Shown: positions 1 to 64,000 of the stretch, in pieces
How positions within the stretch are numbered: position 1 is the first letter of the stretch
Layout: each line of letters opens with the position of its first letter
Assembly (NCBI RefSeq): GCF_035917675.1
Contig: NZ_CP109104.1
Coordinates: 3,100,001-3,164,000 of the forward strand
Length of the DNA: 64,000 nucleotides
Source: Streptomyces sp. NBC_01775
Lineage (GTDB): Bacteria; Actinomycetota; Actinomycetes; Streptomycetales; Streptomycetaceae
Reading direction: 5' to 3'
The notes under the pieces: model-generated
Databases searched by the model: none
The model's input: the letters and a program-made list of their open reading frames with translations, nothing else
What the model was told of the DNA's origin: nothing
Program-made: the position numbers and the translations under genes

Positions 1-93
1 GCCACCACCCCCGGCCGGGGGCGTGGGGGTCGCCCCCCACACGACAACAGCAACGGAGCGATCGACCGCCTGAAGGCCCTGACCAACGGCTGA
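1..93 (+). CDS. C-terminal end of a forward gene cut by the left edge (unidentified)
   Basis: Frame 1 is open from the first base to a TGA at 91-93 and ends with an amphipathic stretch, Ala-Ile-Asp-Arg-Leu-Lys-Ala-Leu-Thr-Asn-Gly. The Gly/Arg/Pro-rich lead-in is simply translated GC hairpin. The same tail recurs at 98-190 in the tandem copy but lies behind the first stop, so only the first copy can belong to the protein. I do not recognise the family from 30 residues. It may also be coincidental open frame in GC-rich DNA. Confidence 0.35.
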   Translation, partial: ATTPGRGRGGRPPHDNSNGAIDRLKALTNG

Positions 94-194
94 AACAGCC
101 ACCACCCCCGGCCGGGGGCGTGGGGGTCGCCCCCCACACGACAACAGCAACGGAGCGATCGACCGCCTGAAGGCCCTGGCCAACGGCTGAAACA
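1..194. repeat. 97-bp direct tandem duplication carrying a gene end and GC hairpins
   Basis: Bases 1-97 and 98-194 are the same 97-bp unit, differing at only one visible position (ACC versus GCC in the codon before the final Asn-Gly-stop). Each unit holds the perfect palindrome CCCCCGGCCGGGGG, a GTGGGGG-TCGC-CCCCCAC hairpin, and a reading frame ending in Leu-Thr/Ala-Asn-Gly-TGA. The duplication therefore copies the 3' end of a forward gene, including its stop codon, together with GC-rich stems. Confidence 0.9.
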
Positions 195-232
195 GCCTGA
201 CGGCCACTCGCCAACGGCTGCCGCTGTCGCAC

Positions 233-265
233 GAGTGGCCCCCGCCCTGGAGGCGGGGGCCACTC
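233..265. terminator. Bidirectional hairpin terminator downstream of lon
   Basis: GAGTGGCCCCCGCC, a 5-base loop CTGGA, then GGCGGGGGCCACTC form a perfect 14-bp stem 22 bp past the lon stop. There is no T-run, as is usual for Streptomyces terminators. It also lies after the forward gene end on the left, so it may serve both. Confidence 0.8.
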
Positions 266-286
266 TCTGTGCGCCGGGCGCGTCCG

Positions 287-2701
<2,415 letters not shown>

Positions 2702-2722
2702 GATCTCTCCCTCTGCAAGCAA

Positions 2723-2743
2723 CTTGAGTAATACCCACTCAAT
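2723..2743. promoter_or_regulatory. HAIR-type (HspR) operator upstream of lon
   Basis: TTGAGT at 2724-2729, seven bases, then ACTCAA at 2737-2742 match the HAIR consensus CTTGAGT-N7-ACTCAAG. The site is about 22 bp from the lon ATG, placing it over the likely promoter or 5' leader. HspR repression of lon is established in Streptomyces; occupancy here is inferred. Confidence 0.8.
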
Positions 2744-2940
2744 GCTTGTGAGGGCGAGGATGTTCCCCCGATTCCGGGATGAGGCGTTCGCCGTGAGCGA
2801 TCAGCGATCAGCTGTCCTTCGCAGGTGCACCTTGCGAGGTCCGGTTCAACATTGCGAGGGGTCTCGCATGCCCCGGGCTGCTCCGCCCGGCGGCAGGACG
2901 GGGCGGCGATGGTGGTCGGCTGCCGTCCGACCGATCGACG

Positions 2941-3911
2941 TCACTCGTTGTGGAGCACGTACGACCAGGCGGGCTGCTCACTGCCCGGCTCGTCGACTTC
3001 GGCCAGCGATCCCAGGACCCAATAGGTGATCTGTCCTCGCTCGGAATTGGCCGGGGGCAGAATACTGCGCGTACGCAGCCCGGTGACCCACAGTGCGACC
3101 ATGGTGAGGAAATCTTCGAGGCTGTGCGCGGCGGGAAGGCCGGCGAGGTGGTCCTGGCGCGGCTTCGTGGGAACGCGCAGGACGTGTCCGGTGGACCCGT
3201 CGACGACGAGCTTGCCGCCCATCCACTTGCCGATCTGGAAGAAGGGCCCGCTTTCCGGGACAGGCTCGATTCCCTCGGGCCAGGAGGGCAGTTCGTCGAG
3301 AATGCCGATCTCCCAGTCGCCGAACGGGAAAAGCCCCATGGCTCCTTCGCGCAGGTATGGCAGCCCGAATTCCAGGAGAAGTTCGCGGGTCGCCGCATGG
3401 GTGAGCCGATCCGGGAAATCCTCGACCTCGATGGGATAGATCGCGTCCTCGCCGAACAGGGTGATGACGTCCTCGTGACTCGGGGCCGGCGCGTCGCTCG
3501 GACTGCTCGCGCCCGCGTCCGTGTAATCCCAGCTCAGGGGCTGCTGCCGGGCACCGAAGTCGGAGATGTCCACACCGTCAGCAGGCCGGATGGCGAGCAG
3601 TCCCAAGCCGCCCCCGAAAACGACGACTTCATCCACGGCCAATGGGGCGCAAGGCAGTACAACAGCCTGCTCGCTTCGCCGGGGGGACGACGAGCCGAAC
3701 AGTTCCCGGGCGAGAGCGGGCGAAGCGGAGCCGTCCGTGGGTGACGCGGGCCAGGTGAGATCCGCACGATGCTCCTGCGGAATCTCGTCGTTTTCCATGG
3801 AGACAAAAAGGCCACTTGGCCACCGAGCCCACCCTCACGCCACCATGCGCCGACGCGACCGGCGACCTCTTCCTCGGGGATTCCGGGGGTGCCGGTGGTT
3901 GGCTCGGGCAT
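2941..3911 (-). pseudogene. SUKH-4-like immunity protein gene with a frameshift
   Basis: The N-terminal part (from the ATG at 3911, with GAGGGGG in front) reads MPEPTTGTPGIPEEEVAGRV... through Gly-Gln-Val-Ala-Phe and is then in the wrong frame. The main part (2941-3798) holds the SUKH-like core, including THAATRELLLEFGLPYLREG and FFQIGKWMGGKLVVDG, and LEDFLTMVALWV near the end. Adding one T to the TTTTT run (3805-3809) joins them into a single protein of about 323 residues reading VAFFVSMENDEIPQEH. The internal ATG at 3798 has no ribosome site, so the intact gene should start at 3911. SUKH proteins neutralise polymorphic toxins. This is either a true one-base deletion or a homopolymer sequencing error. 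Confidence 0.7.
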
Positions 3912-4053
3912 GATCCCCCTCAGTTGCGCGATGACTCCTCGACCCTGTGCGTGGCTGCGTGCGAATGGCCTGGCCTATTTGCGCATGGCCTGGCTATTGC
4001 TGTCGCATGACCCGGGCAGGCGGTGTCGCCCGCAGAAGTGGGCGGTGGCGGTC

Positions 4054-4323
4054 TCAGGCCGGGGCGGTCGCGACGCGGCACAGCACCACGATCCAGTCGT
4101 CCTCGCTCGGCCAACCCGTCAAGTCGGCGAGCTGCCACGTCTCGTCGCCCACGGGGAAGTTCTCACCAACGCGGAGGATGTGAGTCTGCTCCTCGGTGGC
4201 GAAGGTCACGAGCCGAACCCTGACCGCGGCGTCGGACTCCCTGTAGATGTCGTTCACTGAGAAGCTGGCGTGCTCAAGATTTCGCTGAATTCCGTGCCAG
4301 AGGTGAATCGTGTCAGCACTCAC
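4054..4323 (-). CDS. DUF6406-like small protein, candidate immunity partner
   Basis: An 89-residue acidic protein with the pattern IHLWHGIQRNLEHASFSVND, then VRLVTFATEEQTHILRVGE and FPVGDETWQLADL, which I associate with DUF6406 proteins of streptomycetes. The start is GTG at 4323, preceded by GGAG. Its first four bases overlap the stop of the upstream calpain-tail frame (GTGA), the arrangement expected for a toxin gene followed by its partner. No signal peptide or membrane segment is visible. Function is unproven; an immunity role is inferred only from the overlap and the SUKH neighbour. Confidence 0.6.
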   Translation of the reverse strand: MSADTIHLWHGIQRNLEHASFSVNDIYRESDAAVRVRLVTFATEEQTHILRVGENFPVGDETWQLADLTGWPSEDDWIVVLCRVATAPA

Positions 4324-4496
4324 TTCTCATGCTCCAAAGATGCGCACTGGTTGCTGCGGTATTTCATGAATTCCTTGATGGTCAGCGGCTGGGGACGCCT
4401 CGAGTTGCGCGGACTGCGCAACTGAATCAGGCCCTTGTCGTCGACCGAGACGATCTCGTAGGCGTGGGAACTCAGGAGGTCCGTCTCGATCTTGTT
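4320..4496 (-). pseudogene. C-terminal remnant of a calpain-like (C2 family) toxin
   Basis: About 58 residues resemble the end of calpain-type cysteine protease domains of bacterial toxins: a His in SSHAYEIVSV, where the catalytic His normally lies in HAY-[TE], then GLIQLRSPRN in place of the usual LRNPW with its catalytic Asn, then PLTIKEFMKY. The Asn is replaced and everything upstream, including the Cys half, is missing. The frame stays open to 4691, but that portion is low-similarity GC-rich sequence abutting an IS5-type scrap. A decayed toxin is the best reading; family assignment rests on short motifs. Confidence 0.45.
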
Positions 4497-4625
4497 CTCC
4501 GCACCAGTGCCCCTGGGAGGGTGCCGACAACGACCGGTCTGCTGGCATTCCGTGAGCTCCCGCAGGTGGGCCGGGAGTTGCTTTCCCGGGCTGCGGCCGT
4601 GCGTATCGTACTGCGTCGGGAATTC

Positions 4626-4697
4626 GTGACGGACGCGGAATGGGCGGGCGTCCGGCCGCTGCTGCCGATGCCGGCCTGGCTCCAGGGACATGGCAGA
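4626..4697 (+). mobile_element. IS5-family transposase N-terminal scrap
   Basis: From the GTG at 4626 the forward frame reads TDAEWAGVRPLLPMPAWLQG, which matches the conserved opening of streptomycete IS5-type transposases (DAEW-x-x-[IV]-x-P-L-L-P-x-P-A-W). Similarity stops after about 25 codons; the frame continues to 4808 without transposase motifs. No terminal inverted repeats or DDE residues were found. It marks an old insertion and deletion at the broken end of the toxin remnant. Confidence 0.65.
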
Positions 4698-4775
4698 CGC
4701 GCCGTTTCCTCCTCCGCCCCGGTCACGGCCGTCGTCTCTGCCGATGAGGCGGCCAACGCCTCGGACAGCTCCTAC

Positions 4776-4807
4776 CAGTCGATCCCCTCCCCCAAGGGGA
4801 TCGACTG
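4776..4807. terminator. Perfect 13-bp stem-loop, probable terminator
   Basis: CAGTCGATCCCCT and AGGGGATCGACTG pair perfectly around a 6-base loop. It lies 75 bp downstream of the reverse-strand RNHCP gene. The stretch 4497-4881 otherwise holds only the IS5-type scrap. Confidence 0.7.
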
Positions 4808-4881
4808 ATCGGCCGAGGACGGCGGAGTGCGGACAGGCCGTAGCGGACGGACAGCAGCGGCCGGGCGAGTGGGCCTGGCCG

Positions 4882-5292
4882 CTACAGCGCCAGCAGCGCC
4901 CGAACCGGTATCCGGGGGTCCGAGAGGGGGCGGACGGCCATGCGGAGCAGGGCCAGCGGGTTGTCGTCGCCCGCGATGCGGTTGGCGCTCAGTTCGCCGC
5001 AGGTGTGGCAGAGGTGGATCAGCATCCACTCCCCGTCGTCCCGCGCCGACAGGCACAGCGCGGCCATCCGCCCCCGGCACCCGGCCGCCCTGTCGCCGGG
5101 CACCCGCCGGTCGACGTGGAGGCTGGTCAAACAGTGCGGGCAGTGGTTGCGGTGGGCGGTGCCCGGCGCCGCCATGGGAACGTCCAGCCGGCAGCCCGCA
5201 CAGCGGAACGCGTCGCCCCGCTCGCCGGGCAGCGCGTGCGCGGGCTCCTTGCGCCGCTGGGGGCGTGCGGTACGGGTGTGACGTCTGGCCAT
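4882..5292 (-). CDS. RNHCP-domain zinc-ribbon protein (second of a tandem pair)
   Basis: A 136-residue basic-to-neutral cytoplasmic protein of the RNHCP family. The family motif RNHCPHC is present, preceded by CAGC and followed by a Cys-Arg-Gly segment and HLCHTCGEL, giving the Cys/His ligands of a double zinc ribbon. ATG at 5292 is preceded by GGAGG at 5-nt spacing, favoured over an in-frame ATG 15 codons upstream that would overlap the previous gene. It follows the paralogue at 5294-5686 with one base between them, so they form an operon. Biochemical function of the family is unknown; nucleic-acid or partner binding is a guess from the ribbons. Confidence 0.85.
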   Translation of the reverse strand: MARRHTRTARPQRRKEPAHALPGERGDAFRCAGCRLDVPMAAPGTAHRNHCPHCLTSLHVDRRVPGDRAAGCRGRMAALCLSARDDGEWMLIHLCHTCGELSANRIAGDDNPLALLRMAVRPLSDPRIPVRALLAL

Positions 5293-5293
5293 G

Positions 5294-5686
5294 TCACACC
5301 TCCCCGAACACTTCGAGCGGGAAGGGCGGCTGGGCAAGCGGACGCACGGCCATCCTCATCAGGATGAGGTGGTTGTCGTCCGGCGAGACGGGACTGGAGG
5401 TCAGCTCGTCGCAGCGGGTGCAGCGGTGGATGACCCTCCAGTCGCCGCCGCGCAGCACGGCGATGGCGATCGGACTCATCCGCGAACGGCAGTCCGAGAG
5501 CCCGCCCTCGACGTGGTCGGTGACGTGCTGGGAGTACAGACAGCTGGGACAGTGGTGACGCAACTCGCCGTCGGGCCCGAACTGAGTGACAGTCAGGCCG
5601 CAGCGTACGCAGGTGAAGGTGTTGGTCCGCAGGGACGCCGACGCCATGGAGGCGGGGCGTGCGGAACCGGAGTCGCTGGTGGACAC
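5294..5686 (-). CDS. RNHCP-domain zinc-ribbon protein (first of a tandem pair)
   Basis: A 130-residue protein with CVRCG near 26-30, RHHCPSC (variant of RNHCP) near 43-49, a lone Cys in SDCRSR and HRCTRCDEL near 86. It shares the whole scaffold with the downstream gene, including the closing LMRMAVRPLAQPPFP, so the two arose by tandem duplication. Ser/Ala-rich residues 1-20 look disordered. The start has AGGTC...CAGC-type weak upstream purines only. No function is established for the family. Confidence 0.85.
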   Translation of the reverse strand: MSTSDSGSARPASMASASLRTNTFTCVRCGLTVTQFGPDGELRHHCPSCLYSQHVTDHVEGGLSDCRSRMSPIAIAVLRGGDWRVIHRCTRCDELTSSPVSPDDNHLILMRMAVRPLAQPPFPLEVFGEV

Positions 5687-6011
5687 CGGAGGTCTCCTTG
5701 CTGGGAGTGGTTTCTCAGGGCAGCAAGGGAGCGCCGAGCGGTCCTCGGTCGGATTCTGGCTCAGGCACCACGCGGGTCGGGGACATCACGCGGGGCGTGG
5801 AGCTGAAGAGGCGCGCTCGGCGCTTGCGGGAACATCAACACCGACTTCCAGGGTGCGGGCACCCGGTACGAGGTGGACGAGACGCCGGAACCGTAGCAGC
5901 GGGCCGGTCCGCTGAGCGAAGGAATTTCCGCCCGCACCGCGCCGTCGCGGGGGCCGGAAGCGGGCCCCAAGTCGATTGCCCCGCCGCCCGCCTCCGGCCG
6001 AGGATGGCCGC
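5687..6011. other. Divergent intergenic region, 325 bp
   Basis: It separates the reverse RNHCP pair from the forward spermidine-synthase-like gene and must hold both promoters. A short AT-richer patch (GAAGGAATTTCCG, about 5919-5931) is the only departure from GC-rich sequence. I see no gene, convincing palindrome or terminator. Confidence 0.6.
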
Positions 6012-6752
6012 ATGCTCGACCACACGCATCAGCCGGACCGGTCCTCTCAGCCCTACCGCTCCTCACTCCAGCCGGTGCCCGACGAGCCCGTGCTGCTCGA
6101 CCGCCGGGAGGGCCCGTACGGCGAGGTGGTGCTGCGCCGACGGGGCGAGCACCACGAGATCATCGCCAACGGGTGCTTCCTGATGGACACCTCCGACGGC
6201 CGCTCCGAGCGGCTGCTCGTACGGGCCGCGCTGGCTGAGCTGGACGGGCGGGAGCGCCCGCATGTGCTGATCGGCGGCCTCGGCGTCGGCTTCTCGCTCG
6301 CCGAGGCGACGGCCGAGCCACGCTGGGGCCGCATCACCGTGGTCGAGCGCGAGCCCGCCGTCCTCGACTGGCACCGCGAGGGCCCGCTGGCCGCCGTCTC
6401 GCGCGACGCGCTCGCCGACGGGCGCACCGAGCTGGTGGAGGCCGACCTCGTCGCCCACGTACGAGAAGCTTCCGGCACAGGGTGCCGTTTCGACGCGCTG
6501 TGCCTGGACATCGACAACGGTCCGGACTGGACGGTCACAGAGGACAACACCGGCCTCTACTCCCCCGAGGGGCTCGCCGCGTGTCTTCGGGCCCTCACTC
6601 CGGGTGGTGTGCTGGCCGTCTGGTCGGCCCAGCCGTCGTCCACATTCGAAGGTTCCCTGTGGAATGCGGGGTTCTGCCGTGTTCGGACCGATGAGATCCC
6701 CGTCGCCCGAGGCGTCCCCGACGTGGTCCACTTCGCAGCACGACCGGCGTAG
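6012..6752 (+). CDS. Spermidine synthase-like, class I methyltransferase-fold protein
   Basis: A 246-residue protein with a Rossmann fold of the polyamine synthase type: HVLIGGLGVGFSL (nucleotide-binding glycine loop, about 90-102), ITVVEREPAVLDWH (acidic end of strand 2), and FDALCLDIDNGPDWTV (aspartate at the active site in spermidine synthases). GGVLAVWSAQPS closes the core. The N-terminal tetramerisation part of true spermidine synthases is short, so the substrate is uncertain and a methyltransferase-like role is possible. ATG at 6012 is chosen because homologous sequence begins a little after it; only GAGG lies upstream. It precedes a two-component pair that is read in the same direction. 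Confidence 0.8.
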   Translation: MLDHTHQPDRSSQPYRSSLQPVPDEPVLLDRREGPYGEVVLRRRGEHHEIIANGCFLMDTSDGRSERLLVRAALAELDGRERPHVLIGGLGVGFSLAEATAEPRWGRITVVEREPAVLDWHREGPLAAVSRDALADGRTELVEADLVAHVREASGTGCRFDALCLDIDNGPDWTVTEDNTGLYSPEGLAACLRALTPGGVLAVWSAQPSSTFEGSLWNAGFCRVRTDEIPVARGVPDVVHFAARPA

Positions 6753-6756
6753 CCTA

Positions 6757-6771
6757 GGCCTGTAGCAGGCC
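6757..6771 (+). terminator. Small hairpin after the spermidine-synthase-like gene
   Basis: GGCCTG-TAG-CAGGCC lies 5 bp after the TAG stop. The six-pair stem is short, so it may only attenuate read-through into the response regulator gene 50 bp downstream. Confidence 0.4.
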
Positions 6772-6820
6772 CTTACGCTGCATTCCGAAGAAGTCGGAAA
6801 GAGCCACAGGGCGGGGTCGC

Positions 6821-7615
6821 ATGGACCAGAAGAACACCACTCAGACACCTGGCGGAGCAGCCGCCGCGACCACCCCCGGCGCCCAGCGGCGCATCCTGGT
6901 CGTGGAGGACGACCCGACCATCGTGGACGCCATCGCCCGACGGCTGCGTGCGGAGGGCTTCCAGGTGCAGACGGCCGGTGACGGTCCCGCCGCCGTGGAC
7001 ACCGCCGAGGCCTGGCAGCCCGACCTGCTCGTGCTGGACATCATGCTCCCCGGCTTCGACGGCCTGGAGGTCTGCCGCCGCGTCCAGGCACAGCGCCCCG
7101 TTCCGGTGCTGATGCTGACCGCGCGGGACGACGAGACGGACATGCTGGTCGGCCTGGGAGTCGGCGCGGACGACTACATGACCAAGCCGTTCTCCATGCG
7201 CGAGGTGGCGGCCCGCGTGCACGTCCTGCTGCGCAGGGTCGAGCGCGCGACGCTGGCGGCACACACGCCCCGCAGCGGGATACTCAGGCTCGGGGAACTG
7301 GAGATCGATCACGCCCAGCGCCGGGTGCGGGTGACCGGCGAGGACGTGCACCTGACCCCGACGGAGTTCGATCTGCTGGTGTGCCTGGCGCACTCCCCCC
7401 GCGCCGTCCTCTCGCGCGAGCAGCTGCTGGCCGAGGTGTGGGACTGGGCCGACGCGTCGGGCACCCGCACGGTCGACAGCCACATCAAGGCCCTGCGCCG
7501 CAAGATCGGCGCCGAGCGCATCCGCACCGTCCACGGCGTGGGATACGCGCTGGAGACCCCGGCTCCGGGCGGCGCCGCCGCGCCGGTGACGGGTGCCGCC
7601 GCCGAGGGTTCCTGA
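6821..7615 (+). CDS. OmpR/PhoB-family response regulator
   Basis: A 264-residue DNA-binding response regulator. The receiver domain (about 24-137) has the acidic pair in LVVEDD, phosphoacceptor Asp73 in LLVLDIMLPG, Thr in LMLTARD and Lys122 in DYMTKPF. The winged-helix effector domain (about 150-250) has LTPTEFDLLVCLA and the C-terminal VHGVGYAL. Ala/Thr-rich tails of about 20 residues flank both ends. GGGCGGGG precedes the ATG. The cognate kinase follows 22 bp later. The gene order lon, spermidine synthase-like, regulator, kinase, kgd is one I associate with streptomycete chromosomes. Confidence 0.95.
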   Translation: MDQKNTTQTPGGAAAATTPGAQRRILVVEDDPTIVDAIARRLRAEGFQVQTAGDGPAAVDTAEAWQPDLLVLDIMLPGFDGLEVCRRVQAQRPVPVLMLTARDDETDMLVGLGVGADDYMTKPFSMREVAARVHVLLRRVERATLAAHTPRSGILRLGELEIDHAQRRVRVTGEDVHLTPTEFDLLVCLAHSPRAVLSREQLLAEVWDWADASGTRTVDSHIKALRRKIGAERIRTVHGVGYALETPAPGGAAAPVTGAAAEGS

Positions 7616-7637
7616 GAACGCGGGCGGACGGCACGAG

Positions 7638-8759
7638 GTGTCCATTTCCGAGGGCCGCTGGCAGCGCGCCGCGACCCGGCTGTGCAGCAACGCGTGGGAC
7701 CGCCTGTGGGAGGGCCTGCGCCCGCTGGATCCCTACCGTTCCGTGAAGGCGGCGCTCGGCGCGCTGGTGATCGTCTCCGTGGTGATCACCACGCTGCTGG
7801 CGCTGTTCGCCGTGCAGTCGGCGACCGAGCTGCGGGTCATCACGATCATCTCGATCGTCGCCTCACTGCTGATCACCCAGTTCGTGGCGCAGTCGCTGAC
7901 GGCGCCGCTGGATGAGATGACGGACGCCGCGAAGGCGATGGCACACGGTGACTACTCGCGGCGGGTGCGCGGCGGGCGGCGGGACGAGTTCGGGGAGCTG
8001 GCGGAGAACTTCAACCGGATGGCCGCCGACCTGGAGGCCGTCGACCAGCACCGCAAGGAGCTGGTCGCCAACGTCTCGCACGAGCTGCGCACCCCGATAG
8101 CGGCGCTGCGGGCGGTGCTGGAGAACGTCGTGGACGGCGTCTCGGACGCCGACCCGGAGACGATGCGCACCGCGCTGTCGCAGACCGAGCGGCTGGGCCG
8201 GCTGGTGGCCCACCTGCTGGACCTCTCCCGGCTGGACAACGGCGTGGTGCCGCTCCACTCGCGCCGCTTCGAGGTGTGGCCGTACCTGGCGGGCGTGCTC
8301 AAGGAAGCCAACATGAGCAAGGGCTCCGGGCACGCCCGCAAGGACGTCCACCTGCACCTGGACGTCTCCCCGCCGGAGCTGACCGCCTACGCCGACCCCG
8401 AACGGCTGCACCAGGTGGTGGCCAATTTGATCGACAACGCGGTCAAGCACAGCCCGCCGCACGGCCGCGTCACGGTCCGGGCCAGACCCGGCGAGCCGGC
8501 CGTCGGCGAGGGCAGCATGGAGGTCGAGGTCCTCGACGAGGGGCCCGGCATCCCCGAATCCGAGCGCCACCGGGTCTTCGGGCGCTTCAGCCGTACCCAG
8601 AGCGCCGAGGCGCTGGGCGGCGCGGGCGGCACCGGCCTGGGCCTGGCCATCGCGCGCTGGGCGGTGGATCTGCACGGGGGCTCGATCCGGGTGGCCGAAT
8701 CTCCCCGCGGCTGCCGCATCCAGCTCACCCTTCCGGGCGCGGGCAGGAGCCAGGGTTGA
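7638..8759 (+). CDS. HAMP/HisKA sensor histidine kinase
   Basis: About 373 residues from the GTG at 7638. Order: a basic cytoplasmic lead, first membrane helix (about 37-58), a very short external loop, second helix (about 66-85), HAMP (86-138), HisKA with phosphorylated His148 in NVSHELRTP, and HATPase_c with N box NLIDNAVKHSP, DEGPGIP and GGTGLGLAI. The nearly absent sensor loop suggests it senses the membrane or a partner rather than an external ligand. An ATG in frame at 7593 would overlap the regulator gene by 23 bp; the GTG is preferred but neither has a strong ribosome site. It is the partner of the upstream OmpR-type regulator. Confidence 0.93.
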   Translation: MSISEGRWQRAATRLCSNAWDRLWEGLRPLDPYRSVKAALGALVIVSVVITTLLALFAVQSATELRVITIISIVASLLITQFVAQSLTAPLDEMTDAAKAMAHGDYSRRVRGGRRDEFGELAENFNRMAADLEAVDQHRKELVANVSHELRTPIAALRAVLENVVDGVSDADPETMRTALSQTERLGRLVAHLLDLSRLDNGVVPLHSRRFEVWPYLAGVLKEANMSKGSGHARKDVHLHLDVSPPELTAYADPERLHQVVANLIDNAVKHSPPHGRVTVRARPGEPAVGEGSMEVEVLDEGPGIPESERHRVFGRFSRTQSAEALGGAGGTGLGLAIARWAVDLHGGSIRVAESPRGCRIQLTLPGAGRSQG

Positions 8760-8984
8760 CGTAGGGTCGCCGGTGGGGCCGCGCGGACGCGGAATGAGGG
8801 CCGTCCGGTTCCGGGACAAGGCCGAAACCGTGAGTGATTCCCGCCAAATCCACGACTGAAACCGCGCCTTTGATGTGACTTGCGCGACCAAGAGGCGGCC
8901 CGGACTCCACCAATCGTCCAGAGACGAGTAGCCTTTATTTCCGCTGTCCACCATCTAAGGAAGCGGAAGAGGGCGGTTGCCGCC

Positions 8985-11900
8985 GTGTCGTCACAGTCCC
9001 CCAATAGCTCACCGAGCACCTCTACGGAACGGAAGGACGCGCAGGGCACAGATCCTGCCGCCACGTTCGGACCGAACGAGTGGCTCGTCGACGAGATCTA
9101 CCAGCAGTACCTCCAGGACCCCAACTCGGTAGACCGAGCCTGGTGGGACTTCTTCGCTGACTACCAGCCGGAGTCCTCCGACGGGGCCACGACGCCGGCC
9201 GGCGCCGGTACCCCGCGGGACACCTCCCCGGCTCCCGCGCCCAGCGGCGCGCAGCCGGCTCCCGCCGCACCGGCGCAGAGCGCCACCGAGGCCCCCGCGG
9301 CACAGCAGGGCGCGCCCGCACAGGGTGCCCCGGCCGCCTCCGCGGGCGCACCGGCCAAGCCGGCGCCCGCGAGCGCGCCTGCCGCCAAGCCCGCCGCACC
9401 GGCGCAGCCCCAGGCCAAGCCGGCACAGCCCGCCCCCTCGGGCGGCGCCAAGACGGCGAAGGCGGCAGGGGAAGCCGGGGAGGCCCCCGCGGAGGGCCCG
9501 GAGTACGTGGCTCTGCGCGGTCCGTCCGCGGCCGTCGCGAAGAACATGAACGCTTCCCTGGAGCTGCCCACGGCCACGTCCGTGCGCGCCGTCCCGGTGA
9601 AGCTGCTGTTCGACAACCGCATCGTCATCAACAACCACCTCAAGCGCGCCCGCGGCGGCAAGGTGTCCTTCACGCACCTCATCGGCTACGCGATGGTGCA
9701 GGCGCTGAAGGCGATGCCCTCGATGAACCACGCGTTCACCGAGAAGGACGGCAAGCCCACCCTGGTCAAGCCCGACCATGTGAACCTCGGCCTGGCCATC
9801 GACCTGGTGAAGCCGAACGGCGACCGCCAGCTGGTCGTGGCCGGGATCAAGAAGGCCGAGACGCTGACCTTCTTCGAGTTCTGGCAGGCCTACGAGGACA
9901 TCGTCCGGCGCGCGCGGAACAACAAGCTGACGATGGAGGACTTCTCCGGCGTCACCTGTTCGCTGACCAACCCCGGCGGCATCGGCACCGTGCACTCGGT
10001 GCCGCGTCTGATGCCGGGCCAGGGCCTGATCATGGGCGTCGGCGCGATGGAGTACCCCGCGGAGTTCCAGGGCACCTCGCAGGACACCCTGAACCGCCTG
10101 GGCGTCTCCAAGGTCATGACGCTGACCAGCACCTATGACCACCGGGTGATCCAGGGTGCGGCCTCGGGCGAGTTCCTGCGCCAGGTGGCGAACCTGCTGC
10201 TGGGCCAGAACGAGTTCTACGACGAGATCTTCAAGGCGCTGCGCATCCCCTACGAGCCGGTCCGCTGGCTCCAGGACATCGACGCCTCGCACGACGACGA
10301 CGTCACCAAGGCGGCCCGGGTCTTCGACCTGATCCACTCCTACCGGGTGCGCGGCCACATCATGGCCGACACCGACCCGCTGGAGTACAAGCAGCGCAAG
10401 CACCCCGACCTGGACATCACCGAGCACGGGCTCACCCTGTGGGACCTGGAGCGGGAGTTCGCGGTCGGCGGCTTCGCCGGCAAGTCGATGATGAAGCTGC
10501 GCGACATCCTGGGCGTGCTGCGCGACTCGTACTGCCGCACCACCGGCATCGAGTACATGCACATCCAGGACCCCAAGCAGCGCAAGTGGATCCAGGACCG
10601 GGTCGAGCGCTCCCACGCCAAGCCGGAGCGCGACGAGCAGCTGCGCATCCTGCGCCGCCTCAACGCGGCCGAGGCGTTCGAGACCTTCCTCCAGACGAAG
10701 TACGTCGGCCAGAAGCGCTTCTCGCTGGAGGGCGGCGAGTCCGTCATCCCGCTGCTGGACGCGGTCATCGACGCGGCGGCCGAGTCCCGGCTGGACGAGT
10801 GCGTGATCGGCATGGCCCACCGCGGCCGGCTGAACGTGCTCGCGAACATCGTGGGCAAGCCGTACGCGCAGATCTTCCAGGAGTTCGAGGGCAACCTCGA
10901 CCCCAAGTCGATGCACGGCTCCGGCGATGTGAAGTACCACCTGGGCGCCGAGGGCACCTTCACCGGTCTGGACGGCGAGCAGATCAAGGTCTCGCTCACC
11001 GCCAACCCTTCCCACCTGGAGGCCGTCGACCCGGTCGTCGAGGGTGTGGCGCGCGCCAAGCAGGACATCATCGGCAAGGGCGGCACGGACTTCACCGTCC
11101 TGCCCGTCCAGCTGCACGGTGACGCGGCCTTCGCGGGCCAGGGCGTGGTGGCCGAGACGCTGAACATGTCGCAGCTGCGCGGCTACCGCACCGGCGGCAC
11201 GGTCCACATCGTCATCAACAACCAGGTCGGCTACACCGCGGCGCCCGAATCGGCGCGCTCGTCGATGTACTCCACCGACGTGGCCCGGATGATCGAGGCC
11301 CCGATCCTCCATGTGAACGGCGACGACCCCGAGGCCGTCGTGCGGGCGGCCCGGCTGGCCTTCGAGTACCGCCAGGCGTTCAACAAGGACGTGGTCATCG
11401 ACCTGATCTGCTACCGCAGGCGTGGCCACAACGAGACGGACAACCCCTCGTTCACCCAGCCGCTGATGTACCACCTGATCGACAAGAAGCGCTCGGTGCG
11501 CAAGCTCTACACCGAGTCGCTGATCGGCAGGGGCGACATCACCCTGGAGGAGGCCGAGCAGGCGCTCCAGGACTTCCAGGGGCAGCTGGAGAAGGTCTTC
11601 ACGGAGGTCCGTGACGCCGCCGCGACGCCGCTCCAGACGGAGGTCCCGGCCCCGCAGGCCGAGTTCCCCGTGGGCCTGGACACCGCGATCTCCCAGGAGG
11701 TCCTCAAGCGGATCGCCGAGTCCCAGGTCAACCTCCCCGACCGGGTCACCGTCCACCCCCGGCTGCTGCCGCAGCTCCAGCGGCGGGCGCAGATGGTCGA
11801 GGACGGCACGATCGACTGGGCGATGGGCGAGACGCTGGCCATCGGCTCACTGCTGATGGAGGGCACCCCGGTCCGGCTGTCGGGCCAGGACTCCCGGCGC

Positions 11901-12896
11901 GGCACCTTCGGCCAGCGGCACGCGGTGCTGCTCGACCAGAAGTCCGGGGACGACTACACCCCGCTGCTGTACCTCTCGGACGACCAGGCGCGCTACAACG
12001 TCTACGACTCGCTGCTGAGCGAGTACGCGGCGATGGGCTTCGAGTACGGATACTCCCTGGCCCGCCCGGACGCGCTGGTCATGTGGGAGGCGCAGTTCGG
12101 TGACTTCATGAACGGCGCGCAGACGGTGATCGACGAGTTCATCTCGTCCGCCGAGCAGAAGTGGAACCAGACCTCCGGGGTCTCCCTGCTGCTGCCGCAC
12201 GGCTACGAGGGCCAGGGCCCGGACCACTCCTCGGCCCGGATCGAGCGGTTCCTCCAGCTGTGCGCGCAGAACAGCATGACGGTCGCGATGCCCACGCTGC
12301 CGTCGAACTACTTCCACCTGCTGCGCTGGCAGGTCCACAACCCGCACCACAAGCCGCTGATCGTCTTCACCCCGAAGTCGATGCTCCGGATGAAGGCGGC
12401 GGCCTCGAAGGCGGAGGAGTTCACCACCGGCGGCTTCCGTCCGGTCATCGGTGACACGCTCGTGGACAGCGGAGAGATGGACCCGGCGAGCGTTCGCAAG
12501 GTCGTCTTCTGCTCCGGCAAGGTCTACTACGACCTGGACGCCGAGCGGCAAAAGCGCGGTCTGAAGGACCCTGGTTCTGCTGGTGACACAGCGATTATCC
12601 GGCTGGAGCGGCTCTACCCGCTGCCCGGCGCGGAGATCCAGTCCCAGATGGCCCGCTTCAGCGGCGCGGAGAAGTTCATCTGGGCCCAGGAAGAGCCGGC
12701 CAACCAGGGTGCGTGGCCGTTCATCGCGCTCAACCTGGTCGACCACCTCGACCTGATCATCGGCTCGGAGCCGGTCCCGAACGCGGACAGGCTGCGCCGG
12801 GTCTCGCGTCCGTCCTCGTCCTCGCCCGCCGTGGGCTCGGGCAAGCGGCACGCGGAGGAGCAGGCGGAGCTGGTCCGGGAGGTCTTCGACATCTGA
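8985..12896 (+). CDS. kgd: Multifunctional 2-oxoglutarate dehydrogenase/decarboxylase (E1o with fused E2-like domain)
   Basis: About 1303 residues, the fused actinobacterial form that feeds 2-oxoglutarate into the TCA cycle. It opens with the E1o segment [21 protein letters not shown] (here [16 protein letters not shown]), then a long Ala/Pro linker (about 60-165), an E2 succinyltransferase domain with HDHRVIQG (His near 386) but no lipoyl domain, and the thiamine-diphosphate E1 domain with [11 protein letters not shown] and GDAAFAGQG (about 710). GTG at 8985 matches the expected N-terminus; upstream codons have no homology. The 225 bp before it (8760-8984) hold no gene. Lipoyl groups must come from another E2. 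Control by a GarA/OdhI-type protein is usual in the family but not visible here. Confidence 0.95.
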
Positions 12897-12924
12897 GGCC
12901 GCTGGTCCGGTAATTCCGGAAGCA

Positions 12925-12962
12925 ACGAGTGCCCCCGCCGCGATCGCGGCGGGGGCACTCGT
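12925..12962. terminator. 38-bp perfect palindrome, bidirectional terminator
   Basis: ACGAGTGCCCCCGCCGCGA is followed directly by its exact complement, 28 bp after the kgd stop. The long GC stem serves kgd and probably also the convergent reverse-strand array that ends at 13134. The rest of 12963-13133 shows nothing. Confidence 0.85.
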
Positions 12963-13133
12963 CTTCGCACACGGCGCGCGCCGAAGCGCGGGGCAGAGCG
13001 GCAGCGGGAACGGAACCTGGTGCCTCCCTGCTCGAAGAGCTTGGGGGAGCACCCGCCCTCCGCTCAGCACAGGCAGAGGCAGCCCCTGCTCAGCCCCAGG
13101 AAAGAGGTCGACGGAAGATCCGCCGGACAGGCG

Positions 13134-16100
13134 CTAGCCCAGGTAGGGCTCGTAGTCCCAGTGGGGGCGGGTGCGCTGGCGTGCCGCGAGGGTGTGGTGG
13201 TGCTGGGCGCCGAGCGAGCGGGTGAGCCGCTCCAGCGCCTCGGCCTCCACCTCGCGGGCCTCCTCACGGCGGCGCAGGGAGCGCAGATCGGCGGCGTTCG
13301 CGATCATGCAGGAGAGGGTGAGCGGGTGGTCCTCGCCCAGCGTGGCGCGGGCCCGGAGGTGGGCATCGTGGCTCAGCGCGTAGGCGTCGTCCAGCGCCTC
13401 GCCCAGGTTGCGCCCGCCGCTGGTGTTCAGGGCGCAGCCCAAGGTGGCCGGATGGTCGGGCCCCAGCAGCGAGGTGAGCCCGGCGAGGGCCTGCTCGAAC
13501 ATGGTGAGCGCGCCGTCCCGGTCGCCCTCGGCCTGGAGGACGAGGCCCGCGTTGGACTGCATGGCCGTGGAGACCGGGTGGGCGGGGCCCAGCAGTGCGC
13601 GGAAGCCGTACTCGGCCTCGGTGAGCAGCTCACGCGAGAGGGTCAGATCGCCGTGCTCGCGCAGGAAGTTGCCGTAGTCGGTCAGCAGCGCCAGCGTGGA
13701 GTAGTGGCCACGGCCGTGCACCTGCTCCTGCTGTTCGAGCAGGGCCGCCATGGCGGTGGCCATGTCCTGGCGCGAGGTGCCGGACCTGCGCTGGCACAGC
13801 AACAGGTTGTGCCGCGCCAGCAGGGTCTGCGGGTGCTGCGGGCCGAGCACCTGGAGATGCAGCCGCATGCCCAGGTCCTGGCGGGCCACCGCTTCCTGGT
13901 AGCGGCCCATCAGGCGCAGGTCCCGGGCGCAGGCGTTGCCGGAGGAGAGGGTGTTGAGATGGCGGGCGCGCAGCACCTGTTCGCGCTTGCGGAGGGTGTC
14001 CAGGTCGATCTCGTACGCGTCCTCGTAGCGGCCCAGCAGGCGCAGCCCGACGGCGAGGTTGTGCTGGGCGAGGAGGCTCGTCCACTCCGCGGGCCCGTAC
14101 AGCCCCCGGGACACCTCGACGACCTCCTCCTGGAGCGTCAGCGCCTCGTCGTACTGGCCCAGCAGGCGCAGGTCGGAGGCCAGACAGCTGGTGGCCTCCA
14201 TGACGGCTTCCTCGTCGGCACCGGGGATCTCCCGCAGCCGCTCCAGTCGGGCGCTGTCGAGGCTCTGCGCCTCGCGGAAGCGGCCCGCCATGCGCAGCAG
14301 GTCGCCCTGGAGGGTGGTGAGGGCGCGCAGGGGCTGGTCACCGGCGTCCAAGAAGCCCTCCCATTCCTGCCGGATGCTGTCGGCCAGCTCGGTGCCGAGG
14401 GTGTACTCGCCGCTGGCGTAGCAGTACCGCAGGCAGTTGAGCAGCATGCCCTGGACGCGACGCTCCTTGCTGGCGGGCGCGGCCGAGGCCAGCAGATGCG
14501 GGAGGAGTTCGGCGTAGCGGCCCCACTGACGGCTGTCGTTGGGCGCGCCGGTGTCGGCCTCGACCAGCAGCCGGTGGACGGTGTCGCGGTAGACGTCGCT
14601 CTCCCGGCCCTGGGTCAGCTCGCTGACGACGCTGTGGACGACCTGGTGCATATGCACCGAGTCCTCCTGATCGCCGTCGCCGACGGAGGGGCCGCGGGAC
14701 TCCCGGGTGAGCACGGAGTAGTTGACGAGGGAGTCCAGCGCTCGGGCCCAGCCCGCCCTGTCACTGCTGATCCACCGCAGATGTTCGGGGAGTTCGGCGG
14801 AGGGGATGCCGCGCGCGAGGCCCAGCGGGATGCGTCCGGGCGAGAAGACCGCGCACAGGGAGAGGAGTTCGACGGCGCGGGGCTCGGATTTGCGCAGCTT
14901 GTTGAGCAGCAGCGACCAGGAGGTGAGGGAGGAGTAGGGGTAGTCGTCCGGCATGGAGCGGGTATCCAGCCGGATGAGCCCCACGCCGCGCACCATGCGC
15001 AGGTATTCGGGCACCTCCATGCCCTCCTCGCCGAGCCAGGCTGCCGCCTGGGCGAGCTGGAGGGGCAGGTCCTGGAATTCGCCGGCCACCTGGTCGGCCT
15101 GCTCGACGGTGATGTGCGGGGCCCGGCGCATGAGGTAGCCGGTGGACTCGGCACGGCGGAAGGCCGAGATGCCCTTGATGTCGGTGCTGGCACGCCAGTT
15201 CTGGTTCCGGGAGGTGATCAGCACGTGTCCCGTGCCGCCCTGGGGGAGGTAGGTGACGGCTTCCTCCGGCTCCTCCCAGCCGTCGAAGATGAGCAGCCAG
15301 CGGCCGGACGGCTCGTTCCTGCGCAGCGCGTCGCGTACGGCGCGCACCCGCTCGCCGACCTCGGCCACTCCACCCAGGCCCAGCTCGGAGGCGAGCGAGC
15401 TGAAGGTGTCGCGCTGGGTGTTGCGCTGGTCGCAGTTGACCCACCACACGACGTCGTAGTCGGGCGCGAAGCGGTGCGCGTACTCGGCGGCGATCTGGGT
15501 CTTGCCGATACCGGCGGTGCCGACGAGGGTGCACACGGCGGCGCCGTGCTCGGCGTCCATGAGCTGCTGCTGGAGGTCGCCCAGGATCACGTCACGGCCG
15601 GTGAAACGGGCGTTGCGGCGGGGGATCTCGCCCCAGACCCCGGGCGGGTCGTTGGGGTAGCGGCTGGTGTAGGCGGGCAGCGGGGCGCGAGTGCGGCGGG
15701 CGCGCAGTCCCAGCCGGTTGAGCAGCCTGCGCTCGGCCTCCTCCTCGCCGACCCCCCACAGGTTGACCGGCTCCAGCACCGCGGTGGCGGGCAGCAGTTC
15801 GCGGTTGGTGAGGTTGACGGCGGCGAACCGCTCGGCGTTCTCGGCGACGTAGCCGCGCAGCACCGCGTTCCAGTCGGTCTCGGTGCGCGGCCCGAGCTGG
15901 AAGAACACGTCGCTGATGACGAGCAGGACGCGCCCTGTGGCGAGCTGGAGGTCACCGAGCGCCTCGTCGAGCGGCTGTTCGCGGTCGGGGTCCCAGCGCT
16001 GGAGGGTGGTGCGGTGGCCGTGGCTCTCCAGCCGGTGGGAGATCCAGGTGCCCCACGCTCGGTGGTAGCCGGGAAAGACCACCACGAAGTGCTCGGACTC

Positions 16101-16145
16101 CGGCCCCGCCCCGCCGCCGTGCGACTGTTCCCGCTGAGCGACCAT
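13134..16145 (-). CDS. fxsT: FxsT-like TIR/NB-ARC/TPR (STAND) protein
   Basis: About 1003 residues. The N-terminal 110 residues look TIR-like (FVVVFPGYHRAWGTWISHRL). An NB-ARC ATPase follows, with Walker A VGTAGIGKT near 206-214 and Walker B RWLLIFDGWE; the C-terminal half is tetratricopeptide repeats with the pattern LGPxHPxTL. The ending, RTRPHWDYEPYLG, is typical of the tetratricopeptide proteins of FxSxx-COOH peptide systems (FxsT). ATG 16145 has GAGGGAG upstream. It is the last gene of the array, 79 bp after the HExxH gene. In STAND proteins ligand binding on the repeats drives ATP-dependent assembly; here the ligand may be the modified peptide. No FxsA or radical-SAM FxsB is adjacent, so the name is by similarity. 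Confidence 0.85.
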   Translation of the reverse strand: MVAQREQSHGGGAGPESEHFVVVFPGYHRAWGTWISHRLESHGHRTTLQRWDPDREQPLDEALGDLQLATGRVLLVISDVFFQLGPRTETDWNAVLRGYVAENAERFAAVNLTNRELLPATAVLEPVNLWGVGEEEAERRLLNRLGLRARRTRAPLPAYTSRYPNDPPGVWGEIPRRNARFTGRDVILGDLQQQLMDAEHGAAVCTLVGTAGIGKTQIAAEYAHRFAPDYDVVWWVNCDQRNTQRDTFSSLASELGLGGVAEVGERVRAVRDALRRNEPSGRWLLIFDGWEEPEEAVTYLPQGGTGHVLITSRNQNWRASTDIKGISAFRRAESTGYLMRRAPHITVEQADQVAGEFQDLPLQLAQAAAWLGEEGMEVPEYLRMVRGVGLIRLDTRSMPDDYPYSSLTSWSLLLNKLRKSEPRAVELLSLCAVFSPGRIPLGLARGIPSAELPEHLRWISSDRAGWARALDSLVNYSVLTRESRGPSVGDGDQEDSVHMHQVVHSVVSELTQGRESDVYRDTVHRLLVEADTGAPNDSRQWGRYAELLPHLLASAAPASKERRVQGMLLNCLRYCYASGEYTLGTELADSIRQEWEGFLDAGDQPLRALTTLQGDLLRMAGRFREAQSLDSARLERLREIPGADEEAVMEATSCLASDLRLLGQYDEALTLQEEVVEVSRGLYGPAEWTSLLAQHNLAVGLRLLGRYEDAYEIDLDTLRKREQVLRARHLNTLSSGNACARDLRLMGRYQEAVARQDLGMRLHLQVLGPQHPQTLLARHNLLLCQRRSGTSRQDMATAMAALLEQQEQVHGRGHYSTLALLTDYGNFLREHGDLTLSRELLTEAEYGFRALLGPAHPVSTAMQSNAGLVLQAEGDRDGALTMFEQALAGLTSLLGPDHPATLGCALNTSGGRNLGEALDDAYALSHDAHLRARATLGEDHPLTLSCMIANAADLRSLRRREEAREVEAEALERLTRSLGAQHHHTLAARQRTRPHWDYEPYLG

Positions 16146-16224
16146 GCGTACGTTCTCCCTCGTCCAGCAGCCGCGCCACCCGGGGGTGACTCCATGCGGC
16201 AAGATTACCCAAAGTGACTGTCTG

Positions 16225-17526
16225 TTAGCTTGTGGGCGAGGGTGCCGGGCCTCGCCGTGCGGGTGCGCACAGCCGCGCGTGGTGGCGGCGCATCCCTTCC
16301 ACGAACTCTGTGCCTTCTGCGGTCAGTTGGCCAGAGTCCAGAAGGAGGGAAAGGGCGTCGTCGACCTGTTCACGGTACTTCTCACGGCGCGCTTTCGCCG
16401 CCACGCGCTCCTCGGTACCGGCTCCGGCGCGCCGCGCGAGGCGGTCCCACAGATCGGCCAGGGCCAGGTGCGCGTACGTGCCCTGGAGGACGGCGCCCAG
16501 CGGCCGGGGGTCGGCACGCCAGCCGACGCGGAAGACCGCTTCGCCACCCTCGTGGTACAGCCGCACCATGTCGCCGAGGACGGCCAGCTTGCTGTGCTGC
16601 ACCTCGTGGACGAGGACCTCGGCCATCTCCTCCGCCGACTCGGGCAAGGTGGTCAGCACCGCCCAGGGCGCGGCCAGCCGGGTGGCACTGGCACGGCCCG
16701 ACGGCTTCCACCACACGGGTACGACGGCGCGGACCCGGCCGGTGACCTCGGCGGCCCGCTCGGGGTCGGCGGCACCGAGAAGGCGGAGCGCACGGGTCCA
16801 CAGCTCACGCCAGGCGTGTGCTTCGTCCGCCGTCACGGTGGCGGGGCGCAGGCCCGCGATGCCTCCGGCGTCGCGGCCGAGGTGGGGGTCCTGGTCGTCG
16901 AGGAGGGCACGCGCGCCGGGCAGTGCGCGGACCGGCAGCCAGCCGCCCCCGCCGCCCTGGCCTCCCGGCGGGACGGCCAGGGCTTCTGGCGCTGCGGGAC
17001 GGTGGGGGTGCGGGAGCGTGGTGGGCTCGCCGCCTTCGGGGGTCAGGATGAGGGTGTGAGACGTGGCCTCTATGTGCAGCAGGGGCGCGGCGGTCGCGTA
17101 CGCGCCCAGGCCCGGCAGCGTCAACAGCCCCTCGCGCACCGGCAGGGTGAGCCGGAACGCGCGTGCGGCGCCGGTGGCCACAACGGCGGCGACGGCTCCC
17201 AGCCCCTCCAGCGCCCGCTCGAACCCAGCGCCTTCCCCGGCGGCGAGCGCGTGAGCCAGCCAGTTGCCGACGGCCGGATAGCCCAGTGCCTCGCGGGCGG
17301 CGGCCGGGGCGTGGGACTCGGCCTCCTCCAGCAGCCGCCAGTCGCGCCGCAGGGCGCGGGCCGCGTCGTCGCTCAAGGGAACGCGCCCGGCTCTCGTCAG
17401 CAGGGTCTTGAGGAGGACGAGGCGCCTGCTGTGCAGTCCGGCGCGTAAGAGCGCGGCCTCACGGGGCACCGGGCGGGTCTCCCCCATCCCGCGCAGTGCC
17501 GGGCCGGTCAGTTCAAAGGGCTGCAT
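16225..17526 (-). CDS. HExxH-type putative peptide beta-hydroxylase
   Basis: A 433-residue protein with the motif HEVQH at 307-311 in EVLVHEVQHSKLAVL, followed by LYHEGGEAVFRVGWRADPRP. These match the HExxH peptide-modification family, some members of which are 2-oxoglutarate-dependent peptide beta-hydroxylases. The helical N-terminal half (about 20-200) probably binds substrate. It starts inside the end of the 113-residue gene (14-bp overlap), with no good ribosome site of its own, so translation is likely coupled. The ATP-binding FxsT-like gene follows. In related clusters this domain is fused to a radical-SAM enzyme; here it stands alone. Peptide hydroxylation is inferred from family. Confidence 0.8.
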   Translation of the reverse strand: MQPFELTGPALRGMGETRPVPREAALLRAGLHSRRLVLLKTLLTRAGRVPLSDDAARALRRDWRLLEEAESHAPAAAREALGYPAVGNWLAHALAAGEGAGFERALEGLGAVAAVVATGAARAFRLTLPVREGLLTLPGLGAYATAAPLLHIEATSHTLILTPEGGEPTTLPHPHRPAAPEALAVPPGGQGGGGGWLPVRALPGARALLDDQDPHLGRDAGGIAGLRPATVTADEAHAWRELWTRALRLLGAADPERAAEVTGRVRAVVPVWWKPSGRASATRLAAPWAVLTTLPESAEEMAEVLVHEVQHSKLAVLGDMVRLYHEGGEAVFRVGWRADPRPLGAVLQGTYAHLALADLWDRLARRAGAGTEERVAAKARREKYREQVDDALSLLLDSGQLTAEGTEFVEGMRRHHARLCAPARRGPAPSPTS

Positions 17527-17854
17527 CGTGGCCCGTGCTGTCGCCTCCCGGGCCGCAGGTTGACCGGAACGCGCCCCGTCCGCCGGATGTCGCGTCCCGT
17601 CCGCCGGACATCCCGCCTCTGTTCACCCGCGCGGCGGCCGTCTCCCGCTTGCCGCTTCCTCCTTGGCCGCCGGTCGAGCGCCACACGCGCGAGAGCGCTT
17701 CAGGAGTGTGCAGAGCGCTCTCCACCGCCGCGGTGACGGCTGCGTCGTCGCAGGTCTTGAGCATGCGCAGGGTCACGCCCCGCAGATCGGGCAGGGGCGG
17801 TGCGGCGAACTCCTGACCCGGGCTGCGGGACGTGCCATCGGTCCACTTCGGCAC
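17513..17854 (-). CDS. 113-residue candidate peptide substrate of the HExxH enzyme
   Basis: The GTG at 17854 has an excellent GGGAGGAG ribosome site, which defines a 113-residue protein; the same frame stays open far upstream but runs into low-complexity sequence and the next gene. The first half, with LPDLRGVTLRMLKTCDDAAV and VESALHTPEALSRVW, could be a helical leader. The second half is Gly/Ser/Arg/Thr-rich (GGQGGSGKRET, NRGGMSGGRD) and ends Gly-His-Asp-Ala-Ala-Leu, with Asp, His and Asn residues a hydroxylase could modify. It overlaps the HExxH gene by 14 bp. It does not end in F-x-S-x-x, so it is not a standard FxsA. I recognise no family; a precursor role is inferred from position and composition. 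Confidence 0.6.
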   Translation of the reverse strand: MPKWTDGTSRSPGQEFAAPPLPDLRGVTLRMLKTCDDAAVTAAVESALHTPEALSRVWRSTGGQGGSGKRETAAARVNRGGMSGGRDATSGGRGAFRSTCGPGGDSTGHDAAL

Positions 17855-17878
17855 GCTCTTCTCCTCCCTCGAACCCCG

Positions 17879-17927
17879 CCCGGGGGCGGTAACCACGGAT
17901 GTCTTCTCTTTCCCGGGGGCCGTAACC
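17879..17927. repeat. Pair of 16-bp direct repeats upstream of the 113-residue gene
   Basis: Read on the reverse strand, GGTTACGGCCCCCGGG (17912-17927) and GGTTACCGCCCCCGGG (17879-17894) differ at one base and are 33 bp apart. They lie 25-73 bp upstream of the GTG at 17854, in the 208-bp gap after the vWA gene, where a promoter for the peptide-modification genes would be expected. They may be activator sites; no known consensus is claimed. Confidence 0.5.
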
Positions 17928-18062
17928 GGAAACACGTTCGGACTTCGGGGCCGTCGCATTCGGCCGTCCCTCATCCCACGGCCGCCTCCCCCTCGTGACA
18001 CCTCGTTCCCCCCCCGTCGTCGCCGATCTCCCCGCCGTGTCCGGCCGGTCCGGCCTCCGCTC

Positions 18063-21000
18063 TCATCCGGCCAGTTCGGCCACGCGCTCCCGGGTCTCGC
18101 GGACCTCGGCCCAGGGCACGTCGGCCAGGTGATTGGCCAGCACCTGCCATTCGGCCGCGGCGGCGCGGTAGTCGGCCAGCGCCTCGGCGGTGCGGCCCTG
18201 GGAGCGCTGGAAGTCACCGCGCGCGTGCAGGGCGCGGGCGGCCGTGGCCGAGCCGCCCTCGCGCCGCTCCTCGGTCTCCTCCAGCGCTCTGGTCAGCTCG
18301 GCGCCCGCCTGCTGGAACTGCGGGGCCTCGGCGGGGAAGAGCGCGCGGGCGCGGCCGAGCCTGAGCCATGCCTGCGCGCGGCCCTCGGGGTCCGCGTCCT
18401 GCCGTGCCGCCTGCTCCAGCAGATGACAGCCCTCGTACAGGTCGGGCCGGAACCCCCCGCGCTCGTAGCGCAGCAGCAGGACGCGGCCCAGCAGTGCCGC
18501 CGCCTTGGCCACCACCGGACCGGAAGGCGCGCGGGTGAGGGCCTCGCGCAGGATGCTCTCCGCGCGCGGAAGGTCGGCCACGTCGGTGAGCAGCATCTCG
18601 CCCCATTCGCTGAGCAGTTCGCCGCGCTGCACGCCGTCGGGAGCGGTGAGCCGTACGGCTTCGGCGTACGCCTCGGCAGCGCCTTCCCAGCCTCCGGTCT
18701 CGCGCAGCGTTCTGGCCCGCTCGCGGGCGCAGCGCAGCCGCAGCGCGGACCGCTCGCCCGCCGCTTCGGCGGCCTCCTGGAGGACGTCCAGCCGCTCCTG
18801 GGCCGCCGCCCCGGTCAGCCGAAGCGCGGCGACCAGATCGAGGAGGGCGGCGCAGCGCTGTGCGGCGGCGTCGGCCGGGTGGCCGGCGGGCCGCCGGGTG
18901 GTCGCTGTCGTGGATGCGCCGGAGGGGTCGGGGCCTCCGGCCGCGCGGTCTGCCAGCATGTCGCTCGCCTCGCGGAGTTCGCTGACGGCCTCGGGGGCCG
19001 CTCTGGGGCGGTGTTCGGGTGCGGCGTGGGCGAGCGCGAGCAGCACCCGGCCAAGCCGGAGTTTACGGGTGGTCTCGGCATCCTCCGGGAGCCCGGCACC
19101 GCCCGTGTCCCCGTCGTATCCGGCGGCCCCGCTGTCCCCGTCGTCCTTGCTTCCCCCGTCGTCCCCGTCGTCCCCGTCCGCGTCGGTCCTGCTGTCGCGG
19201 CCGTCTCGGCCGGCCGCGTCTCCGTCCCTGGCTCCGTTCCTTGCCCCGGTCCCGGTCCCGGTCCCGCCGCCCAGGCGGCCTTCGAGGGCGCGCAGGAGGC
19301 GTTCGGCGTGCAGCAGGTGGCCTGTTCCGCCCTGTACCTGCCACAGGTCGTGCTCGACGGCGGCGCGCTCCAGCGAGGTGGCGGGCGCGTCGCCGGTCAG
19401 CAGGACCGCCGCGTCCCGCAGCAGCGACTCGGCCCCCTTGGGCGTACGCCGCACCGCCGCCGTGCCCGCGAGGGCGTGCAGCACCTGGGCCAGGGCGAGC
19501 CTGGCGCGCTCGCTGTCGCCCTCGGCCGCTCGTGCCGCCTCGGCCACCGAGCGGGCCTGGTGGAGGAGTTGGGCGTCACCTTGGGCCCGCCACTGGCGCA
19601 GCAGCCGTTCGGCCTCGCCCACCTGGTCGGTCGCGCTCTGTTCGGGCAGGTAGAAGCGGACGACCTCGGCGGGGATCTCCGCGAACAGCTCGTCGCCGCC
19701 CTCGTCCTCCTCGTCGGTGCCGTCGGCTTCTCCTTCGGTGCCCGGCTCGCGGACGCCCGGCATCCGCTCGGCGCGGCCCGTCAGCTGGGCGACGGCCACC
19801 GCCGCGAAGTTGCGGGTGCCCTTACCGAAGCGCTGCGCCACATACCCGGAAAGGTGCTTGAGGATGAGGACGGCGGCGCCCTGGTCGAGGGATTGGAGCA
19901 GCAGCTCGCGCACGCCGGGCGCGAAGGTGTAGCGCGGCCCGGCGCCGGAGGTCTCGTCCCGGTCGGGCAGCCGCTCCAGCAGACCGGACAGCAGCACCTC
20001 GGCCAGCTCCATGGGGCCGGTGTCGGGGAGCATCGCCTCCTGGACGAGGTGGATGACCGGAAGCAGCAGCGGCACGACCGCCAGATGCACGGCCAGGTCC
20101 AGGGCGCCCGGCGAGGCGGTGTTGCGGAAGTCCCGCAGCAGTGTGCGGGGCGGCACCGTGCCCGGCACGGTGCGCGGCGGCGGCATCGCGGGATGGCGGG
20201 GCAGCACCCAGGCGGCGGCCCCGGGAACGGCGCGCTCCCCGCCGCCGCCCAGCAGCCGCGCCCAGTTGCCCAGCGCCTCGGGGGTGGGCAGCAGGACCGG
20301 CACCGGCAGGGCCTCCGCCGCCGGGCGCGGGCCGTACTCGTCCGTCCGGAAGCCGATCCGGCCGCCCGCGCCGCGCTCCCGGACGAGCGTCCCGGCCTCG
20401 GCGGGCAGCGCCGTGCGGGGCCACAGCCGGGGCGGCAGCGGCTGGATGACGGCCAGCGGGGAGCGGCCCGACCAGTGGTGCAGCAGCCGCTGGGCACGGC
20501 CGTCCTGCCACAGCGGACCCACGCAGTCGCTGACGACGAGCGTGAGGCGGCGGCCCGTCGTGTCGCGGTACTCATCGGCGGGGCGCAGCCGTGTGGTGCC
20601 GTCGGCCGGGCCCGTGCCGATGAGCGGGGAGCCGTCCTTGGCGCGGTGCAGATAGCGCACCTGCACATCCCGGAAGGCACCCAGCTGTTCGAAGGTCTGG
20701 CGCAGCCGCTCCAGCGTCGGCTGCCACACGGAGGCGGTGGCCGAGGCGTCCATGAGGAGCTGGATCTCGCTGTAGCGGCGGGCCTCGGTGCCGAAGACCG
20801 GCTGGATGGTGGCGCTGCGCGCGCTGAGGTCCGCCGTGGCCTCCTCGTCCAGCGCTCCGGTGGAGGGCGGCAGCGGCGGGCGGTAGCCGTGCAGGGGGCG
20901 CAGCGCGTGCTGGAGCTGGAGCAGGCCGGAGAGGGCGCCTGCGGCGGGCGCGCGCACCGGGAAGCCGCCACGGGTGGCCCCGCCGTGCCGGCGCGGCGCG

Positions 21001-21347
21001 TACAGCGACACGGGCGCGGTCCGCTCCGGGCCCATCGGCTGTACCTCGGCCGGGTCCTGCGGGTCGGCGGGTGTGGGCATGGAGGGCTCCGCGTGAGGCG
21101 TCCGGATCCCGGGATAGCGGGGACCGGTGGAGCCCGTGTCGCGTTCCTCCTGAGAGCGCCGGCCCGTCCAGCGGGCCAGCCACACGGCCTCCGCGACCTC
21201 CTCGGAGGAAGGCTCCCACCCGGTGGCGCGCAGGCGTGCCACCAGCTCCGCCAGGTCCTCGGCCAGTTGGTCGGGCCGAGGACCTGCGGAGGACCGCTCG
21301 CGGCCGGTGGGCCGCGGCGGGGGCGGAACGGGCGAAGGCGAACTCAT
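18063..21347 (-). CDS. SAV_2336-type vWA protein with C-terminal helical repeats
   Basis: About 1094 residues. After a short Pro-rich tail comes a helical segment (LAEDLAELVARLRATGW, EEVAEAVWLARW), then a von Willebrand A-like domain with the metal site near 200 (QLLMDASATASVW) and the second aspartate near 274 (LVVSDCVGPLW). PTPEALGNWARLLGG, typical of SAV_2336 proteins, follows. From about 560 to the end there are Ala-rich helical repeats of TPR character. ATG 21347 lies 7 bp after the MoxR stop with GAGGTAG before it. In vWA-MoxR-protease systems the vWA subunit is thought to bind the ATPase and recruit clients; that role is inferred. Confidence 0.85.
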   Translation of the reverse strand: MSSPSPVPPPPRPTGRERSSAGPRPDQLAEDLAELVARLRATGWEPSSEEVAEAVWLARWTGRRSQEERDTGSTGPRYPGIRTPHAEPSMPTPADPQDPAEVQPMGPERTAPVSLYAPRRHGGATRGGFPVRAPAAGALSGLLQLQHALRPLHGYRPPLPPSTGALDEEATADLSARSATIQPVFGTEARRYSEIQLLMDASATASVWQPTLERLRQTFEQLGAFRDVQVRYLHRAKDGSPLIGTGPADGTTRLRPADEYRDTTGRRLTLVVSDCVGPLWQDGRAQRLLHHWSGRSPLAVIQPLPPRLWPRTALPAEAGTLVRERGAGGRIGFRTDEYGPRPAAEALPVPVLLPTPEALGNWARLLGGGGERAVPGAAAWVLPRHPAMPPPRTVPGTVPPRTLLRDFRNTASPGALDLAVHLAVVPLLLPVIHLVQEAMLPDTGPMELAEVLLSGLLERLPDRDETSGAGPRYTFAPGVRELLLQSLDQGAAVLILKHLSGYVAQRFGKGTRNFAAVAVAQLTGRAERMPGVREPGTEGEADGTDEEDEGGDELFAEIPAEVVRFYLPEQSATDQVGEAERLLRQWRAQGDAQLLHQARSVAEAARAAEGDSERARLALAQVLHALAGTAAVRRTPKGAESLLRDAAVLLTGDAPATSLERAAVEHDLWQVQGGTGHLLHAERLLRALEGRLGGGTGTGTGARNGARDGDAAGRDGRDSRTDADGDDGDDGGSKDDGDSGAAGYDGDTGGAGLPEDAETTRKLRLGRVLLALAHAAPEHRPRAAPEAVSELREASDMLADRAAGGPDPSGASTTATTRRPAGHPADAAAQRCAALLDLVAALRLTGAAAQERLDVLQEAAEAAGERSALRLRCARERARTLRETGGWEGAAEAYAEAVRLTAPDGVQRGELLSEWGEMLLTDVADLPRAESILREALTRAPSGPVVAKAAALLGRVLLLRYERGGFRPDLYEGCHLLEQAARQDADPEGRAQAWLRLGRARALFPAEAPQFQQAGAELTRALEETEERREGGSATAARALHARGDFQRSQGRTAEALADYRAAAAEWQVLANHLADVPWAEVRETRERVAELAG

Positions 21348-21354
21348 CGTCTTG

Positions 21355-22413
21355 CTACCTCGGCCGGTCGAGGGGGCGCAGCAGCATCTCGGCGAGCCTT
21401 TCGCGGGTGACGCGCTCGACGCCAGAGGCACGCTGGGTCAGGAACAGGGCATTGAGCAGCTGGTCGGTGGCGATGACCTGTCCGGGCTCGCGCCGCAGGA
21501 ATCGCTGGACCAGCTCGGCGCCCTCCTCCAGCGCCTCCTCCCCCAGGTGTGCGGAGACCATGGCCGCGAGCTGTTTGTCGCCCGGCGGCTTGAGTTCGAG
21601 CTGGATGCAGCGGCGCAGCAGCGCGGCGGGGAAGTCCCGCTCGCCGTTGGAGGTGAGCACGATGAACGGGAAGACCGTGCAGCGCACCTTGCCGCCCTCG
21701 ACGGGCACCTTGACGCCGTCCTCCGTGAGCACCTCGGTGACCGGCTCACGCTCGGCGATGCGCTCCAGCTCGGGGATGGTGAACTCGCCCTCTTCCAGGA
21801 CGTTGAGCAGGTCGCTGGGCAGGTCTATGTCGCTCTTGTCCAGCTCGTCGACGAGCAGCACCCTCGGGGGCGGCTCCTCGCCGGGCGTGGTGGCCGCGGC
21901 GGGCAGCAGCGCCGTCCCCAGCGGGCCCAGCCGCAGGTACGAGCCGATGGGCGGGCGCTCGGAGGGCGCGGTCTGCCCGGCGACGGCGCGGTCCAGCTGG
22001 ACGTCCTGGAGTCTGCCGATCGCGTCGTAGTGGTAGAGCCCGTCCTTGAGCGTGGTGCGGCTGACGATGGGCCAGCGCAGCACCTTGCCGAGGCCCAGCT
22101 CGTGTGCCACGGCGTGCGCCAGGGTGGACTTGCCGGTGCCGGGGTTTCCGGTGACCAGGAGCGGACGGCGCAGGTACAGCGCCGCGTTGACCGCCTCGAC
22201 CTCCTCGGGACGCGGGTGCAGGCTCTCCACCAGCCGCCGTCGCGCGCCGAGCCGCCGCGCCGTGTCTCCGCCGACTCCCCCGGCGCCGTCCCCCTCGTCG
22301 CCGTCCGTGTCCGACTGCGCGCGGGTGAAGTCGCGCCACGGCGGGGGCTCGGGCAGCCCGCGCACGCCTTCGTGCGGCACGCCCGCACCCCGGTAGATGC
22401 GCCAATCGCTCAC
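21355..22413 (-). CDS. MoxR-type AAA+ ATPase (copy 1)
   Basis: A 352-residue AAA+ ATPase. Walker A GNPGTGKSTL is near 88, Walker B LLVDELDKSD near 190, sensor region VLTSNGERDFP and LRREPGQVIATDQLLNA in the lid. LPSDLLNVLEEGEFTIPEL between them is shared word for word in style with the second copy. The GTG at 22413 overlaps the TGA of the protease gene by four bases (GTGA) and has GAGGAG upstream. It would remodel a complex of the vWA protein and protease using ATP. About 60 residues of Asp/Gly-rich linker precede the AAA core. Confidence 0.93.
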   Translation of the reverse strand: MSDWRIYRGAGVPHEGVRGLPEPPPWRDFTRAQSDTDGDEGDGAGGVGGDTARRLGARRRLVESLHPRPEEVEAVNAALYLRRPLLVTGNPGTGKSTLAHAVAHELGLGKVLRWPIVSRTTLKDGLYHYDAIGRLQDVQLDRAVAGQTAPSERPPIGSYLRLGPLGTALLPAAATTPGEEPPPRVLLVDELDKSDIDLPSDLLNVLEEGEFTIPELERIAEREPVTEVLTEDGVKVPVEGGKVRCTVFPFIVLTSNGERDFPAALLRRCIQLELKPPGDKQLAAMVSAHLGEEALEEGAELVQRFLRREPGQVIATDQLLNALFLTQRASGVERVTRERLAEMLLRPLDRPR

Positions 22414-24683
22414 GGTGTGCTCCTCACGGCAGTCGGCTGTCTGTGCATGAGCGGTGGTTCGCGCAGCGGTCCGTCCCCCGGGGCCCTGTGGGGCGGATCG
22501 TAGAGCAGGACGATGTGCCGTGCCCAGACAGCTGTGGGGTCGGGTGCGTCCTCGTCCGCGTTCCCGTTCCGCAGCGTCCTGATGCGCACCGGCAGCTGAC
22601 GTGCCGCGTGGGCCTCGCGCAGCAGTTCGGCCGCGCGTGCGTGGAATTCCGCACAGTCGGTGTGGCCGCTGTCGGTGTGCCGCCACAGCGCCACCGCGTG
22701 CCCCGCGGCCAAGGCCGCCGCCATGGCGCGCGCCCCCGGCCCGCTGCCCGTGCGCGCGCAGTAGACGGGAACGGCGCCGGGCGGGGCCGCCAACAGCCGT
22801 CCGTACGCGGCCTGTCCGCCCTCGGCGGGCGGCTCGTCGTGCCCGGTGCCGGGCACGTCACGCCGCAGGGGCACGGCCTCCATGGGCCCGGCGGCCACGG
22901 CTCCGGCACGGGCTCGCCACTCGGGGGTGACACCGTGGTCCTTGCGCAGCCGGTCGCGCAGGACGACCAGCCTGCGCTGGCCCAGCGGCAGGGTGTGCGG
23001 GTTGAACGGGTCGGCCGGGTCGTAGGGGCGGGCCCGCCACTGGTCGACCGGCTCGTCGAACAGGGCGCGGGGCAGCATGAATTCGACCGCCGCCAGATGC
23101 TCGTCCACGTCGCACTGGTCCAGCGCCAGGGAGAGCGCGCTGCGTACGGCCTCCTCGAGCGCGGTGCGGGGCGCGTCCTCGCGGCTCTGGGCGACGGTGG
23201 TCGCCGACCGCTCGGGCTCGCTCTCGGATGCCGCTTCGAAGCCCGCTTCGGATGCCGGTGCCGCAGGCGGCTCTCCGGATGCCCCGAAGTCTCCGCCGGC
23301 CGCCGCGAGGCTTCCGGCGGCGCCGACGGCTTCCGCTGTTCCGGTCTCCAGGAGCGCCACCCGCCAGGCGTGCCGCCCCGTGCCGTAGATGTCCGGGTCG
23401 ATCTCCACGAGGACGTCGGCACGGGCCGCCACCGCCGGACGGTGGCCCTCCAGGACGCGGGGCACGCGGGCCCGGACGACATCGTTGCGCAACGTCAGCG
23501 CGGTGGCCTCCACCCAGCCGCGCAGGTCGGCCACGGCGCGCGCCGCCTGGGGGGAGCGGGGCATACCCGAACGGGTGAGGGCCGCGCACACCTTGGCGGC
23601 GTACAGCACCACGGCCTCCAGGGCCAGGTCACGCGAGGGCTCGTCGTCCGGGGCCCGTCCGTCGCGCGGGTCGTAGAGCAGCCCGGCTCCCTCGCGCCAG
23701 CTGCGGGGATCGTGCTCGCGCAGCGTGTAGGGCGACTGGAGGACGAGATTCCGTGCCTCGTTGGCGAGTTGGAGCACCTGGCCGGCGCCCGTTGGCGGCT
23801 CCAGGTCGGCGAACAGCGCGTAGAGCTGCGCCCTGCGGTCGGCGGTGAAGCCGTGCGCGGGCTCTCCCGCCGGGGGGCCGAGCCTGGCGTGCAGCCGGGG
23901 CCAGCTGGCGCCCAGGCCGTGGTAGCGCTTCAGATGGTGGCGGTCGTGTGCCGTCAGCACCTCGTGCAGCACGCGGGCGCCCCGGGGGCCCGTGTCGCAC
24001 AGCTTGCGCAGGGCCGTCACGGGCGTGGCCAGCCCGGAGCCCTGCTGCCGCCCCTTGCCCTTGCTCACCCCGATGACCGCGCCGCGCCGCACATCGACAA
24101 CCGGGCCGCCCGAACACCCCTCGGTGAGCTGGCCGCCGCTGAGCATCACGGGGCCCGCGCTGCCGCCGGTGGCGGTGCCGCCCCCGGAGAAGAACATCGG
24201 CTCGCCCTTGACGGGCCCCGGCATCCATCCGTACAGCCCGATCTCGGCGGGCGTCAGCGCGGAGCGGTCGCTCAGCCACAGGCAGTCGGCGTCCTCGGCT
24301 CCGGGCACGCGCACCAGGGCCAGGTCGGGAAAGGGCCAGGGGGACGGTGGTGTCAGCGGATCCTCGGGCAGGGGCAGCCCGAACGCCAGCTCACCGCTGT
24401 GGACTTCCTCGTCCCCGATCGTGATGCCGATGGCGCGCTCCCCTCTCCATACGGCCGCGGCGCCCTTACCCACGACATGGGCGCATGTGAGGACCCATCC
24501 TGGCGCGACGAGAAAGCCGCTCCCCCAGAACATTCGCGGGCTGCCGTCGCTGGATCCGTCATACCCGTCGCCGGGTGCCCCGATGCGCACGACGGACGCG
24601 CGGACGGCGCCCTCGAAGCCCGTGGGGGCGTTCACGCGGCACAGGGCGCGCACCGCAGCACGCCGAATCGTGGTGTCCCGCAC
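22410..24683 (-). CDS. Trypsin-like serine protease with conserved C-terminal VMAP-like domain (copy 1, active triad)
   Basis: About 757 residues. The trypsin domain keeps all three catalytic residues: His69 in WVLTCAHVV, Asp120 in PDLALVRV and Ser191 in EGCSGGPVVD. A helical middle (about 250-400) leads to a C-terminal domain shared with two other proteins of the array, marked by EPVDQWRARPYDP, AALAAGHAVALWRH and IVLLYDPP. This resembles the C-terminal domain of vWA-MoxR-associated proteins. The start is uncertain: GTG 24683 is the longest choice, and GTG 24635 fits the other protease better; neither has a clear ribosome site. It is cytoplasmic, with no signal peptide. Its stop overlaps the MoxR start. 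Confidence 0.88.
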   Translation of the reverse strand: MRDTTIRRAAVRALCRVNAPTGFEGAVRASVVRIGAPGDGYDGSSDGSPRMFWGSGFLVAPGWVLTCAHVVGKGAAAVWRGERAIGITIGDEEVHSGELAFGLPLPEDPLTPPSPWPFPDLALVRVPGAEDADCLWLSDRSALTPAEIGLYGWMPGPVKGEPMFFSGGGTATGGSAGPVMLSGGQLTEGCSGGPVVDVRRGAVIGVSKGKGRQQGSGLATPVTALRKLCDTGPRGARVLHEVLTAHDRHHLKRYHGLGASWPRLHARLGPPAGEPAHGFTADRRAQLYALFADLEPPTGAGQVLQLANEARNLVLQSPYTLREHDPRSWREGAGLLYDPRDGRAPDDEPSRDLALEAVVLYAAKVCAALTRSGMPRSPQAARAVADLRGWVEATALTLRNDVVRARVPRVLEGHRPAVAARADVLVEIDPDIYGTGRHAWRVALLETGTAEAVGAAGSLAAAGGDFGASGEPPAAPASEAGFEAASESEPERSATTVAQSREDAPRTALEEAVRSALSLALDQCDVDEHLAAVEFMLPRALFDEPVDQWRARPYDPADPFNPHTLPLGQRRLVVLRDRLRKDHGVTPEWRARAGAVAAGPMEAVPLRRDVPGTGHDEPPAEGGQAAYGRLLAAPPGAVPVYCARTGSGPGARAMAAALAAGHAVALWRHTDSGHTDCAEFHARAAELLREAHAARQLPVRIRTLRNGNADEDAPDPTAVWARHIVLLYDPPHRAPGDGPLREPPLMHRQPTAVRSTP

Positions 24684-24807
24684 TTCGCGGCTCGCACTCC
24701 GGTCACAGCCATCCCCCCGTACGCCCTGTCCCTCTGCGGCTTCTCTCTGTGAAACATCTGAGGTAGCAGGCTAGTCGCCGGGTACGACAGGCGGGAGAGG
24801 CAGCCCC

Positions 24808-27800
24808 TCAACGGGGCCCACCGTGCCGTGAGTTGCCCCTGCGCAGCCGTGGTGCGGACAGCGGCCACGAGTCCTCCCCGCGCGCGTCCGGCGGGTCGTA
24901 CAGAACCACCAGTTCCCGCCCCCACAAGGTGTCCGGATGGCGTTCGCCGTGCAGGTGCCTGCGCAAGGAGTGCACCAGGTCCAGCAGGTCGTCGGCGTCG
25001 GCGGCGCGGCGAACCAGGTCGTACGCCTCGGTCCGGAACTCCTCGCGCCCCTCGTGCGTGCCACCGTGGCGGCGCCACAGGACGAGGCCGTAGCCGGCGG
25101 CGAGGGCCACCTGTAGCGCTTCCGCCCCCTCCCCTGTGCCGTCGTCCATGGAACCGCAGTGGACCGGGACGGCGTTGGCGGGCGCTCCGGTGAGACGGCC
25201 GTAGACCGCGCGGATGTCCTCGTCGTCCGATCGCAGTGGCACAGGCACCAGTTCGGGGCCGAGCCCACGCTGGACGCCGTCCCAGCGGAAGGTGCGGTCG
25301 GACGCGCCGTCGCGGGTCCTGGGGGCCACGGCGACGGGATACCGCGCGCCGAGGGGCGGGCCGTCCGGCGGGACCCGCCATTGATCGACCGGGAGTTCCA
25401 GCAGTTGCGTGGGCACCACGAAGCGCACCCCTGGACCGGGCTCGCCGATGTCGGCGAGCGCGAGCGCGGCGGAGAGGGGCTCCGCCAGCGCGTCGCCCAG
25501 CGCCTCCCTCGCCCGCGGCCGGTCACTGCCGTGAGTGGTGGTGGCGCTGTGATCGCCGTGCAGCATTCTGACCCGCCAGGTGTGGCTGGGCTCGCCGCTC
25601 TCGTAGGCGTCGGCGGGGTCGATCTCGACGAGGACGCCGCGGTATCCCCGTTCGGGGGCGGTCCCGGTCTCCAGAACCCGCAGGAGGCCGCGCTCGTCGC
25701 CGTCCTCGCCGGGGACCATGGCACCCAGCCGCTCCACCCAGGCGTGCAGTTCGTCGCACGGCCCCTGGGGGCCACGCCTTTCGTTCGCCGCCCACACGTG
25801 TGCCGCGTACCGGGCGAGAAGGCCGGGTTTCGTGTCTCCGTCCAGGGAACGCAGCAGAGCGGCGCCGTCCCGCCAGTTGGCTCCCCCGGCGCCCTGGCCG
25901 GGAGAGTCCGGCAGGTGAGCGGCCGGTGCTGCTCGCCGCAGAGCGGTGAGGACGGCCGCCCCGTCGGCCGGTGGCTCCAGCCGGGCGAGGATGCCGTACA
26001 GGTCGGCGCGCGTTCTCGGGGTGAGGACCGGCGGCGGGAACGTGGCCGTGGGCCCGCTGCTGTGCCGGTTTCGTGCCCCGGAGGCCAGGCGGCCCGCGTG
26101 GTACAGGTCGTGTTCCCGCAGCGCCGTGCCCCAGGCGGCAGGGTGCCTTTCCAGCAGGGCCATCGGCACCGCGCTCCAGTGCAGCGGGTCGGACACGGAG
26201 CCCAGCATCCCCACGACCACGCCCTCCCGGGTATCGACCAGCGGGCCCCCGGGGTGCGGCCTGCGGTCGTACCGGGAGTCGCTGGAAACGGCGCGGAAGA
26301 CGGGCCCGCCCCCCGGCAGCCCCAGCCCCTCCTCCTCCGTCCATCCGAACACCGTCAGTTCGGGCGAGGCGATGGCTGAATACTCGGAGAAGTCCGCCAG
26401 CCACAGACACTCCGGGGCGTCGGCGCCCGGCACGTGGAAGAGGCCGAAAGAGCCATCCTCCAGTGGTCCGGCCGAGTCCGCCCGCAGTCCCCTCCCTTGG
26501 GCCGTCATCACGGTGACGGCCTCCCCGGAGCTGTCCGGCGGCGGAAGGGACACCACCCACTCCGGGGCGATGAAGAACCCGTTCGCCCAAGAGGGGTCAC
26601 CCTCCGGCCGCTCGATACGCACCATGGCCTCGCGCACCGCGTCCCGTACCGGATCCTCACGCACGCGCGGCATCGGCACGATCGGCGGCCTGGAAGGGCC
26701 CCTGACGACGCTCCTGCGGGCTCCGCCCTCGAAGCGGCGGACGACGGCCGCCGGGACCTCCGCGAAGGCGGGCGGGAGGGCACTGGCCGCCACGGTTTCG
26801 GTGTGCCGGATGGTGCGGGTTTCGGTGTGGGTGAGGCGGGCGAAGGCGTAGGCGGGGAAGTTGCGCGCGCGGCGGCCGAAGTGCCGCAGGACGTACTCCG
26901 ACAAGTGCTTGAGGATCAGCACCGCCTCGCCCTTGGGGAGGGAGCGCAACAGCGTTTCGCGCACGCCCGGGACGAACTCGTACCAGCCCTCGTCCGCGTC
27001 GTACCAGCCCTCGTGCGTGTCCTCGGCCCGTCGCAGCAGCCCGCTCAGCACGACCTCGGCCATGACCTCGGGACCGGTCGCGGAAAGCATCGTGCGCTGG
27101 ACGAGCTGCATCACGGGCAGCACCAGCGGCACGGCCGAGAGACAGACGGCGAGCTGAACGGCCTCGCGGGACGCGGTCGTGCGGAAGGCGCGCAGGATGT
27201 CGGCCGGCTCGCGGCCGGCGGCAGGCGGCCGAGGCCCCGCCGAGGGATGCCCGGGGAGCACCCAGCCGGCGGCTCCAGGCCGGCTCAGCCCGGTGCTGCC
27301 GGACAGCAGGCGGGCCCAGGTGCCGAACGCGTCCTGGTTGAGGGCGAGCACGGGCACCGGCAGCGCGTCCCCCCGCGGGGCGGATGCGGCATCCGAAGGG
27401 GCGAAGGCGAGCCGCGCGACGCGGCCTTCGCGCCGCCGGAGGATGCCAGGGCGTGCGGGCAGGTGCGAGCGTCGCCACATGCGCTGGGGCAGCGGCTGGA
27501 CGAGTGCGACGGGGACCGTCAGCGACCAGTGGTGCAGCAGCCGCTGCATCCGGCCGTCCCGCCACAGCGGGCCCGCGCAGTCGCTGAGGACGAGCGTGAG
27601 CTGCCGTCCGGTGGGGTCGCCCAGCCGGGCCGCGGGCCGGGCCCGTCCGCGCCCTGTCCGCTCGGGGCTCGCGAGGAGGGTGCCGTCCGGTCCTTCGCGT
27701 ACGTACTGGGTGTGCACCTCTGTGAAGGCCCCGGTGACGGTGCAGATCTGGGCCAGCTCGTTGAGCGCCTCCTGCCACAGCACGGTGGAGCTGGAGAGGT

Positions 27801-28488
27801 CCATCACCAACTGGAGGCGCACGGCACGCCGTTCGGAAGGGCGCAGCACGGGCAGCACCAGCCCGGTCTCCGCCGCACGCTCGGCCGTCGCCTGCTCGTC
27901 CAGTCGCCGGGCGGGGCCCCGGCCGGGCGGCTGAAAGCCCTGAAGGGGGCGGAGCGCCCGCTGGAGCGGCAGCGTACGGGGCAGCGCGGTGGCGGCGGGA
28001 ACGCGTACAGGCACGGCCCGCCCGGTCCCGTACGCGCCGCGCGAGGCCCCGTGGGGCGCCCTGGACGAAGACCGCCCGGTATGAAGACTGGCGGTATCCG
28101 GTGGGCCGGTTTCCTCCTCGGGGGCAGCGCGGCTTCCGGCGGGATCATCGGCGGTATCCGGCAGTCCTGTGGGGGCCTGGCCGGATGCGGGCACCGACTG
28201 GTCCGGGCCGGGAGCGCCGGAGGGATCGCTGTCCGCCGGGTGCGCCGTCTGTGCCGGGGGGACGTGACGGGCCAGCCACAGGGCATCCGCCAGCTCCCGC
28301 GCGGTGATGCTCCCGTCCGGGCCGCCCGGCCCCGGGACCCCGGCCGCGCCCGCGCCCGTGCGCGGCCCCGTCCCCGTTCGCTCCGTCGCGCGGCGCAGCC
28401 GTTCGGCCAGCTCGGCGAACGGGCCGAGGGAACCGGCCGGTTGGCGGGACCCGGGCGACGGGGGTGGCGAGGGCGGCGGCCGGGTCAT
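24808..28488 (-). CDS. Fusion of vWA (SAV_2336-type), degenerate trypsin and VMAP-like C-terminal domain
   Basis: A 1226-residue fusion. Residues 1-600 parallel the separate vWA protein: ELADALWLARHV, vWA metal site near 230 (QLVMDLSSSTVLW), LVLSDCAGPLW, and NQDAFGTWARLLSG. From about 610 a trypsin fold follows (WANGFFIAPEWVV), but the His position reads VVSLPPPD, the Asp strand reads GSFGLFHVPG and the Ser loop reads PHPGGPLVD, so all three catalytic residues appear lost. The rest (about 850-1226) is the shared C-terminal domain with LPVDQWRVPP, LAAGYGLVLWRRHG and LVVLYDPPD. The start overlaps the MoxR stop (ATGA). It is probably a non-proteolytic adaptor or decoy in the complex. Confidence 0.88.
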   Translation of the reverse strand: MTRPPPSPPPSPGSRQPAGSLGPFAELAERLRRATERTGTGPRTGAGAAGVPGPGGPDGSITARELADALWLARHVPPAQTAHPADSDPSGAPGPDQSVPASGQAPTGLPDTADDPAGSRAAPEEETGPPDTASLHTGRSSSRAPHGASRGAYGTGRAVPVRVPAATALPRTLPLQRALRPLQGFQPPGRGPARRLDEQATAERAAETGLVLPVLRPSERRAVRLQLVMDLSSSTVLWQEALNELAQICTVTGAFTEVHTQYVREGPDGTLLASPERTGRGRARPAARLGDPTGRQLTLVLSDCAGPLWRDGRMQRLLHHWSLTVPVALVQPLPQRMWRRSHLPARPGILRRREGRVARLAFAPSDAASAPRGDALPVPVLALNQDAFGTWARLLSGSTGLSRPGAAGWVLPGHPSAGPRPPAAGREPADILRAFRTTASREAVQLAVCLSAVPLVLPVMQLVQRTMLSATGPEVMAEVVLSGLLRRAEDTHEGWYDADEGWYEFVPGVRETLLRSLPKGEAVLILKHLSEYVLRHFGRRARNFPAYAFARLTHTETRTIRHTETVAASALPPAFAEVPAAVVRRFEGGARRSVVRGPSRPPIVPMPRVREDPVRDAVREAMVRIERPEGDPSWANGFFIAPEWVVSLPPPDSSGEAVTVMTAQGRGLRADSAGPLEDGSFGLFHVPGADAPECLWLADFSEYSAIASPELTVFGWTEEEGLGLPGGGPVFRAVSSDSRYDRRPHPGGPLVDTREGVVVGMLGSVSDPLHWSAVPMALLERHPAAWGTALREHDLYHAGRLASGARNRHSSGPTATFPPPVLTPRTRADLYGILARLEPPADGAAVLTALRRAAPAAHLPDSPGQGAGGANWRDGAALLRSLDGDTKPGLLARYAAHVWAANERRGPQGPCDELHAWVERLGAMVPGEDGDERGLLRVLETGTAPERGYRGVLVEIDPADAYESGEPSHTWRVRMLHGDHSATTTHGSDRPRAREALGDALAEPLSAALALADIGEPGPGVRFVVPTQLLELPVDQWRVPPDGPPLGARYPVAVAPRTRDGASDRTFRWDGVQRGLGPELVPVPLRSDDEDIRAVYGRLTGAPANAVPVHCGSMDDGTGEGAEALQVALAAGYGLVLWRRHGGTHEGREEFRTEAYDLVRRAADADDLLDLVHSLRRHLHGERHPDTLWGRELVVLYDPPDARGEDSWPLSAPRLRRGNSRHGGPR

Positions 28489-29648
28489 CAGCGCGGTCCG
28501 CGCTCGCCGGAGTCGAGGGGGCGCATGAGCAGATGGGAGAGCCTTTCCCGGTCGATGTCCCGGCCTGTCGCGGCCTGCTGGGTCAGGTAGACGGCGTTGA
28601 GCAGCTGGTCGGCGGCGCGCAGTGAGCCGGGGCTGCTCGTGAGGAACGAGTGGATCAACTCCTCGCGTTCCGCCGCTCCCTCGTCCCCGAAGTGCGCGTG
28701 CACCATGGCGGCGAGGCGGTCGGCGCCCGCCTGGTCGTTGCCCGGCGAGGGCAGGTCGAGGTGCAGACAGCGGCGCAGCAGCGGCGCGGGGAAGTCACGC
28801 TCTCCGTTGCTGGTCATCACCACGAGGGGGAAAGCGCGGCACTGCACCCGGCCACCGGTGACCGTGGCGTGTACGCCGTCGTCGGTGAGCACCGGCGTCT
28901 CCGGCTCGCGGTCGGCGATCCGCTCCAGCTCGGGGAGGGTGAACTCGCCTTCCTCCAGGACGTTGAGCAGGTCGTTGGGCAGGTCGATGTCGCTCTTGTC
29001 CAGCTCGTCGATGAGCAGCACGCGTGGGCGCTCATAGGGGAGCAGGGCGGTGCCGAGGGGGCCGAGGCGCAGATAGCGGCCGATGCTCTGCCCGCCGCCG
29101 GGTCCGCCGCCCGCCTCTTGCCGGTGCTCGCGCTGTTGTCGGTGCGCGGGCTCTTGCTGCCGGTGCTCGCGCTGTTGCCGGTGCGCGGGCTCTTGCTGCG
29201 CCCCGGGCCCGTCCGCGGGCTCTGGCGCGTGGGTGCGGGCGAGCTGGCTGTCCTGGAGGCGGGCGATGGCGTCGTAGGCGTACAGCCCGTCCCGCAGCGT
29301 CGTACGGCTGACGACGGGCCAGCGCAGCACCCGGCCCAGCCCCAGCTCGTGCGCGAGCGCGTGCGCCAGCGTGGACTTGCCCGCGCCGGGGTCGCCGGTG
29401 ACCAGCAGCGGACGGCGCAGATACAGCGCCGCGTTGATCAGCTCCAGCTCCTCCTTCCGCCAGGCGGGGCGGGCCCCGGAGCGCGCGTTGAGACCGAGCC
29501 GACGGGTGGACTCCGTCCCGAGGGGCGGCACCTGCGTGAGCGGCGGGCCGCCGTCGAAAGCGCGCCACGGGGGCGGCGGCGGCAGCCGGTCGATTCCTTC
29601 GTGGGGCTCTGCGGTGCCCCGGAAGACGAACCAGTCGGGGACGCTCAC
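28488..29648 (-). CDS. MoxR-type AAA+ ATPase (copy 2)
   Basis: A 386-residue AAA+ ATPase closely similar to copy 1: Walker A GDPGAGKSTL near 84, Walker B LLIDELDKSD, sensor VMTSNGERDFP, and the shared LPNDLLNVLEEGEFTLPEL. GTG 29648 has GAGGAG six bases upstream; the frame runs much further but only through the protease gene in another frame. A Gln/His/Arg-rich insert of about 45 residues, partly two copies of a 13-residue repeat, separates the strand after Walker A from the Walker B strand and is absent from copy 1. Its stop overlaps the fusion gene start (ATGA). Confidence 0.93.
   Translation of the reverse strand: MSVPDWFVFRGTAEPHEGIDRLPPPPPWRAFDGGPPLTQVPPLGTESTRRLGLNARSGARPAWRKEELELINAALYLRRPLLVTGDPGAGKSTLAHALAHELGLGRVLRWPVVSRTTLRDGLYAYDAIARLQDSQLARTHAPEPADGPGAQQEPAHRQQREHRQQEPAHRQQREHRQEAGGGPGGGQSIGRYLRLGPLGTALLPYERPRVLLIDELDKSDIDLPNDLLNVLEEGEFTLPELERIADREPETPVLTDDGVHATVTGGRVQCRAFPLVVMTSNGERDFPAPLLRRCLHLDLPSPGNDQAGADRLAAMVHAHFGDEGAAEREELIHSFLTSSPGSLRAADQLLNAVYLTQQAATGRDIDRERLSHLLMRPLDSGERGPR
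29113..29200. repeat. 39-bp in-frame tandem repeat inside MoxR copy 2
   Basis: Two near-identical 39-bp units encode the 13-residue pattern QEPAHRQQREHRQ in the insert of the ATPase. Copy 1 lacks the insert, so this looks like a recent expansion in a surface loop. Confidence 0.8.
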
Positions 29649-29739
29649 GGATGGCTCCTCGTCGTTCGGTGCCGCTCTTGGCGGCCGGTGTGCGGAAATA
29701 CGTGACGGCGGGTGGACGGATGCGCAACGTGGCGGGTGG

Positions 29740-29827
29740 GCGGGTGCGCGTGACGGCAGGGGTGCGGGTGCACGTGACGGCAAGGGTGCGGGTGCGCGTA
29801 ACGGCAGAAGTGCGGGTGCGCGCGCGG
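29740..29827. repeat. 24-bp noncoding tandem repeat, 3.6 copies
   Basis: The unit GCGGGTGCGCGTGACGGCAGGGGT recurs at 29740, 29764, 29788 and in part at 29812, with one or two changes each. It fills half of the 193-bp gap between the protease stop (29842) and the MoxR start (29648), the only large gap within this part of the array. It could be slipped-strand expansion or a regulatory array. Confidence 0.85.
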
Positions 29828-29841
29828 ATTCTCCGGCCGGT

Positions 29842-32298
29842 TCACGGGGAGTCCAGCGGCTCGGTGAGGCCCGGGATGGGGCGGCGGGGGTCGTCGTAGA
29901 GGAGCGCCATGTGCTCGGCCCAGTACGCCGTCTCGTCGCCTCGGCTGACGCGCTCGCGCAGTGCGCGCAGCCGCTCCGGGAGCGCCGGGGCGTGCCGGGC
30001 GTCGCGGACCAGCTGTGCCGCTTTGTCGAGAAGCGGGCTGCAAACCTCGCCCTCGCACTCGTCCGGGTGAGGCTCGTGGTCGCTCCAGAGCGCGAGGCCG
30101 TAACCGGCGCTGAGGACTTCCCGCAATGCCTCCGGGCCGCCACTGCTCGTACGGCACAGCACCGGTACGGCACGGTCGGGCGCGCCCACGAGCGGACCGT
30201 GGTCCGGGGGCAGGTGCAGGGTGAGGGCTTCGAGGGCACCTTCGAGTGCGGCGTGCCAGCGCTTCTCCCAGGCGGCGCCGGGCGCGAGGTGCGACCCTCC
30301 GGACGCGGGGTGGGCTCCCCCGATCGCTTGGCGGGTCCCTCCGGCCGGGTGCGATCCTCCGAACGCGCCGTACACCGCCTCCCCCGCGCCGGGCACCTCC
30401 TCGTGCGGCTCCCCCACGCGGGCCGCGTCGCGCAGCACGACCTGCCGGTGCACGCCGAAGAGCCGGTCCTCGGGGCGGGGGCGCAGTCCGCGCGGGACCA
30501 GGTCGGGCCGCCACAGATGGACCCCGAGGCCGAAGTGTTCGACGGGTGCCGCCAGTTCGAGGCGGGCGCGCCGCCGGTCGGTGTCCACCCGGGCGAATGC
30601 CTCCCGCAGCGGCTGCGCGAGCTGGAGCGGCAGCTCCTGGCGGGTGGCGCCCTGCCCCGACTCCCGCCGGGCACCGGCGCGCACGCTCTCGGGGCCGCCG
30701 GTCCAGGTCCATATGCGCCAGTAGAAGCGCGTGGTCTCCCGCGTCGGGCCCTCGCCGCGCGGGTAGATCGCGCGCTCCAGCTCGACGGCCACCACGGGCC
30801 CGCCGTCCCGCGCGTCGGCTTCCCGCAGGACAGGGCAGGGCACGGTGGGCGGCTCGGACAGCGGCCCTGGCTCCTCGTACGGCGCCCGCGGCTCGGCGCG
30901 GGCATCCGGTCCCGCGTCGGCATCCGGCTCCGTGGAGGGGCCCGGCTCGATGGAAGGATCCGATTGCGCGTGGAGCCCCGATGGTGCCGCGTGAACACCC
31001 GGCTCCTCGTGAACACCCGGCTCCGCGTAAGCGTCCGGCTCCGCATAGGCGTCCGACTCCAGCTCCGCCGCCCAGGCGGCCCGCTCCAGTGCCGCGCGCC
31101 GCGCCGGGGGCAGCCGCTGGGCCCTCTCGTGCACCCAGTCCAGCAACGCGGCGGACTTCCCGGGCGCTTCGGCCGCGCACTCGGCCGCGACCGAGGACAG
31201 GTAGTGCAAGAAGGCCATTTCCTCGCCCTCCGGGCTCTCGTAGAGCCAGCCGTGGCCGTCCCGCCAGTCGTGCTGGGCCGCCGCGTCCATCCACAGCGAC
31301 TCCTCTCCCAGCACCCTCTCGACGTGGAACGCCACCGCGGAGGGGTGGCCGGGCGGAGGAAGTTCGGCCAGCAGCGCGAGGGCGGTCAGATGGTCGCGCG
31401 CGCTCCAGCCGTCCTCGATGCCCTCGCCGTGCCAGCCGCGGTGAAGGGTCTCCTGCGCCGCGGCCCAGGAGACGCTCACCGTCCGGGGCGTCGACTGTCC
31501 GTGAAAGCCGCCCGGAGCGCCTCCCGCCCGTCCGCCGGGGCGGCGCGAAGACGGGGAGCGCCGCTCGCGGCGGGCGGCGGGGGCGGGCCGGCGCGGGTCG
31601 TGCCACCGGTCGTGCGCGAGGATGAGCGCGCGGTACGGGTCATCGCCCAGGCCGCCCCCGCCGCCTGTGGTCGCGGCGCCCGTGAAGCCGCGCAGGGCGG
31701 TCGTGACGATGGCGAGGCCGCCGTCCTTGCCGCGCCGCTGCGCCTTGACGATCCCGGCAACCGCGCCCCTGTCGAGGTCGAGCACGGGACCCCCCGAGGC
31801 GCCGGACGGGATCGCCGCGTCGGGCCCGAGCAGCGCCCCGTAGGTGCCGTCGCCGCCGCTGACCGCGCACCGGCCGCTCCACGGCTGCGGGCCGGCGCCG
31901 TCCTCCGGCACACGCCAGCCGTGCGCCTCGACCTGGAAGGGCCGGTCGCAGCGGTCGGTCAGCCACACACACGGGTGCGCCACGTCCTCCAGCACCCGTA
32001 CGAGTGCCAGGTCCTGCTCGGGCGCCTGTGTGGCGGTGTCCGAGAGCAGGTACCCCACGCGTGCGGGGACCCTGCCGTGCGCGCCGTGCACCATGAACGT
32101 CCCCGTGTCGCCGACTCCCAGCCGTCCCATCACCACGTGCGCGCAGGTGAGCACCCAGCCGGGCGCGACGAAGAAGCCGCTGCCCCACATGATGTCCTGG
32201 GCCCGGCGCGGTGCCCCGGCTCCCGCCTCGGGCGTGGTGCCGGGACCGAGCCATACCGTGGCTCGGCTGACCAGCGCCTCCAGCCTGCCTGCGCTCAT
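29842..32298 (-). CDS. Trypsin-like serine protease with conserved C-terminal VMAP-like domain (copy 2, active triad)
   Basis: An 818-residue protein with catalytic His54 (WVLTCAHVV), Asp96 (QDLALVRV) and Ser168 (GASGGPVLD). The middle (about 330-400) has LLAELPPPGHPSAVAFHVER, then a Pro/Glu/Asp-rich linker of about 70 residues built on a repeated AYAEP/VHEEP pattern, then the shared C-terminal domain with APVEHFGLGVHLW, VLSAGYGLALWSD and MALLYDDP. The ATG at 32298 overlaps the TGA of the CU044_2847 gene (ATGA), so it is translationally coupled. No signal peptide. In ternary systems the protease is the effector released or activated by the MoxR/vWA pair; this is inference. Confidence 0.9.
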   Translation of the reverse strand: MSAGRLEALVSRATVWLGPGTTPEAGAGAPRRAQDIMWGSGFFVAPGWVLTCAHVVMGRLGVGDTGTFMVHGAHGRVPARVGYLLSDTATQAPEQDLALVRVLEDVAHPCVWLTDRCDRPFQVEAHGWRVPEDGAGPQPWSGRCAVSGGDGTYGALLGPDAAIPSGASGGPVLDLDRGAVAGIVKAQRRGKDGGLAIVTTALRGFTGAATTGGGGGLGDDPYRALILAHDRWHDPRRPAPAARRERRSPSSRRPGGRAGGAPGGFHGQSTPRTVSVSWAAAQETLHRGWHGEGIEDGWSARDHLTALALLAELPPPGHPSAVAFHVERVLGEESLWMDAAAQHDWRDGHGWLYESPEGEEMAFLHYLSSVAAECAAEAPGKSAALLDWVHERAQRLPPARRAALERAAWAAELESDAYAEPDAYAEPGVHEEPGVHAAPSGLHAQSDPSIEPGPSTEPDADAGPDARAEPRAPYEEPGPLSEPPTVPCPVLREADARDGGPVVAVELERAIYPRGEGPTRETTRFYWRIWTWTGGPESVRAGARRESGQGATRQELPLQLAQPLREAFARVDTDRRRARLELAAPVEHFGLGVHLWRPDLVPRGLRPRPEDRLFGVHRQVVLRDAARVGEPHEEVPGAGEAVYGAFGGSHPAGGTRQAIGGAHPASGGSHLAPGAAWEKRWHAALEGALEALTLHLPPDHGPLVGAPDRAVPVLCRTSSGGPEALREVLSAGYGLALWSDHEPHPDECEGEVCSPLLDKAAQLVRDARHAPALPERLRALRERVSRGDETAYWAEHMALLYDDPRRPIPGLTEPLDSP

Positions 32299-32858
32299 CC
32301 GCCCTGCGGGGCCGTGGTGCCTTGGGGAGGCGTGCCGTGCGGGGCAGTGGCACCTTCCGGCTGCGGGCGCGGATCCGGAACCGGCGCGGGACCGGCTCCC
32401 GGAACCGGACCGGTGTGCGGCGCCACATCCGGTAGCGGCACGGGGTCCCTGACGGTGGCCTTGCGCCAGGTGAGGGTGACGGAAACCGCCGCCTTGGCCT
32501 CACCTTCCGCGAGAACCGCCGCGAGTGCCTTGCCCGACTTCACGGCCAGCTCGACGCCGAAGGTGGCGCTGACCTCGTCCGGCGCCGCCTCCTGCGCCGC
32601 GGCGAGCACCGCCGAACCGACGCCGCTGATCACCTCGTTGAGCTGTCGGGCCCGTGCGATGAGCTGGTCACGCGTGCCGACATCGTCGAACTGGAATTCC
32701 TCCGTCTCCTCAGGCGCCTCGCCGTCGTCCAGGACATGCACCCGAGCCAGCACGGTCTCCCCGCCCGGCAGCGTGATCTCCCTGATCTCCCGCTCCACCA
32801 CTCCCCCTAGTCCGCCATTCAGGCCCCGACTCCCTTGCCCCGAGCCCATATTGAACAT
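32295..32858 (-). CDS. CU044_2847 family protein
   Basis: A 187-residue protein. The core VEREIREITLPGGETVLARV, then VISGVGSAVLAAAQEAAPDEV and FGVELAVKSGKALAAVLAEG, and AAVSVTLTWRK matches the CU044_2847 family, whose members accompany trypsin-like proteases in actinobacterial conflict loci. The last 50 residues are Pro/Gly-rich and look disordered. ATG 32858 has AGGGGG seven bases upstream; a GTG nearer the conserved core is possible but poorly placed. As the first gene of the array, it may be the sensor or regulator of the protease. Function is unknown. Confidence 0.8.
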   Translation of the reverse strand: MFNMGSGQGSRGLNGGLGGVVEREIREITLPGGETVLARVHVLDDGEAPEETEEFQFDDVGTRDQLIARARQLNEVISGVGSAVLAAAQEAAPDEVSATFGVELAVKSGKALAAVLAEGEAKAAVSVTLTWRKATVRDPVPLPDVAPHTGPVPGAGPAPVPDPRPQPEGATAPHGTPPQGTTAPQGG

Positions 32859-32945
32859 CTCCGCGCCCCCTCGCGCGACCGTGCCGGTACGGGCGGAACA
32901 CATTCGCGCAGGCGTCAAGCGGCGGGGTACACAGGCGACATGGCT

Positions 32946-32977
32946 GTATGGGTGAGGTCGCACGACCTCACCCATAC
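32946..32977. terminator. Perfect 15-bp dyad between PadR gene and the conflict array
   Basis: GTATGGGTGAGGTCG and its exact complement flank two bases. It lies 31 bp past the PadR gene stop and 88 bp upstream of the first array gene. It fits a terminator for the PadR operon, but the position also suits an operator for the array. Confidence 0.6.
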
Positions 32978-33007
32978 GGGTGAATCAAGCCCGGACGAGG
33001 GCCGGGG

Positions 33008-34117
33008 TCAGCTCTGGTGGCCGTTGTTGTGCCGGCCACCGTCTCCGGGGCGGAGTACGGCGCCGATGTGGGCGGCGGCCGTGGACAGGTGACGGCGTAC
33101 GTCGCGGAGCTGGTCGTCGGTCAACCCGTGGTCGCGGGCCGCGTCTCGGATGTCGTCACGGAAGCGGTCGAGGAGGCGTTCGAGGTCGCGGGCCGGGTCC
33201 CCGGAGGCGGGCACGGCGTCCCGCAGGTGCGCTTCAGCCGACGCCTGTGCGGCCTTCTGCGCAGCGGTCCGCGCGGCATCCGGTGCGGCCTCCGGGGGAG
33301 CATCCGGTGCGGCGCCCGTGTCGCCGCCGTCGGCCGGGCGGGGGCGGGCGTACGGGGGCCATGCCGTCGCCTGGCCGGTGACGCGGCCCAGGTTGCCCAT
33401 CTCGCGGGCGAGTTCGGACATGCCGTCGCGGACGGCGCCCGGCCAGTCGCCCGACCGCATGCGGGCCTGGACCTGGTCCTGCACCTGGCGGGCGACCCGC
33501 TGGACCTCCTCCACCGCGGCCGTGTGGGCCTCGCGCTCCTTCTTGGCCTGGCGCCTGGCCTGCTGAGCCTCCTCCTTGGCCTTGCGGGCCTGCTCCTTCC
33601 ACTCGTCCTTGGCCCGCCGCATCTCCTCCTTGGCCTGCCGCCAGGTCTCCCAATCGCCCCAGTCGGCCTCCTTGCCCCAATCACGGTCCCAGGCACCGGA
33701 GGACGCGGATTTACGACCCCGGTCCGCGCCGCGCGCGTCGCGGGCCTGCTCGCGCATCTCGCGGCGCAGGTCGCTCGCCGAGCCGCTGACGTCCTCGCGG
33801 ATGTCGGCGGCGAGCGCCGCGAGCGAGTCCCGGATCTCGACTTCGAGTTCGGCCAGCTCGGCCTGCCTGTCGGCGAGTTCGGCGCGGCCCTCCTTGGTGA
33901 TCGCGTATACCTTGCGGCCACCCTCGGTCGTGTGACTGACCAGCCCCTCGGCCTCCAGTTTCGCCAGCCGGGGGTAGACAGTGCCGGCGGACGGCGCGTA
34001 CAGCCCCTGGAAACGCTCCTCCAGGAGCCGGATCACCTCGTAGCCGTGTCGGGGTGCCTCGTCGAGCAGCATCAGCAGGTAGAGGCGCAGACGGCCGTGC
34101 GCGAAGACGGGGGGCAT
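33008..34117 (-). CDS. PadR-family regulator with long coiled-coil extension
   Basis: A 369-residue regulator. The first 90 residues are a PadR winged helix: LRLYLLMLLDEAPRHGYEVI, GLYAPSAGTVYPRLAKLE, GLV and GGRKVYAITKEG. After this comes a very long charged helical region (EMREQARDARGADRG..., WKEQARKAKEEAQQAR), much longer than ordinary PadR proteins, and a C-terminal segment LERLLDRFRDDIRDAARDHG that may help dimerise. ATG 34117 follows the DUF4097 stop by one base with AAGGA upstream, so the two genes are co-transcribed. Autoregulation through the dyad at 35278-35308 is likely. Confidence 0.92.
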   Translation of the reverse strand: MPPVFAHGRLRLYLLMLLDEAPRHGYEVIRLLEERFQGLYAPSAGTVYPRLAKLEAEGLVSHTTEGGRKVYAITKEGRAELADRQAELAELEVEIRDSLAALAADIREDVSGSASDLRREMREQARDARGADRGRKSASSGAWDRDWGKEADWGDWETWRQAKEEMRRAKDEWKEQARKAKEEAQQARRQAKKEREAHTAAVEEVQRVARQVQDQVQARMRSGDWPGAVRDGMSELAREMGNLGRVTGQATAWPPYARPRPADGGDTGAAPDAPPEAAPDAARTAAQKAAQASAEAHLRDAVPASGDPARDLERLLDRFRDDIRDAARDHGLTDDQLRDVRRHLSTAAAHIGAVLRPGDGGRHNNGHQS

Positions 34118-34118
34118 T

Positions 34119-35168
34119 TCACAGGTCCTTCGCGGGAGTGGCGGGTGTGGTGCTGTGGGCGTCGGATGCCCGTGGGGCGGGGGGCTCGCCAAGGTCACCC
34201 GCGCCCCCCGGATCGTCAAGGCCGTCCGGGGAACCCGGATCGCCGGAGCTCTCCGGAACACCCGGACCGGGCCGGGCCCACCGGCCGCCGTCGCCCTCCC
34301 CGTCCTCGTCCCCGGGCTCCTCGCCAAGGCCCTCCCCCGGGCCCTTGACGGGACGGCGCAGGAGTGCGAGCCCGCCGGAGAGCGTGACGGCGCTCAGGGT
34401 GCCGCGGCCTGCGCCCAGGACGCCGGTCGCGTGCTGGTCGCCCCATGAGCCCGAGATCTTCAGCTCGTCGAAGGCACTGGAGAGCGCGCCGCTGGTGGTC
34501 TTGGCGTCCACCTCGGTGTCCGCGTCCCCCGGCAGCCGGATCGCCAGTTCGCCGGAGACGCTGGAGAGCCGGATCTCGCTGGGCTCCCCCGCTCCGCTCC
34601 GCAGGTCGAGGATCATCGCGCCACTGACGGAGTCGGCCTTGATCGGGCTGCCACTGCCGTCGATGAAGGTCAGGTCGCCCGACACGGAGTGGAAACGCAG
34701 CCCGCCGGAGAGTCGCTGGGCCTCCACGCTGCCCGAGACGGTCTCGGTGAAGACCGGTCCCGACAGGCCGACGAGCGTCGCGTCACCGGATACTCCGCGC
34801 AAGTCCGTACGGCCGCGCACTCCGGAGACGACGGCGCTGGCTCCGACCACCCCCACCGACAGCCGGGCCCGCGCGGGAACGGAGACCGAGACCTCCACGT
34901 CGCGCCGCCAGCCCTTGCGGTCCAGCCACTTGAGGAAGCCCTTCCAGGGCAGGTCCTCATAGGCGACGACGAGCTTGCCGTCCTCGCACCGCACGTGCAG
35001 CGGCGGGCCCTCAAGGCGGCTGATCTCGACACGGGTGGTCGGCTCATCGCTGCCGACGACGTTCACGGTTCCGTTGACGACCCGCACATGCAGCTCGTTC
35101 ACGGTCTCTTCGAAGTCGATCTGCCGAGGTTCGGAGATCTTCCACGAACGGTCCTCGGATACGGGCAC
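34119..35168 (-). CDS. DUF4097-family beta-strand repeat (adhesin-like) protein
   Basis: A 349-residue protein. The core (about 20-260) is a series of short beta-solenoid-like repeats containing VSGD/VSGS/VSGEL steps (RGVSGDATLVG, TVSGSVEAQRL, HSVSGDLTFI, DSVSGAMILD), the mark of DUF4097 proteins. There is no signal peptide or membrane helix, so it is probably cytoplasmic. The last 70 residues are Gly/Pro/Asp-rich. GTG 35168 with GGGGAG upstream is clearly better than earlier in-frame codons. It precedes the PadR gene; this pairing is common in streptomycetes but its role is not known. Confidence 0.9.
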   Translation of the reverse strand: MPVSEDRSWKISEPRQIDFEETVNELHVRVVNGTVNVVGSDEPTTRVEISRLEGPPLHVRCEDGKLVVAYEDLPWKGFLKWLDRKGWRRDVEVSVSVPARARLSVGVVGASAVVSGVRGRTDLRGVSGDATLVGLSGPVFTETVSGSVEAQRLSGGLRFHSVSGDLTFIDGSGSPIKADSVSGAMILDLRSGAGEPSEIRLSSVSGELAIRLPGDADTEVDAKTTSGALSSAFDELKISGSWGDQHATGVLGAGRGTLSAVTLSGGLALLRRPVKGPGEGLGEEPGDEDGEGDGGRWARPGPGVPESSGDPGSPDGLDDPGGAGDLGEPPAPRASDAHSTTPATPAKDL

Positions 35169-35277
35169 GGCTGACTCCCCAGACTTGAGCGCTGAACGCT
35201 GAGTGCTTCGGCGTACAGCTGCGCCTCGGCGGACGCGGACTGCGGACGGATACGGAACGCGACAACGACGGACAACG

Positions 35278-35322
35278 ACATATCGCGTCTCCGGGAGACA
35301 CGATATGTCGCGTATCGCGATA
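35278..35322. promoter_or_regulatory. Operator-like dyads upstream of the DUF4097-PadR operon
   Basis: ACATATCGCGTCTCC-G-GGAGACACGATATGT (35278-35308) is a 31-bp dyad with one mismatched pair. Immediately after it lies a second palindrome, TATCGCGATA (35313-35322). Both are AT-richer than their surroundings and lie 110-155 bp upstream of the GTG at 35168. They are good candidates for binding by the operon's own PadR protein. The remaining 35169-35277 and 35323-35433 show no gene. Confidence 0.65.
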
Positions 35323-35433
35323 TCCGCAAGGCTCGGTCCGCTGCCCGTCAGGCCGGGGGGTTCATCCGAAGGCCATCCGGGAGAGCGCCAGGGCCCGGCC
35401 CAGGACGGTGCCGGGAGATTCGCCAGAAGAGGC

Positions 35434-35616
35434 TCATTCCTCCTCTTCGTCGTCATCCAGCCTGGCCAGCCAGGTGGCCAGGCGCTCCACCGGCACCTCG
35501 AAGTCCGGATTCAGATCGACGAACGTCCGCAGCTGCTCGGACAGCCACGCGAAACTGACCTCTTCCTCGCCGCGCCGCTTTTCCAGCTCTTCGATGCCAC
35601 GGTCGGTGAAGTACAC
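35434..35616 (-). CDS. DUF6104 family small protein
   Basis: A 60-residue acidic protein, MYFTDRGIEELEKRRGEEEV then FAWLSEQLRTFVDLNPDFEV, ending in a run of Asp/Glu. This is a small conserved streptomycete family (DUF6104) with no assigned function. The GTG start at 35616 has AGGAG seven bases upstream. The length is typical. It stands alone between the DUF4097 promoter region and the flavin-binding-type gene. Confidence 0.88.
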   Translation of the reverse strand: MYFTDRGIEELEKRRGEEEVSFAWLSEQLRTFVDLNPDFEVPVERLATWLARLDDDEEEE

Positions 35617-35736
35617 GGTTCTGCTCCTGTGGTCACGTGTGTACGCGCCCGCTCGGGACGCTTCCGCACCAGGGTATGCGGGGCATGCGGACGCTCCACC
35701 AGGTGCGCGGCGCGGTCGGGCCGGCGCACCGCCGGG

Positions 35737-36183
35737 TCAGGCCGGTGTGTAGCTGAGGTCGTTGGCCACCATCCGGTCGGGCCGCAGGCACACCCAGACG
35801 GTGCCGCGCTCCGCGGGGTCGTCGTGCAGATACCGCACGAAGCGCCGGTCCCAGAGCGACTCGTCCTCGCCGAGGTACCGGCGGAGTTTGCGCCGCCCGC
35901 GCGGCACGTCGAACGGCACGATCTCGGCCCGCCCCCGCGCGATGACCTGCCGCACCAGGCCGGTCGTCAGCTCGCACTCGTCCACGACCAGCGCCAGCCC
36001 CGGATCCTGGCGTATCCGCCCCGGCAGTCGCGCCCACGTCCCGGAGAGGATCCAGAACGCCCCGTCCTCCCACAGGAACCAGGTGGGCCGCACCGTCGGC
36101 CCCTGTGTCGCAACCCGAGCGGTCAACGGCCGCGCGAGGAAGGCCGCCACATCGAAGTCGTGTTCCGAGTTCGTCGCACTCAT
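35737..36183 (-). CDS. Pyridoxamine 5'-phosphate oxidase-family (split-barrel) protein
   Basis: A 148-residue split-barrel protein: FLARPLTARVATQGPTVRPTWFLWEDGAFWILSG is the FMN- or F420-binding half-barrel of the PNPOx family, followed by DPGLALVVDECEL, IARGRAEIVPFD and a C-terminal VWVCLRPDRMVANDLSYTPA. It is probably a small cytoplasmic F420- or FMN-dependent oxidoreductase; the substrate is unknown. ATG 36183 is the first codon near the conserved region; AAGGGG lies somewhat far upstream. Confidence 0.85.
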   Translation of the reverse strand: MSATNSEHDFDVAAFLARPLTARVATQGPTVRPTWFLWEDGAFWILSGTWARLPGRIRQDPGLALVVDECELTTGLVRQVIARGRAEIVPFDVPRGRRKLRRYLGEDESLWDRRFVRYLHDDPAERGTVWVCLRPDRMVANDLSYTPA

Positions 36184-36268
36184 CCCCGCATCATCACCCC
36201 TTCTGTTGCACCTCACCCCTTCCGTTCACCTCACCCCTTCAGCCTGACCTCGCCTCGTCCGCTCGGCC

Positions 36269-36481
36269 TCACCCCTTCCGCTTCACCGAATCGCTCGCCG
36301 CCCCCACCGCGAGGCCGAGGGCCAGCAGGAGAACGCACACGTAGATCTCGTAGCCGTCCAGGAAAGGGATGCGGTGGACAACGCCCGCCCAGCGGAACCA
36401 GCCGCCGGTGATCTCGTGGAGGATGCCGCTGACACCTTGGGCGAGGAGGACGAATGCCACGAAGCCGAGGAATTTCTTCAT
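36269..36481 (-). CDS. Small two-helix membrane protein
   Basis: A 70-residue protein with two hydrophobic helices, FLGFVAFVLLAQGVSGILHE (about 4-22) and YEIYVCVLLLALGLAVGAAS (about 45-64), between which lies GGWFRWAGVVHRIPFLDG. It ends in a basic SVKRKG. I do not recognise a named family. The ribosome site is weak. It is divergent from the histidine kinase gene across 156 bp. Confidence 0.7.
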   Translation of the reverse strand: MKKFLGFVAFVLLAQGVSGILHEITGGWFRWAGVVHRIPFLDGYEIYVCVLLLALGLAVGAASDSVKRKG

Positions 36482-36637
36482 GGCTTCAGGCTGGCGGGCC
36501 GGGGCGGGGGCGCGGATCGGGCGTCCGGCTGTCGTGGGCCGACGGAAGTCGCCAATGTGCGGGCCACTTGTCATACCAAAGTCGAAGCCTGTGGACAGCC
36601 GGCATCGGGGCCGCGGCGGGCACCGTAGATTCGCGGC

Positions 36638-37834
36638 ATGGGTCGAATCGACAGCAGCCGCCACACACGGCGCGACACGAAGGACTGGGCCGTCGACACC
36701 GGCGCGTTCCTGTTCGCCGCCGCGTTCTCCGTGCTCTCCACCGACTCGGTGGTGATCGACCCCGGCACATCCGAGACAGCACTGTTCTTCGATCAGACGG
36801 CGGGCGGGGTGGCGTGCGCCGCGCTGTTCCTGCGGCGCAGATGGCCGGTGTCGCTCACCGTCGTGCTGCTCGTGGCGGGGAAGTTCTCGCACTTCGCCAC
36901 CGGTGCCATCCTCGTCGCGCTGTTCACCGTCGCGGCGAGCCGGCCGCCGAAGGTGACGGGCTGGGTGACGGCGCTGGCCTTCGCGCCTGTGCCGTTCTTC
37001 CTCGCCCAGGGGCCGACAGCCGACGATCCGGCGACGGCGTCGAGCATCACCTACTTCGCACTGGTCGCCGGCGCCCTGGGCTGGGGCTCCTACACCCGCT
37101 CGCGACGCCAGCTGGTCGCCTCGCTGCACGAGCGCGCCGAGCGGGCGGCCGAGGACGCGCGGCGTGAGGCGAGAGAGGACATCGCACGGGAGATGCACGA
37201 CGTGCTGGCCCACCGGCTGTCACTGCTGAGCGTGCACGCGGGGGCACTGGAGTTCAACCCGGGCGGCGAGCCCGCGCAGGTGGCGCGCGCCGCCGGGATC
37301 GTCAGACAGAGCGCGCACCAGGCGCTGGAAGACCTGCGGGAGATCATCGGGGTCCTGCGCGCACCGGAGGACGCCGGGGGCCCGCAGCCCGTCCTGGCCG
37401 ACGTGGAGCGGCTGGCGGCCGAGGCGCGGAAGGCCGGGGCGCGGGTATCCCTCGAACTCACCGTCGAGGGCGGCCCGGAGGCGGCGCCCTCGGTGGCGGG
37501 GCGCACGGCCTACCGCGTCGTCCAGGAGGGGCTGACCAACGCGCGCAAGCACGGACCGGGTTCCGGCGCTCCGGTGACAGTGCGGGTGGGCGGCGCACCC
37601 GGTACGGGCCTGTCCGTCACGGTCCGCAACCCGGCCGCACGTGAACACGACACCTCCATCCCCGGCACCGGCCACGGCCTGATAGGCCTGGCCGAACGCA
37701 CGACCCTGGCAGGCGGCCACCTCGAACACGGCTGGGACACCGCACGGCACGGCAGCGGCCCCGCACTCGACGACAAGGGAGGTGAACACAGTGAAGAGTT
37801 CCGTCTCTTCGCCTGGCTCCCCTGGCCGGGGTGA
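36638..37834 (+). CDS. NarL-type (HisKA_3) sensor histidine kinase, orphan
   Basis: A 398-residue kinase with four to six membrane helices in the first 150 residues, then a dimerisation helix with the phosphorylated His in AREMHDVLAHRLSLLSVHAG and a HATPase with AYRVVQEGLTNARKHGPGS and GTGHGLIGLAERT. This is the class that normally phosphorylates a LuxR-type response regulator, but no regulator gene lies on either side, so it is an orphan here. The ATG at 36638 begins just before the first helices; upstream purines are weak. Confidence 0.9.
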   Translation: MGRIDSSRHTRRDTKDWAVDTGAFLFAAAFSVLSTDSVVIDPGTSETALFFDQTAGGVACAALFLRRRWPVSLTVVLLVAGKFSHFATGAILVALFTVAASRPPKVTGWVTALAFAPVPFFLAQGPTADDPATASSITYFALVAGALGWGSYTRSRRQLVASLHERAERAAEDARREAREDIAREMHDVLAHRLSLLSVHAGALEFNPGGEPAQVARAAGIVRQSAHQALEDLREIIGVLRAPEDAGGPQPVLADVERLAAEARKAGARVSLELTVEGGPEAAPSVAGRTAYRVVQEGLTNARKHGPGSGAPVTVRVGGAPGTGLSVTVRNPAAREHDTSIPGTGHGLIGLAERTTLAGGHLEHGWDTARHGSGPALDDKGGEHSEEFRLFAWLPWPG

Positions 37835-37842
37835 GCCCGGCC
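37824..37842 (+). terminator. Hairpin over the kinase stop codon
   Basis: GGCCGGG-GTGAG-CCCGGCC, with the TGA stop in the loop. It likely ends transcription of the kinase gene facing the convergent GNAT gene. Confidence 0.5.
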
Positions 37843-37908
37843 GGGACAGGACGCGGGTCGGGCGCGGTCCGCCACCACGCCCGGCAACCCGCTTCTCGTG
37901 GGGGCCGG

Positions 37909-38421
37909 TCAGCCGCCCAGCGGGCGTTGCATGAGCACCGTGTCCACCCAGCGGCCATGCTTGTGACCGACGGCTTTCAGAGTGCCGGTTTCGGTGAAGC
38001 CGTGGCGGCGGTGGAGGGCGCGGGAGGCGTCGGTGCCGGTGTCGGAGATGACGGCGATCATCTGCCGCACCCCCGCCTTCTCGCTCCGGAGGATCAGCTC
38101 GCTGAGCAGTTCGCCGCCGAGGCCGCGGCCCGTGCTGCCGGGCGCGAGGTAGATGGTGTCCTCGGCGGAGTGGCGATAGGCGGGCTTGGGGCGCCATGGG
38201 GCCGCGTACGCGTAGCCGTCGACCTCTCCCTCGGTCTCCGCGACCAGGAACGGCAGACCGCGTGCGGCGAAGTCGTCCAAACGCCGCTGCCACTCCGCGA
38301 CCGTCAGCGGCGTCTCGTCGAAGGTGATCACCGTCTCGGCCACATAGTGGGCGTAGATGTCGGCAACGGCCTTGAGATCGGCGGGGACGGCGGGACGCAC
38401 CGTCGCTTCGGGCTTGGGCAT
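37909..38421 (-). CDS. GNAT N-acetyltransferase of the phosphinothricin acetyltransferase type
   Basis: A 170-residue acetyltransferase. VRPAVPADLKAVADIYAHYV, then ETVITFDETPLTVAEW, the acetyl-CoA loop YLAPGSTGRGLGGELL, and ALHRRHGFTETGTLKAVGHK follow the phosphinothricin/methionine-sulfoximine acetyltransferase pattern. It transfers acetyl groups to a small amine, perhaps a glutamine-synthetase inhibitor. ATG 38421 has GAGG eight bases upstream. The real substrate cannot be told from sequence. Confidence 0.87.
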   Translation of the reverse strand: MPKPEATVRPAVPADLKAVADIYAHYVAETVITFDETPLTVAEWQRRLDDFAARGLPFLVAETEGEVDGYAYAAPWRPKPAYRHSAEDTIYLAPGSTGRGLGGELLSELILRSEKAGVRQMIAVISDTGTDASRALHRRHGFTETGTLKAVGHKHGRWVDTVLMQRPLGG

Positions 38422-38675
38422 GGGATCGACCTCGCGGCTGTGGGTGGCTGCTCGTGCCGGGGACGGCGGCTCGTACCCGCCGTACGCATGCACGGCGGTC
38501 CCTGAAGGGACCACTCATCTTAAGAAGCCGCTGTTTCAGCGAGGTTTCCCACCCATGTCCGGGCGGCGATGGGGCTGCCGGAGCTGACCCATGCGCGCTT
38601 CGACACCGTGCTCATGACGTGCTCCCCACGTCCTCCCGAGTCGCTTCCGCGTTCGCGCGCTCCCGCACGTCGACG
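38422..38675. other. Intergenic region with a short hairpin
   Basis: 254 bp between the ABC-F stop and the GNAT start, both reverse. It contains GGTCCCT-GA-AGGGACC (38497-38512), which could end ABC-F transcripts or lie in the GNAT leader. No gene seen. Confidence 0.5.
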
Positions 38676-40526
38676 CTATGCGGCCCGCCCCGCGTGCAGC
38701 GTGAGCTGTGTGCCGGTGAAGCGGGCGCGCATGCGGCGGTCGTGGGTGACGACGACGAGCGCACCCTCGTACGACACCAGGGCCTCCTCCAGTTCCTCGA
38801 CCAGTGCGGGCGACAGGTGGTTGGTCGGCTCGTCCAGCAACAGCAGGTCGACCGGCTCGGTCACCAGCCGGGCCAGCTCGATCCGCCTGCGTTGCCCGTA
38901 CGACAGTTCGCCGACGCGCAGTCGCAGGTCCTCCGGGCTGAACAGCCCCAAGGAGAGGAGCTTGGCGGCCAGTTCGTCGGGGTATCCGGCGCGCCCGTAC
39001 GCGAACGCCTCGGCCACGGTCAGGCCGGACGGGAACGGTGTCTCCTGCTGACGCAGATGGCCCACCCGCCCCGGCACCGTCACCGTGCCGGTGTCCGGGC
39101 GCAGTTCGCCCGCGAGCAGCCGCATCAAGGTGGTCTTGCCCGCGCCGTTCGACCCGGTCACCAGCAGCCGTTCGTGCGGGCCGACTGACAGCTGTCCGAG
39201 GCACAGCCGCCCGTCCACGCGGATGTTCTCCAGCACGGCGGCCTCACGGGGCACCCCCGTCCCAGCCCCCGTTCCGGTCCCCGCTCTCTCCCCTTCGCCC
39301 TCCCCGTTCCCTGCCGTCGCCGTCACCAGATCTGCCGTGAAGGAGAGCGGTTGGGGCGGGGGCGCGACCGGGTTCTCGGTCAGCTGTGCGACGCGCTGCT
39401 TGGCGTTGCGGATGCGGACCATCGCGCCGTGTCCGCGTCCCCGTGCCCGGAACGCGGAGCTGCCGAAGATCGAAAGCGGCACCTTGCGCGGGATGGCCTC
39501 CAGCCGCGCCACGTTGGACTCGGCAAGCCGCCTGCTGCGCTCCAGTTCCGCGCGCCACTCCTCGTAGGCACGCAGCCTCCTGCGGCGCTCGGCGTCCTTC
39601 GCGGCGAGGTACCCCGCGTAGCCGTCGCCGTAGCGGGAGACGCGGCCCTCGCCGACCTCCAGGACGGTCGTGGTGAGCCGCTCCAGGAAGAGGCGGTCGT
39701 GGGTGACGGCGACGACCGTGCCCCGGTGGGCGCGCAGCCGTTCTTCGAGCCATGCGACGGCCTGGTCGTCCAGGTCGTTGGTCGGCTCGTCCAGCAGCAG
39801 CAGTTCGGGCTCGGCGGCCAGGGTCGCGGCCAGCGCGAGGCGCGAGCGCTCGCCACCGGACAGGCTGTCCAGGCGGCGGTCACGGTCGAGCCGGGGCAGG
39901 CCGAGGCCGTGCAGCGCGACGTCGACGCGCGCGTCCGCCTCGTAGCCGCCCCGCGCCTCGAAGCGTTCCAGGAGCGCGCCGTAGGTGGCGAGCGCCGCGT
40001 CGAGGTCCGGGGAGGGACGGTGCCCCTCGGCCGGTCCCGTCGCGCCCTCGGCGCCTCGCTCGGTGACCACGGCGCCTCGCTCGGCGACCTCGGCGTCTTC
40101 CCCGGTGACCTGGGCGCCTCCCCTGGCGGCCTCCGCTTCTTCCATGGCGGCCTCGGCGGCGCGCATGTCCTGTTCGATGCGGCGCAGGTCGGCCAACGCG
40201 GCGTCGACGGCGTCGCGCACGGTCGCCCCGACGGGCAGCTCCAGCGTCTGCGCGAGGTAGCCGGCACCACCGGGTGCGACGACGCTCACCTCGCCGCTGT
40301 CCGGCGTGAGCCGCCCGGCGAGCAGCTTGAGCAGCGTCGACTTGCCGGAACCGTTGTCCCCGACCACGCCAACCTTCTCGCCGGGCCGCACACTGAGCGA
40401 GACCTGGTCGAGGACGGCGTGGTCGCCGTACCGCTTGGTGATCTCGTGCAGGGCCAGTTGTGAGGCGGGGCCCGCATGTGCGGCGGGGCATGCCTGTGCG
40501 GTGGTGGGTGTATGTGCGGCAGTCAT
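38676..40526 (-). CDS. ABC-F family ATPase, ribosome-protection type
   Basis: A 616-residue protein with two ATP-binding cassettes and no membrane segment. The first has Walker A GDNGSGKST near 56-64, signature LSGGERSRLALA and LLLDEPTNDLDD; the second has GSNGAGKTT, signature LSYGQRRRIELA and LLLDEPTNHLSP. Between them is an extended helical linker (EEWRAELERSRRLAESNVA). This arrangement is that of macrolide/lincosamide/pleuromutilin-protection ABC-F proteins of streptomycetes rather than of translation factor EttA. An Ala/Glu/Gly-rich insert near 145-195 is made of a 21-bp DNA repeat. ATG 40526 has GGGAG upstream. Leader hairpins suggest attenuation control. Confidence 0.9.
   Translation of the reverse strand: MTAAHTPTTAQACPAAHAGPASQLALHEITKRYGDHAVLDQVSLSVRPGEKVGVVGDNGSGKSTLLKLLAGRLTPDSGEVSVVAPGGAGYLAQTLELPVGATVRDAVDAALADLRRIEQDMRAAEAAMEEAEAARGGAQVTGEDAEVAERGAVVTERGAEGATGPAEGHRPSPDLDAALATYGALLERFEARGGYEADARVDVALHGLGLPRLDRDRRLDSLSGGERSRLALAATLAAEPELLLLDEPTNDLDDQAVAWLEERLRAHRGTVVAVTHDRLFLERLTTTVLEVGEGRVSRYGDGYAGYLAAKDAERRRRLRAYEEWRAELERSRRLAESNVARLEAIPRKVPLSIFGSSAFRARGRGHGAMVRIRNAKQRVAQLTENPVAPPPQPLSFTADLVTATAGNGEGEGERAGTGTGAGTGVPREAAVLENIRVDGRLCLGQLSVGPHERLLVTGSNGAGKTTLMRLLAGELRPDTGTVTVPGRVGHLRQQETPFPSGLTVAEAFAYGRAGYPDELAAKLLSLGLFSPEDLRLRVGELSYGQRRRIELARLVTEPVDLLLLDEPTNHLSPALVEELEEALVSYEGALVVVTHDRRMRARFTGTQLTLHAGRAA
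40050..40133. repeat. 21-bp in-frame repeat (4 copies) in the ABC-F gene
   Basis: Four 21-bp units beginning at 40050, 40071, 40092 and 40113 (GGCGCCTCGCTCGGTGACC-type) encode a seven-residue pattern around AEVAERG/VVTERG. They lie in the first cassette, outside its ATP motifs. Confidence 0.75.
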
Positions 40527-40543
40527 GAAGTTCTCCCACTCCC

Positions 40544-40606
40544 CGGCTCCACGGAGCCGCTGGCAGTGTTGTCGGTCGATGAGTGGCCCGTGCACCAGGT
40601 GCACGG
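40544..40606 (-). promoter_or_regulatory. ABC-F leader hairpins, candidate attenuator
   Basis: Two perfect stems lie just upstream of the ABC-F start: CGGCTCC-AC-GGAGCCG (40544-40559), close to the ribosome site, and CCGTGCACC-A-GGTGCACGG (40588-40606). Inducible ABC-F genes often carry attenuator leaders. No short leader peptide gene could be fixed. The rest of 40527-40881 (355 bp, to the DUF6928 stop) shows no gene. Confidence 0.45.
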
Positions 40607-40881
40607 CAGACCGCACCGCCGCGGAGCCATTGCTCAACGCGGCGGCACGCACTCATCGATCACAGAGAACCCATACGACGACCGTACGTTCCCGCCCTCC
40701 CGCCGACAACCGGATTCCCGACGCGTCGCGCTCGCCCTGCCGGGCGGCATCCCCCGCGGGCCACCGTGGCATCGGCCGCCCTCGGAGAACGGATCAGGGT
40801 ACGGCCGTCACCGCCTGAGACGGTGACGACTCGACAAGGCGGCGGGCGGCGGGCGCGCGGCCCGCGAAGCCTCCCCGCCCG

Positions 40882-41514
40882 TCAGGAACCGGTCGTGACG
40901 TGGAAGCCGCACATGGTGATGCGGAACGGGTCCAGCGGGGCGGCCGGGAGGTGCGGGGCCCCCTCGACGACGAAGCCGAAGTCGTGGAGCAAGAACGCCT
41001 CCCCCAGGTCCATGGGGTGGAAGGGCGTCGGTCCCGTGTGGTCGGCGTCGTCCCACGGCGGGCGCCTGCCGTCCCAGTACGGAGCCTCGAAGTCGCGCAT
41101 GCCCCCGGCCTGCCACGCCCCGTCCTCCAGCAGGGCCATGACGAGGCGCAGTTCCTCGCGGCCCGCCCAGGTGCCGGCCATCAGGCCGTCGACGGTGGAG
41201 TTCATGTGGTGCACGTACAGCCGCTCCCCGGGTTCGGGCAGCAGGTGCGGGGGCGGAAGCGTGCCGGGGTCCAGACCGCTGGCGAGGTCGGTGCAGCACA
41301 GCACGTCCAGGCCGGGGAAGGAGGCCGCGTAGACCATCCCCGGGCCGGGATACAGCACCTCGGCGAGCGGCAGTTGCCCGGCCGGGGTCAGCTCCGCGCC
41401 GGGCAGCGCGCGGGCAGCGACCCGCCGGGCGGTGCCGGGGTCGGCCACCAGCCCCTCGCACAGGACCTCGCGCGGCACTCCGCCCCAGGTGAACAGCGCT
41501 GTCTTCGCACCCAC
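40882..41514 (-). CDS. DUF6928 family protein
   Basis: A 210-residue protein opening with GAKTALFTWGGVPREVL, the hallmark beginning of DUF6928 proteins, followed by YPGPGMVYAASFPGLDVLC, YVHHMNSTVDGLMAGTWAG and a conserved closing FDFGFVVEGAPHLP-like region and ITMCGFHV. It is cytoplasmic and no catalytic motif is evident. The GTG at 41514 has AGAGGG upstream and places the conserved GAKT at the second residue. Confidence 0.8.
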   Translation of the reverse strand: MGAKTALFTWGGVPREVLCEGLVADPGTARRVAARALPGAELTPAGQLPLAEVLYPGPGMVYAASFPGLDVLCCTDLASGLDPGTLPPPHLLPEPGERLYVHHMNSTVDGLMAGTWAGREELRLVMALLEDGAWQAGGMRDFEAPYWDGRRPPWDDADHTGPTPFHPMDLGEAFLLHDFGFVVEGAPHLPAAPLDPFRITMCGFHVTTGS

Positions 41515-41828
41515 TTGTCGCCCTCTCTCAGTCGCCTTCGCCACACCGCGCACCACGTGCGGCAATACCGCACGCCGCAAGCCACACGCCGCGGAAACGT
41601 CGCACCCGCCGGAGAGGAAGGCACCCGCGCAACCGTAGCCGTAGCGGCACGCACGCGTGCGGGGCGACTGGAGCGGCGTGAGACCCCGAGCAGTGTGAGA
41701 CCCCGTCCGGCCGCCCGGTCACAAGGGGCCTGCCCTCCCGGACAGTGGATTCACCACTTTTGCATGGTTTTGCGAGCTTTGATGCTGTGCCCTAACGTCG
41801 AATGACGGCGAAGCCCCGGGAGGCGTTC
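41515..41828. other. Divergent promoter region, 314 bp
   Basis: Between the reverse DUF6928 gene and the forward hydrolase. It includes an AT-richer stretch, CACCACTTTTGCATGGTTTTGC (about 41751-41772), likely part of a promoter, and two copies of GTGTGAGACCCCG-like sequence near 41680-41706. No gene seen. Confidence 0.5.
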
Positions 41829-42656
41829 ATGGCGTACGTGACCGCGCGCGACGGTACGGAGATCTTCTACAAGGACTGGGGCAAGGGCTCGCCCGTCGTC
41901 TTCATCCACGGCTGGCCGCTGAACGCGGACGCCTGGGACGACCAGATGAACGCGGTCGCCGGGCGCGGCTTCCGCGGCATCGCGCACGACCGCCGCGGCC
42001 ACGGCCGCTCGGGCCAGCCGTGGGAGGGGTACGACTTCGACACGTTCGCCGACGATCTGAACGACCTGCTCACCGCCCTCGACCTGCGGGACGTCACGCT
42101 CGTCGCGCACTCCATGGGCGGCGGCGAACTGGCCCGCTACATCGGCCGGCACGGCACACAGCGGGTCAGCAGGGCCGTGCTGCTCTCCGCGGTTCCCCCG
42201 CTGATGCTCCGGACGGACGGCAACCCCGAGGGCGTACCGGCCCAGGTGTTCGAGGACATCAAGAGCGGCATCCTCAAGGAACGTTCGCAGTTCTGGAAGG
42301 ACACCGCCCACGGGTTCTTCGGCTCCAACCGGGCGGGTAATCGCGTCACACAGGGCAACGAGGAAGCGTTCTGGTTCATGGCGATGCACCAGAGCGTCAA
42401 GGCGGGCGTCGACTGCGTGACGGCGTTCGCGGAAACGGACTTCACCGAGGACCTGAAGAAGTTCGACATCCCCACCCTCATCGTGCACGGGGACGACGAC
42501 CAGGTCGTGCCCATCGACGCGACCGCGCGGAAGGCGGCACGGATCATCCCGGACGCCGCCTTGAAGGTCTACGAAGGCAGCTCCCACGGCATCGCCCTCG
42601 TCCCCGGCGACAAGGAGAAGTTCCACCAGGACCTGCTGGACTTCCTCAAGAGCTGA
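41829..42656 (+). CDS. Alpha/beta hydrolase of the non-haem chloroperoxidase type
   Basis: A 275-residue hydrolase: FIHGWPLNADAWDDQM (oxyanion His-Gly), nucleophile Ser95 in VAHSMGGGELARYIGRHG, Asp in IVHGDDDQVVPID (about 227) and His in YEGSSHGIALV (about 256). The pattern is that of cofactor-free haloperoxidases and aryl esterases. It may hydrolyse esters or do perhydrolysis; the natural substrate is unknown. ATG 41829 has GGGAGG five bases upstream. Confidence 0.92.
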   Translation: MAYVTARDGTEIFYKDWGKGSPVVFIHGWPLNADAWDDQMNAVAGRGFRGIAHDRRGHGRSGQPWEGYDFDTFADDLNDLLTALDLRDVTLVAHSMGGGELARYIGRHGTQRVSRAVLLSAVPPLMLRTDGNPEGVPAQVFEDIKSGILKERSQFWKDTAHGFFGSNRAGNRVTQGNEEAFWFMAMHQSVKAGVDCVTAFAETDFTEDLKKFDIPTLIVHGDDDQVVPIDATARKAARIIPDAALKVYEGSSHGIALVPGDKEKFHQDLLDFLKS

Positions 42657-42663
42657 CCCAGTT

Positions 42664-42710
42664 CTCCGGGGGGCTCACGCTTCCCCGGAGGGGGCACGCC
42701 CCCCCCGGAA
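42664..42710. terminator. Alternative stem-loops after the hydrolase gene
   Basis: CTCCGGGG (42664-42671) pairs with CCCCGGAG (42683-42690), and a second, overlapping stem TTCCCCGG...CCGGAA (42681-42710) contains a GGGGGC/GCCCCC core. The elements lie between convergent genes and could stop both. Confidence 0.65.
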
Positions 42711-42712
42711 GC

Positions 42713-43354
42713 TCAGGCTCCGGTCGTCGACCCCGGCCGGACGATCATCAGGACCACGACGACGGCCCACAGGAGGTTGAAGACGCCCGTCACCATGCCC
42801 AGCCGGGTCGCCGCCGCGCGGGCCTTCTCCGGGCCGCCGTCCGCACCCGCCTCCAGGAGCCTCTCCTGCCCCGGCAGGATGACGAGGCCGAGCAGAGCGG
42901 CGGCGAGCACCGTCAAGACGAGCGATACGACCAGCCAGACGTCGGTGAGGACGCCCAACTGCTGGCCGGTGGCGATCCCGAAGACCGGGACGACGACCCC
43001 GACGACGGCGTACGCGCGGCAGATCCGGTGCAGCAACGCGGCGCCCACGGCGGTCCCGCTCCGTTCCTGCGGGGCCCTCTCGACCGCCCCCTTGCGGGAT
43101 GCCCCACCCGTCGCCTCGCCGGATGTCCGGCCCTCGTCCTCGCCGAACGCCCGGCCCTCGTCCTCGCCGGATGCCCCACCCGTCGCCTCGCCGATCGCCG
43201 CGCCTGTGACCTCGCCGACTCCTGCCCGCACTTCGGGCGCTGCCTGGGCCGCCAGTTGGCGCCCGAAGCGCGGGAAGATCGAGGCGGCGACGGCGATCGG
43301 CCCGATGGCCAGGATCGCCGCGAGAACGTGTATGGACAGCAGCAGCTTGGTCAC
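42713..43354 (-). CDS. Four-helix membrane protein (DUF2269-like)
   Basis: About 213 residues with helices at LLLSIHVLAAILAIGPIAV, YAVVGVVVPVFGIATG, VWLVVSLVLTVLAAALLGLV and VFNLLWAVVVVLMIV. The first segment with a His in SIHVLAA resembles DUF2269-type membrane proteins. A hydrophilic loop between helices one and two is four copies of an eight-residue repeat (SGEATGGA/SGEDEGRA). Two adjacent GTG codons (43357, 43354) are candidates; the second is better spaced from GGGG. Divergent from a PadR gene, which may control it. Confidence 0.75.
   Translation of the reverse strand: MTKLLLSIHVLAAILAIGPIAVAASIFPRFGRQLAAQAAPEVRAGVGEVTGAAIGEATGGASGEDEGRAFGEDEGRTSGEATGGASRKGAVERAPQERSGTAVGAALLHRICRAYAVVGVVVPVFGIATGQQLGVLTDVWLVVSLVLTVLAAALLGLVILPGQERLLEAGADGGPEKARAAATRLGMVTGVFNLLWAVVVVLMIVRPGSTTGA
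43097..43192. repeat. 24-bp in-frame repeat (4 copies) in the membrane protein gene
   Basis: Four 24-bp units encode Ser/Phe-Gly-Glu-x-x-Gly-x-x steps in the large loop. The outer two units are nearly identical to each other, as are the inner two. Confidence 0.8.
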
Positions 43355-43387
43355 CACGGGCCCCAGAGAGTCGACTTGAATAAGTTG

Positions 43388-43433
43388 GCTGCCAATAGGT
43401 AGCACGCCAAGATAATTATGCATAGGCTGCCTA
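43388..43433. promoter_or_regulatory. PadR operator candidates and promoter
   Basis: TAGGCTGCCTA (43423-43433) is a perfect palindrome ending 3 bp before the PadR ATG, and GCTGCC-AATA-GGTAGC (43388-43403) is a near-palindrome using the same half-site. Between them lies AT-rich AAGATAATTATGCAT, a probable -10 region. The set fits autorepression and possible control of the divergent membrane protein. Confidence 0.6.
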
Positions 43434-43436
43434 CTC

Positions 43437-43799
43437 ATGAAGACAGATGCGGTGCGAGGGCACCTCGACGGGCTGCTCCTGGCGGTGCTGGAGCCAGGGC
43501 CGCTGCACGGATACGCGATCATCACCGCGGTCCAGGAGCGCAGCGGCGGCATGCTGGAACTGCGCACGGGCACGACCTATCCGGCGCTCAACCGCCTGGA
43601 GCGGCTCGGCCTGCTCGACAGCAGCTGGCAGTCCCTGGGCGAGCGGCGGCGGCGCTGCTACGAACTCACCGAAGCGGGGCGGCGCACGCTCGCCGGAGAG
43701 CGCACGGCCTGGCAGGAGTTCACGACGGCGATCGGCGCCGTCCTGAACCCCACCGCCTCCGCCTCCACCCCGGCCTCCGACCCCAGGCCCGCCACGTGA
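43437..43799 (+). CDS. PadR-family transcriptional regulator (short type)
   Basis: A 120-residue regulator with the PadR winged helix: LDGLLLAVLEPGPLHGYAII, LRTGTTYPALNRLERLGLL, and RRRRCYELTEAGRRTLAGER. The last 20 residues are Thr/Ser/Pro-rich and vary. Its TGA overlaps the following GTG (GTGA), tying it to the membrane gene. Such pairs usually respond to a membrane-active signal. Palindromes upstream suggest autorepression. Confidence 0.92.
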   Translation: MKTDAVRGHLDGLLLAVLEPGPLHGYAIITAVQERSGGMLELRTGTTYPALNRLERLGLLDSSWQSLGERRRRCYELTEAGRRTLAGERTAWQEFTTAIGAVLNPTASASTPASDPRPAT

Positions 43800-44479
43800 G
43801 CGCCGAGGCCGCCGACGCGGCAAGCGGCAGCGCCGCCGACCCGGGGCAGGGCGGCCAGGGGGACACGACGGGCGGCGACCCGGTCGAGGCGTACACCACC
43901 CGGCTGGCGGCGACGCTGCACGGGCCCGCCAAGGACAGGGCCCGCCTCGTCGAGGAGATCCACGGAGGGCTCATGGACGCCACGGAGGCGTACGTCCAGG
44001 CCGGGACGCCGCCCGAGGAGGCCCCCCGGCGCGCCGTACGGGACTTCGGCCCGGTGGAGAAGGTGGCGCGCGCCTGCCAGGGTGAGCTGACCCTCGCCCA
44101 GACCCGCCACACGGCACGCGCCGCCGCACTGACCGTCCCGCTCCTGCTGGCCTGCTGGTACCTGACGCGCTCCGTGGACGCCCTGGCCGCGCCCTTGGCG
44201 GCACTGACGGTCATCAGCGCGATGCTGGCCGGGGCGACGCTGGCCACGACCGGCCTCCTGGCCCGGTGGATGCCGGTCCCCAGGAGCCTGCCGACCGTAG
44301 TGGCATGGGCCGGTACGGGAACGAGCGTCGCACTGGCCCTGACCACCTTGACCCTGGCCGTCACCGTCTTCCTGACCGCCGCCTGGCCCCTGCTCCTGCC
44401 GGCAGTCGCCCTCACCGCCACCTGCCACGGCATCCTGGGCGCCACCTCCCGAACCTGCCGCCGCTGCGCCACCGCCTGA
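43796..44479 (+). CDS. Permease-prefix-domain membrane protein
   Basis: A 227-residue protein with a soluble N-terminal part (VEAYTTRLAATLHGPAKDRA, LVEEIHGGLMDATEAYVQAG, AVRDFGPVEKVA) of the permease-prefix/HAAS type, then four membrane helices (AALTVPLLLACWYL, ALTVISAMLAGATLATTG, VALALTTLTLAVTVFL, LLLPAVALTATCHGIL). It follows the PadR regulator with a 4-bp overlap, an arrangement typical of these sensor-like proteins. It probably relays a membrane signal to the regulator; there is no permease domain. Confidence 0.85.
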   Translation: MSAEAADAASGSAADPGQGGQGDTTGGDPVEAYTTRLAATLHGPAKDRARLVEEIHGGLMDATEAYVQAGTPPEEAPRRAVRDFGPVEKVARACQGELTLAQTRHTARAAALTVPLLLACWYLTRSVDALAAPLAALTVISAMLAGATLATTGLLARWMPVPRSLPTVVAWAGTGTSVALALTTLTLAVTVFLTAAWPLLLPAVALTATCHGILGATSRTCRRCATA

Positions 44480-44534
44480 GACGGCGACGAGGGTTCCCGA
44501 GGGGAGGTGCGGCCTGTACCCGCGACGGGCGCGC

Positions 44535-45584
44535 TCAGCCTGTGGCGGCGAGCACCGCGGCCTCGCACTCCGAAGCCGTGCCCCAAGCCGACCGCAGAGC
44601 CCGGGCCTTCCGGATGAGGAGGGTGAGGTCGTACTCGCCCGTGTAGCCGAGGGCACCGTGGACCTGGAGGGCTACGCGGCTCGCCAGGTGGGCGGCACGG
44701 GTGCAGGCGAGTTTGGCGGCCGGGAGGTCGCGGGGGTCTGCTGCCGCGTCGCCGCGCACCGTCAAAGCGGCGCCGTACAGCAGCGGAGTGGCGAACTCCA
44801 GCGCGATGGCGACGTCCGCCAACTGGTGCTTCACCGCCTGGAAGGAGCCGACGGGACGGCCGAACTGGGTGCGCTGTCCGGCATAGCGCACGCTCCCTTC
44901 CAGCAACGCGCGCCCCGCGCCCAGCACCTGAGCTGCGGTGAGCAGCGTCGCGAGGGCGCGCAGACGCGCGGTGTCGGCGGGCACCGGCTGACGGCTTCGC
45001 GCGGGTGCCGCCTCGCATCGGACGAGGCGGCGGGTGGGGTCCAGGGAGGTGAAGACCTCCCCCGCCCGCGCGGGGAGGAGCGCGTCCCCGTCGAGGACGA
45101 ACACGGCACCGGCCAGATGCGCGTCGACGGCGTAAGGACCCGCGGGGCCGGCGTAAGAGCCCGCGGAGCCGGCGTAAGAGCCCGCGGGGCCGGCGACGGT
45201 GGCCAGTGTTCCGCCGGAGAGCAGCCGCTCCAACAGCCCCCGTTCCCCCTCGGCCGGGCCGGACGTCCCGGCCGTCCCGGTCAGCCCGGCCGACAGCGCG
45301 CCTGCCAGGGCCACGCTCTCCACGAGCGGGCCCGGTGCGCCGGTGCGGCCGATCTCCACGAAGGCGGAGGCCAGTTCGGGCGGGTACCAGCCCATGCCGC
45401 CGTGTTCCTCTGCCATTGCCAGCGCGGTGAGCCCGGTGTCCGCGAGCGTGCGCCACAGCTCGCGCCCCGGCCCGTGCTCCCCGGCGGCCCAGGCGCGTGC
45501 CGCCTTCACCGGCTCGGCGTCGGCGAGCAGCCTGCGGACGGTGGCGGTGTACGTACGGTGATCCTCGTCGGGCACAAAGCGCAT
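44535..45584 (-). CDS. Acyl-CoA dehydrogenase, partner-type subunit (steroid cluster)
   Basis: A 349-residue acyl-CoA dehydrogenase lacking some of the middle domain: LWRTLADTGLTALAMAEEHG at the start, a shortened beta domain, then RALLEGSVRYAGQRTQFGRP and VKHQLADVAIALEF, and ALQVHGALGYTGEYDLTLL at the end. Such atypical subunits pair with a second dehydrogenase to form alpha2beta2 enzymes in steroid catabolism (IpdE/ChsE type). It follows the other dehydrogenase gene by 7 bp with TGAGGA as ribosome site. Three 21-bp repeats (45129-45191) lengthen a loop with Ser/Ala-Gly-Pro-Ala-Gly-x-Tyr-Ala. Confidence 0.87.
   Translation of the reverse strand: MRFVPDEDHRTYTATVRRLLADAEPVKAARAWAAGEHGPGRELWRTLADTGLTALAMAEEHGGMGWYPPELASAFVEIGRTGAPGPLVESVALAGALSAGLTGTAGTSGPAEGERGLLERLLSGGTLATVAGPAGSYAGSAGSYAGPAGPYAVDAHLAGAVFVLDGDALLPARAGEVFTSLDPTRRLVRCEAAPARSRQPVPADTARLRALATLLTAAQVLGAGRALLEGSVRYAGQRTQFGRPVGSFQAVKHQLADVAIALEFATPLLYGAALTVRGDAAADPRDLPAAKLACTRAAHLASRVALQVHGALGYTGEYDLTLLIRKARALRSAWGTASECEAAVLAATG
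45129..45191. repeat. 21-bp in-frame repeat (3 copies) in acyl-CoA dehydrogenase
   Basis: Three 21-bp units (GGCGTAAGAGCCCGCGGAGCC-like) at 45129, 45150 and 45171 encode a GSYAGSA-type loop. The loop lies in the shortened middle domain. Confidence 0.85.
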
Positions 45585-45591
45585 GGCGTCC

Positions 45592-46869
45592 TCAGCGTCC
45601 CCTCGGCAGGCCGAGCACGCGCTCGGCGACGATGTCGCGCTGGATCTCGTTGGTGCCCGCGTAGATGGGGCCCGCCTGGGCGAAGATCCAGCCGTCCAGC
45701 CAGGCGGACGCGGACGGCACCACCGAGTCGCCGTCCGCGACCTCGTCCGTGGCCTCCTTCGCGATCTTCTCCGCGATGTCTTCCGCGATGTCTTCCGCGA
45801 CCTCGTCCGTGATCTCGTCGGCGCCGGGTCCGAGCAGGTCGAGTGCGGTCTCGTGCAGGTCGATGTCCAGCTCGGACCAGAAGACCTTGTTCATGGACGA
45901 CACGAAGGGCGAGGCCCCCGCCCCTCCCCCCGTCCCCCCCTCCGTCCTCATCCCCGTCCCCACCGAAGCCGCCGCGTACCCCGCGAGCTGATAGGCACGG
46001 GCCCGTATCCACGCGTCGGCCACCCGTGCCCCGGTGGCCGTGTCACCGAGGGCGCCCCGCTCCCGCCACAGACGGGTCAGCCGGTCGGCGGCGGCCGTGA
46101 AGCGGCCCGGCGAACGCAGCGTCAGCCCCCGTTCGTTGCCCGCCGTGGACATCGCCGCGCGCCAGCCCTGCCCCGCCTCGCCGATCACATCGGCGTCCGG
46201 CACGAAGACGCGGTCCAGGAAGATCTCGGCGAACGCGGGCTTGCCGTCCAGCCGGCCGATGGGGCGGACCGTGACGCCTTCGGCGTCGAGCGGGAACATC
46301 AGATAGCTCAGCCCCCGGTGCCGCTCCAGCGCCGGGTCCGTGCGGAAGAGCCCGAACGCGCGGTCGGCGAAGGCGGCGCGCGAGGACCAGGTCTTCTGGC
46401 CGCTCACCAGCCAGCCCCCGCCCTCGCGGGTGGTCCGTTCGCCGTAGGAGCGCAGCGACGCCAGGTCGGAGCCCGCCTCGGGCTCCGACCACGCCTGCGC
46501 CCAGATCGTCTCGCCCGAGGCCATGGGCGGCAGGACGCGGGCCCGTTGCTCCTGGCTGCCGTGGGCGAAGAGGGTGGGGGCCAGGAGGCTGATGCCGTTC
46601 TGGCTGACGCGGCCGGGGGCGCCCGCGGCGTAGTACTCCTCCTCGAAGATGAGCCACTCGGTGAGGGTGGCGCCACGTCCGCCGTACTCCCGGGGCCAGG
46701 AGACCACCGACCAGCCGCCGTCGTGCAGTTCGCGCTCCCAGCACCGATGCGCGGCGAAGCCCTCGGCGGTCTCCAGGGAGGGCAGCCGTTCGGCGGGCAC
46801 GTGGGCCGCCAGCCAGGCGCGGGCCTCGGCCCGGAAGGCGTCCTCGGCCGCGCTGAATTCCAGGTCCAC
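45592..46869 (-). CDS. Acyl-CoA dehydrogenase, FadE30/IpdE-like (steroid cluster)
   Basis: A 425-residue acyl-CoA dehydrogenase: AWSEPEAGSDLASL (substrate and FAD contact), VSGQKTWSSRAAFADRAF, and IYAGTNEIQRDIVAERVLGLPRG at the end. This resembles the dehydrogenases of the KstR2 regulon that desaturate CoA thioesters of HIP or its ring-opened products; the exact step is not settled. An Asp/Glu/Ala-rich insert of about 30 residues, partly a 12-bp DNA repeat near 45769-45804, disrupts the usual spacing before the C-terminal helix. GTG 46869 is divergent from ipdF across the KstR2-like site. Confidence 0.9.
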   Translation of the reverse strand: MDLEFSAAEDAFRAEARAWLAAHVPAERLPSLETAEGFAAHRCWERELHDGGWSVVSWPREYGGRGATLTEWLIFEEEYYAAGAPGRVSQNGISLLAPTLFAHGSQEQRARVLPPMASGETIWAQAWSEPEAGSDLASLRSYGERTTREGGGWLVSGQKTWSSRAAFADRAFGLFRTDPALERHRGLSYLMFPLDAEGVTVRPIGRLDGKPAFAEIFLDRVFVPDADVIGEAGQGWRAAMSTAGNERGLTLRSPGRFTAAADRLTRLWRERGALGDTATGARVADAWIRARAYQLAGYAAASVGTGMRTEGGTGGGAGASPFVSSMNKVFWSELDIDLHETALDLLGPGADEITDEVAEDIAEDIAEKIAKEATDEVADGDSVVPSASAWLDGWIFAQAGPIYAGTNEIQRDIVAERVLGLPRGR

Positions 46870-46876
46870 GAGTCGA

Positions 46877-47268
46877 TCAGCCCCTCTCGTCCGGAGCGCT
46901 CTCGCGTGCCTCCGGGTTCTCCCGCCCCGCCGCGCGCATGGAGCGGGCCTCCATCCCGCGGAGCGGATCGGCGGCGGTCTCGGCGTTGTGCGCGTGCGCG
47001 ACGTGGTGGAGGCCGAAGGCCGGGTCGAGCCCGGCGTGCAGGCCCATCAGCCCTTCCGCCTGGCTGACGGCGCGCTTGGTGAGGGCGCCCTTGGTGAGGG
47101 CGCGCTTGGTGAGGGCGAGGCCGAAGCGGGGCGGTTGAGGGTGACGCGCGGGACGGGGCCCAGGCGCTCGTACGTCACCACGTTCCGGTTCCCGTCCGGC
47201 GAATCCGGGCTCTCGTCCCGCACGTCGGGGCCCTCGCCCCGGCATGGGCTCATCCGGCATGGGCTCAT
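46877..47268 (-). pseudogene. Enoyl-CoA hydratase with a large internal deletion
   Basis: The N-terminal end VVTYERLGPVPRVTLNRP is fused near 47122-47133 to the C-terminal end PRFGLALTKRA, then VSQAEGLMGLHAGLDPAFGL and HHVAHAHNAETAADPL, out of frame with each other. The middle of the enzyme, with the crotonase oxyanion loop and catalytic acids, is gone. The join lies in CCCCGCTTC, which could pair both partners by microhomology (NRP-RY and PRF codons). A 15-bp repeat at 47070-47114 then triplicates ALTKR. Position between the dehydrogenase pair and the KstR2-like site suggests that it once belonged to the steroid pathway. It cannot make active enzyme. Confidence 0.8.
47070..47114. repeat. 15-bp tandem repeat (3 copies) in the decayed hydratase
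   Basis: Units at 47070, 47085 and 47100 (GCGCGCTTGGTGAGG-type) repeat the codons for Ala-Leu-Thr-Lys-Arg/Gly on the reverse strand. Confidence 0.85.
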
Positions 47269-47282
47269 CCGGCATGGGCTCG
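47241..47282. repeat. 15-bp tandem repeat, 2.8 copies
   Basis: GGCATGGGCTCATCC recurs at 47241, 47256 and in part at 47271, upstream of the decayed hydratase. On the reverse strand each unit offers an ATG and reads Asp-Glu-Pro-Met-Pro. Confidence 0.85.
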
Positions 47283-47305
47283 CTTCTCCTCACCGGGGCT
47301 TCCCT

Positions 47306-47319
47306 AACAAGTGTTTGGT
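47306..47319. promoter_or_regulatory. KstR2-like operator, left divergent promoter
   Basis: AACAAGTGTTTGGT fits the mycobacterial KstR2 motif AnCAAGnnCTTGnT with one mismatch. It lies in the divergent region between the hydratase/dehydrogenase genes and ipdF-kstR2-fadA6. A matching site is at 55065-55078. Confidence 0.65.
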
Positions 47320-47431
47320 AGATTAGCTTGGCCCCGACAGCACGTCGAGAGGGCGGACGGCAGCGCGCACCGCCCCAGCGGGAGGTCGTCGCCATGAGGT
47401 CATCGCCATGAGGTCGTGGTCAGTCGTCGCC

Positions 47432-47473
47432 AGGTCGTCGTCGTGAGGTCGTCGTCGTGAGGTCGTCGTCGTG
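47432..47473. repeat. 14-bp repeat (3 copies) at the ipdF start
   Basis: AGGTCGTCGTCGTG occurs three times end to end; the last GTG (47471-47473) is the ipdF start. Each unit holds a short AGG ribosome site and a GTG at the same spacing, so the repeat copies a small translation-initiation unit in all three frames. Upstream 47320-47431 adds looser copies. Confidence 0.85.
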
Positions 47474-48265
47474 AGCAGTGCGCAGCCGCCCCGGTGCCCT
47501 CCCCCGCACGGGCTGCTGACCGGGCGGTCCGTCGTCGTGACGGCCGCCGCCGGCAGCGGGATCGGCGGGGCGACCGCCCGGCGGGCGCTGGAGGAGGGGG
47601 CCGAGGGCGTGGTCCTCGGGGACACCCACGAGCGGCGGCTCGCCGAGGCCGAGCGGTCCCTCGCGCAGGAGTTCGGGGCCGAACGGGTCGGCGCGGTGCG
47701 CTGCGACGTGACCGCCGAGGCGGACGTGAGCGCGCTGCTGGCCGCCTGCGCGGCACGGCACGGCCGCATCGACGTCCTCGTCAACAACGCGGGCCTCGGC
47801 GGCACCGCCGAGCTCACGGAGATGGCCGACGAGCAGTGGAGCCGCGTGCTCGACGTGACGCTGAACGGCACGTTCCGCTGCACCCGCGCGGGCCTGCGCG
47901 CCATGCGGGAGCAGCGGGGCGGCGGCGTCATCGTCAACAACGCCTCCGTCGTCGGATGGCGCGCCCAGCGCGGCCAGGCGCACTACGCGGCGGCCAAGGC
48001 GGGCGTCATGGCGCTGACCCGCTGCGCCGCGCTGGAGGCGGCGGACCACGGCGTACGGATCAACGCGGTCTCGCCGTCGCTGGCCATGCACCCGCACCTG
48101 GCGAAGGTCACCACTCCCGAGCTGCTGGCGGAGCTGACCTCCCGCGAGGCGTTCGGCCGCTACGCGGAGCCGTGGGAGGTGGCGAACGTGATCGTGTTCC
48201 TGGCCAGCGACTACTCCTCGTACATGACGGGAGAGACGGTCGCGGTCAGCAGCCAGCACCCCTGA
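47471..48265 (+). CDS. ipdF: IpdF, SDR of steroid C/D-ring catabolism
   Basis: A 264-residue short-chain dehydrogenase. SVVVTAAAGSGIGGATARRA is the NAD-binding loop with the unusual TAAAGSGIG typical of IpdF, followed by DVLVNNAGLGG, catalytic Ser in IVNNASVVGWRA and Tyr-Lys in HYAAAKAGVM, and the ending FLASDYSSYMTGETVAVSSQHP. Length matches the mycobacterial protein (about 262). IpdF oxidises the 5-hydroxy group of HIP-derived CoA thioesters. It leads the forward operon ipdF-kstR2-fadA6, behind the KstR2-like site. The start is the last of three GTG repeats. Confidence 0.93.
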   Translation: MSSAQPPRCPPPHGLLTGRSVVVTAAAGSGIGGATARRALEEGAEGVVLGDTHERRLAEAERSLAQEFGAERVGAVRCDVTAEADVSALLAACAARHGRIDVLVNNAGLGGTAELTEMADEQWSRVLDVTLNGTFRCTRAGLRAMREQRGGGVIVNNASVVGWRAQRGQAHYAAAKAGVMALTRCAALEAADHGVRINAVSPSLAMHPHLAKVTTPELLAELTSREAFGRYAEPWEVANVIVFLASDYSSYMTGETVAVSSQHP

Positions 48266-48359
48266 CCGGCCAGAACTCGGAGCGGTCACAGCCCATGAGC
48301 GGCCGGCGCCCGTGAACGGCGCGCGACACCACCTCCCGCGCCCGACGGAGAATGGAGGC

Positions 48360-49067
48360 ATGGTGCCCCCGAAGACGAGCCGGTCCACCCCGCCCACCCC
48401 GAAGAAGGCCCCGGCGGGCACGGACCGCCGCGCCGAGCTGCTGGCGACCGCCGCCGAGGTGTTCGCGGAGCTGGGCTACAACGCGACGACCGTCCGTACG
48501 ATCGCCGACCGTGCGGGCATGCTGGCGGGCAGTCTCTATTACCACTTCGACTCCAAGGAGTCGATGGCGGACGACGTCCTCAGCGCCTTCCTGGACGACC
48601 TGTGGGCGGGCTACCGCCGCGTCGAGGAGGCGGAACTGGCGCCCCGGCCCACCTTCGAGGGGCTGGTCGCCGAGTCGTTCGCGCAGATGGAGCGGCACCG
48701 TCCCGCGGTCGTCATCTACCAGAAAGAGGCCCGCCGCCTGGCCGCCCAGGAGCGCTTCGGCTATCTCACCGACTCCCAGCAGCGCTTCCAGAAGCTGTGG
48801 ACGCGGACGCTGGAGCGGGGTGTGGCCGACGGCAGTTTCCGTGCGGACCTCGACATCCCCCTCGCCTACCGGTTCGTGCGCGACACCGTGTGGGTGGCGG
48901 CGGTGTGGTACCGCCCGGAGGGGCGCAAGAGCGCGGCGCAGATCGCCGAGCAGTACACCTCGATGGTGCTGGACGGGATCGCGACCCAACAGCCGCCCGC
49001 GCCACAGCCGCCCTCGCGGCAGCAGCCCTCAGCACACGTGGATCCCTCACCACCAAAGAAGACGTGA
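48360..49067 (+). CDS. kstR2: KstR2-type TetR repressor
   Basis: A 235-residue TetR-family protein. The DNA-binding region AELLATAAEVFAELGYNATT and VRTIADRAGMLAGSLYYHF and the ligand domain, including VVIYQKEARRLAAQERFGYL and YRFVRDTVWVAAVWYRPEG, follow mycobacterial KstR2, which binds HIP-CoA and releases DNA. A basic Pro/Thr-rich N-terminus and Gln/Pro-rich C-terminus are extra. ATG 48360 has GGAGG just upstream. It probably binds the sites at 47306 and 55065. It lies between ipdF and fadA6. Confidence 0.9.
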   Translation: MVPPKTSRSTPPTPKKAPAGTDRRAELLATAAEVFAELGYNATTVRTIADRAGMLAGSLYYHFDSKESMADDVLSAFLDDLWAGYRRVEEAELAPRPTFEGLVAESFAQMERHRPAVVIYQKEARRLAAQERFGYLTDSQQRFQKLWTRTLERGVADGSFRADLDIPLAYRFVRDTVWVAAVWYRPEGRKSAAQIAEQYTSMVLDGIATQQPPAPQPPSRQQPSAHVDPSPPKKT

Positions 49068-49131
49068 CGTCACCGGGCCACCTGGCCGGCAAGCCACCTG
49101 GCCCACCCAGCCACCAGAAGGAGTGAGCGCC

Positions 49132-50295
49132 ATGGCACGCGGCGAGGCGTACATAGTCGGAGCGGTCCGGTCTCCGGTGGGCAAGCGCGGCGGAGCGCTC
49201 GCGGGCGCGCACCCCGCCGACCTCGGCGCGCACGCGCTGCGCGCGCTGATGGAGCGCACGGAGGTGGACCCGGAAGCGGTCGAGGACGTGATCCTCGGCT
49301 GTGTGGACGCGGTCGGCCCGCAGGCCGGCGACATCGCGCGCACCGCGTGGCTGGCGGCCGGGCTCCCCGAGTCGGTGCCCGGCGTCACCGTCGACCGGCA
49401 GTGCGGCTCCTCGCAGCAGGCGGTGCACTTCGCGGCGCAGGCGGTGATGTCCGGCACGGCCGACCTGGTGGTCGCGGGCGGCGTGCAGAACATGTCGCAG
49501 ATCCCCATCGCGTACGCCACCCGTCAGGCGGGCGAGGCGCTGGGCCTGACCGGGGGCCCGTACCAGGGCTCGTCCGGGTGGCGGGCCCGCTACGGTGACG
49601 CGCCGGTCGACCAGTTCCACGGCGCCGAGCTGATCGCCGAGCAGTGGGGCATCGGCCGCGAGGAGATGGAGCGCTGGGCGCTGCGCTCGCACGAGCGCGC
49701 CCTGCGGGCCACCGACGAGGGCCGCTTCGCACGCGAGATCGCGCCGTGGGGCGAGCAGGCCGTGGACGAGGGCCCTCGGCGCGCGACCGGCCTGGCGAAG
49801 ATGGCCGCCCTCAACCCGCTGGTGGAGGGCGGCAGGCTGACGGCGGCGGTCTCCTCGCAGATCTCCGACGCGTCCTCGGCGCTGCTGCTGGCCTCCGAGG
49901 AGGCGGTCGCCGCCCACGGCCTGACCCCGCGCGCCCGCGTGCACCACCTGTCGGCGCGCGGCGAGGACCCGATCCGCATGCTGACGGCCCCCATCCCGGC
50001 GACCGCGTACGCGCTGAAGAAGGCGGGGATGACGCTGGAGGACATCGACCTGGTCGAGATCAACGAGGCGTTCGCTTCCGTCGTCCTGGCCTGGCTGGCC
50101 GACACCGGCTGCGACCCGGACAAGGTCAACGTCAACGGCGGCGCCATCGCCCTGGGCCACCCCCTGGGCGCCACCGGCGCCCGGCTGATGACGAGCCTCC
50201 TCCACGAACTCGAACGCACCGGAGGCCGCTACGGTCTCCAGACCATGTGTGAGGGCGGCGGCCAGGCGAACGTCACCATCGTCGAACGCCTCTGA
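49132..50295 (+). CDS. fadA6: FadA6-type thiolase
   Basis: A 387-residue acetyl-CoA acyltransferase. Nucleophile Cys91 is in VTVDRQCGSSQQAVHFAAQA, His in GGAIALGHPLGATG and the second Cys in TMCEGGGQANV; VVAGGVQNMSQIPIAY matches the steroid FadA6 group. It carries out thiolytic cleavage in breakdown of the ring-opened methyl-oxo-octanedioyl-CoA. ATG 49132 has AAGGAG upstream. It closes the operon with ipdF and kstR2 and precedes unrelated genes. Confidence 0.93.
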   Translation: MARGEAYIVGAVRSPVGKRGGALAGAHPADLGAHALRALMERTEVDPEAVEDVILGCVDAVGPQAGDIARTAWLAAGLPESVPGVTVDRQCGSSQQAVHFAAQAVMSGTADLVVAGGVQNMSQIPIAYATRQAGEALGLTGGPYQGSSGWRARYGDAPVDQFHGAELIAEQWGIGREEMERWALRSHERALRATDEGRFAREIAPWGEQAVDEGPRRATGLAKMAALNPLVEGGRLTAAVSSQISDASSALLLASEEAVAAHGLTPRARVHHLSARGEDPIRMLTAPIPATAYALKKAGMTLEDIDLVEINEAFASVVLAWLADTGCDPDKVNVNGGAIALGHPLGATGARLMTSLLHELERTGGRYGLQTMCEGGGQANVTIVERL

Positions 50296-50399
50296 CCCCG
50301 GCTCCCCCACACCCCGCCGCGCCCTGTCGAACACTCGTGACACCCTCGTGGCGGCCCTGTCGCCGGCGGGCCGCGGGTCAGTCGTTAGGCTCCCCGCCC

Positions 50400-51626
50400 A
50401 TGGGGATACCGACACAGGGGACGGCCGGGAACGCGGCGAGCTGGACGCCGCCGACCGACGTGGAGCGGGCACTGTTCGAGGCCAAGTCACGGGGCGACTG
50501 GGACGGCTACCTGCGAGTGCTGCTGGGCGCGGGAGCGTTCGCGTACGCGCGCCGGGAGAAGGTCAAGAAGCTCACCACCACCTGGCTGCCGTACCAGGCC
50601 GCCGACGGGCGCGAGTACTTCGCCGTCTACACGCGCGGCGAACTGCTGCCGCGCCGCCCCGATGTCGTCGCCTGTGACATCAGCCTGCCGCTCGCCCCCG
50701 AGGAGTGGTGGGGCGAGGAGCTGCGCGGGCTGCTGGTGAACCCGGGCACGCCCACCGAGGCGTTCTTCCCCGACGCACGGCGCAAGCGGCGGCACTGGAA
50801 GGCGCTCAAGAAGGACGTGCCCGACCGGGGCCACGACGACGACGCGCTGGTCACCCGGTACGACGGCCCGCTGCACGGCCCCCTCGCGCACGGCCTGGCC
50901 TGCGGCACGCACCTGGCGGTGCACAACCAGGTGGTGTGGAACGAGGTCGGCGACGTCTACAAGGACTTCCGCGAGGACACCGAGATCCTGCGCGACTCGT
51001 GGGGCACCACCGACCGCGTGGAGTGGACGGGTCAGCTGACGTATCTGCTGGAGGGCCGCAACAGCCCCGCGGAGCCGGAGTTCGCGCTGTGGGTGCGCGA
51101 GCAGCTGGTACGGCAGCAGCCGGGCGCGCACACCGACCCGCAGGTCTGGCAGCAGGTCGCGGCCGGCACGCTCCAGGAGCGCGGCGCCCCGCGGGAGACC
51201 GCGGAGGTGGTGGAGGGCCTCATCCGTCAGATCGTCCGCTACGAGTCCCGCTTCCGCGCAGACGGCCTCCTGCCGCCGGACGGCTATGTGACCTCGGCGC
51301 TCGGCTACGACTACGGCCGGGCGGTCAACTACGCGCGATGGGGCGTCGGCGCCCGCTTCGCCGAGCCCGCCGAGGCCGAACAGGCCATCGTCCGCGCCGG
51401 TGAGCTGTGCCAGGAGACCTACACCTCCTGGGAGGACTTCTCGGCGGGCTACATCCTCGGCCGCGCCCTCCGCTTCGACGAGGAGTCCTTCGGCCACATG
51501 TACTCCTCCGCCCTCTCCCCGCACCGCATTCTCACCACGGATCCGGGCAGCCCCTGGCGCCACCTTCCGTTCCAGGCCACCGGGCCCGGGGGGCCTGGCG
51601 GTCTCGGCGACGGTATGGCCGGTTAG
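50400..51626 (+). CDS. SseB-like/DUF1266 domain protein
   Basis: A 408-residue protein. The N-terminal part (about 20-130) resembles SseB-type domains (ALFEAKSRGDWDGYLRVL, LPYQAADGREYFAVYTRG). The C-terminal half is DUF1266-like, with LGYDYGRAVNYARWGVGARF and SWEDFSAGYILGRALRFDEE, and the last 25 residues are Gly/Pro-rich. No catalytic residue stands out. ATG 50400 follows the GC-rich sequence after fadA6. It is not related to steroid breakdown and begins a three-gene interruption of the cluster. Confidence 0.85.
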   Translation: MGIPTQGTAGNAASWTPPTDVERALFEAKSRGDWDGYLRVLLGAGAFAYARREKVKKLTTTWLPYQAADGREYFAVYTRGELLPRRPDVVACDISLPLAPEEWWGEELRGLLVNPGTPTEAFFPDARRKRRHWKALKKDVPDRGHDDDALVTRYDGPLHGPLAHGLACGTHLAVHNQVVWNEVGDVYKDFREDTEILRDSWGTTDRVEWTGQLTYLLEGRNSPAEPEFALWVREQLVRQQPGAHTDPQVWQQVAAGTLQERGAPRETAEVVEGLIRQIVRYESRFRADGLLPPDGYVTSALGYDYGRAVNYARWGVGARFAEPAEAEQAIVRAGELCQETYTSWEDFSAGYILGRALRFDEESFGHMYSSALSPHRILTTDPGSPWRHLPFQATGPGGPGGLGDGMAG

Positions 51627-51635
51627 GGGCGCGTC

Positions 51636-52469
51636 ATGTGTCTTTCCATGGCCCCCGCCGAGTTCTCGGGGACCACGCTGTTCCTGGGCCGACGCCACCA
51701 CCCCGAGCACGGACTCGTACATGTGCTCGGCTACCAGAACACCGCCGTCAACCTCGCCGACGGGCCCAACGCGATGCTGCTGCACCTGCCCGCGGCGCGG
51801 ATGACGCGGCACAACTTCCTCTCCGTCGGCCGCGACTCCAACGTGCTGGACCGGATGGTGGACGCGGTACGGCCGCGTTCCGTGGCCTCGCCCGACCCGA
51901 TCGCGTGGATGGGGTGGGGGGCGGCACCGGAGGTGGAGGTCTTCGAGCACGACATCTACACCGTGCTGCTGGCCGCCGACCCGACCGCGCTGCCCGCCGC
52001 GCTCTCCCAGGTGCCCGCGCACAAGCGCCCGGCGCTCGATCCGGAGCTGTTGCGGTTCTACGCCGAGCGCTATCCGGGCTGTGCCATGGCCGTGTGCTGC
52101 TTCGACAACGCGCAGGCGGGGCGGGCGAAACCGCTGCTGATGTGGTATCAGCCGTACGACGCCGACCTGTTGACGCTCCCCGCGCTGGACTGCCACACCG
52201 GGGCGCCGCCCGACCTGGAGGCGGAGGTTCCGGTCGACCACTGGCTGCTGTTCGGCACGGACGAGGCACCCGAGGGCTGGGGCGCGCCGGTGGACTATCC
52301 GTACGGCATGCGGCACAAGCTGCGCGCGTTCCTGCCGGACACCGTGCTCGGCACGCACGTCGAGGGATCGCTGCCCAACGGCGACTTCGCCCTCTCCCAC
52401 CGGGCGCTGCTCGCCGGAGACCTGGACCGTATCGAGCGGGTGCGCGAAATCCCTTTGGCAGCGGGGTAG
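51636..52469 (+). CDS. Conserved hypothetical protein, 277 residues
   Basis: A cytoplasmic protein without membrane segments. Features include MCLSMAPAEFSGTTLFLGRR at the start, GPNAMLLHLPAARMTRHNFL, YPGCAMAVCCFDNAQAGRAK, LLMWYQPYDADLLTLPALDC and a His/Gly-rich middle; several Cys and His residues are spaced like a metal or catalytic site. I do not recognise the family. ATG 51636 has AGGGGCGTC upstream, 9 bp after the DUF1266 stop, so it is probably in one operon with it. Confidence 0.7.
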   Translation: MCLSMAPAEFSGTTLFLGRRHHPEHGLVHVLGYQNTAVNLADGPNAMLLHLPAARMTRHNFLSVGRDSNVLDRMVDAVRPRSVASPDPIAWMGWGAAPEVEVFEHDIYTVLLAADPTALPAALSQVPAHKRPALDPELLRFYAERYPGCAMAVCCFDNAQAGRAKPLLMWYQPYDADLLTLPALDCHTGAPPDLEAEVPVDHWLLFGTDEAPEGWGAPVDYPYGMRHKLRAFLPDTVLGTHVEGSLPNGDFALSHRALLAGDLDRIERVREIPLAAG

Positions 52470-52586
52470 TCGACCCGCCACTCTGCTGGGATGACTTCTG
52501 CGGCACGGCCCACCGGATCAGAAGCACAGGCGACCGGGTCAAGAACGCGGCCCGCCAGCGCGGGAGCGCCCGCCAAGAGGGCCGAC

Positions 52587-53111
52587 ATGTTCCTGGCGCT
52601 GGAGGACGACCCTCGGGAGAACGGGCCGAGTCCGGGGAACGAGCGCGAGACCCTGAAGGAGTTCCTGCGCTGCCAGCGCCTCACGCTGGAGATCAAATGC
52701 TCGGGCCTGGACGCGGAACAGCTCGCCCGGCGCGCCGTCGAGCCGTCCACGATGTCGCTGCTGGGTCTCGTCCGGCATCTGGCCGAGGTGGAGCGCAGCT
52801 GGTTCCGGCGCACGATGGCGGGCCTGGACGCGCCCAGGCTCTACCGCGGCCTTGAGCGGCCCGACGGCGACTTCGACGGCGCGGTCGCCGACCCCGCGGT
52901 CGTCGAGGAGGCGTGGGCGACGTGGCGCGCCGAGGCCGCCTTCACCGACCGCTTCATCGCCGAGGCCCCCGGACTCGATGTCGTCGGCGCGGACAAGGAC
53001 GACCCGGTCTCGCTGCGCGAGGTGGTGGTGCACCTCATCGAGGAGTACGCGCGCCACATGGGCCACGCCGACTTCCTCCGCGAGCTGATCGACGGCCGCC
53101 TCGGGCAGTGA
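52587..53111 (+). CDS. DinB/DUF664 family protein
   Basis: A 174-residue four-helix-bundle protein of the DinB superfamily. RETLKEFLRCQRLTLEIKCS, PSTMSLLGLVRHLAEVERSW with its His, and VVVHLIEEYARHMGHADFLR with two His provide the three metal-ligand histidines. Members are often thiol-S-transferases or mycothiol-dependent enzymes. ATG 52587 has AGAGGG five bases upstream; an earlier ATG at 52491 lacks conserved sequence. The family is normally cytoplasmic. Confidence 0.87.
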   Translation: MFLALEDDPRENGPSPGNERETLKEFLRCQRLTLEIKCSGLDAEQLARRAVEPSTMSLLGLVRHLAEVERSWFRRTMAGLDAPRLYRGLERPDGDFDGAVADPAVVEEAWATWRAEAAFTDRFIAEAPGLDVVGADKDDPVSLREVVVHLIEEYARHMGHADFLRELIDGRLGQ

Positions 53112-53151
53112 CCGGAGGGGCGGTCGGTGCGGTCGGGCGGCCCGCAGCCGC

Positions 53152-54066
53152 TCACCCGGCGCCGTACACCGGTTCGGGCTCGGGCGACTTGGCGAGCAGG
53201 TCGCGGACGGTGCCGTCCAGCTCCCCGGGCTCCCAGCGCGCGCCCTTGTCGGCCTGCGCCGCGCGCCGCCAGCCGTCCATGACGGTGACGCGGCCCGCCT
53301 CCGCTTCGAAGACGCGCCCGGTGACGCCCTCGGAGGCGTCCGAGCCGAGGTAGACGACCAGGGGCGAGACGTTCTCCGGTGCCATGGCGTCGAAGCCGCC
53401 GTCCTGGGGCGCGGCCATGTCCTCGGCGAAGGTCCGCTCGGTCATCCGGGTGCGCGCCGCCGGTGCGACGGCGTTGACCTGTACGCCGTAGCGGCCGAAC
53501 TCGGCGGCCGAGACGAGGGTCAGCGCGGCGATGCCCGCCTTGGCCGCCGCGTAGTTGCCCTGCCCGACGGCGCCCAGCAGGCCCGCGCCCGAGGAGGTGT
53601 TGACGACGCGCGCCCGGGGCACGCGGCCCGCCTTGGCCTCGGCACGCCAGTGTGCCGCCGCATGCTTCATGGGCAGGAAGTGGCCCTTGAGATGGACCCG
53701 GATGACGGCGTCCCAGTCGTCCTCGCCGAGATTGACGAGCATCCGGTCGCGCAGAAAGCCCGCGTTGTTGACGAGGGTGTCCAGCCGGCCGAAGCGGTCG
53801 AGCGCGGTGCGCACGAGGCGGGCGGCGCCGTCGGCTTCGGCGATGTCGTCGGTGGAGACGGCGGCCTCACCTCCCAGCAGCCGTATCTCGTCCGCCACCT
53901 GGGCTGCCGGGGTTTCGCCGCCCGCCTCGCCGTCCAGGGCGACGCCCAGGTCGTTGACGAGGACGCGCGCGCCCGCGCGGGCGAACGCGAGGGCGTGCGC
54001 CCGCCCCAGGCCCCGCCCCGCACCCGTGACGATGACTACGCGGTCTCGGGCGAGTCCTTGGTTCAT
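53152..54066 (-). CDS. SDR of the KstR2 regulon (Rv3548c-like)
   Basis: A 304-residue short-chain dehydrogenase: VVIVTGAGRGLGRAHALAFA, VLVNDLGVALDGEAGG, DTLVNNAGFLRDRMLVNL, Ser in VVNTSSGAGLLG and Tyr-Lys in NYAAAKAGIAALT. Length and pattern resemble mycobacterial Rv3548c, an SDR in the steroid C/D-ring gene set; the exact step is unknown. Long C-terminal tail after the SDR fold, also seen in that group. ATG 54066 has GAGGAG upstream. It follows the other SDR gene by 44 bp. Confidence 0.88.
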   Translation of the reverse strand: MNQGLARDRVVIVTGAGRGLGRAHALAFARAGARVLVNDLGVALDGEAGGETPAAQVADEIRLLGGEAAVSTDDIAEADGAARLVRTALDRFGRLDTLVNNAGFLRDRMLVNLGEDDWDAVIRVHLKGHFLPMKHAAAHWRAEAKAGRVPRARVVNTSSGAGLLGAVGQGNYAAAKAGIAALTLVSAAEFGRYGVQVNAVAPAARTRMTERTFAEDMAAPQDGGFDAMAPENVSPLVVYLGSDASEGVTGRVFEAEAGRVTVMDGWRRAAQADKGARWEPGELDGTVRDLLAKSPEPEPVYGAG

Positions 54067-54110
54067 CGCTGGCTCCTCGTTGTCGGGGGTCGCAGTGCTC
54101 CGGGCCGGGG

Positions 54111-54923
54111 TCACGCTCTCGCCTCGCCTTCGCTCTGGACCTCGCTGTCTCGTTCGCTCTCGCCTTCGCTCTCTCGTGCCGTCGTCTCGTGCAGGGCAAG
54201 CCGTTCGCCGCCGCCGTGGACCGCGAGGGAGGCGCCCGTGATGTAGCGGGCGCGCGGCGAGGCGAGGAAGACGCACGCCTCGCCCACCTCCTCCGGCTCG
54301 GCCAGCCGCCCCAGGGGGACGGTGCGGTCAAGGGCGGGGCCCAAGCCCTCCCCGCCTCCGAAGTGGTCCCGCAACCGCTCCGTCCCGACCATCCCGAGCA
54401 CCAGGGTGTTGACCCGGATCCCGTCCCCCGCCCACTCCGCCGCCATCGAACCCGCGAGCGACGCGAGCCCCGCCTTGGCCGCGCCGTACGCCGCCGTACC
54501 CGGCGAGGGGCGGGTGCCGCTCATGCTGCCGATCATCAGGATCACGCCGCCGCCCGGCTGTTGCCGCATGACGGGATGGACGGCGCGGGAGAGGTGCAGC
54601 GGCGCGAGGAGGTTCAGCTCGATGACCCGCGCGTGCCGGTGCGGCTCCCCTTCGGCCAGCGGGCGGTACGGCGTGCCGCCCGCGTTGTTGACCAGGACGT
54701 CGAGGCCGCCGTGGTCGCGCGCGACGCGGTGGACGAACTCCTCGGCGGCGGCCGGGTCGCGGACGTCGAGCGGCAGATAGCGGGCCTCCCGCCCCGCCGC
54801 CGCGAGGGGGCGCTCCGGCGCGTTGCGTCCGCACACGACGACCTCGGCCCCGTCCCGCAGGAACGCCCGTGCGACCCCCGCGCCGACGCCCCGGGTCCCG
54901 CCGGTGACGACCACCACGCTCAT
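54111..54923 (-). CDS. SDR of the KstR2 regulon (Rv3549c-like)
   Basis: A 270-residue short-chain dehydrogenase: VVVTGGTRGVGAGVARAF, DVLVNNAGGTPYRPLAEG, Ser in ILMIGSMSGTRPSPG, Tyr-Lys in AAYGAAKAGLASLA. It is similar to the Rv3549c type beside the ipd genes of mycobacteria. The last 25 residues are an Ser/Glu/Asp repeat (ESEGESERDSEVQSEG) not part of the fold. ATG 54923 has AAAGGGGAG upstream. It is the first gene of the reverse side, divergent from echA20 across the second KstR2-like site. Confidence 0.88.
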   Translation of the reverse strand: MSVVVVTGGTRGVGAGVARAFLRDGAEVVVCGRNAPERPLAAAGREARYLPLDVRDPAAAEEFVHRVARDHGGLDVLVNNAGGTPYRPLAEGEPHRHARVIELNLLAPLHLSRAVHPVMRQQPGGGVILMIGSMSGTRPSPGTAAYGAAKAGLASLAGSMAAEWAGDGIRVNTLVLGMVGTERLRDHFGGGEGLGPALDRTVPLGRLAEPEEVGEACVFLASPRARYITGASLAVHGGGERLALHETTARESEGESERDSEVQSEGEARA

Positions 54924-55064
54924 CGCTCTCCCCTTTTTTCGGTCACCGGCTTGACCGGTGACGCTGCTCCCTGCCGTAGCCGCCGCCCGCTGCCCACCAC
55001 CCGCTGCCGCCCGCCGTCCACTGCCCTCTTCCACGAGGTGCGGCACGCTGCTAGCTTCTCACCA

Positions 55065-55078
55065 AACAAACGTTAGGT
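55065..55078. promoter_or_regulatory. KstR2-like operator, right divergent promoter
   Basis: AACAAACGTTAGGT agrees with the left site (47306-47319) at 11 of 14 bases and lies in CACCAAACAAACGTTAGGTG, an imperfect inverted repeat. It sits 22 bp upstream of the echA20 ATG, where binding would block the promoter. Divergent from the two SDR genes. Confidence 0.6.
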
Positions 55079-55099
55079 GGAAAGGTAGCTGATCCCGCC

Positions 55100-55852
55100 A
55101 TGACTGTCTCCACCTCCACCCCACGCGACGGCGTCGCCGTGGTGACCGTCGACTTCCCACCGGTCAACGCCCTCCCGGTGCGCGGCTGGTACGACCTGGC
55201 GGCAGCCCTCACGGCGGCGGGCCGCGACCCAGGCACCCGTGTGGTCGTCCTCACCGGCGCGGGCAGGGGCTTCAACGCGGGCGTCGACATCAAGGAGATG
55301 CGGCGCACCGAGGGCCACGAGGCACTCATCGGTGCCAACCGCGGCTGCTTCGCGGCGTTCGCCGCCGTCTACGAGTGCGAGGTCCCGGTGATCGCCGCCG
55401 TGCACGGCCACTGCCTCGGCGGCGGCATCGGCCTCATCGGCAACGCCGACGCGCTGGTGGCCACCGAGGACGCCACGTTCGGCCTGCCCGAGCTGGACCG
55501 GGGCGCGCTCGGAGCCGCCACCCACCTCGCGCGGCTGCTGCCCGCCCATCTGATGCGTCCGCTCTACTACACCGGCCGCACCCTCACCGCGCGCGAACTG
55601 CACCGGCACGGCGCGGTCTGGGAGATCGCCCCGGACCGGGCCGCGCTGCGGGAGTGCGCCCTGGAGCTGGCGGGGCAGATCGCGGCGAAGGACGGCTATC
55701 TGCTGCGGCTGGCCAAGGAGGCGATCAACGGGATCGACCCGGTCGATGTGCGCCGCAGCTACCGCTTCGAGCAGGGCTTCACCTTCGAGGCGAACCTCTC
55801 CGGCGTCGCGGCCCGGCACCGCGCCGCCTTCGCCGGCGGGGAGGGGAAGTGA
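55100..55852 (+). CDS. echA20: EchA20-type ring hydrolase
   Basis: A 250-residue crotonase-fold enzyme: VDFPPVNALPVRGWYDLAAA, GRGFNAGVDIKEMRRTEGHE, then NRGCFAAFAAVYECEVPVIA, HGHCLGGGIGLIGNADALV and TFGLPELDRGALGAATHLAR, ending with RFEQGFTFEANLSGVAARHR. These follow mycobacterial EchA20 almost residue for residue. EchA20 hydrolytically opens ring D of HIEC-CoA, giving COCHEA-CoA. ATG 55100 lies right behind the KstR2-like site; the next gene starts within two bases of its stop. Confidence 0.93.
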   Translation: MTVSTSTPRDGVAVVTVDFPPVNALPVRGWYDLAAALTAAGRDPGTRVVVLTGAGRGFNAGVDIKEMRRTEGHEALIGANRGCFAAFAAVYECEVPVIAAVHGHCLGGGIGLIGNADALVATEDATFGLPELDRGALGAATHLARLLPAHLMRPLYYTGRTLTARELHRHGAVWEIAPDRAALRECALELAGQIAAKDGYLLRLAKEAINGIDPVDVRRSYRFEQGFTFEANLSGVAARHRAAFAGGEGK

Positions 55853-55853
55853 G

Positions 55854-56783
55854 ATGGACACGACGCCGAAACCGCCGAAACCGCTGACACTCGATCAGTT
55901 CGCGGCCCGAATCGAGTCCGGGTCGACCCTCGGAATCGGCGGCTGGGGCGCGCGACGCAAGCCGATGGCGCTGGTCAGAGCGCTGCTGCGGACGGACGTC
56001 ACGGATCTGACGGTGATCTCCTGCGGCGGCCCCGACGTCGGATTGCTGGCGGCGGCCGGACGGATCCGCAAGCTCGTCGCGCCCTTCGTGACGCTCGATT
56101 CGGTCCCGCTGGAGCCGCACTTCCGCACCGCACGCCAGTCCGGGGCCTTCGCGTTCGAGGAGTGGGACGAGTCGATGTTCCTGTGGGGGCTGACGGCCGC
56201 CGCGCACCGGCTGCCGTTCATGCCCGTACGCGGCGGCCTCGGCTCCGACGTACCGCGCCACAACCCCCGGCTGCGCACGGTCACCTCGCCCTACGAGGAC
56301 GGCGAGACGCTGATGGCGGCGCCCGCGCTGCGGATGGATGCGGCCCTGGTCCACATGAACCGCGCCGACCGTCGCGGCAACGGGCAGTCGCTGGGGCCCG
56401 ACCCCTTCTTCGACGACCTGTTCACCGAAGCGGCGGACCGCGCGTACGTGTCCTGCGAGCGGCTCGTGGACCGCTTCGAGGGGCCGCCACAGACCCTGCT
56501 GGTGCAGCGGCAGAACGTCACCGGCGTCCTGCACACCCCGCACGGCGCGCACTTCACCGCCTGCGCCCCCGACTACGGCCGCGACGAGGCGTTCCAGCGC
56601 GCCTACGTCCGGGCCGCGGCGGATCCCGCGGCCTGGCGGGAGTTCGAGGCCCGCTTCCTGGCCGGGGACGAGGCGGCCTACCAGCGGGCCGTCGACGACT
56701 TCGCAACGGACCTCCATGGCGCCCCCGCGGCCGGTCTCCGTGACACCCCCGCAGACCGCCCCGGACGAGAGGAGTCCGCGTGA
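55854..56783 (+). CDS. ipdA: IpdA, CoA-transferase-type hydrolase subunit A
   Basis: A 309-residue subunit of the class I CoA-transferase fold: ARIESGSTLGIGGWGARRKP, TVISCGGPDVGLLAAAGRIR, FRTARQSGAFAFEEWDESMF and GGLGSDVPRHNPRLRTV. It matches IpdA of mycobacteria. IpdAB hydrolyses ring C of COCHEA-CoA, and unlike true CoA-transferases lacks the catalytic Glu of that family. ATG 55854 has GGAGGGG upstream. Its stop overlaps ipdB by 4 bp. Confidence 0.93.
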   Translation: MDTTPKPPKPLTLDQFAARIESGSTLGIGGWGARRKPMALVRALLRTDVTDLTVISCGGPDVGLLAAAGRIRKLVAPFVTLDSVPLEPHFRTARQSGAFAFEEWDESMFLWGLTAAAHRLPFMPVRGGLGSDVPRHNPRLRTVTSPYEDGETLMAAPALRMDAALVHMNRADRRGNGQSLGPDPFFDDLFTEAADRAYVSCERLVDRFEGPPQTLLVQRQNVTGVLHTPHGAHFTACAPDYGRDEAFQRAYVRAAADPAAWREFEARFLAGDEAAYQRAVDDFATDLHGAPAAGLRDTPADRPGREESA

Positions 56784-57556
56784 CGAGCACGCGCACGAGC
56801 CCCGACACCCTCGCCCACGCCCCCACCCGCGCCGAGATCTGCGTCGTCGCCTGCGCCGAGGCCTGGCGCGGCGACGGGGAGGTGCTGGCGGCGACAGCGG
56901 GCACCGTTCCGGCGCTCGGGGCGCGGCTGGCGCGGCTGACGTTCAGCCCCGACCTGCTCCTGACGGACGGTGAGGCCCTGCTGCTGGCCACGCCCGAGGA
57001 CCCGGAGAGCGTCGAGGGCTGGCTGCCGTACCGCAAGCACCTGTCGCTGGCGGCGCGCGGCAAGCGGCACATGATGATGGGTGCCAGTCAGCTGGACCGT
57101 TACGGCAACCAGAACATCTCCTGCATCGGCGACTGGGCACGCCCCGAGCGCCAGCTCCTCGGCTCGCGCGGCGCGCCCTCCAACACCGTCAACCACCCCG
57201 TCTCGTACTGGGTGCCCAGGCACTCCACCCGGGTCTTCGTCGAACGCGTGGACGTGGTCAGCGGCGTCGGCCACGACCGCGCCGTCGAGGCGGGCCCGGC
57301 CGCCACGCGCTTCCACGGGCTGCGGCGCGTGGTGACCGACCTGGCCGTGTTCGACTTCGCCGCGCCGCGGCACCGGATGCGGCTGGCGAGCGTGCATCCG
57401 GGCGTGACGGTGGAGCAGGTGCGCGAGCGCACCGGATTCCCGCTGGAAACCACCGGCGAGGTCCCCCTCACCCGCGAGCCCACCCCCGCCGAACTGCGGC
57501 TGATCCGCGAGGTGCTGGACCCGCACGGCGCCCGGGACCGCGAGGTCAGGGCGTGA
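56780..57556 (+). CDS. ipdB: IpdB, CoA-transferase-type hydrolase subunit B
   Basis: A 258-residue partner of IpdA: TRAEICVVACAEAWRGDGEV, TDGEALLLATPEDPESVEGW, HMMMGASQLDRYGNQNISCI, and RHSTRVFVERVDVVSGVGHD. GTG 56780 overlaps the ipdA stop (GTGA), and its own stop overlaps ipdC the same way, so A, B and C are made in fixed ratio. The complex forms a heterotetramer. Catalytic assignment follows the mycobacterial enzyme. Confidence 0.92.
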   Translation: MTSTRTSPDTLAHAPTRAEICVVACAEAWRGDGEVLAATAGTVPALGARLARLTFSPDLLLTDGEALLLATPEDPESVEGWLPYRKHLSLAARGKRHMMMGASQLDRYGNQNISCIGDWARPERQLLGSRGAPSNTVNHPVSYWVPRHSTRVFVERVDVVSGVGHDRAVEAGPAATRFHGLRRVVTDLAVFDFAAPRHRMRLASVHPGVTVEQVRERTGFPLETTGEVPLTREPTPAELRLIREVLDPHGARDREVRA

Positions 57557-58635
57557 GCGCGCCGCTGGACCCCGCCCCGCTCAGCACGCCGCTCACCCGG
57601 CTGGTGGGCGTACGCCATCCGCTGGTGCAGACCGGCATGGGCTGGGTGGCGGGCCCCCGCCTGGTCTCCGCGACGGCCCGGGCCGGGGCGCTGGGCATCC
57701 TGGCCTCGGCGACGATGACGCTGCCGCAACTGCGCGAGGCCGTACGGGAGGTCAAGTCCCGCACCGAGGCGCCCTTCGGCGTCAACCTGCGCGCCGACGC
57801 GGGTGACGCGGGCGAGCGCGTGCGGCTGCTGATCGAGGAGGGCGTGCGCGTGGCCTCGTTCGCGCTGGCCCCCTCCCAGGAGCTGATCGGCCGCCTCAAG
57901 GACGCGGGGACCGTCGTCATCCCCTCGGTCGGCGCGGTGCGGCACGCCGAGAAGGTCGCCGCGTGGGGCGCCGACGCCGTACTGGTACAGGGCGGCGAGG
58001 GCGGCGGCCACACCGGACAGGTCGCCACCTCGGTGCTGCTGCCGCAGGTCGTGGACGCGGTCGGGGTGCCCGTCATCGGCGCCGGCGGCTTCTACGACGG
58101 CCGGGGCCTGGCCGCCGCGCTGTGCTATGGCGCGGCCGGCGCGGCGATGGGCACCCGCTTCCTGCTCACCAAGGAGTCGACCGTCCCGGACGCGGTGAAG
58201 GAGCGCTATCTGGCGGCGCGGGTCACCGATGTCACCGTCACCACGAAGGTGGACGGACTGCCGCACCGGATGCTGCGCAGCGACATGGTCGCGGCCCTGG
58301 AGTCCTCGGGCCGGATTGCCTCGCTGCTGCGGGCCGTGCGGCACGCGGCGGCCTTCAAGAAGCACTCGGGTCTGTCCTGGACGGCCATGCTCCGCGACGG
58401 CCGCGCCCTGCGCCACGGCAAGGGCCTGACCCTCAGCCAGACTCTGCTGGCCGCCAACACTCCCATGCTGCTGCGAGCGGCGATGGTCGAGGGCAGCACG
58501 GACGCGGGCGTCATGGCCTCGGGCCAGGTGGCGGGCCTCATCGCAGACCTGCCGACCGTCGCCGAGCTGGTGGCGGCGACGGTCGGCCAGGCCACCGCGC
58601 GCCTGACGGAGCTGGCCGCACGGGCCGGCCCCTGA
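57553..58635 (+). CDS. ipdC: IpdC, nitronate monooxygenase-family flavoenzyme
   Basis: A 360-residue FMN-binding TIM barrel of the 2-nitropropane dioxygenase family: LVQTGMGWVAGPRLVSATAR, GILASATMTLPQLREAV, VLVQGGEGGGHTGQVATSV (flavin phosphate loop), VIGAGGFYDGRGLAAAL and GAAGAAMGTRFLLTKEST. In steroid catabolism IpdC oxidises the HIP-derived CoA ester to the unsaturated HIEC-CoA that EchA20 opens. GTG 57553 overlaps ipdB. It ends the forward operon; a 32-bp repeat follows. Confidence 0.92.
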   Translation: MSAPLDPAPLSTPLTRLVGVRHPLVQTGMGWVAGPRLVSATARAGALGILASATMTLPQLREAVREVKSRTEAPFGVNLRADAGDAGERVRLLIEEGVRVASFALAPSQELIGRLKDAGTVVIPSVGAVRHAEKVAAWGADAVLVQGGEGGGHTGQVATSVLLPQVVDAVGVPVIGAGGFYDGRGLAAALCYGAAGAAMGTRFLLTKESTVPDAVKERYLAARVTDVTVTTKVDGLPHRMLRSDMVAALESSGRIASLLRAVRHAAAFKKHSGLSWTAMLRDGRALRHGKGLTLSQTLLAANTPMLLRAAMVEGSTDAGVMASGQVAGLIADLPTVAELVAATVGQATARLTELAARAGP

Positions 58636-58643
58636 GCGCGAAG

Positions 58644-58734
58644 CCGAGGCCACCGCGAGGCGAGGTCACCGCCGACCGAGGCCACCGCGAGGCGAGGTCA
58701 CCGCCGACCGAGGCCACCGCGAGGCGAGGTCAGC
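58644..58734. repeat. 32-bp tandem repeat, about 2.8 copies
   Basis: CCGAGGCCACCGCGAGGCGA... recurs exactly at 58644, 58676 and 58708, with a looser partial copy to about 58750. It fills the gap between convergent ipdC and the NADAR gene. The units are contiguous, so it is not a CRISPR array. It may help terminate transcription. Confidence 0.9.
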
Positions 58735-58745
58735 AGGAGGCGAGG

Positions 58746-59342
58746 TCACCGCGCCGGCGTCGCGCGGGTCTCCATGAGCGCGAAGCCGAGGAGGTTGAGG
58801 CCGCGCCAGCGGTCGGGGTTCGCGGCGCGCGGATCGTCGGCCGCCAGACCGATCCCCCAGACGCGGTCCAGCGGGCTGGCCTCCACCAGCACCCGTCCCG
58901 CTGTACCCAGCAGGAACTCCCCCAGCGCCGGGTCCTGCCCGAACTTGGCCATGGACGCCTGTACGACGATGCCGTACCGCTCGCGCTCCCACACCCGCTC
59001 GTCGAAGCCGCGCACCTGACGGCCCAGCGCCTTGGCCGCACCCGGATGCGGAGCCGCGAGCACGCGCTCCTCGGTCTCCGCGTCGCCGAACAGCCGGGCC
59101 TTCGCGGCCATCATGAAGTGCTCCGCGCTGCTGTATCCGACGCCGTCCGCCGTGAACCGCGCCGGCCACCACTGGCTCAGACACCCGGGACCGAGCCCGC
59201 CGCGGCCGGGCGGGTGGTGCCCCCAGAAGAAGAGGTACTTGGCCCGCGGCCCGCTCCGTACGCTGCGGCGCAGCTCCGTCACGTCCCGCGCCGCCGTGGC
59301 CCCCGTCCCGCCCACACCGTTCACCTTCCTCACCTCGCTCAC
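58746..59342 (-). CDS. NADAR (YbiA-like) family protein
   Basis: A 198-residue protein of the NADAR family: YLFFWGHHPPGRGGLGPGCL, SQWWPARFTADGVGYSSAEH, FMMAAKARLFGDAETEERVL, AKALGRQVRGFDERVWERER and VWGIGLAADDPRA. These contain the conserved Trp, Glu and Asp residues of N-glycosidases that remove ADP-ribose-type or riboflavin-derived adducts. The start is taken as GTG 59342, with GGAGG seven bases upstream; earlier codons lack a ribosome site. Convergent with ipdC. Confidence 0.9.
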   Translation of the reverse strand: MSEVRKVNGVGGTGATAARDVTELRRSVRSGPRAKYLFFWGHHPPGRGGLGPGCLSQWWPARFTADGVGYSSAEHFMMAAKARLFGDAETEERVLAAPHPGAAKALGRQVRGFDERVWERERYGIVVQASMAKFGQDPALGEFLLGTAGRVLVEASPLDRVWGIGLAADDPRAANPDRWRGLNLLGFALMETRATPAR

Positions 59343-59560
59343 CTCCGGACCTCCGGACCTCCGGCCCGCACCCTGGCAGAGCCGGCCCTCCGCCACCAGG
59401 CAATTTCGCGGGAAGCCGGACGAGACGCCGAGCGGCCCTCACCCGGGTCGCCCGGCGCGTCGAACTGACGGCGCGTCAGCACATGCGCTCAGACTGGTAC
59501 CGGGAATCCCGTCCTACAAGCATCCCGGGGCCCGCCACCCCGCCACCCGACGGAGCGCGC

Positions 59561-60388
59561 ATGGCCAGCAGGAAGAACCTCTCCATCGACCGGACCGCTC
59601 TCGCCCACAAGGCCCGCTACGCCGTGGCACACCCGCAGCGGATCCCGGCGCACGTCCGGCGCGCGGTCCGGGACCGCTGGCTGGCCCTCAAGCACCGCGA
59701 CCACGTCGGCTACTACCGCGCCGTGATGGCCTCCGACACCCGGCGCGACCCGGAGGCCGCGGTCGGCAGCGCCACCCACAAGGGCTGGCTGAAGCTGGGC
59801 GAGCTGCAATTCGCGTACCTGTGCGAGCACGGCCTCACGCCGCACTCACGCCTGCTCGACATCGGCTGCGGCAACCTGCGCGCGGGCTGGCGCCTGATCG
59901 ACTACCTGGAGCCGGGCCACTACTACGGCATCGACATCTCGCCCGACGTGCTGATCGCCGCCAAGCGCACCCTGACGACCCACAGCCTCCAGGACAGGCT
60001 TCCGCATCTGACCCTCGTCCAGGACCTGACCCTGGACTTCCTGCCCGAGGGGCACTTCGACGTCGTCCACGCGCACAGCGTCTTCTCACACTCCCCGATC
60101 GAGATCATCGACGAGTGCCTGGCCCATGTGGGCAGGGTGCTGGCACCCGGCGGCTTCTTCGACTTCACGTTCGACCGCACCGTAGGCCCCGAACACCAGG
60201 TGCTGCGCGAGGACTTCTACTACCGCACCGAGACCCTGACGGGCCTCGCCGCACGGCACGGGCTGCGGGCCCGCTTCATGGAGGACTGGGAGCGGCTCGG
60301 CCACGGCCAGTCCAAGATCCGTGTGACGGCGGAACCGGCGACCCCCTCCCCCGCACCGGAGCGGGACCGGACCGCCGCTCAGCCGTGA
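59561..60388 (+). CDS. Class I SAM-dependent methyltransferase
   Basis: A 275-residue methyltransferase. Motif I is SRLLDIGCGNLRAGWRLIDY (about 104-122), acidic end of strand 2 is YYGIDISPDVL, motif post I FDVVHAHSVFSHSPIEII, and LAPGGFFDFTFDRTVG. A basic, helical N-terminus (AHKARYAVAHPQRIPAHVRR) comes first. The acceptor substrate is unknown. ATG 59561 has GGAG at good spacing. Ends 10 bp inside the convergent VOC gene. Confidence 0.87.
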   Translation: MASRKNLSIDRTALAHKARYAVAHPQRIPAHVRRAVRDRWLALKHRDHVGYYRAVMASDTRRDPEAAVGSATHKGWLKLGELQFAYLCEHGLTPHSRLLDIGCGNLRAGWRLIDYLEPGHYYGIDISPDVLIAAKRTLTTHSLQDRLPHLTLVQDLTLDFLPEGHFDVVHAHSVFSHSPIEIIDECLAHVGRVLAPGGFFDFTFDRTVGPEHQVLREDFYYRTETLTGLAARHGLRARFMEDWERLGHGQSKIRVTAEPATPSPAPERDRTAAQP

Positions 60389-60786
60389 GCGGTGCCGGTG
60401 CCCTGAGCCGTTTCGTTGCCGTGAGCGGTGTCGATGACGCAGAAGACGTTGCCCTCGGTATCCGCCAGGACGACGAAATCCGCGTCCTCCGGATAGAGGT
60501 CCCACTCGACGCGGCGCGCCCCGAGGGCGACCAGCCGCTCGACCTCGGCCGCCTGGCCGGCGGCGTCCCCCGCGTACAGGTCCAGGTGTATGCGCGGATG
60601 CTCCTGGGGCGGCGTCCCGCTCAGACCCAGTGCGAGCTGGACCCCGGACGCCCCGCCCTCGGGCACCAGCACCACCCAGTCGTCCGCCATCTCCTCGCGG
60701 GGGACAAGCCCCAGGGCAGCCGTCCAGAACGCCGCCGCACGCGGCACGTCCGAGGCGCCCATCACCACTGATCCGACTCTCAGCAT
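60379..60786 (-). CDS. VOC (glyoxalase-like) superfamily protein
   Basis: A 135-residue vicinal-oxygen-chelate protein: VVMGASDVPRAAAFWTAALG, DDWVVLVPEGGASGVQLALG, HPRIHLDLYAGDAAGQAAEV, and DFVVLADTEGNVFCVIDTAH. The His in HLDL and Glu in EGNVF are typical metal ligands. The family includes fosfomycin- and bleomycin-resistance-like and lactoylglutathione lyase-like members; this one's substrate is not known. The last 12 residues are a Gly/Thr/His repeat. Ribosome site is weak. Confidence 0.87.
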   Translation of the reverse strand: MLRVGSVVMGASDVPRAAAFWTAALGLVPREEMADDWVVLVPEGGASGVQLALGLSGTPPQEHPRIHLDLYAGDAAGQAAEVERLVALGARRVEWDLYPEDADFVVLADTEGNVFCVIDTAHGNETAQGTGTAHG

Positions 60787-60890
60787 GCGCCCACCCAAGC
60801 AGGCCCCACTGACAGCCGCTCCTCTCCTCCACCGCACCGGCCCGTCCTCCGGCGGCCGACCGGGACGCCCACCGGCGCGGAGTTCTTAGG

Positions 60891-61439
60891 ATGAACGGCA
60901 TGACCGCAGAACAGGACGGCGACAACGCCGCGTTCATCCACGAACTCCGCACCATGAAGGCCGAGGACGAGGCGACCTCGCGCAAGGCAAACAGCGAGAG
61001 CCTCACCGAACAGCTCGCCTGGCGGCGGCTGACGGCGCGCAACGGCGACCGGCTGCGCACACTGCTGGAGGAGCGCGGCCGGTGGCCGGCGATCGAGGAG
61101 GTCGGCGAGGAGGCGGCGACCGCGGCATGGCTGGTGGCCCAGCACGCCGACCGGCAGCTCGATGTGCAGCGGCTGGCGGTCAAGCTGCTGGAGCGCGCGG
61201 TCAAGGACGGGACGGCGGGTCCCGACGGCCGCCGCCACCTCGCCTTCCTCCGCGACCGGCTCCACGTCAACACCGGCCTGCCGCAGCGCTACGGCACCCA
61301 GATCCAGGGCGTCACCAGCGACGGCAACCCGATCCCGTGGCCGATGGAGGACGAGGAGAAGGTCGACCTCTACCGTGCCAGGGCGGGCATCCCGACCTTC
61401 GCGTCCTACACGTCCCAGCACGCCCCCGACCCCGAGTAG
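60891..61439 (+). CDS. DUF6624 family protein
   Basis: A 182-residue soluble helical protein. WPAIEEVGEEAATAAWLVAQ, HADRQLDVQRLAVKLLERAV and HLAFLRDRLHVNTGLPQRYG with TQIQG fit DUF6624. The N-terminal 50 residues are charged helix. Function is unknown. The ATG at 60891 has GGAG upstream; a second ATG three codons later is an alternative. A terminator hairpin follows. Confidence 0.8.
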   Translation: MNGMTAEQDGDNAAFIHELRTMKAEDEATSRKANSESLTEQLAWRRLTARNGDRLRTLLEERGRWPAIEEVGEEAATAAWLVAQHADRQLDVQRLAVKLLERAVKDGTAGPDGRRHLAFLRDRLHVNTGLPQRYGTQIQGVTSDGNPIPWPMEDEEKVDLYRARAGIPTFASYTSQHAPDPE

Positions 61440-61448
61440 CTCCGCGAC

Positions 61449-61467
61449 GGCCCCCTCCCCGGGGGCC
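61449..61467. terminator. GC hairpin between convergent genes
   Basis: GGCCCCC-TCCCC-GGGGGCC, 10 bp after the DUF6624 stop and 31 bp before the convergent oxidoreductase stop. Likely bidirectional. Confidence 0.7.
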
Positions 61468-61497
61468 TCAGCAGCGGCCTCAAAATCTGCGGCAGCC

Positions 61498-62460
61498 TCA
61501 GAGCGTCAGGACGACCTTGCCGAACAGGTCGCCCTCCGCCATCTTCGCGAAGCCCTCGCGGGCCCGGTCCAGCGGCAGCGTCGAGTCGATGACCGGCCGC
61601 ACGTTCTTGGCGGCGCAGAAGCTCAGCAGCGAGGCCAGCTCCTCCTTCGTCCCCATGGTGGAGCCGACGACCTTCAGCTCCAGGAAGAAGATGCGGTTCA
61701 GCTCGGCGGCCGGCGGGTTGGGGCCGCTGGTGGCGCCGGAGATGACCAGGGTGCCGCCGGGACGCAGCGACTTGACCGAGTGCGACCAGGTGGCGGCGCC
61801 CACCGTCTCCAGCACCGCGTCCGCCCTGCGCGGCAGCCGCGCCCCGGGCTCCAGCGCCGCCTCGGCACCCAGGGCGAGGGCCCGCTCACGCTTGGCCTCC
61901 TCGCGGCTGGTCGCGATCACCCGCAGACCAGCCGCCGCGCCCAGCACGATCGCCGCGGTGGCCACGCCGCCGCCCGCGCCCTGCACCAGCACGGTGTCGC
62001 CGGGGCTCACCCCGGCGTTGGTGAAGAGCATCCGGTACGCCGTGAGCCACGCGGTCGGCAGGCAGGCGGCTTCCTCGAAGGACAGCTCCTTCGGCTTGGG
62101 CAGCACGTTCCACTGCGGGACGGCGACCCGCTCGGCGAAGGAGCCCTGGTAGCGCTCGGTGAGGATCGAGCGGGGCTCGCGGGGCCCGACCCCGTGCCCG
62201 GTCTGGCCGATGACGGAGTGCACGACGACCTCGTTCCCGTCCTCGTCCACTCCCGCGGCGTCACAGCCGAGGATCATCGGCAGCGACTCCTCGCTGAGGC
62301 CGACCCCGCGCAGCGACCACAGGTCGTGATGGTTGAGCGACGCCGCCTTCACCGTCACGGCCGTCCACCCGGGCGGAACCCTGGGCTCGGGACGGTCGCC
62401 CAGCTCCAGTCCGTCGAGCGGCTTTTCCTTGTCGATACGCGCGGCGTAGGCAGCAAACAT
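61498..62460 (-). CDS. Zinc-binding-dehydrogenase superfamily quinone oxidoreductase-like enzyme
   Basis: A 320-residue medium-chain reductase: VKAASLNHHDLWSLRGVGLS, ILGCDAAGVDEDGNEVVVHS, then NVLPKPKELSFEEAACLPTA, Rossmann motif VLVQGAGGGVATAAIVLGAA and VLETVGAATWSHSVKSLRPG. The structural-zinc cysteines of alcohol dehydrogenases are absent, as in NADPH-quinone reductases. ATG 62460 begins the fold with only weak purines upstream. Substrate unknown. Confidence 0.9.
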   Translation of the reverse strand: MFAAYAARIDKEKPLDGLELGDRPEPRVPPGWTAVTVKAASLNHHDLWSLRGVGLSEESLPMILGCDAAGVDEDGNEVVVHSVIGQTGHGVGPREPRSILTERYQGSFAERVAVPQWNVLPKPKELSFEEAACLPTAWLTAYRMLFTNAGVSPGDTVLVQGAGGGVATAAIVLGAAAGLRVIATSREEAKRERALALGAEAALEPGARLPRRADAVLETVGAATWSHSVKSLRPGGTLVISGATSGPNPPAAELNRIFFLELKVVGSTMGTKEELASLLSFCAAKNVRPVIDSTLPLDRAREGFAKMAEGDLFGKVVLTL

Positions 62461-62531
62461 GACCCCGACGCTACGCCGCCCCGCCGCCGTCCCGACAGAC
62501 CTCCCCACCAGGAGCGATCCACCTCACGCGC

Positions 62532-63117
62532 TCAGCGCACGTACCTCTTGAACTCCTCGGTCCCCAACGTGATCCCGACCGGGTCGGGCAGGGCCACCTC
62601 TTCGCCGAAGGCGACCGTGTGCGGATCGCGGTACCGGCCGCGATCCGGACCGCTGTGCACGGTGACGGTGCACTCGTCCCGGTCGACCAGCAGACAGACC
62701 GGGATGCCGACCGCCGCATAGGCAGCCGGCTTCTCCCGACGGTCGCGACTGTCGGTGTCCTGGTCGTACGAGGTGACCTCCACCGTCATCAGCACGCCTT
62801 CGGCCTCCGGCCACTCCCCATGCGCTGCGAAGTGTCCGTCAGGCGCCAGTACTCCGTCGGCCCGCGCACGCCCCTTGCGGTACGCCTCCACGATCAGGCC
62901 GCGCGCCGCGTACAACCACAGATCCGGGAGCTGCCGCACGCACCGCGTCAGCAGCCACCTCATGATCTCGGCATGATCTCCGTCCGGCGCCTTCTTGACC
63001 CCCAACCGTCCGCTGAGGAACTCCAGCGTGACGGTCTCCGGGGGAGGCAGAGGCGATGGTCTCGAACTCCTCCACCAGCATCTGCGATTCCTGCGTCTCC
63101 GCGTTCCGCTCGGCCAT
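62532..63117 (-). pseudogene. Uma2 family endonuclease-fold gene with a frameshift
   Basis: The ATG at 63117 (AGGA upstream) opens MAERNAETQESQMLVEEFET, then frame is lost at the CCCCC run (63040-63044 on the reverse strand). Dropping one C joins ETIASASP to ETVTLEFLSGRLGVKKAPDG, then GDHAEIMRWLLTRCVRQLPD, EVTSYDQDTDSRDRREKPAAYA (read with one break here) and GIPVCLLVDRDECTV. The repaired protein is 194 residues, normal for Uma2. The family has a PD-(D/E)XK fold with catalytic Asp, Glu and Lys (DGVLAPDGHF, VEVTS, EKP). Either a true one-base insertion or a homopolymer sequencing error. Confidence 0.8.
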
Positions 63118-63237
63118 AACCGTCCTGGTGCGCCTCCCTGCCTGTCCGGGACAGTCTCGGCAGCGCGTACGGCTCGTCGCACGGATTCGCGCCCCTGATC
63201 GCCCATACGGGTGACCAGGGGCGCGCGGGGACGCGGT

Positions 63238-64000
63238 TCAGGCGTTCACCGGCAGGGTCTCGGCCAGAATGCGCCACTCCGGGAGCGGAAGGTCCTTGCC
63301 GGTGTTCGCGGTGACCACCTGGAGGGCGACGTGGTCGGCGCCGGCGGAAAGGAACTCGTCCACGCGGGCGCGGATCTGTTCGGGGGTGCCGATGGCGTAC
63401 ACCGCGTCGATCAGCCGGTCGCTGCCGCCGCCCTCGAAGTCGGCCTCGGTGAAGCCGAGCCGGAGCCAGCTGTTGCGGTAGTTGGCGAAGCCGAGGTACC
63501 TGCCCAGGTAGTCGCGAGCGGTGTCACGCGCCGCGTCCCGGTCGCCGCCCGCCGGTACGAGGACCGCCTTCAGCTCGGGCGCGAGCAGCGGGTCGGCGCC
63601 GAGGATGTCGCGGGCCTCCGCGGTGTGCTGGGGCGTGATGAGGTAGGGCAGCGCGCCCAGCGAGCGCTCCCTGGCCAGCTCCAGCATCCTGGGCCCGAGC
63701 GCGGCCAGCGCACGGCCGGCGGCGGGGACGGGGCGCGGCGCGTTGTCCAGTACGTCGAGGTAGCCGCGCATGGCCGAGTAGGGGCGGTCGGCGAGCGGGT
63801 GGCCGGTGCGGTAGTCGTTGCCGGTCGGCTTCTCCTCGTGACTGACGCCCAGGCCGAGGATGAAGCGGCCCTTGTACTCATCGGTCAACTGGGCGTGCCG
63901 GGCGGCCATTTCGGGCGCCGCGTGATCCCAGATGCTGAGGATGCTGGTGCCCACGGCGGCCCGGGAGGTCACGGACAGCAGGTGCTGGGCCGCGTCGGGC
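63238..64000 (-). CDS. LLM-class F420-dependent oxidoreductase, cut by the right edge
   Basis: The last 254 or so residues of a luciferase-like TIM barrel: AAVGTSILSIWDHAAPEMAA, GRFILGLGVSHEEKPTG, ALGPRMLELARERSLGALPY, LITPQHTAEARDILGADPLL and GTPEQIRARVDEFLSAGADHV. These are typical of the streptomycete/mycobacterial group that uses coenzyme F420. The frame stays open to the window end, so the start lies outside. The C-terminal VVTANTGKDLPLPEWRILAE is conserved. Substrate unknown. Confidence 0.9.
   Translation of the reverse strand, partial: PDAAQHLLSVTSRAAVGTSILSIWDHAAPEMAARHAQLTDEYKGRFILGLGVSHEEKPTGNDYRTGHPLADRPYSAMRGYLDVLDNAPRPVPAAGRALAALGPRMLELARERSLGALPYLITPQHTAEARDILGADPLLAPELKAVLVPAGGDRDAARDTARDYLGRYLGFANYRNSWLRLGFTEADFEGGGSDRLIDAVYAIGTPEQIRARVDEFLSAGADHVALQVVTANTGKDLPLPEWRILAETLPVNA

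Follow-up and report, generated by a model that had tools for sequence, protein, structure and literature searches.

An array of two VMAP-ternary modules and a radical-SAM-free Fxs peptide module at a polymorphic chromosomal site in Streptomyces

Gene content of the array

The window (the whole 64,000-nucleotide stretch of Streptomyces sp. NBC_01775 that was analysed) contains ten consecutive reverse-strand genes at positions 13134–32858, which together comprise two vWA-MoxR-VMAP ternary modules and an Fxs peptide module. The array begins with Trypco1 (trypsin-co-occurring domain 1, CU044_2847 family; 32295–32858, with ATG 32858 chosen as start; PF19493 1.9e-14, NF041216 8.8e-18), of which there is one copy only. 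Module 1 consists of TryV1 (29842–32298), a trypsin-like protease with a VMAP-C domain (PF13365, PF20028) and an aligned, intact His/Asp/Ser triad; the AAA ATPase MoxR1 (28488–29648, GTG start chosen), identified by an AAA_5 match (7.2e-7) and by its tree position; and vWA1 (24808–28488), which combines a SAV_2336-type vWA region (NF041121, 448 bits), a dead trypsin-like domain with P/S/P in place of the triad, and VMAP-C (PF20028, 6.8e-32). Module 2 consists of TryV2 (22410–24683; PF20028 3.6e-36, PF13365 2e-11), a trypsin-like protease with an intact triad and VMAP-C, the start of which is uncertain (GTG 24683, 24653, 24635 or 24590); MoxR2 (21355–22413, GTG 22413; AAA_5 2.1e-7); and vWA2 (18063–21347; NF041121, 490.6 bits), a SAV_2336-type vWA protein that lacks VMAP-C. 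The Fxs peptide module encodes P113 (17513–17854, GTG start), an FxsA-like precursor of 113 residues without the FxSxx tail; a stand-alone homologue of alphaKG-HExxH-type peptide beta-hydroxylases, here termed HExxH (16225–17526; TIGR04267, 151.7 bits against a cut-off of 40); and FxsT (13134–16145, ATG 16145 chosen; NF040586, 715.9 bits against a cut-off of 300), which has TIR-like (TIR_2), NB-ARC and TPR matches.

With the chosen start codons, there are 4-bp overlaps at Trypco1/TryV1 and TryV2/MoxR2, a 1-bp overlap at MoxR1/vWA1 and one of 14 bp at P113/HExxH; the remaining neighbours are separated by 193 bp (TryV1–MoxR1), at least 124 bp (vWA1–TryV2), 7 bp (MoxR2–vWA2), 208 bp (vWA2–P113) and 79 bp (HExxH–FxsT). 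Because three of these gaps exceed 120 bp, separate promoters are possible.

These family matches, from PF19493 to NF040586, bear out the sequence-only reading of ten same-strand genes with the domains it named, including two trypsin-like proteases with His, Asp and Ser all retained in the alignment, and the C-terminal domain that it saw in three proteins is VMAP-C. The same reading overlooked the third, dead trypsin in vWA1, the missing radical-SAM gene and the non-identity of the two modules.

VMAP-C (PF20028) scores above cut-off in three of the ten array proteins (TryV1, TryV2 and vWA1), which are also the only above-cut-off matches in the genome; one further, weak match lies at 3.5176 Mb. 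Both modules show the gene order VMAP, MoxR, vWA that defines VMAP-ternary systems (Kaur et al., 2020; PMC7159879). The N-terminal MoxR motifs WxhapG/PsWRxa can be recognised by eye in MoxR1 (WFVFRG and PPWRAF) and MoxR2 (WRIYRG and PPWRDF). Asp is present at both expected vWA metal sites, as judged by eye rather than by alignment to a known vWA domain (MDLSSS/LSDC in vWA1, MDASAT/VSDC in vWA2), although the Pfam search detected no vWA domain in either protein, and vWA2 gave no Pfam match of any kind, TPR included, at E ≤ 1e-2 (0.01); TPRs on the vWA protein itself are one trait by which FxSxx-type systems are described. Among the 50 matches listed for a structure model of TryV2 there were proteases only, and nothing that would place the VMAP-C fold.

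Module 1 is of a different type and carries a dead trypsin domain

In vWA1 all three triad positions of the trypsin domain are substituted: Pro replaces both His and Ser, and Ser replaces Asp. None of the five vWA-trypsin fusions retains the nucleophile Ser, and the triad is intact in all six stand-alone proteases of the same alignment; in L038 and L040 the locus edge truncates TryV1, so that no triad is visible there. A dead protease borne consistently by the vWA co-chaperone offers a testable idea of how the VMAP protease may be held or guarded.

In a MoxR tree of 40 rows that we selected from 122 collected, MoxR1 clusters with the MoxR of loci L214 and L217 (support 100/99) and not with MoxR2; tandem duplication of one ternary module was rejected on this ground. 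On this phylogeny, module 1 is a ternary type different from module 2, and "doubled" is therefore a misleading label for the array. The module-1 type occurs without Fxs genes at the same chromosomal site in two genomes (L214 and L217); among the matches listed for the sets searched, module 1 and Fxs genes occur together in this array, S. iconiensis and S. cacaoi and nowhere else. The idea that a second ternary module is integral to the unit is thus not supported. Trypco1 falls with the module-1 type in a tree of low resolution, whose long rows and open forks give a weak hint that the doubled state may be older than the three species.

The peptide module lacks a radical-SAM enzyme

There is no FxsB or other radical-SAM gene in the array, and the best match of the genome search for FxsB reached 30 bits against a cut-off of 370. 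A hidden radical-SAM gene was rejected on this negative search together with the size of the largest gap in the array (208 bp). P113 on its own was assigned to no family; even at E ≤ 1 it does not match TIGR04268, whereas its relatives do so at that threshold in 14 of 17 rows, and a profile comparison gave a 96.4% match to radical-SAM-type precursors. By these searches the peptide module is radical-SAM-free, with a precursor whose C-terminus lacks the FxSxx tail. A modified peptide is plausible by homology.

The ending [FY]x[SNA]xx was found in 19/24 precursors at loci with both radical-SAM and HExxH genes vs 0/73 at HExxH-only loci, or 19/24 vs 0/61 when distinct cores are counted, with the same species repeated across sets among the HExxH-only loci and with the precursor regex failing at 2/26 and 13/86 loci of these two classes and at 13/13 radical-SAM-only loci. 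Ten radical-SAM-only loci were checked, and YEDAP-ending precursors are present in three and FNSAL in L163. Where a genome has a strong HExxH relative, FxsB (E ≤ 1e-40) occurs in at least 5 of 26, vs at least 155 of the 220 remaining genomes (Fisher p 5.6e-7, in a test that ignores relatedness). Comparison of the occupants of this one site suggests what modifies what: the FxSxx tail accompanies the radical-SAM enzyme and is lacking wherever HExxH is the sole enzyme left, so the role of the peptide could be probed in a two-gene system.

HExxH is likely a peptide beta-hydroxylase, as predicted from its family and its modelled fold. Residues H307, E308 and H311 of the motif are unchanged in 40 rows, and the top structural matches of the model are SjiH (22ob, E 6.4e-20) and the HExxH domain of ChlB (8s5f, E 4.4e-10), the latter entry being titled a novel alpha-ketoglutarate dependent oxygenase. 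HExxHxKL and WRxDxRP are common to the array protein and the proteins of 8s5f and 22nu/22ob. No paper on SjiH turned up in a literature search. Hydroxylation by ChlB is reported to require a preinstalled cyclophane; here there is no FxsB to supply one, which counts against beta-hydroxylation of P113. The protein could instead be a zincin-like peptidase that cuts the precursor to free a C-terminal peptide without hydroxylating it, as its HExxH motif would allow, as Kaur et al. (2020; PMC7159879) proposed, and as the family member PflC, reported to be proteolytic without a leader peptide, would suggest. The oxygenase-like structural matches and common motifs argue against such a peptidase, which we regard as rather improbable.

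The chromosomal site and the linkage of module 2 to Fxs genes

The array lies between two conserved flanks outside the system: a convergent gene for Kgd, the multifunctional 2-oxoglutarate decarboxylase/dehydrogenase (8880–12896, forward strand; NF008907, 2079 bits), and, on the opposite side, genes for a PadR regulator and a toastrack/LiaG-like protein (33008–35456, reverse strand; PF03551, PF13349; NF049997 below cut-off). TryV, MoxR, vWA, HExxH and FxsT are all present in 55/55 related loci that span both flanks and were picked via vWA2. In a survey of the Kgd site in 58 genomes picked irrespective of the system, ternary genes were also present at 25 of the 26 sites that hold FxsT-linked peptide genes, the exception being L234, where the peptide genes stand without them. 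By gene order, module 2 and the Fxs genes are one syntenic unit between the toastrack/PadR pair and Kgd.

Elsewhere the association is looser: ternary genes were not found within about 20 kb at five of six fetched FxsB-FxsT loci (L162, L164–L167), and only L163 has MoxR and vWA. The Fxs module can therefore stand alone, as Kaur et al. (2020; PMC7159879) likewise state. As regards linkage, the sequence-only reading of a single unit is thus supported for module 2 with the peptide/FxsT genes next to Kgd, where the two halves do co-occur, and not for these loci elsewhere. The signalling or defence role that it suggested, with the peptide perhaps as trigger, would be a further supposition.

Free-standing Fxs loci would also suit a small RiPP cluster whose product, mature P113, would leave the cell to act as an antibiotic or extracellular signal, with the ternary modules regulating it or giving immunity. 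The precursor family TIGR04268 is named for a cyclophane-containing RiPP peptide, and alphaKG-HExxH enzymes are described as acting in RiPP pathways. Domain searches found no transporter gene among the ten array genes, however, and these sites invariably include the NB-ARC/TIR partner FxsT, which we judge unusual for an exported product; on balance this explanation seems unlikely.

The site is polymorphic, with ternary and/or FxsT-linked genes in 29/58 genomes and none of these genes in 26/58; other species have a different version at the same site, or nothing. Presence or absence at a fixed site suits an accessory conflict system, and provides natural comparisons among related Streptomyces. 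A metabolic link to Kgd, considered since HExxH enzymes use alpha-ketoglutarate, was rejected because Kgd flanks sites without the system too. An integrase-bearing mobile element was also rejected: there is no tRNA, no Rfam match and no integrase among the scanned window proteins.

The locus might alternatively serve development or stress signalling rather than immunity, its gain and loss reflecting lineage-specific physiology. Conserved genes flank it, and FxsT-family matches occur in 246/246 genomes at E ≤ 1e-20 (at least 227 above cut-off), more as a genus-wide trait than as a patchy defence gene. The many sites empty of all these genes, and the differing enzymes of the occupants, nevertheless make this a reading to which we give little credence.

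Proposed function

We infer an immune or signalling function for the array. By gene order and phylogeny, VMAP-ternary systems of two types share this one site with a radical-SAM-free Fxs module. Our preferred reading of how they would act, at a probability of roughly 45% and with several steps taken from background knowledge or predictions, is as follows. At rest, MoxR and vWA would keep the VMAP protease, as well as the NB-ARC/TPR protein, switched off. HExxH would beta-hydroxylate the precursor with O2 and alpha-ketoglutarate, giving an intracellular peptide that may be read by vWA2 and/or FxsT. On sensing a trigger, the VMAP protein would elicit remodelling by MoxR, cleavage by the trypsin and oligomerisation of FxsT, and the infected or damaged cell would undergo growth arrest or death. 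NAD cleavage by FxsT is not supported because its TIR-like domain has Val at the position that we take to be that of the catalytic Glu of TIR NADases. The dead trypsin of vWA1 may be a docking mimic or a decoy, tying vWA1 to TryV1 or absorbing a protease inhibitor. A more specific scheme, in which the peptide would be an internal alarm ligand whose O2/alpha-ketoglutarate-dependent beta-hydroxylation would decide how readily an NLR-like protein and a chaperone-gated protease respond, with the vWA-borne pseudoprotease guarding its active counterpart as a decoy for invader inhibitors, is decidedly speculative and improbable.

Comparison with known systems

Literature searches found no paper on this locus, and PADLOC returned weak partial AAA and protease matches only. 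L214 (genome G068) and L217 (G079) share with the array the order Trypco1-TryV-MoxR-vWA, a Ser-less trypsin on the vWA protein, the site and the MoxR clade, but lack Fxs genes and a second ternary module. Loci at the Kgd site with both radical-SAM and HExxH genes (L172, L195, L209, L235 and others) resemble the array in flanks, ternary genes, a homologous precursor core, HExxH and FxsT; they differ in retaining FxsB and in precursors that usually carry the [FY]x[SNA]xx ending. The array HExxH protein resembles ChlH (8s5f) and SjiH (22nu/22ob) in model fold and in both motifs, but is stand-alone, in a genome without FxsB.

The combination itself was outlined by Kaur, Burroughs, Iyer and Aravind (eLife 2020; PMC7159879) as a VMAP-ternary system with an FxSxx-type peptide-processing accessory; a toxin or signal was proposed there for the peptide, and the mode of action of our preferred reading was predicted. 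Like those systems, the array has the VMAP-MoxR-vWA order, Trypco1 with trypsin, an HExxH protein with a small precursor, and a separate downstream TIR-AP-ATPase-TPR gene (here FxsT). Unlike them, it has no radical-SAM gene, its precursor has no FxSxx tail, an additional ternary module of a different type is stacked in front, and vWA1 carries a dead trypsin and VMAP-C, although such loci may be listed in the source data of that paper. Beyond that account, the present comparison would add the stacking of two types, the dead vWA1 trypsin, a radical-SAM-free and tail-less peptide module, and the polymorphism of the site.

Gene array and genomic setting

The window (3.10-3.16 Mb, contig 1 of a 9.34-Mb genome) carries an array of ten reverse-strand genes, flanked by Kgd (8880-12896, forward strand) and a PadR/toastrack pair (33008-35456, reverse strand). 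In order of transcription these encode Trypco1 (trypsin-co-occurring domain 1 protein), TryV1 (trypsin plus VMAP-C), the AAA ATPase MoxR1, vWA1, TryV2, MoxR2, vWA2, the 113-aa FxsA-like precursor P113, an HExxH protein, and FxsT (TIR-like, NB-ARC, and TPR domains); the genes and their parts are as the sequence-only reading had described them. TryV1-MoxR1-vWA1 and TryV2-MoxR2-vWA2 form two ternary modules (modules 1 and 2). Across the whole genome, VMAP-C matches over the cut-off are confined to three array proteins, and there is one TIGR04267 HExxH match and at least five FxsT-family matches (E <= 1e-20). Elsewhere in the window, a DUF1266 protein is encoded at 50337-51626, forward strand (PF06889, 2.4e-34).

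Linkage of module 2 and the peptide genes

A search based on vWA2 returned 77 loci, all with Streptomyces titles, and 55 of these span the PadR/toastrack pair to Kgd. In this vWA2-selected set, TryV, MoxR, vWA, HExxH, and FxsT are present in 55/55 loci and Trypco1 was detected in 54/55; some loci have broken genes (L080, L087, L093, and L105). Because this set had been selected by vWA2, a system-blind survey was based on the 3' side of Kgd (121 genomes searched with Kgd), in which 58 genomes of <=10 contigs were annotated using profiles built from the first loci. A full ternary module with radical SAM (rSAM), HExxH, and FxsT genes occupies 8/58 Kgd sites; two more have the latter three genes with the ternary part off the stretch end (L237) or partly masked (L238), and one has them with ternary genes absent (L234). 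Ternary, rSAM, and FxsT genes without HExxH were found at 8/58 sites, and the window's own state (ternary, HExxH, and FxsT without rSAM) at 7/58. Ternary genes stand alone at 3/58, the HExxH gene alone near Kgd at 3/58, and none of these genes occur at 26/58. Ternary and/or FxsT-linked genes are therefore at 29/58 Kgd sites, and ternary genes accompany FxsT-linked peptide genes at 25/26.

The toastrack gene is within reach at 25/26 empty sites, separated from Kgd by <=2.5 kb, down to a few bases, at 18 and by 3-10 kb holding other genes at 7; in L221 it was not found within the fetched stretch. That the site is fixed but its contents vary is in keeping with an accessory conflict system, without being proof of one. 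At the three sites with HExxH alone (L194, L216, and L220), the gene adjoins Kgd, FxsT and ternary genes are absent, and there are 12-13 kb of other genes. Weak FxsT-like pieces near Kgd at two otherwise empty sites (L222:165-635 and L192; 35 and 52 bits) are possibly remnants of a lost copy. A second FxsT-like gene occurs at the Kgd site in L234, L237, L201, and L203.

Module 2 and the peptide genes go together at the Kgd site; most of the Fxs loci compared elsewhere differ. Among six FxsB-FxsT loci fetched for comparison away from this site (L162-L167), MoxR and vWA are present in one (L163); ternary genes were not found within ~20 kb at the other five, using lineage-built profiles that may miss distant ones. 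These loci count against a strict unit of ternary and Fxs genes, and stand-alone peptide-processing systems are also mentioned in the text of Kaur et al. (2020; PMC7159879).

Module 1 and a degenerate trypsin-like domain

The C-terminal half of vWA1 was matched at E <= 1e-60 in 1/392 genomes, the window's own (three candidates scored per genome); module 1 is also present in S. iconiensis (L038) and S. cacaoi (L040). In the MoxR tree, the MoxR1 proteins from these three genomes fall in one clade with their counterparts in L214 and L217 (100/99), where Trypco1-TryV-MoxR-vWA lies at the Kgd site, with Fxs genes absent. Judged by these relationships, module 1 is a ternary type other than module 2. 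The window's single Trypco1 groups with the module-1 type (97/94, in a tree with open forks).

In all five, the vWA protein bears a trypsin-like domain in which the catalytic Ser is replaced (P in the window and L040, A in L038 and L214, V in L217). The catalytic His is lost in 4/5 (L214 keeps it), as is the Asp (L038 keeps it; two have Glu); the window's His, Asp, and Ser positions are P, S, and P. All three residues are kept in 6/6 stand-alone TryV proteins of the triad alignment, and in four more aligned separately. By its residues, the trypsin-like domain of vWA1 is a protease with a dead active site.

HExxH protein, rSAM absence, and precursor tail

The HExxH protein scores above the TIGR04267 cut-off, and a profile comparison links it to 22nu (E 3.2e-46) and to ChlH (8s5f; E 1.6e-16). 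Among solved structures, its AlphaFold2 model (pLDDT 91.9) resembles that of SjiH-Ni (22ob) and also that of the HExxH domain of ChlB, which is titled an alpha-ketoglutarate dependent oxygenase. H307, E308, H311, W336, R337, D339, R341, and H353 are invariant (40 of 64 available rows aligned). The protein is a predicted hydroxylase: peptide hydroxylation by alphaKG-HExxH enzymes is among the findings reported in PMC12636437, as is proteolysis by one HExxH enzyme without leader peptide, and the family was earlier labeled zincin-like peptidase in the text of Kaur et al. (2020; PMC7159879).

FxsB, the rSAM partner of Fxs peptides, was not found over the cut-off in the window's genome (best 30 bits vs. 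cut-off 370). Strong HExxH relatives (>=216 bits) occur in 26/246 Streptomyces genomes; FxsB (E <= 1e-40, up to seven candidates scored per genome) is in 5/26 of these vs. 155/220 others (Fisher p = 5.6e-7, which ignores relatedness). P113 alone gave no family match; it is among the non-matching rows of an alignment with its relatives in which 14/17 match TIGR04268 (E <= 1). The profile of these relatives matches precursors from rSAM+HExxH loci (96.4% probability, E 1.3e-9), for which 13/13 tested rows match TIGR04268. At rSAM+HExxH loci, [FY]x[SNA]xx forms the C-terminus of 19/24 detected precursors; the motif lies one residue short of the end in L202 and L207, and is lacking from L178-L180. 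This ending was found in 0/73 precursors (61 distinct cores) at HExxH-only loci, where a Trp near the former tail is kept in 59/61 cores, followed by a variable extension. Across these sequences, the precursor tail goes with the presence of the rSAM enzyme; both the missing gene and the tail difference are read directly from the loci compared. At three rSAM-only Kgd sites (L197, L198, and L231; FxsB present, HExxH absent), the short precursor ends in YEDAP, a YxD rather than FxSxx tail.

HExxH-only loci form a single clade in the MoxR tree (100/100, 20 rows) that joins the rSAM+HExxH clade (99/95). This is consistent with a single loss of the rSAM gene, the midpoint root leaving room for other histories.

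Function and comparison with known systems

In the TIR-like domain of FxsT, Val takes the place expected for the catalytic Glu of TIR NADases; NAD cleavage would therefore be no more likely than an adaptor role. In the TryV2 model, the VMAP-C part (residues ~394-700) folds with moderate to high confidence, and the best 50 PDB matches all concern the protease part. We infer the biochemical steps of the array, and any immune role that it may have.

No paper on this locus was found in listings of the open-licence literature, and family names for the array proteins already exist in NCBIfam. VMAP-ternary systems, Trypco1, and inactive effector domains are described in the text of Kaur et al. (2020; PMC7159879), as is a link between ternary systems and a peptide-processing module (FxSxx type, with a separate TIR-AP-ATPase gene), the peptide being suggested as a toxin or signal. 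That text ties the FxSxx-type layout to a radical-SAM gene; by comparison with it (the source data may list such loci), the window and its clade differ in being without this gene.
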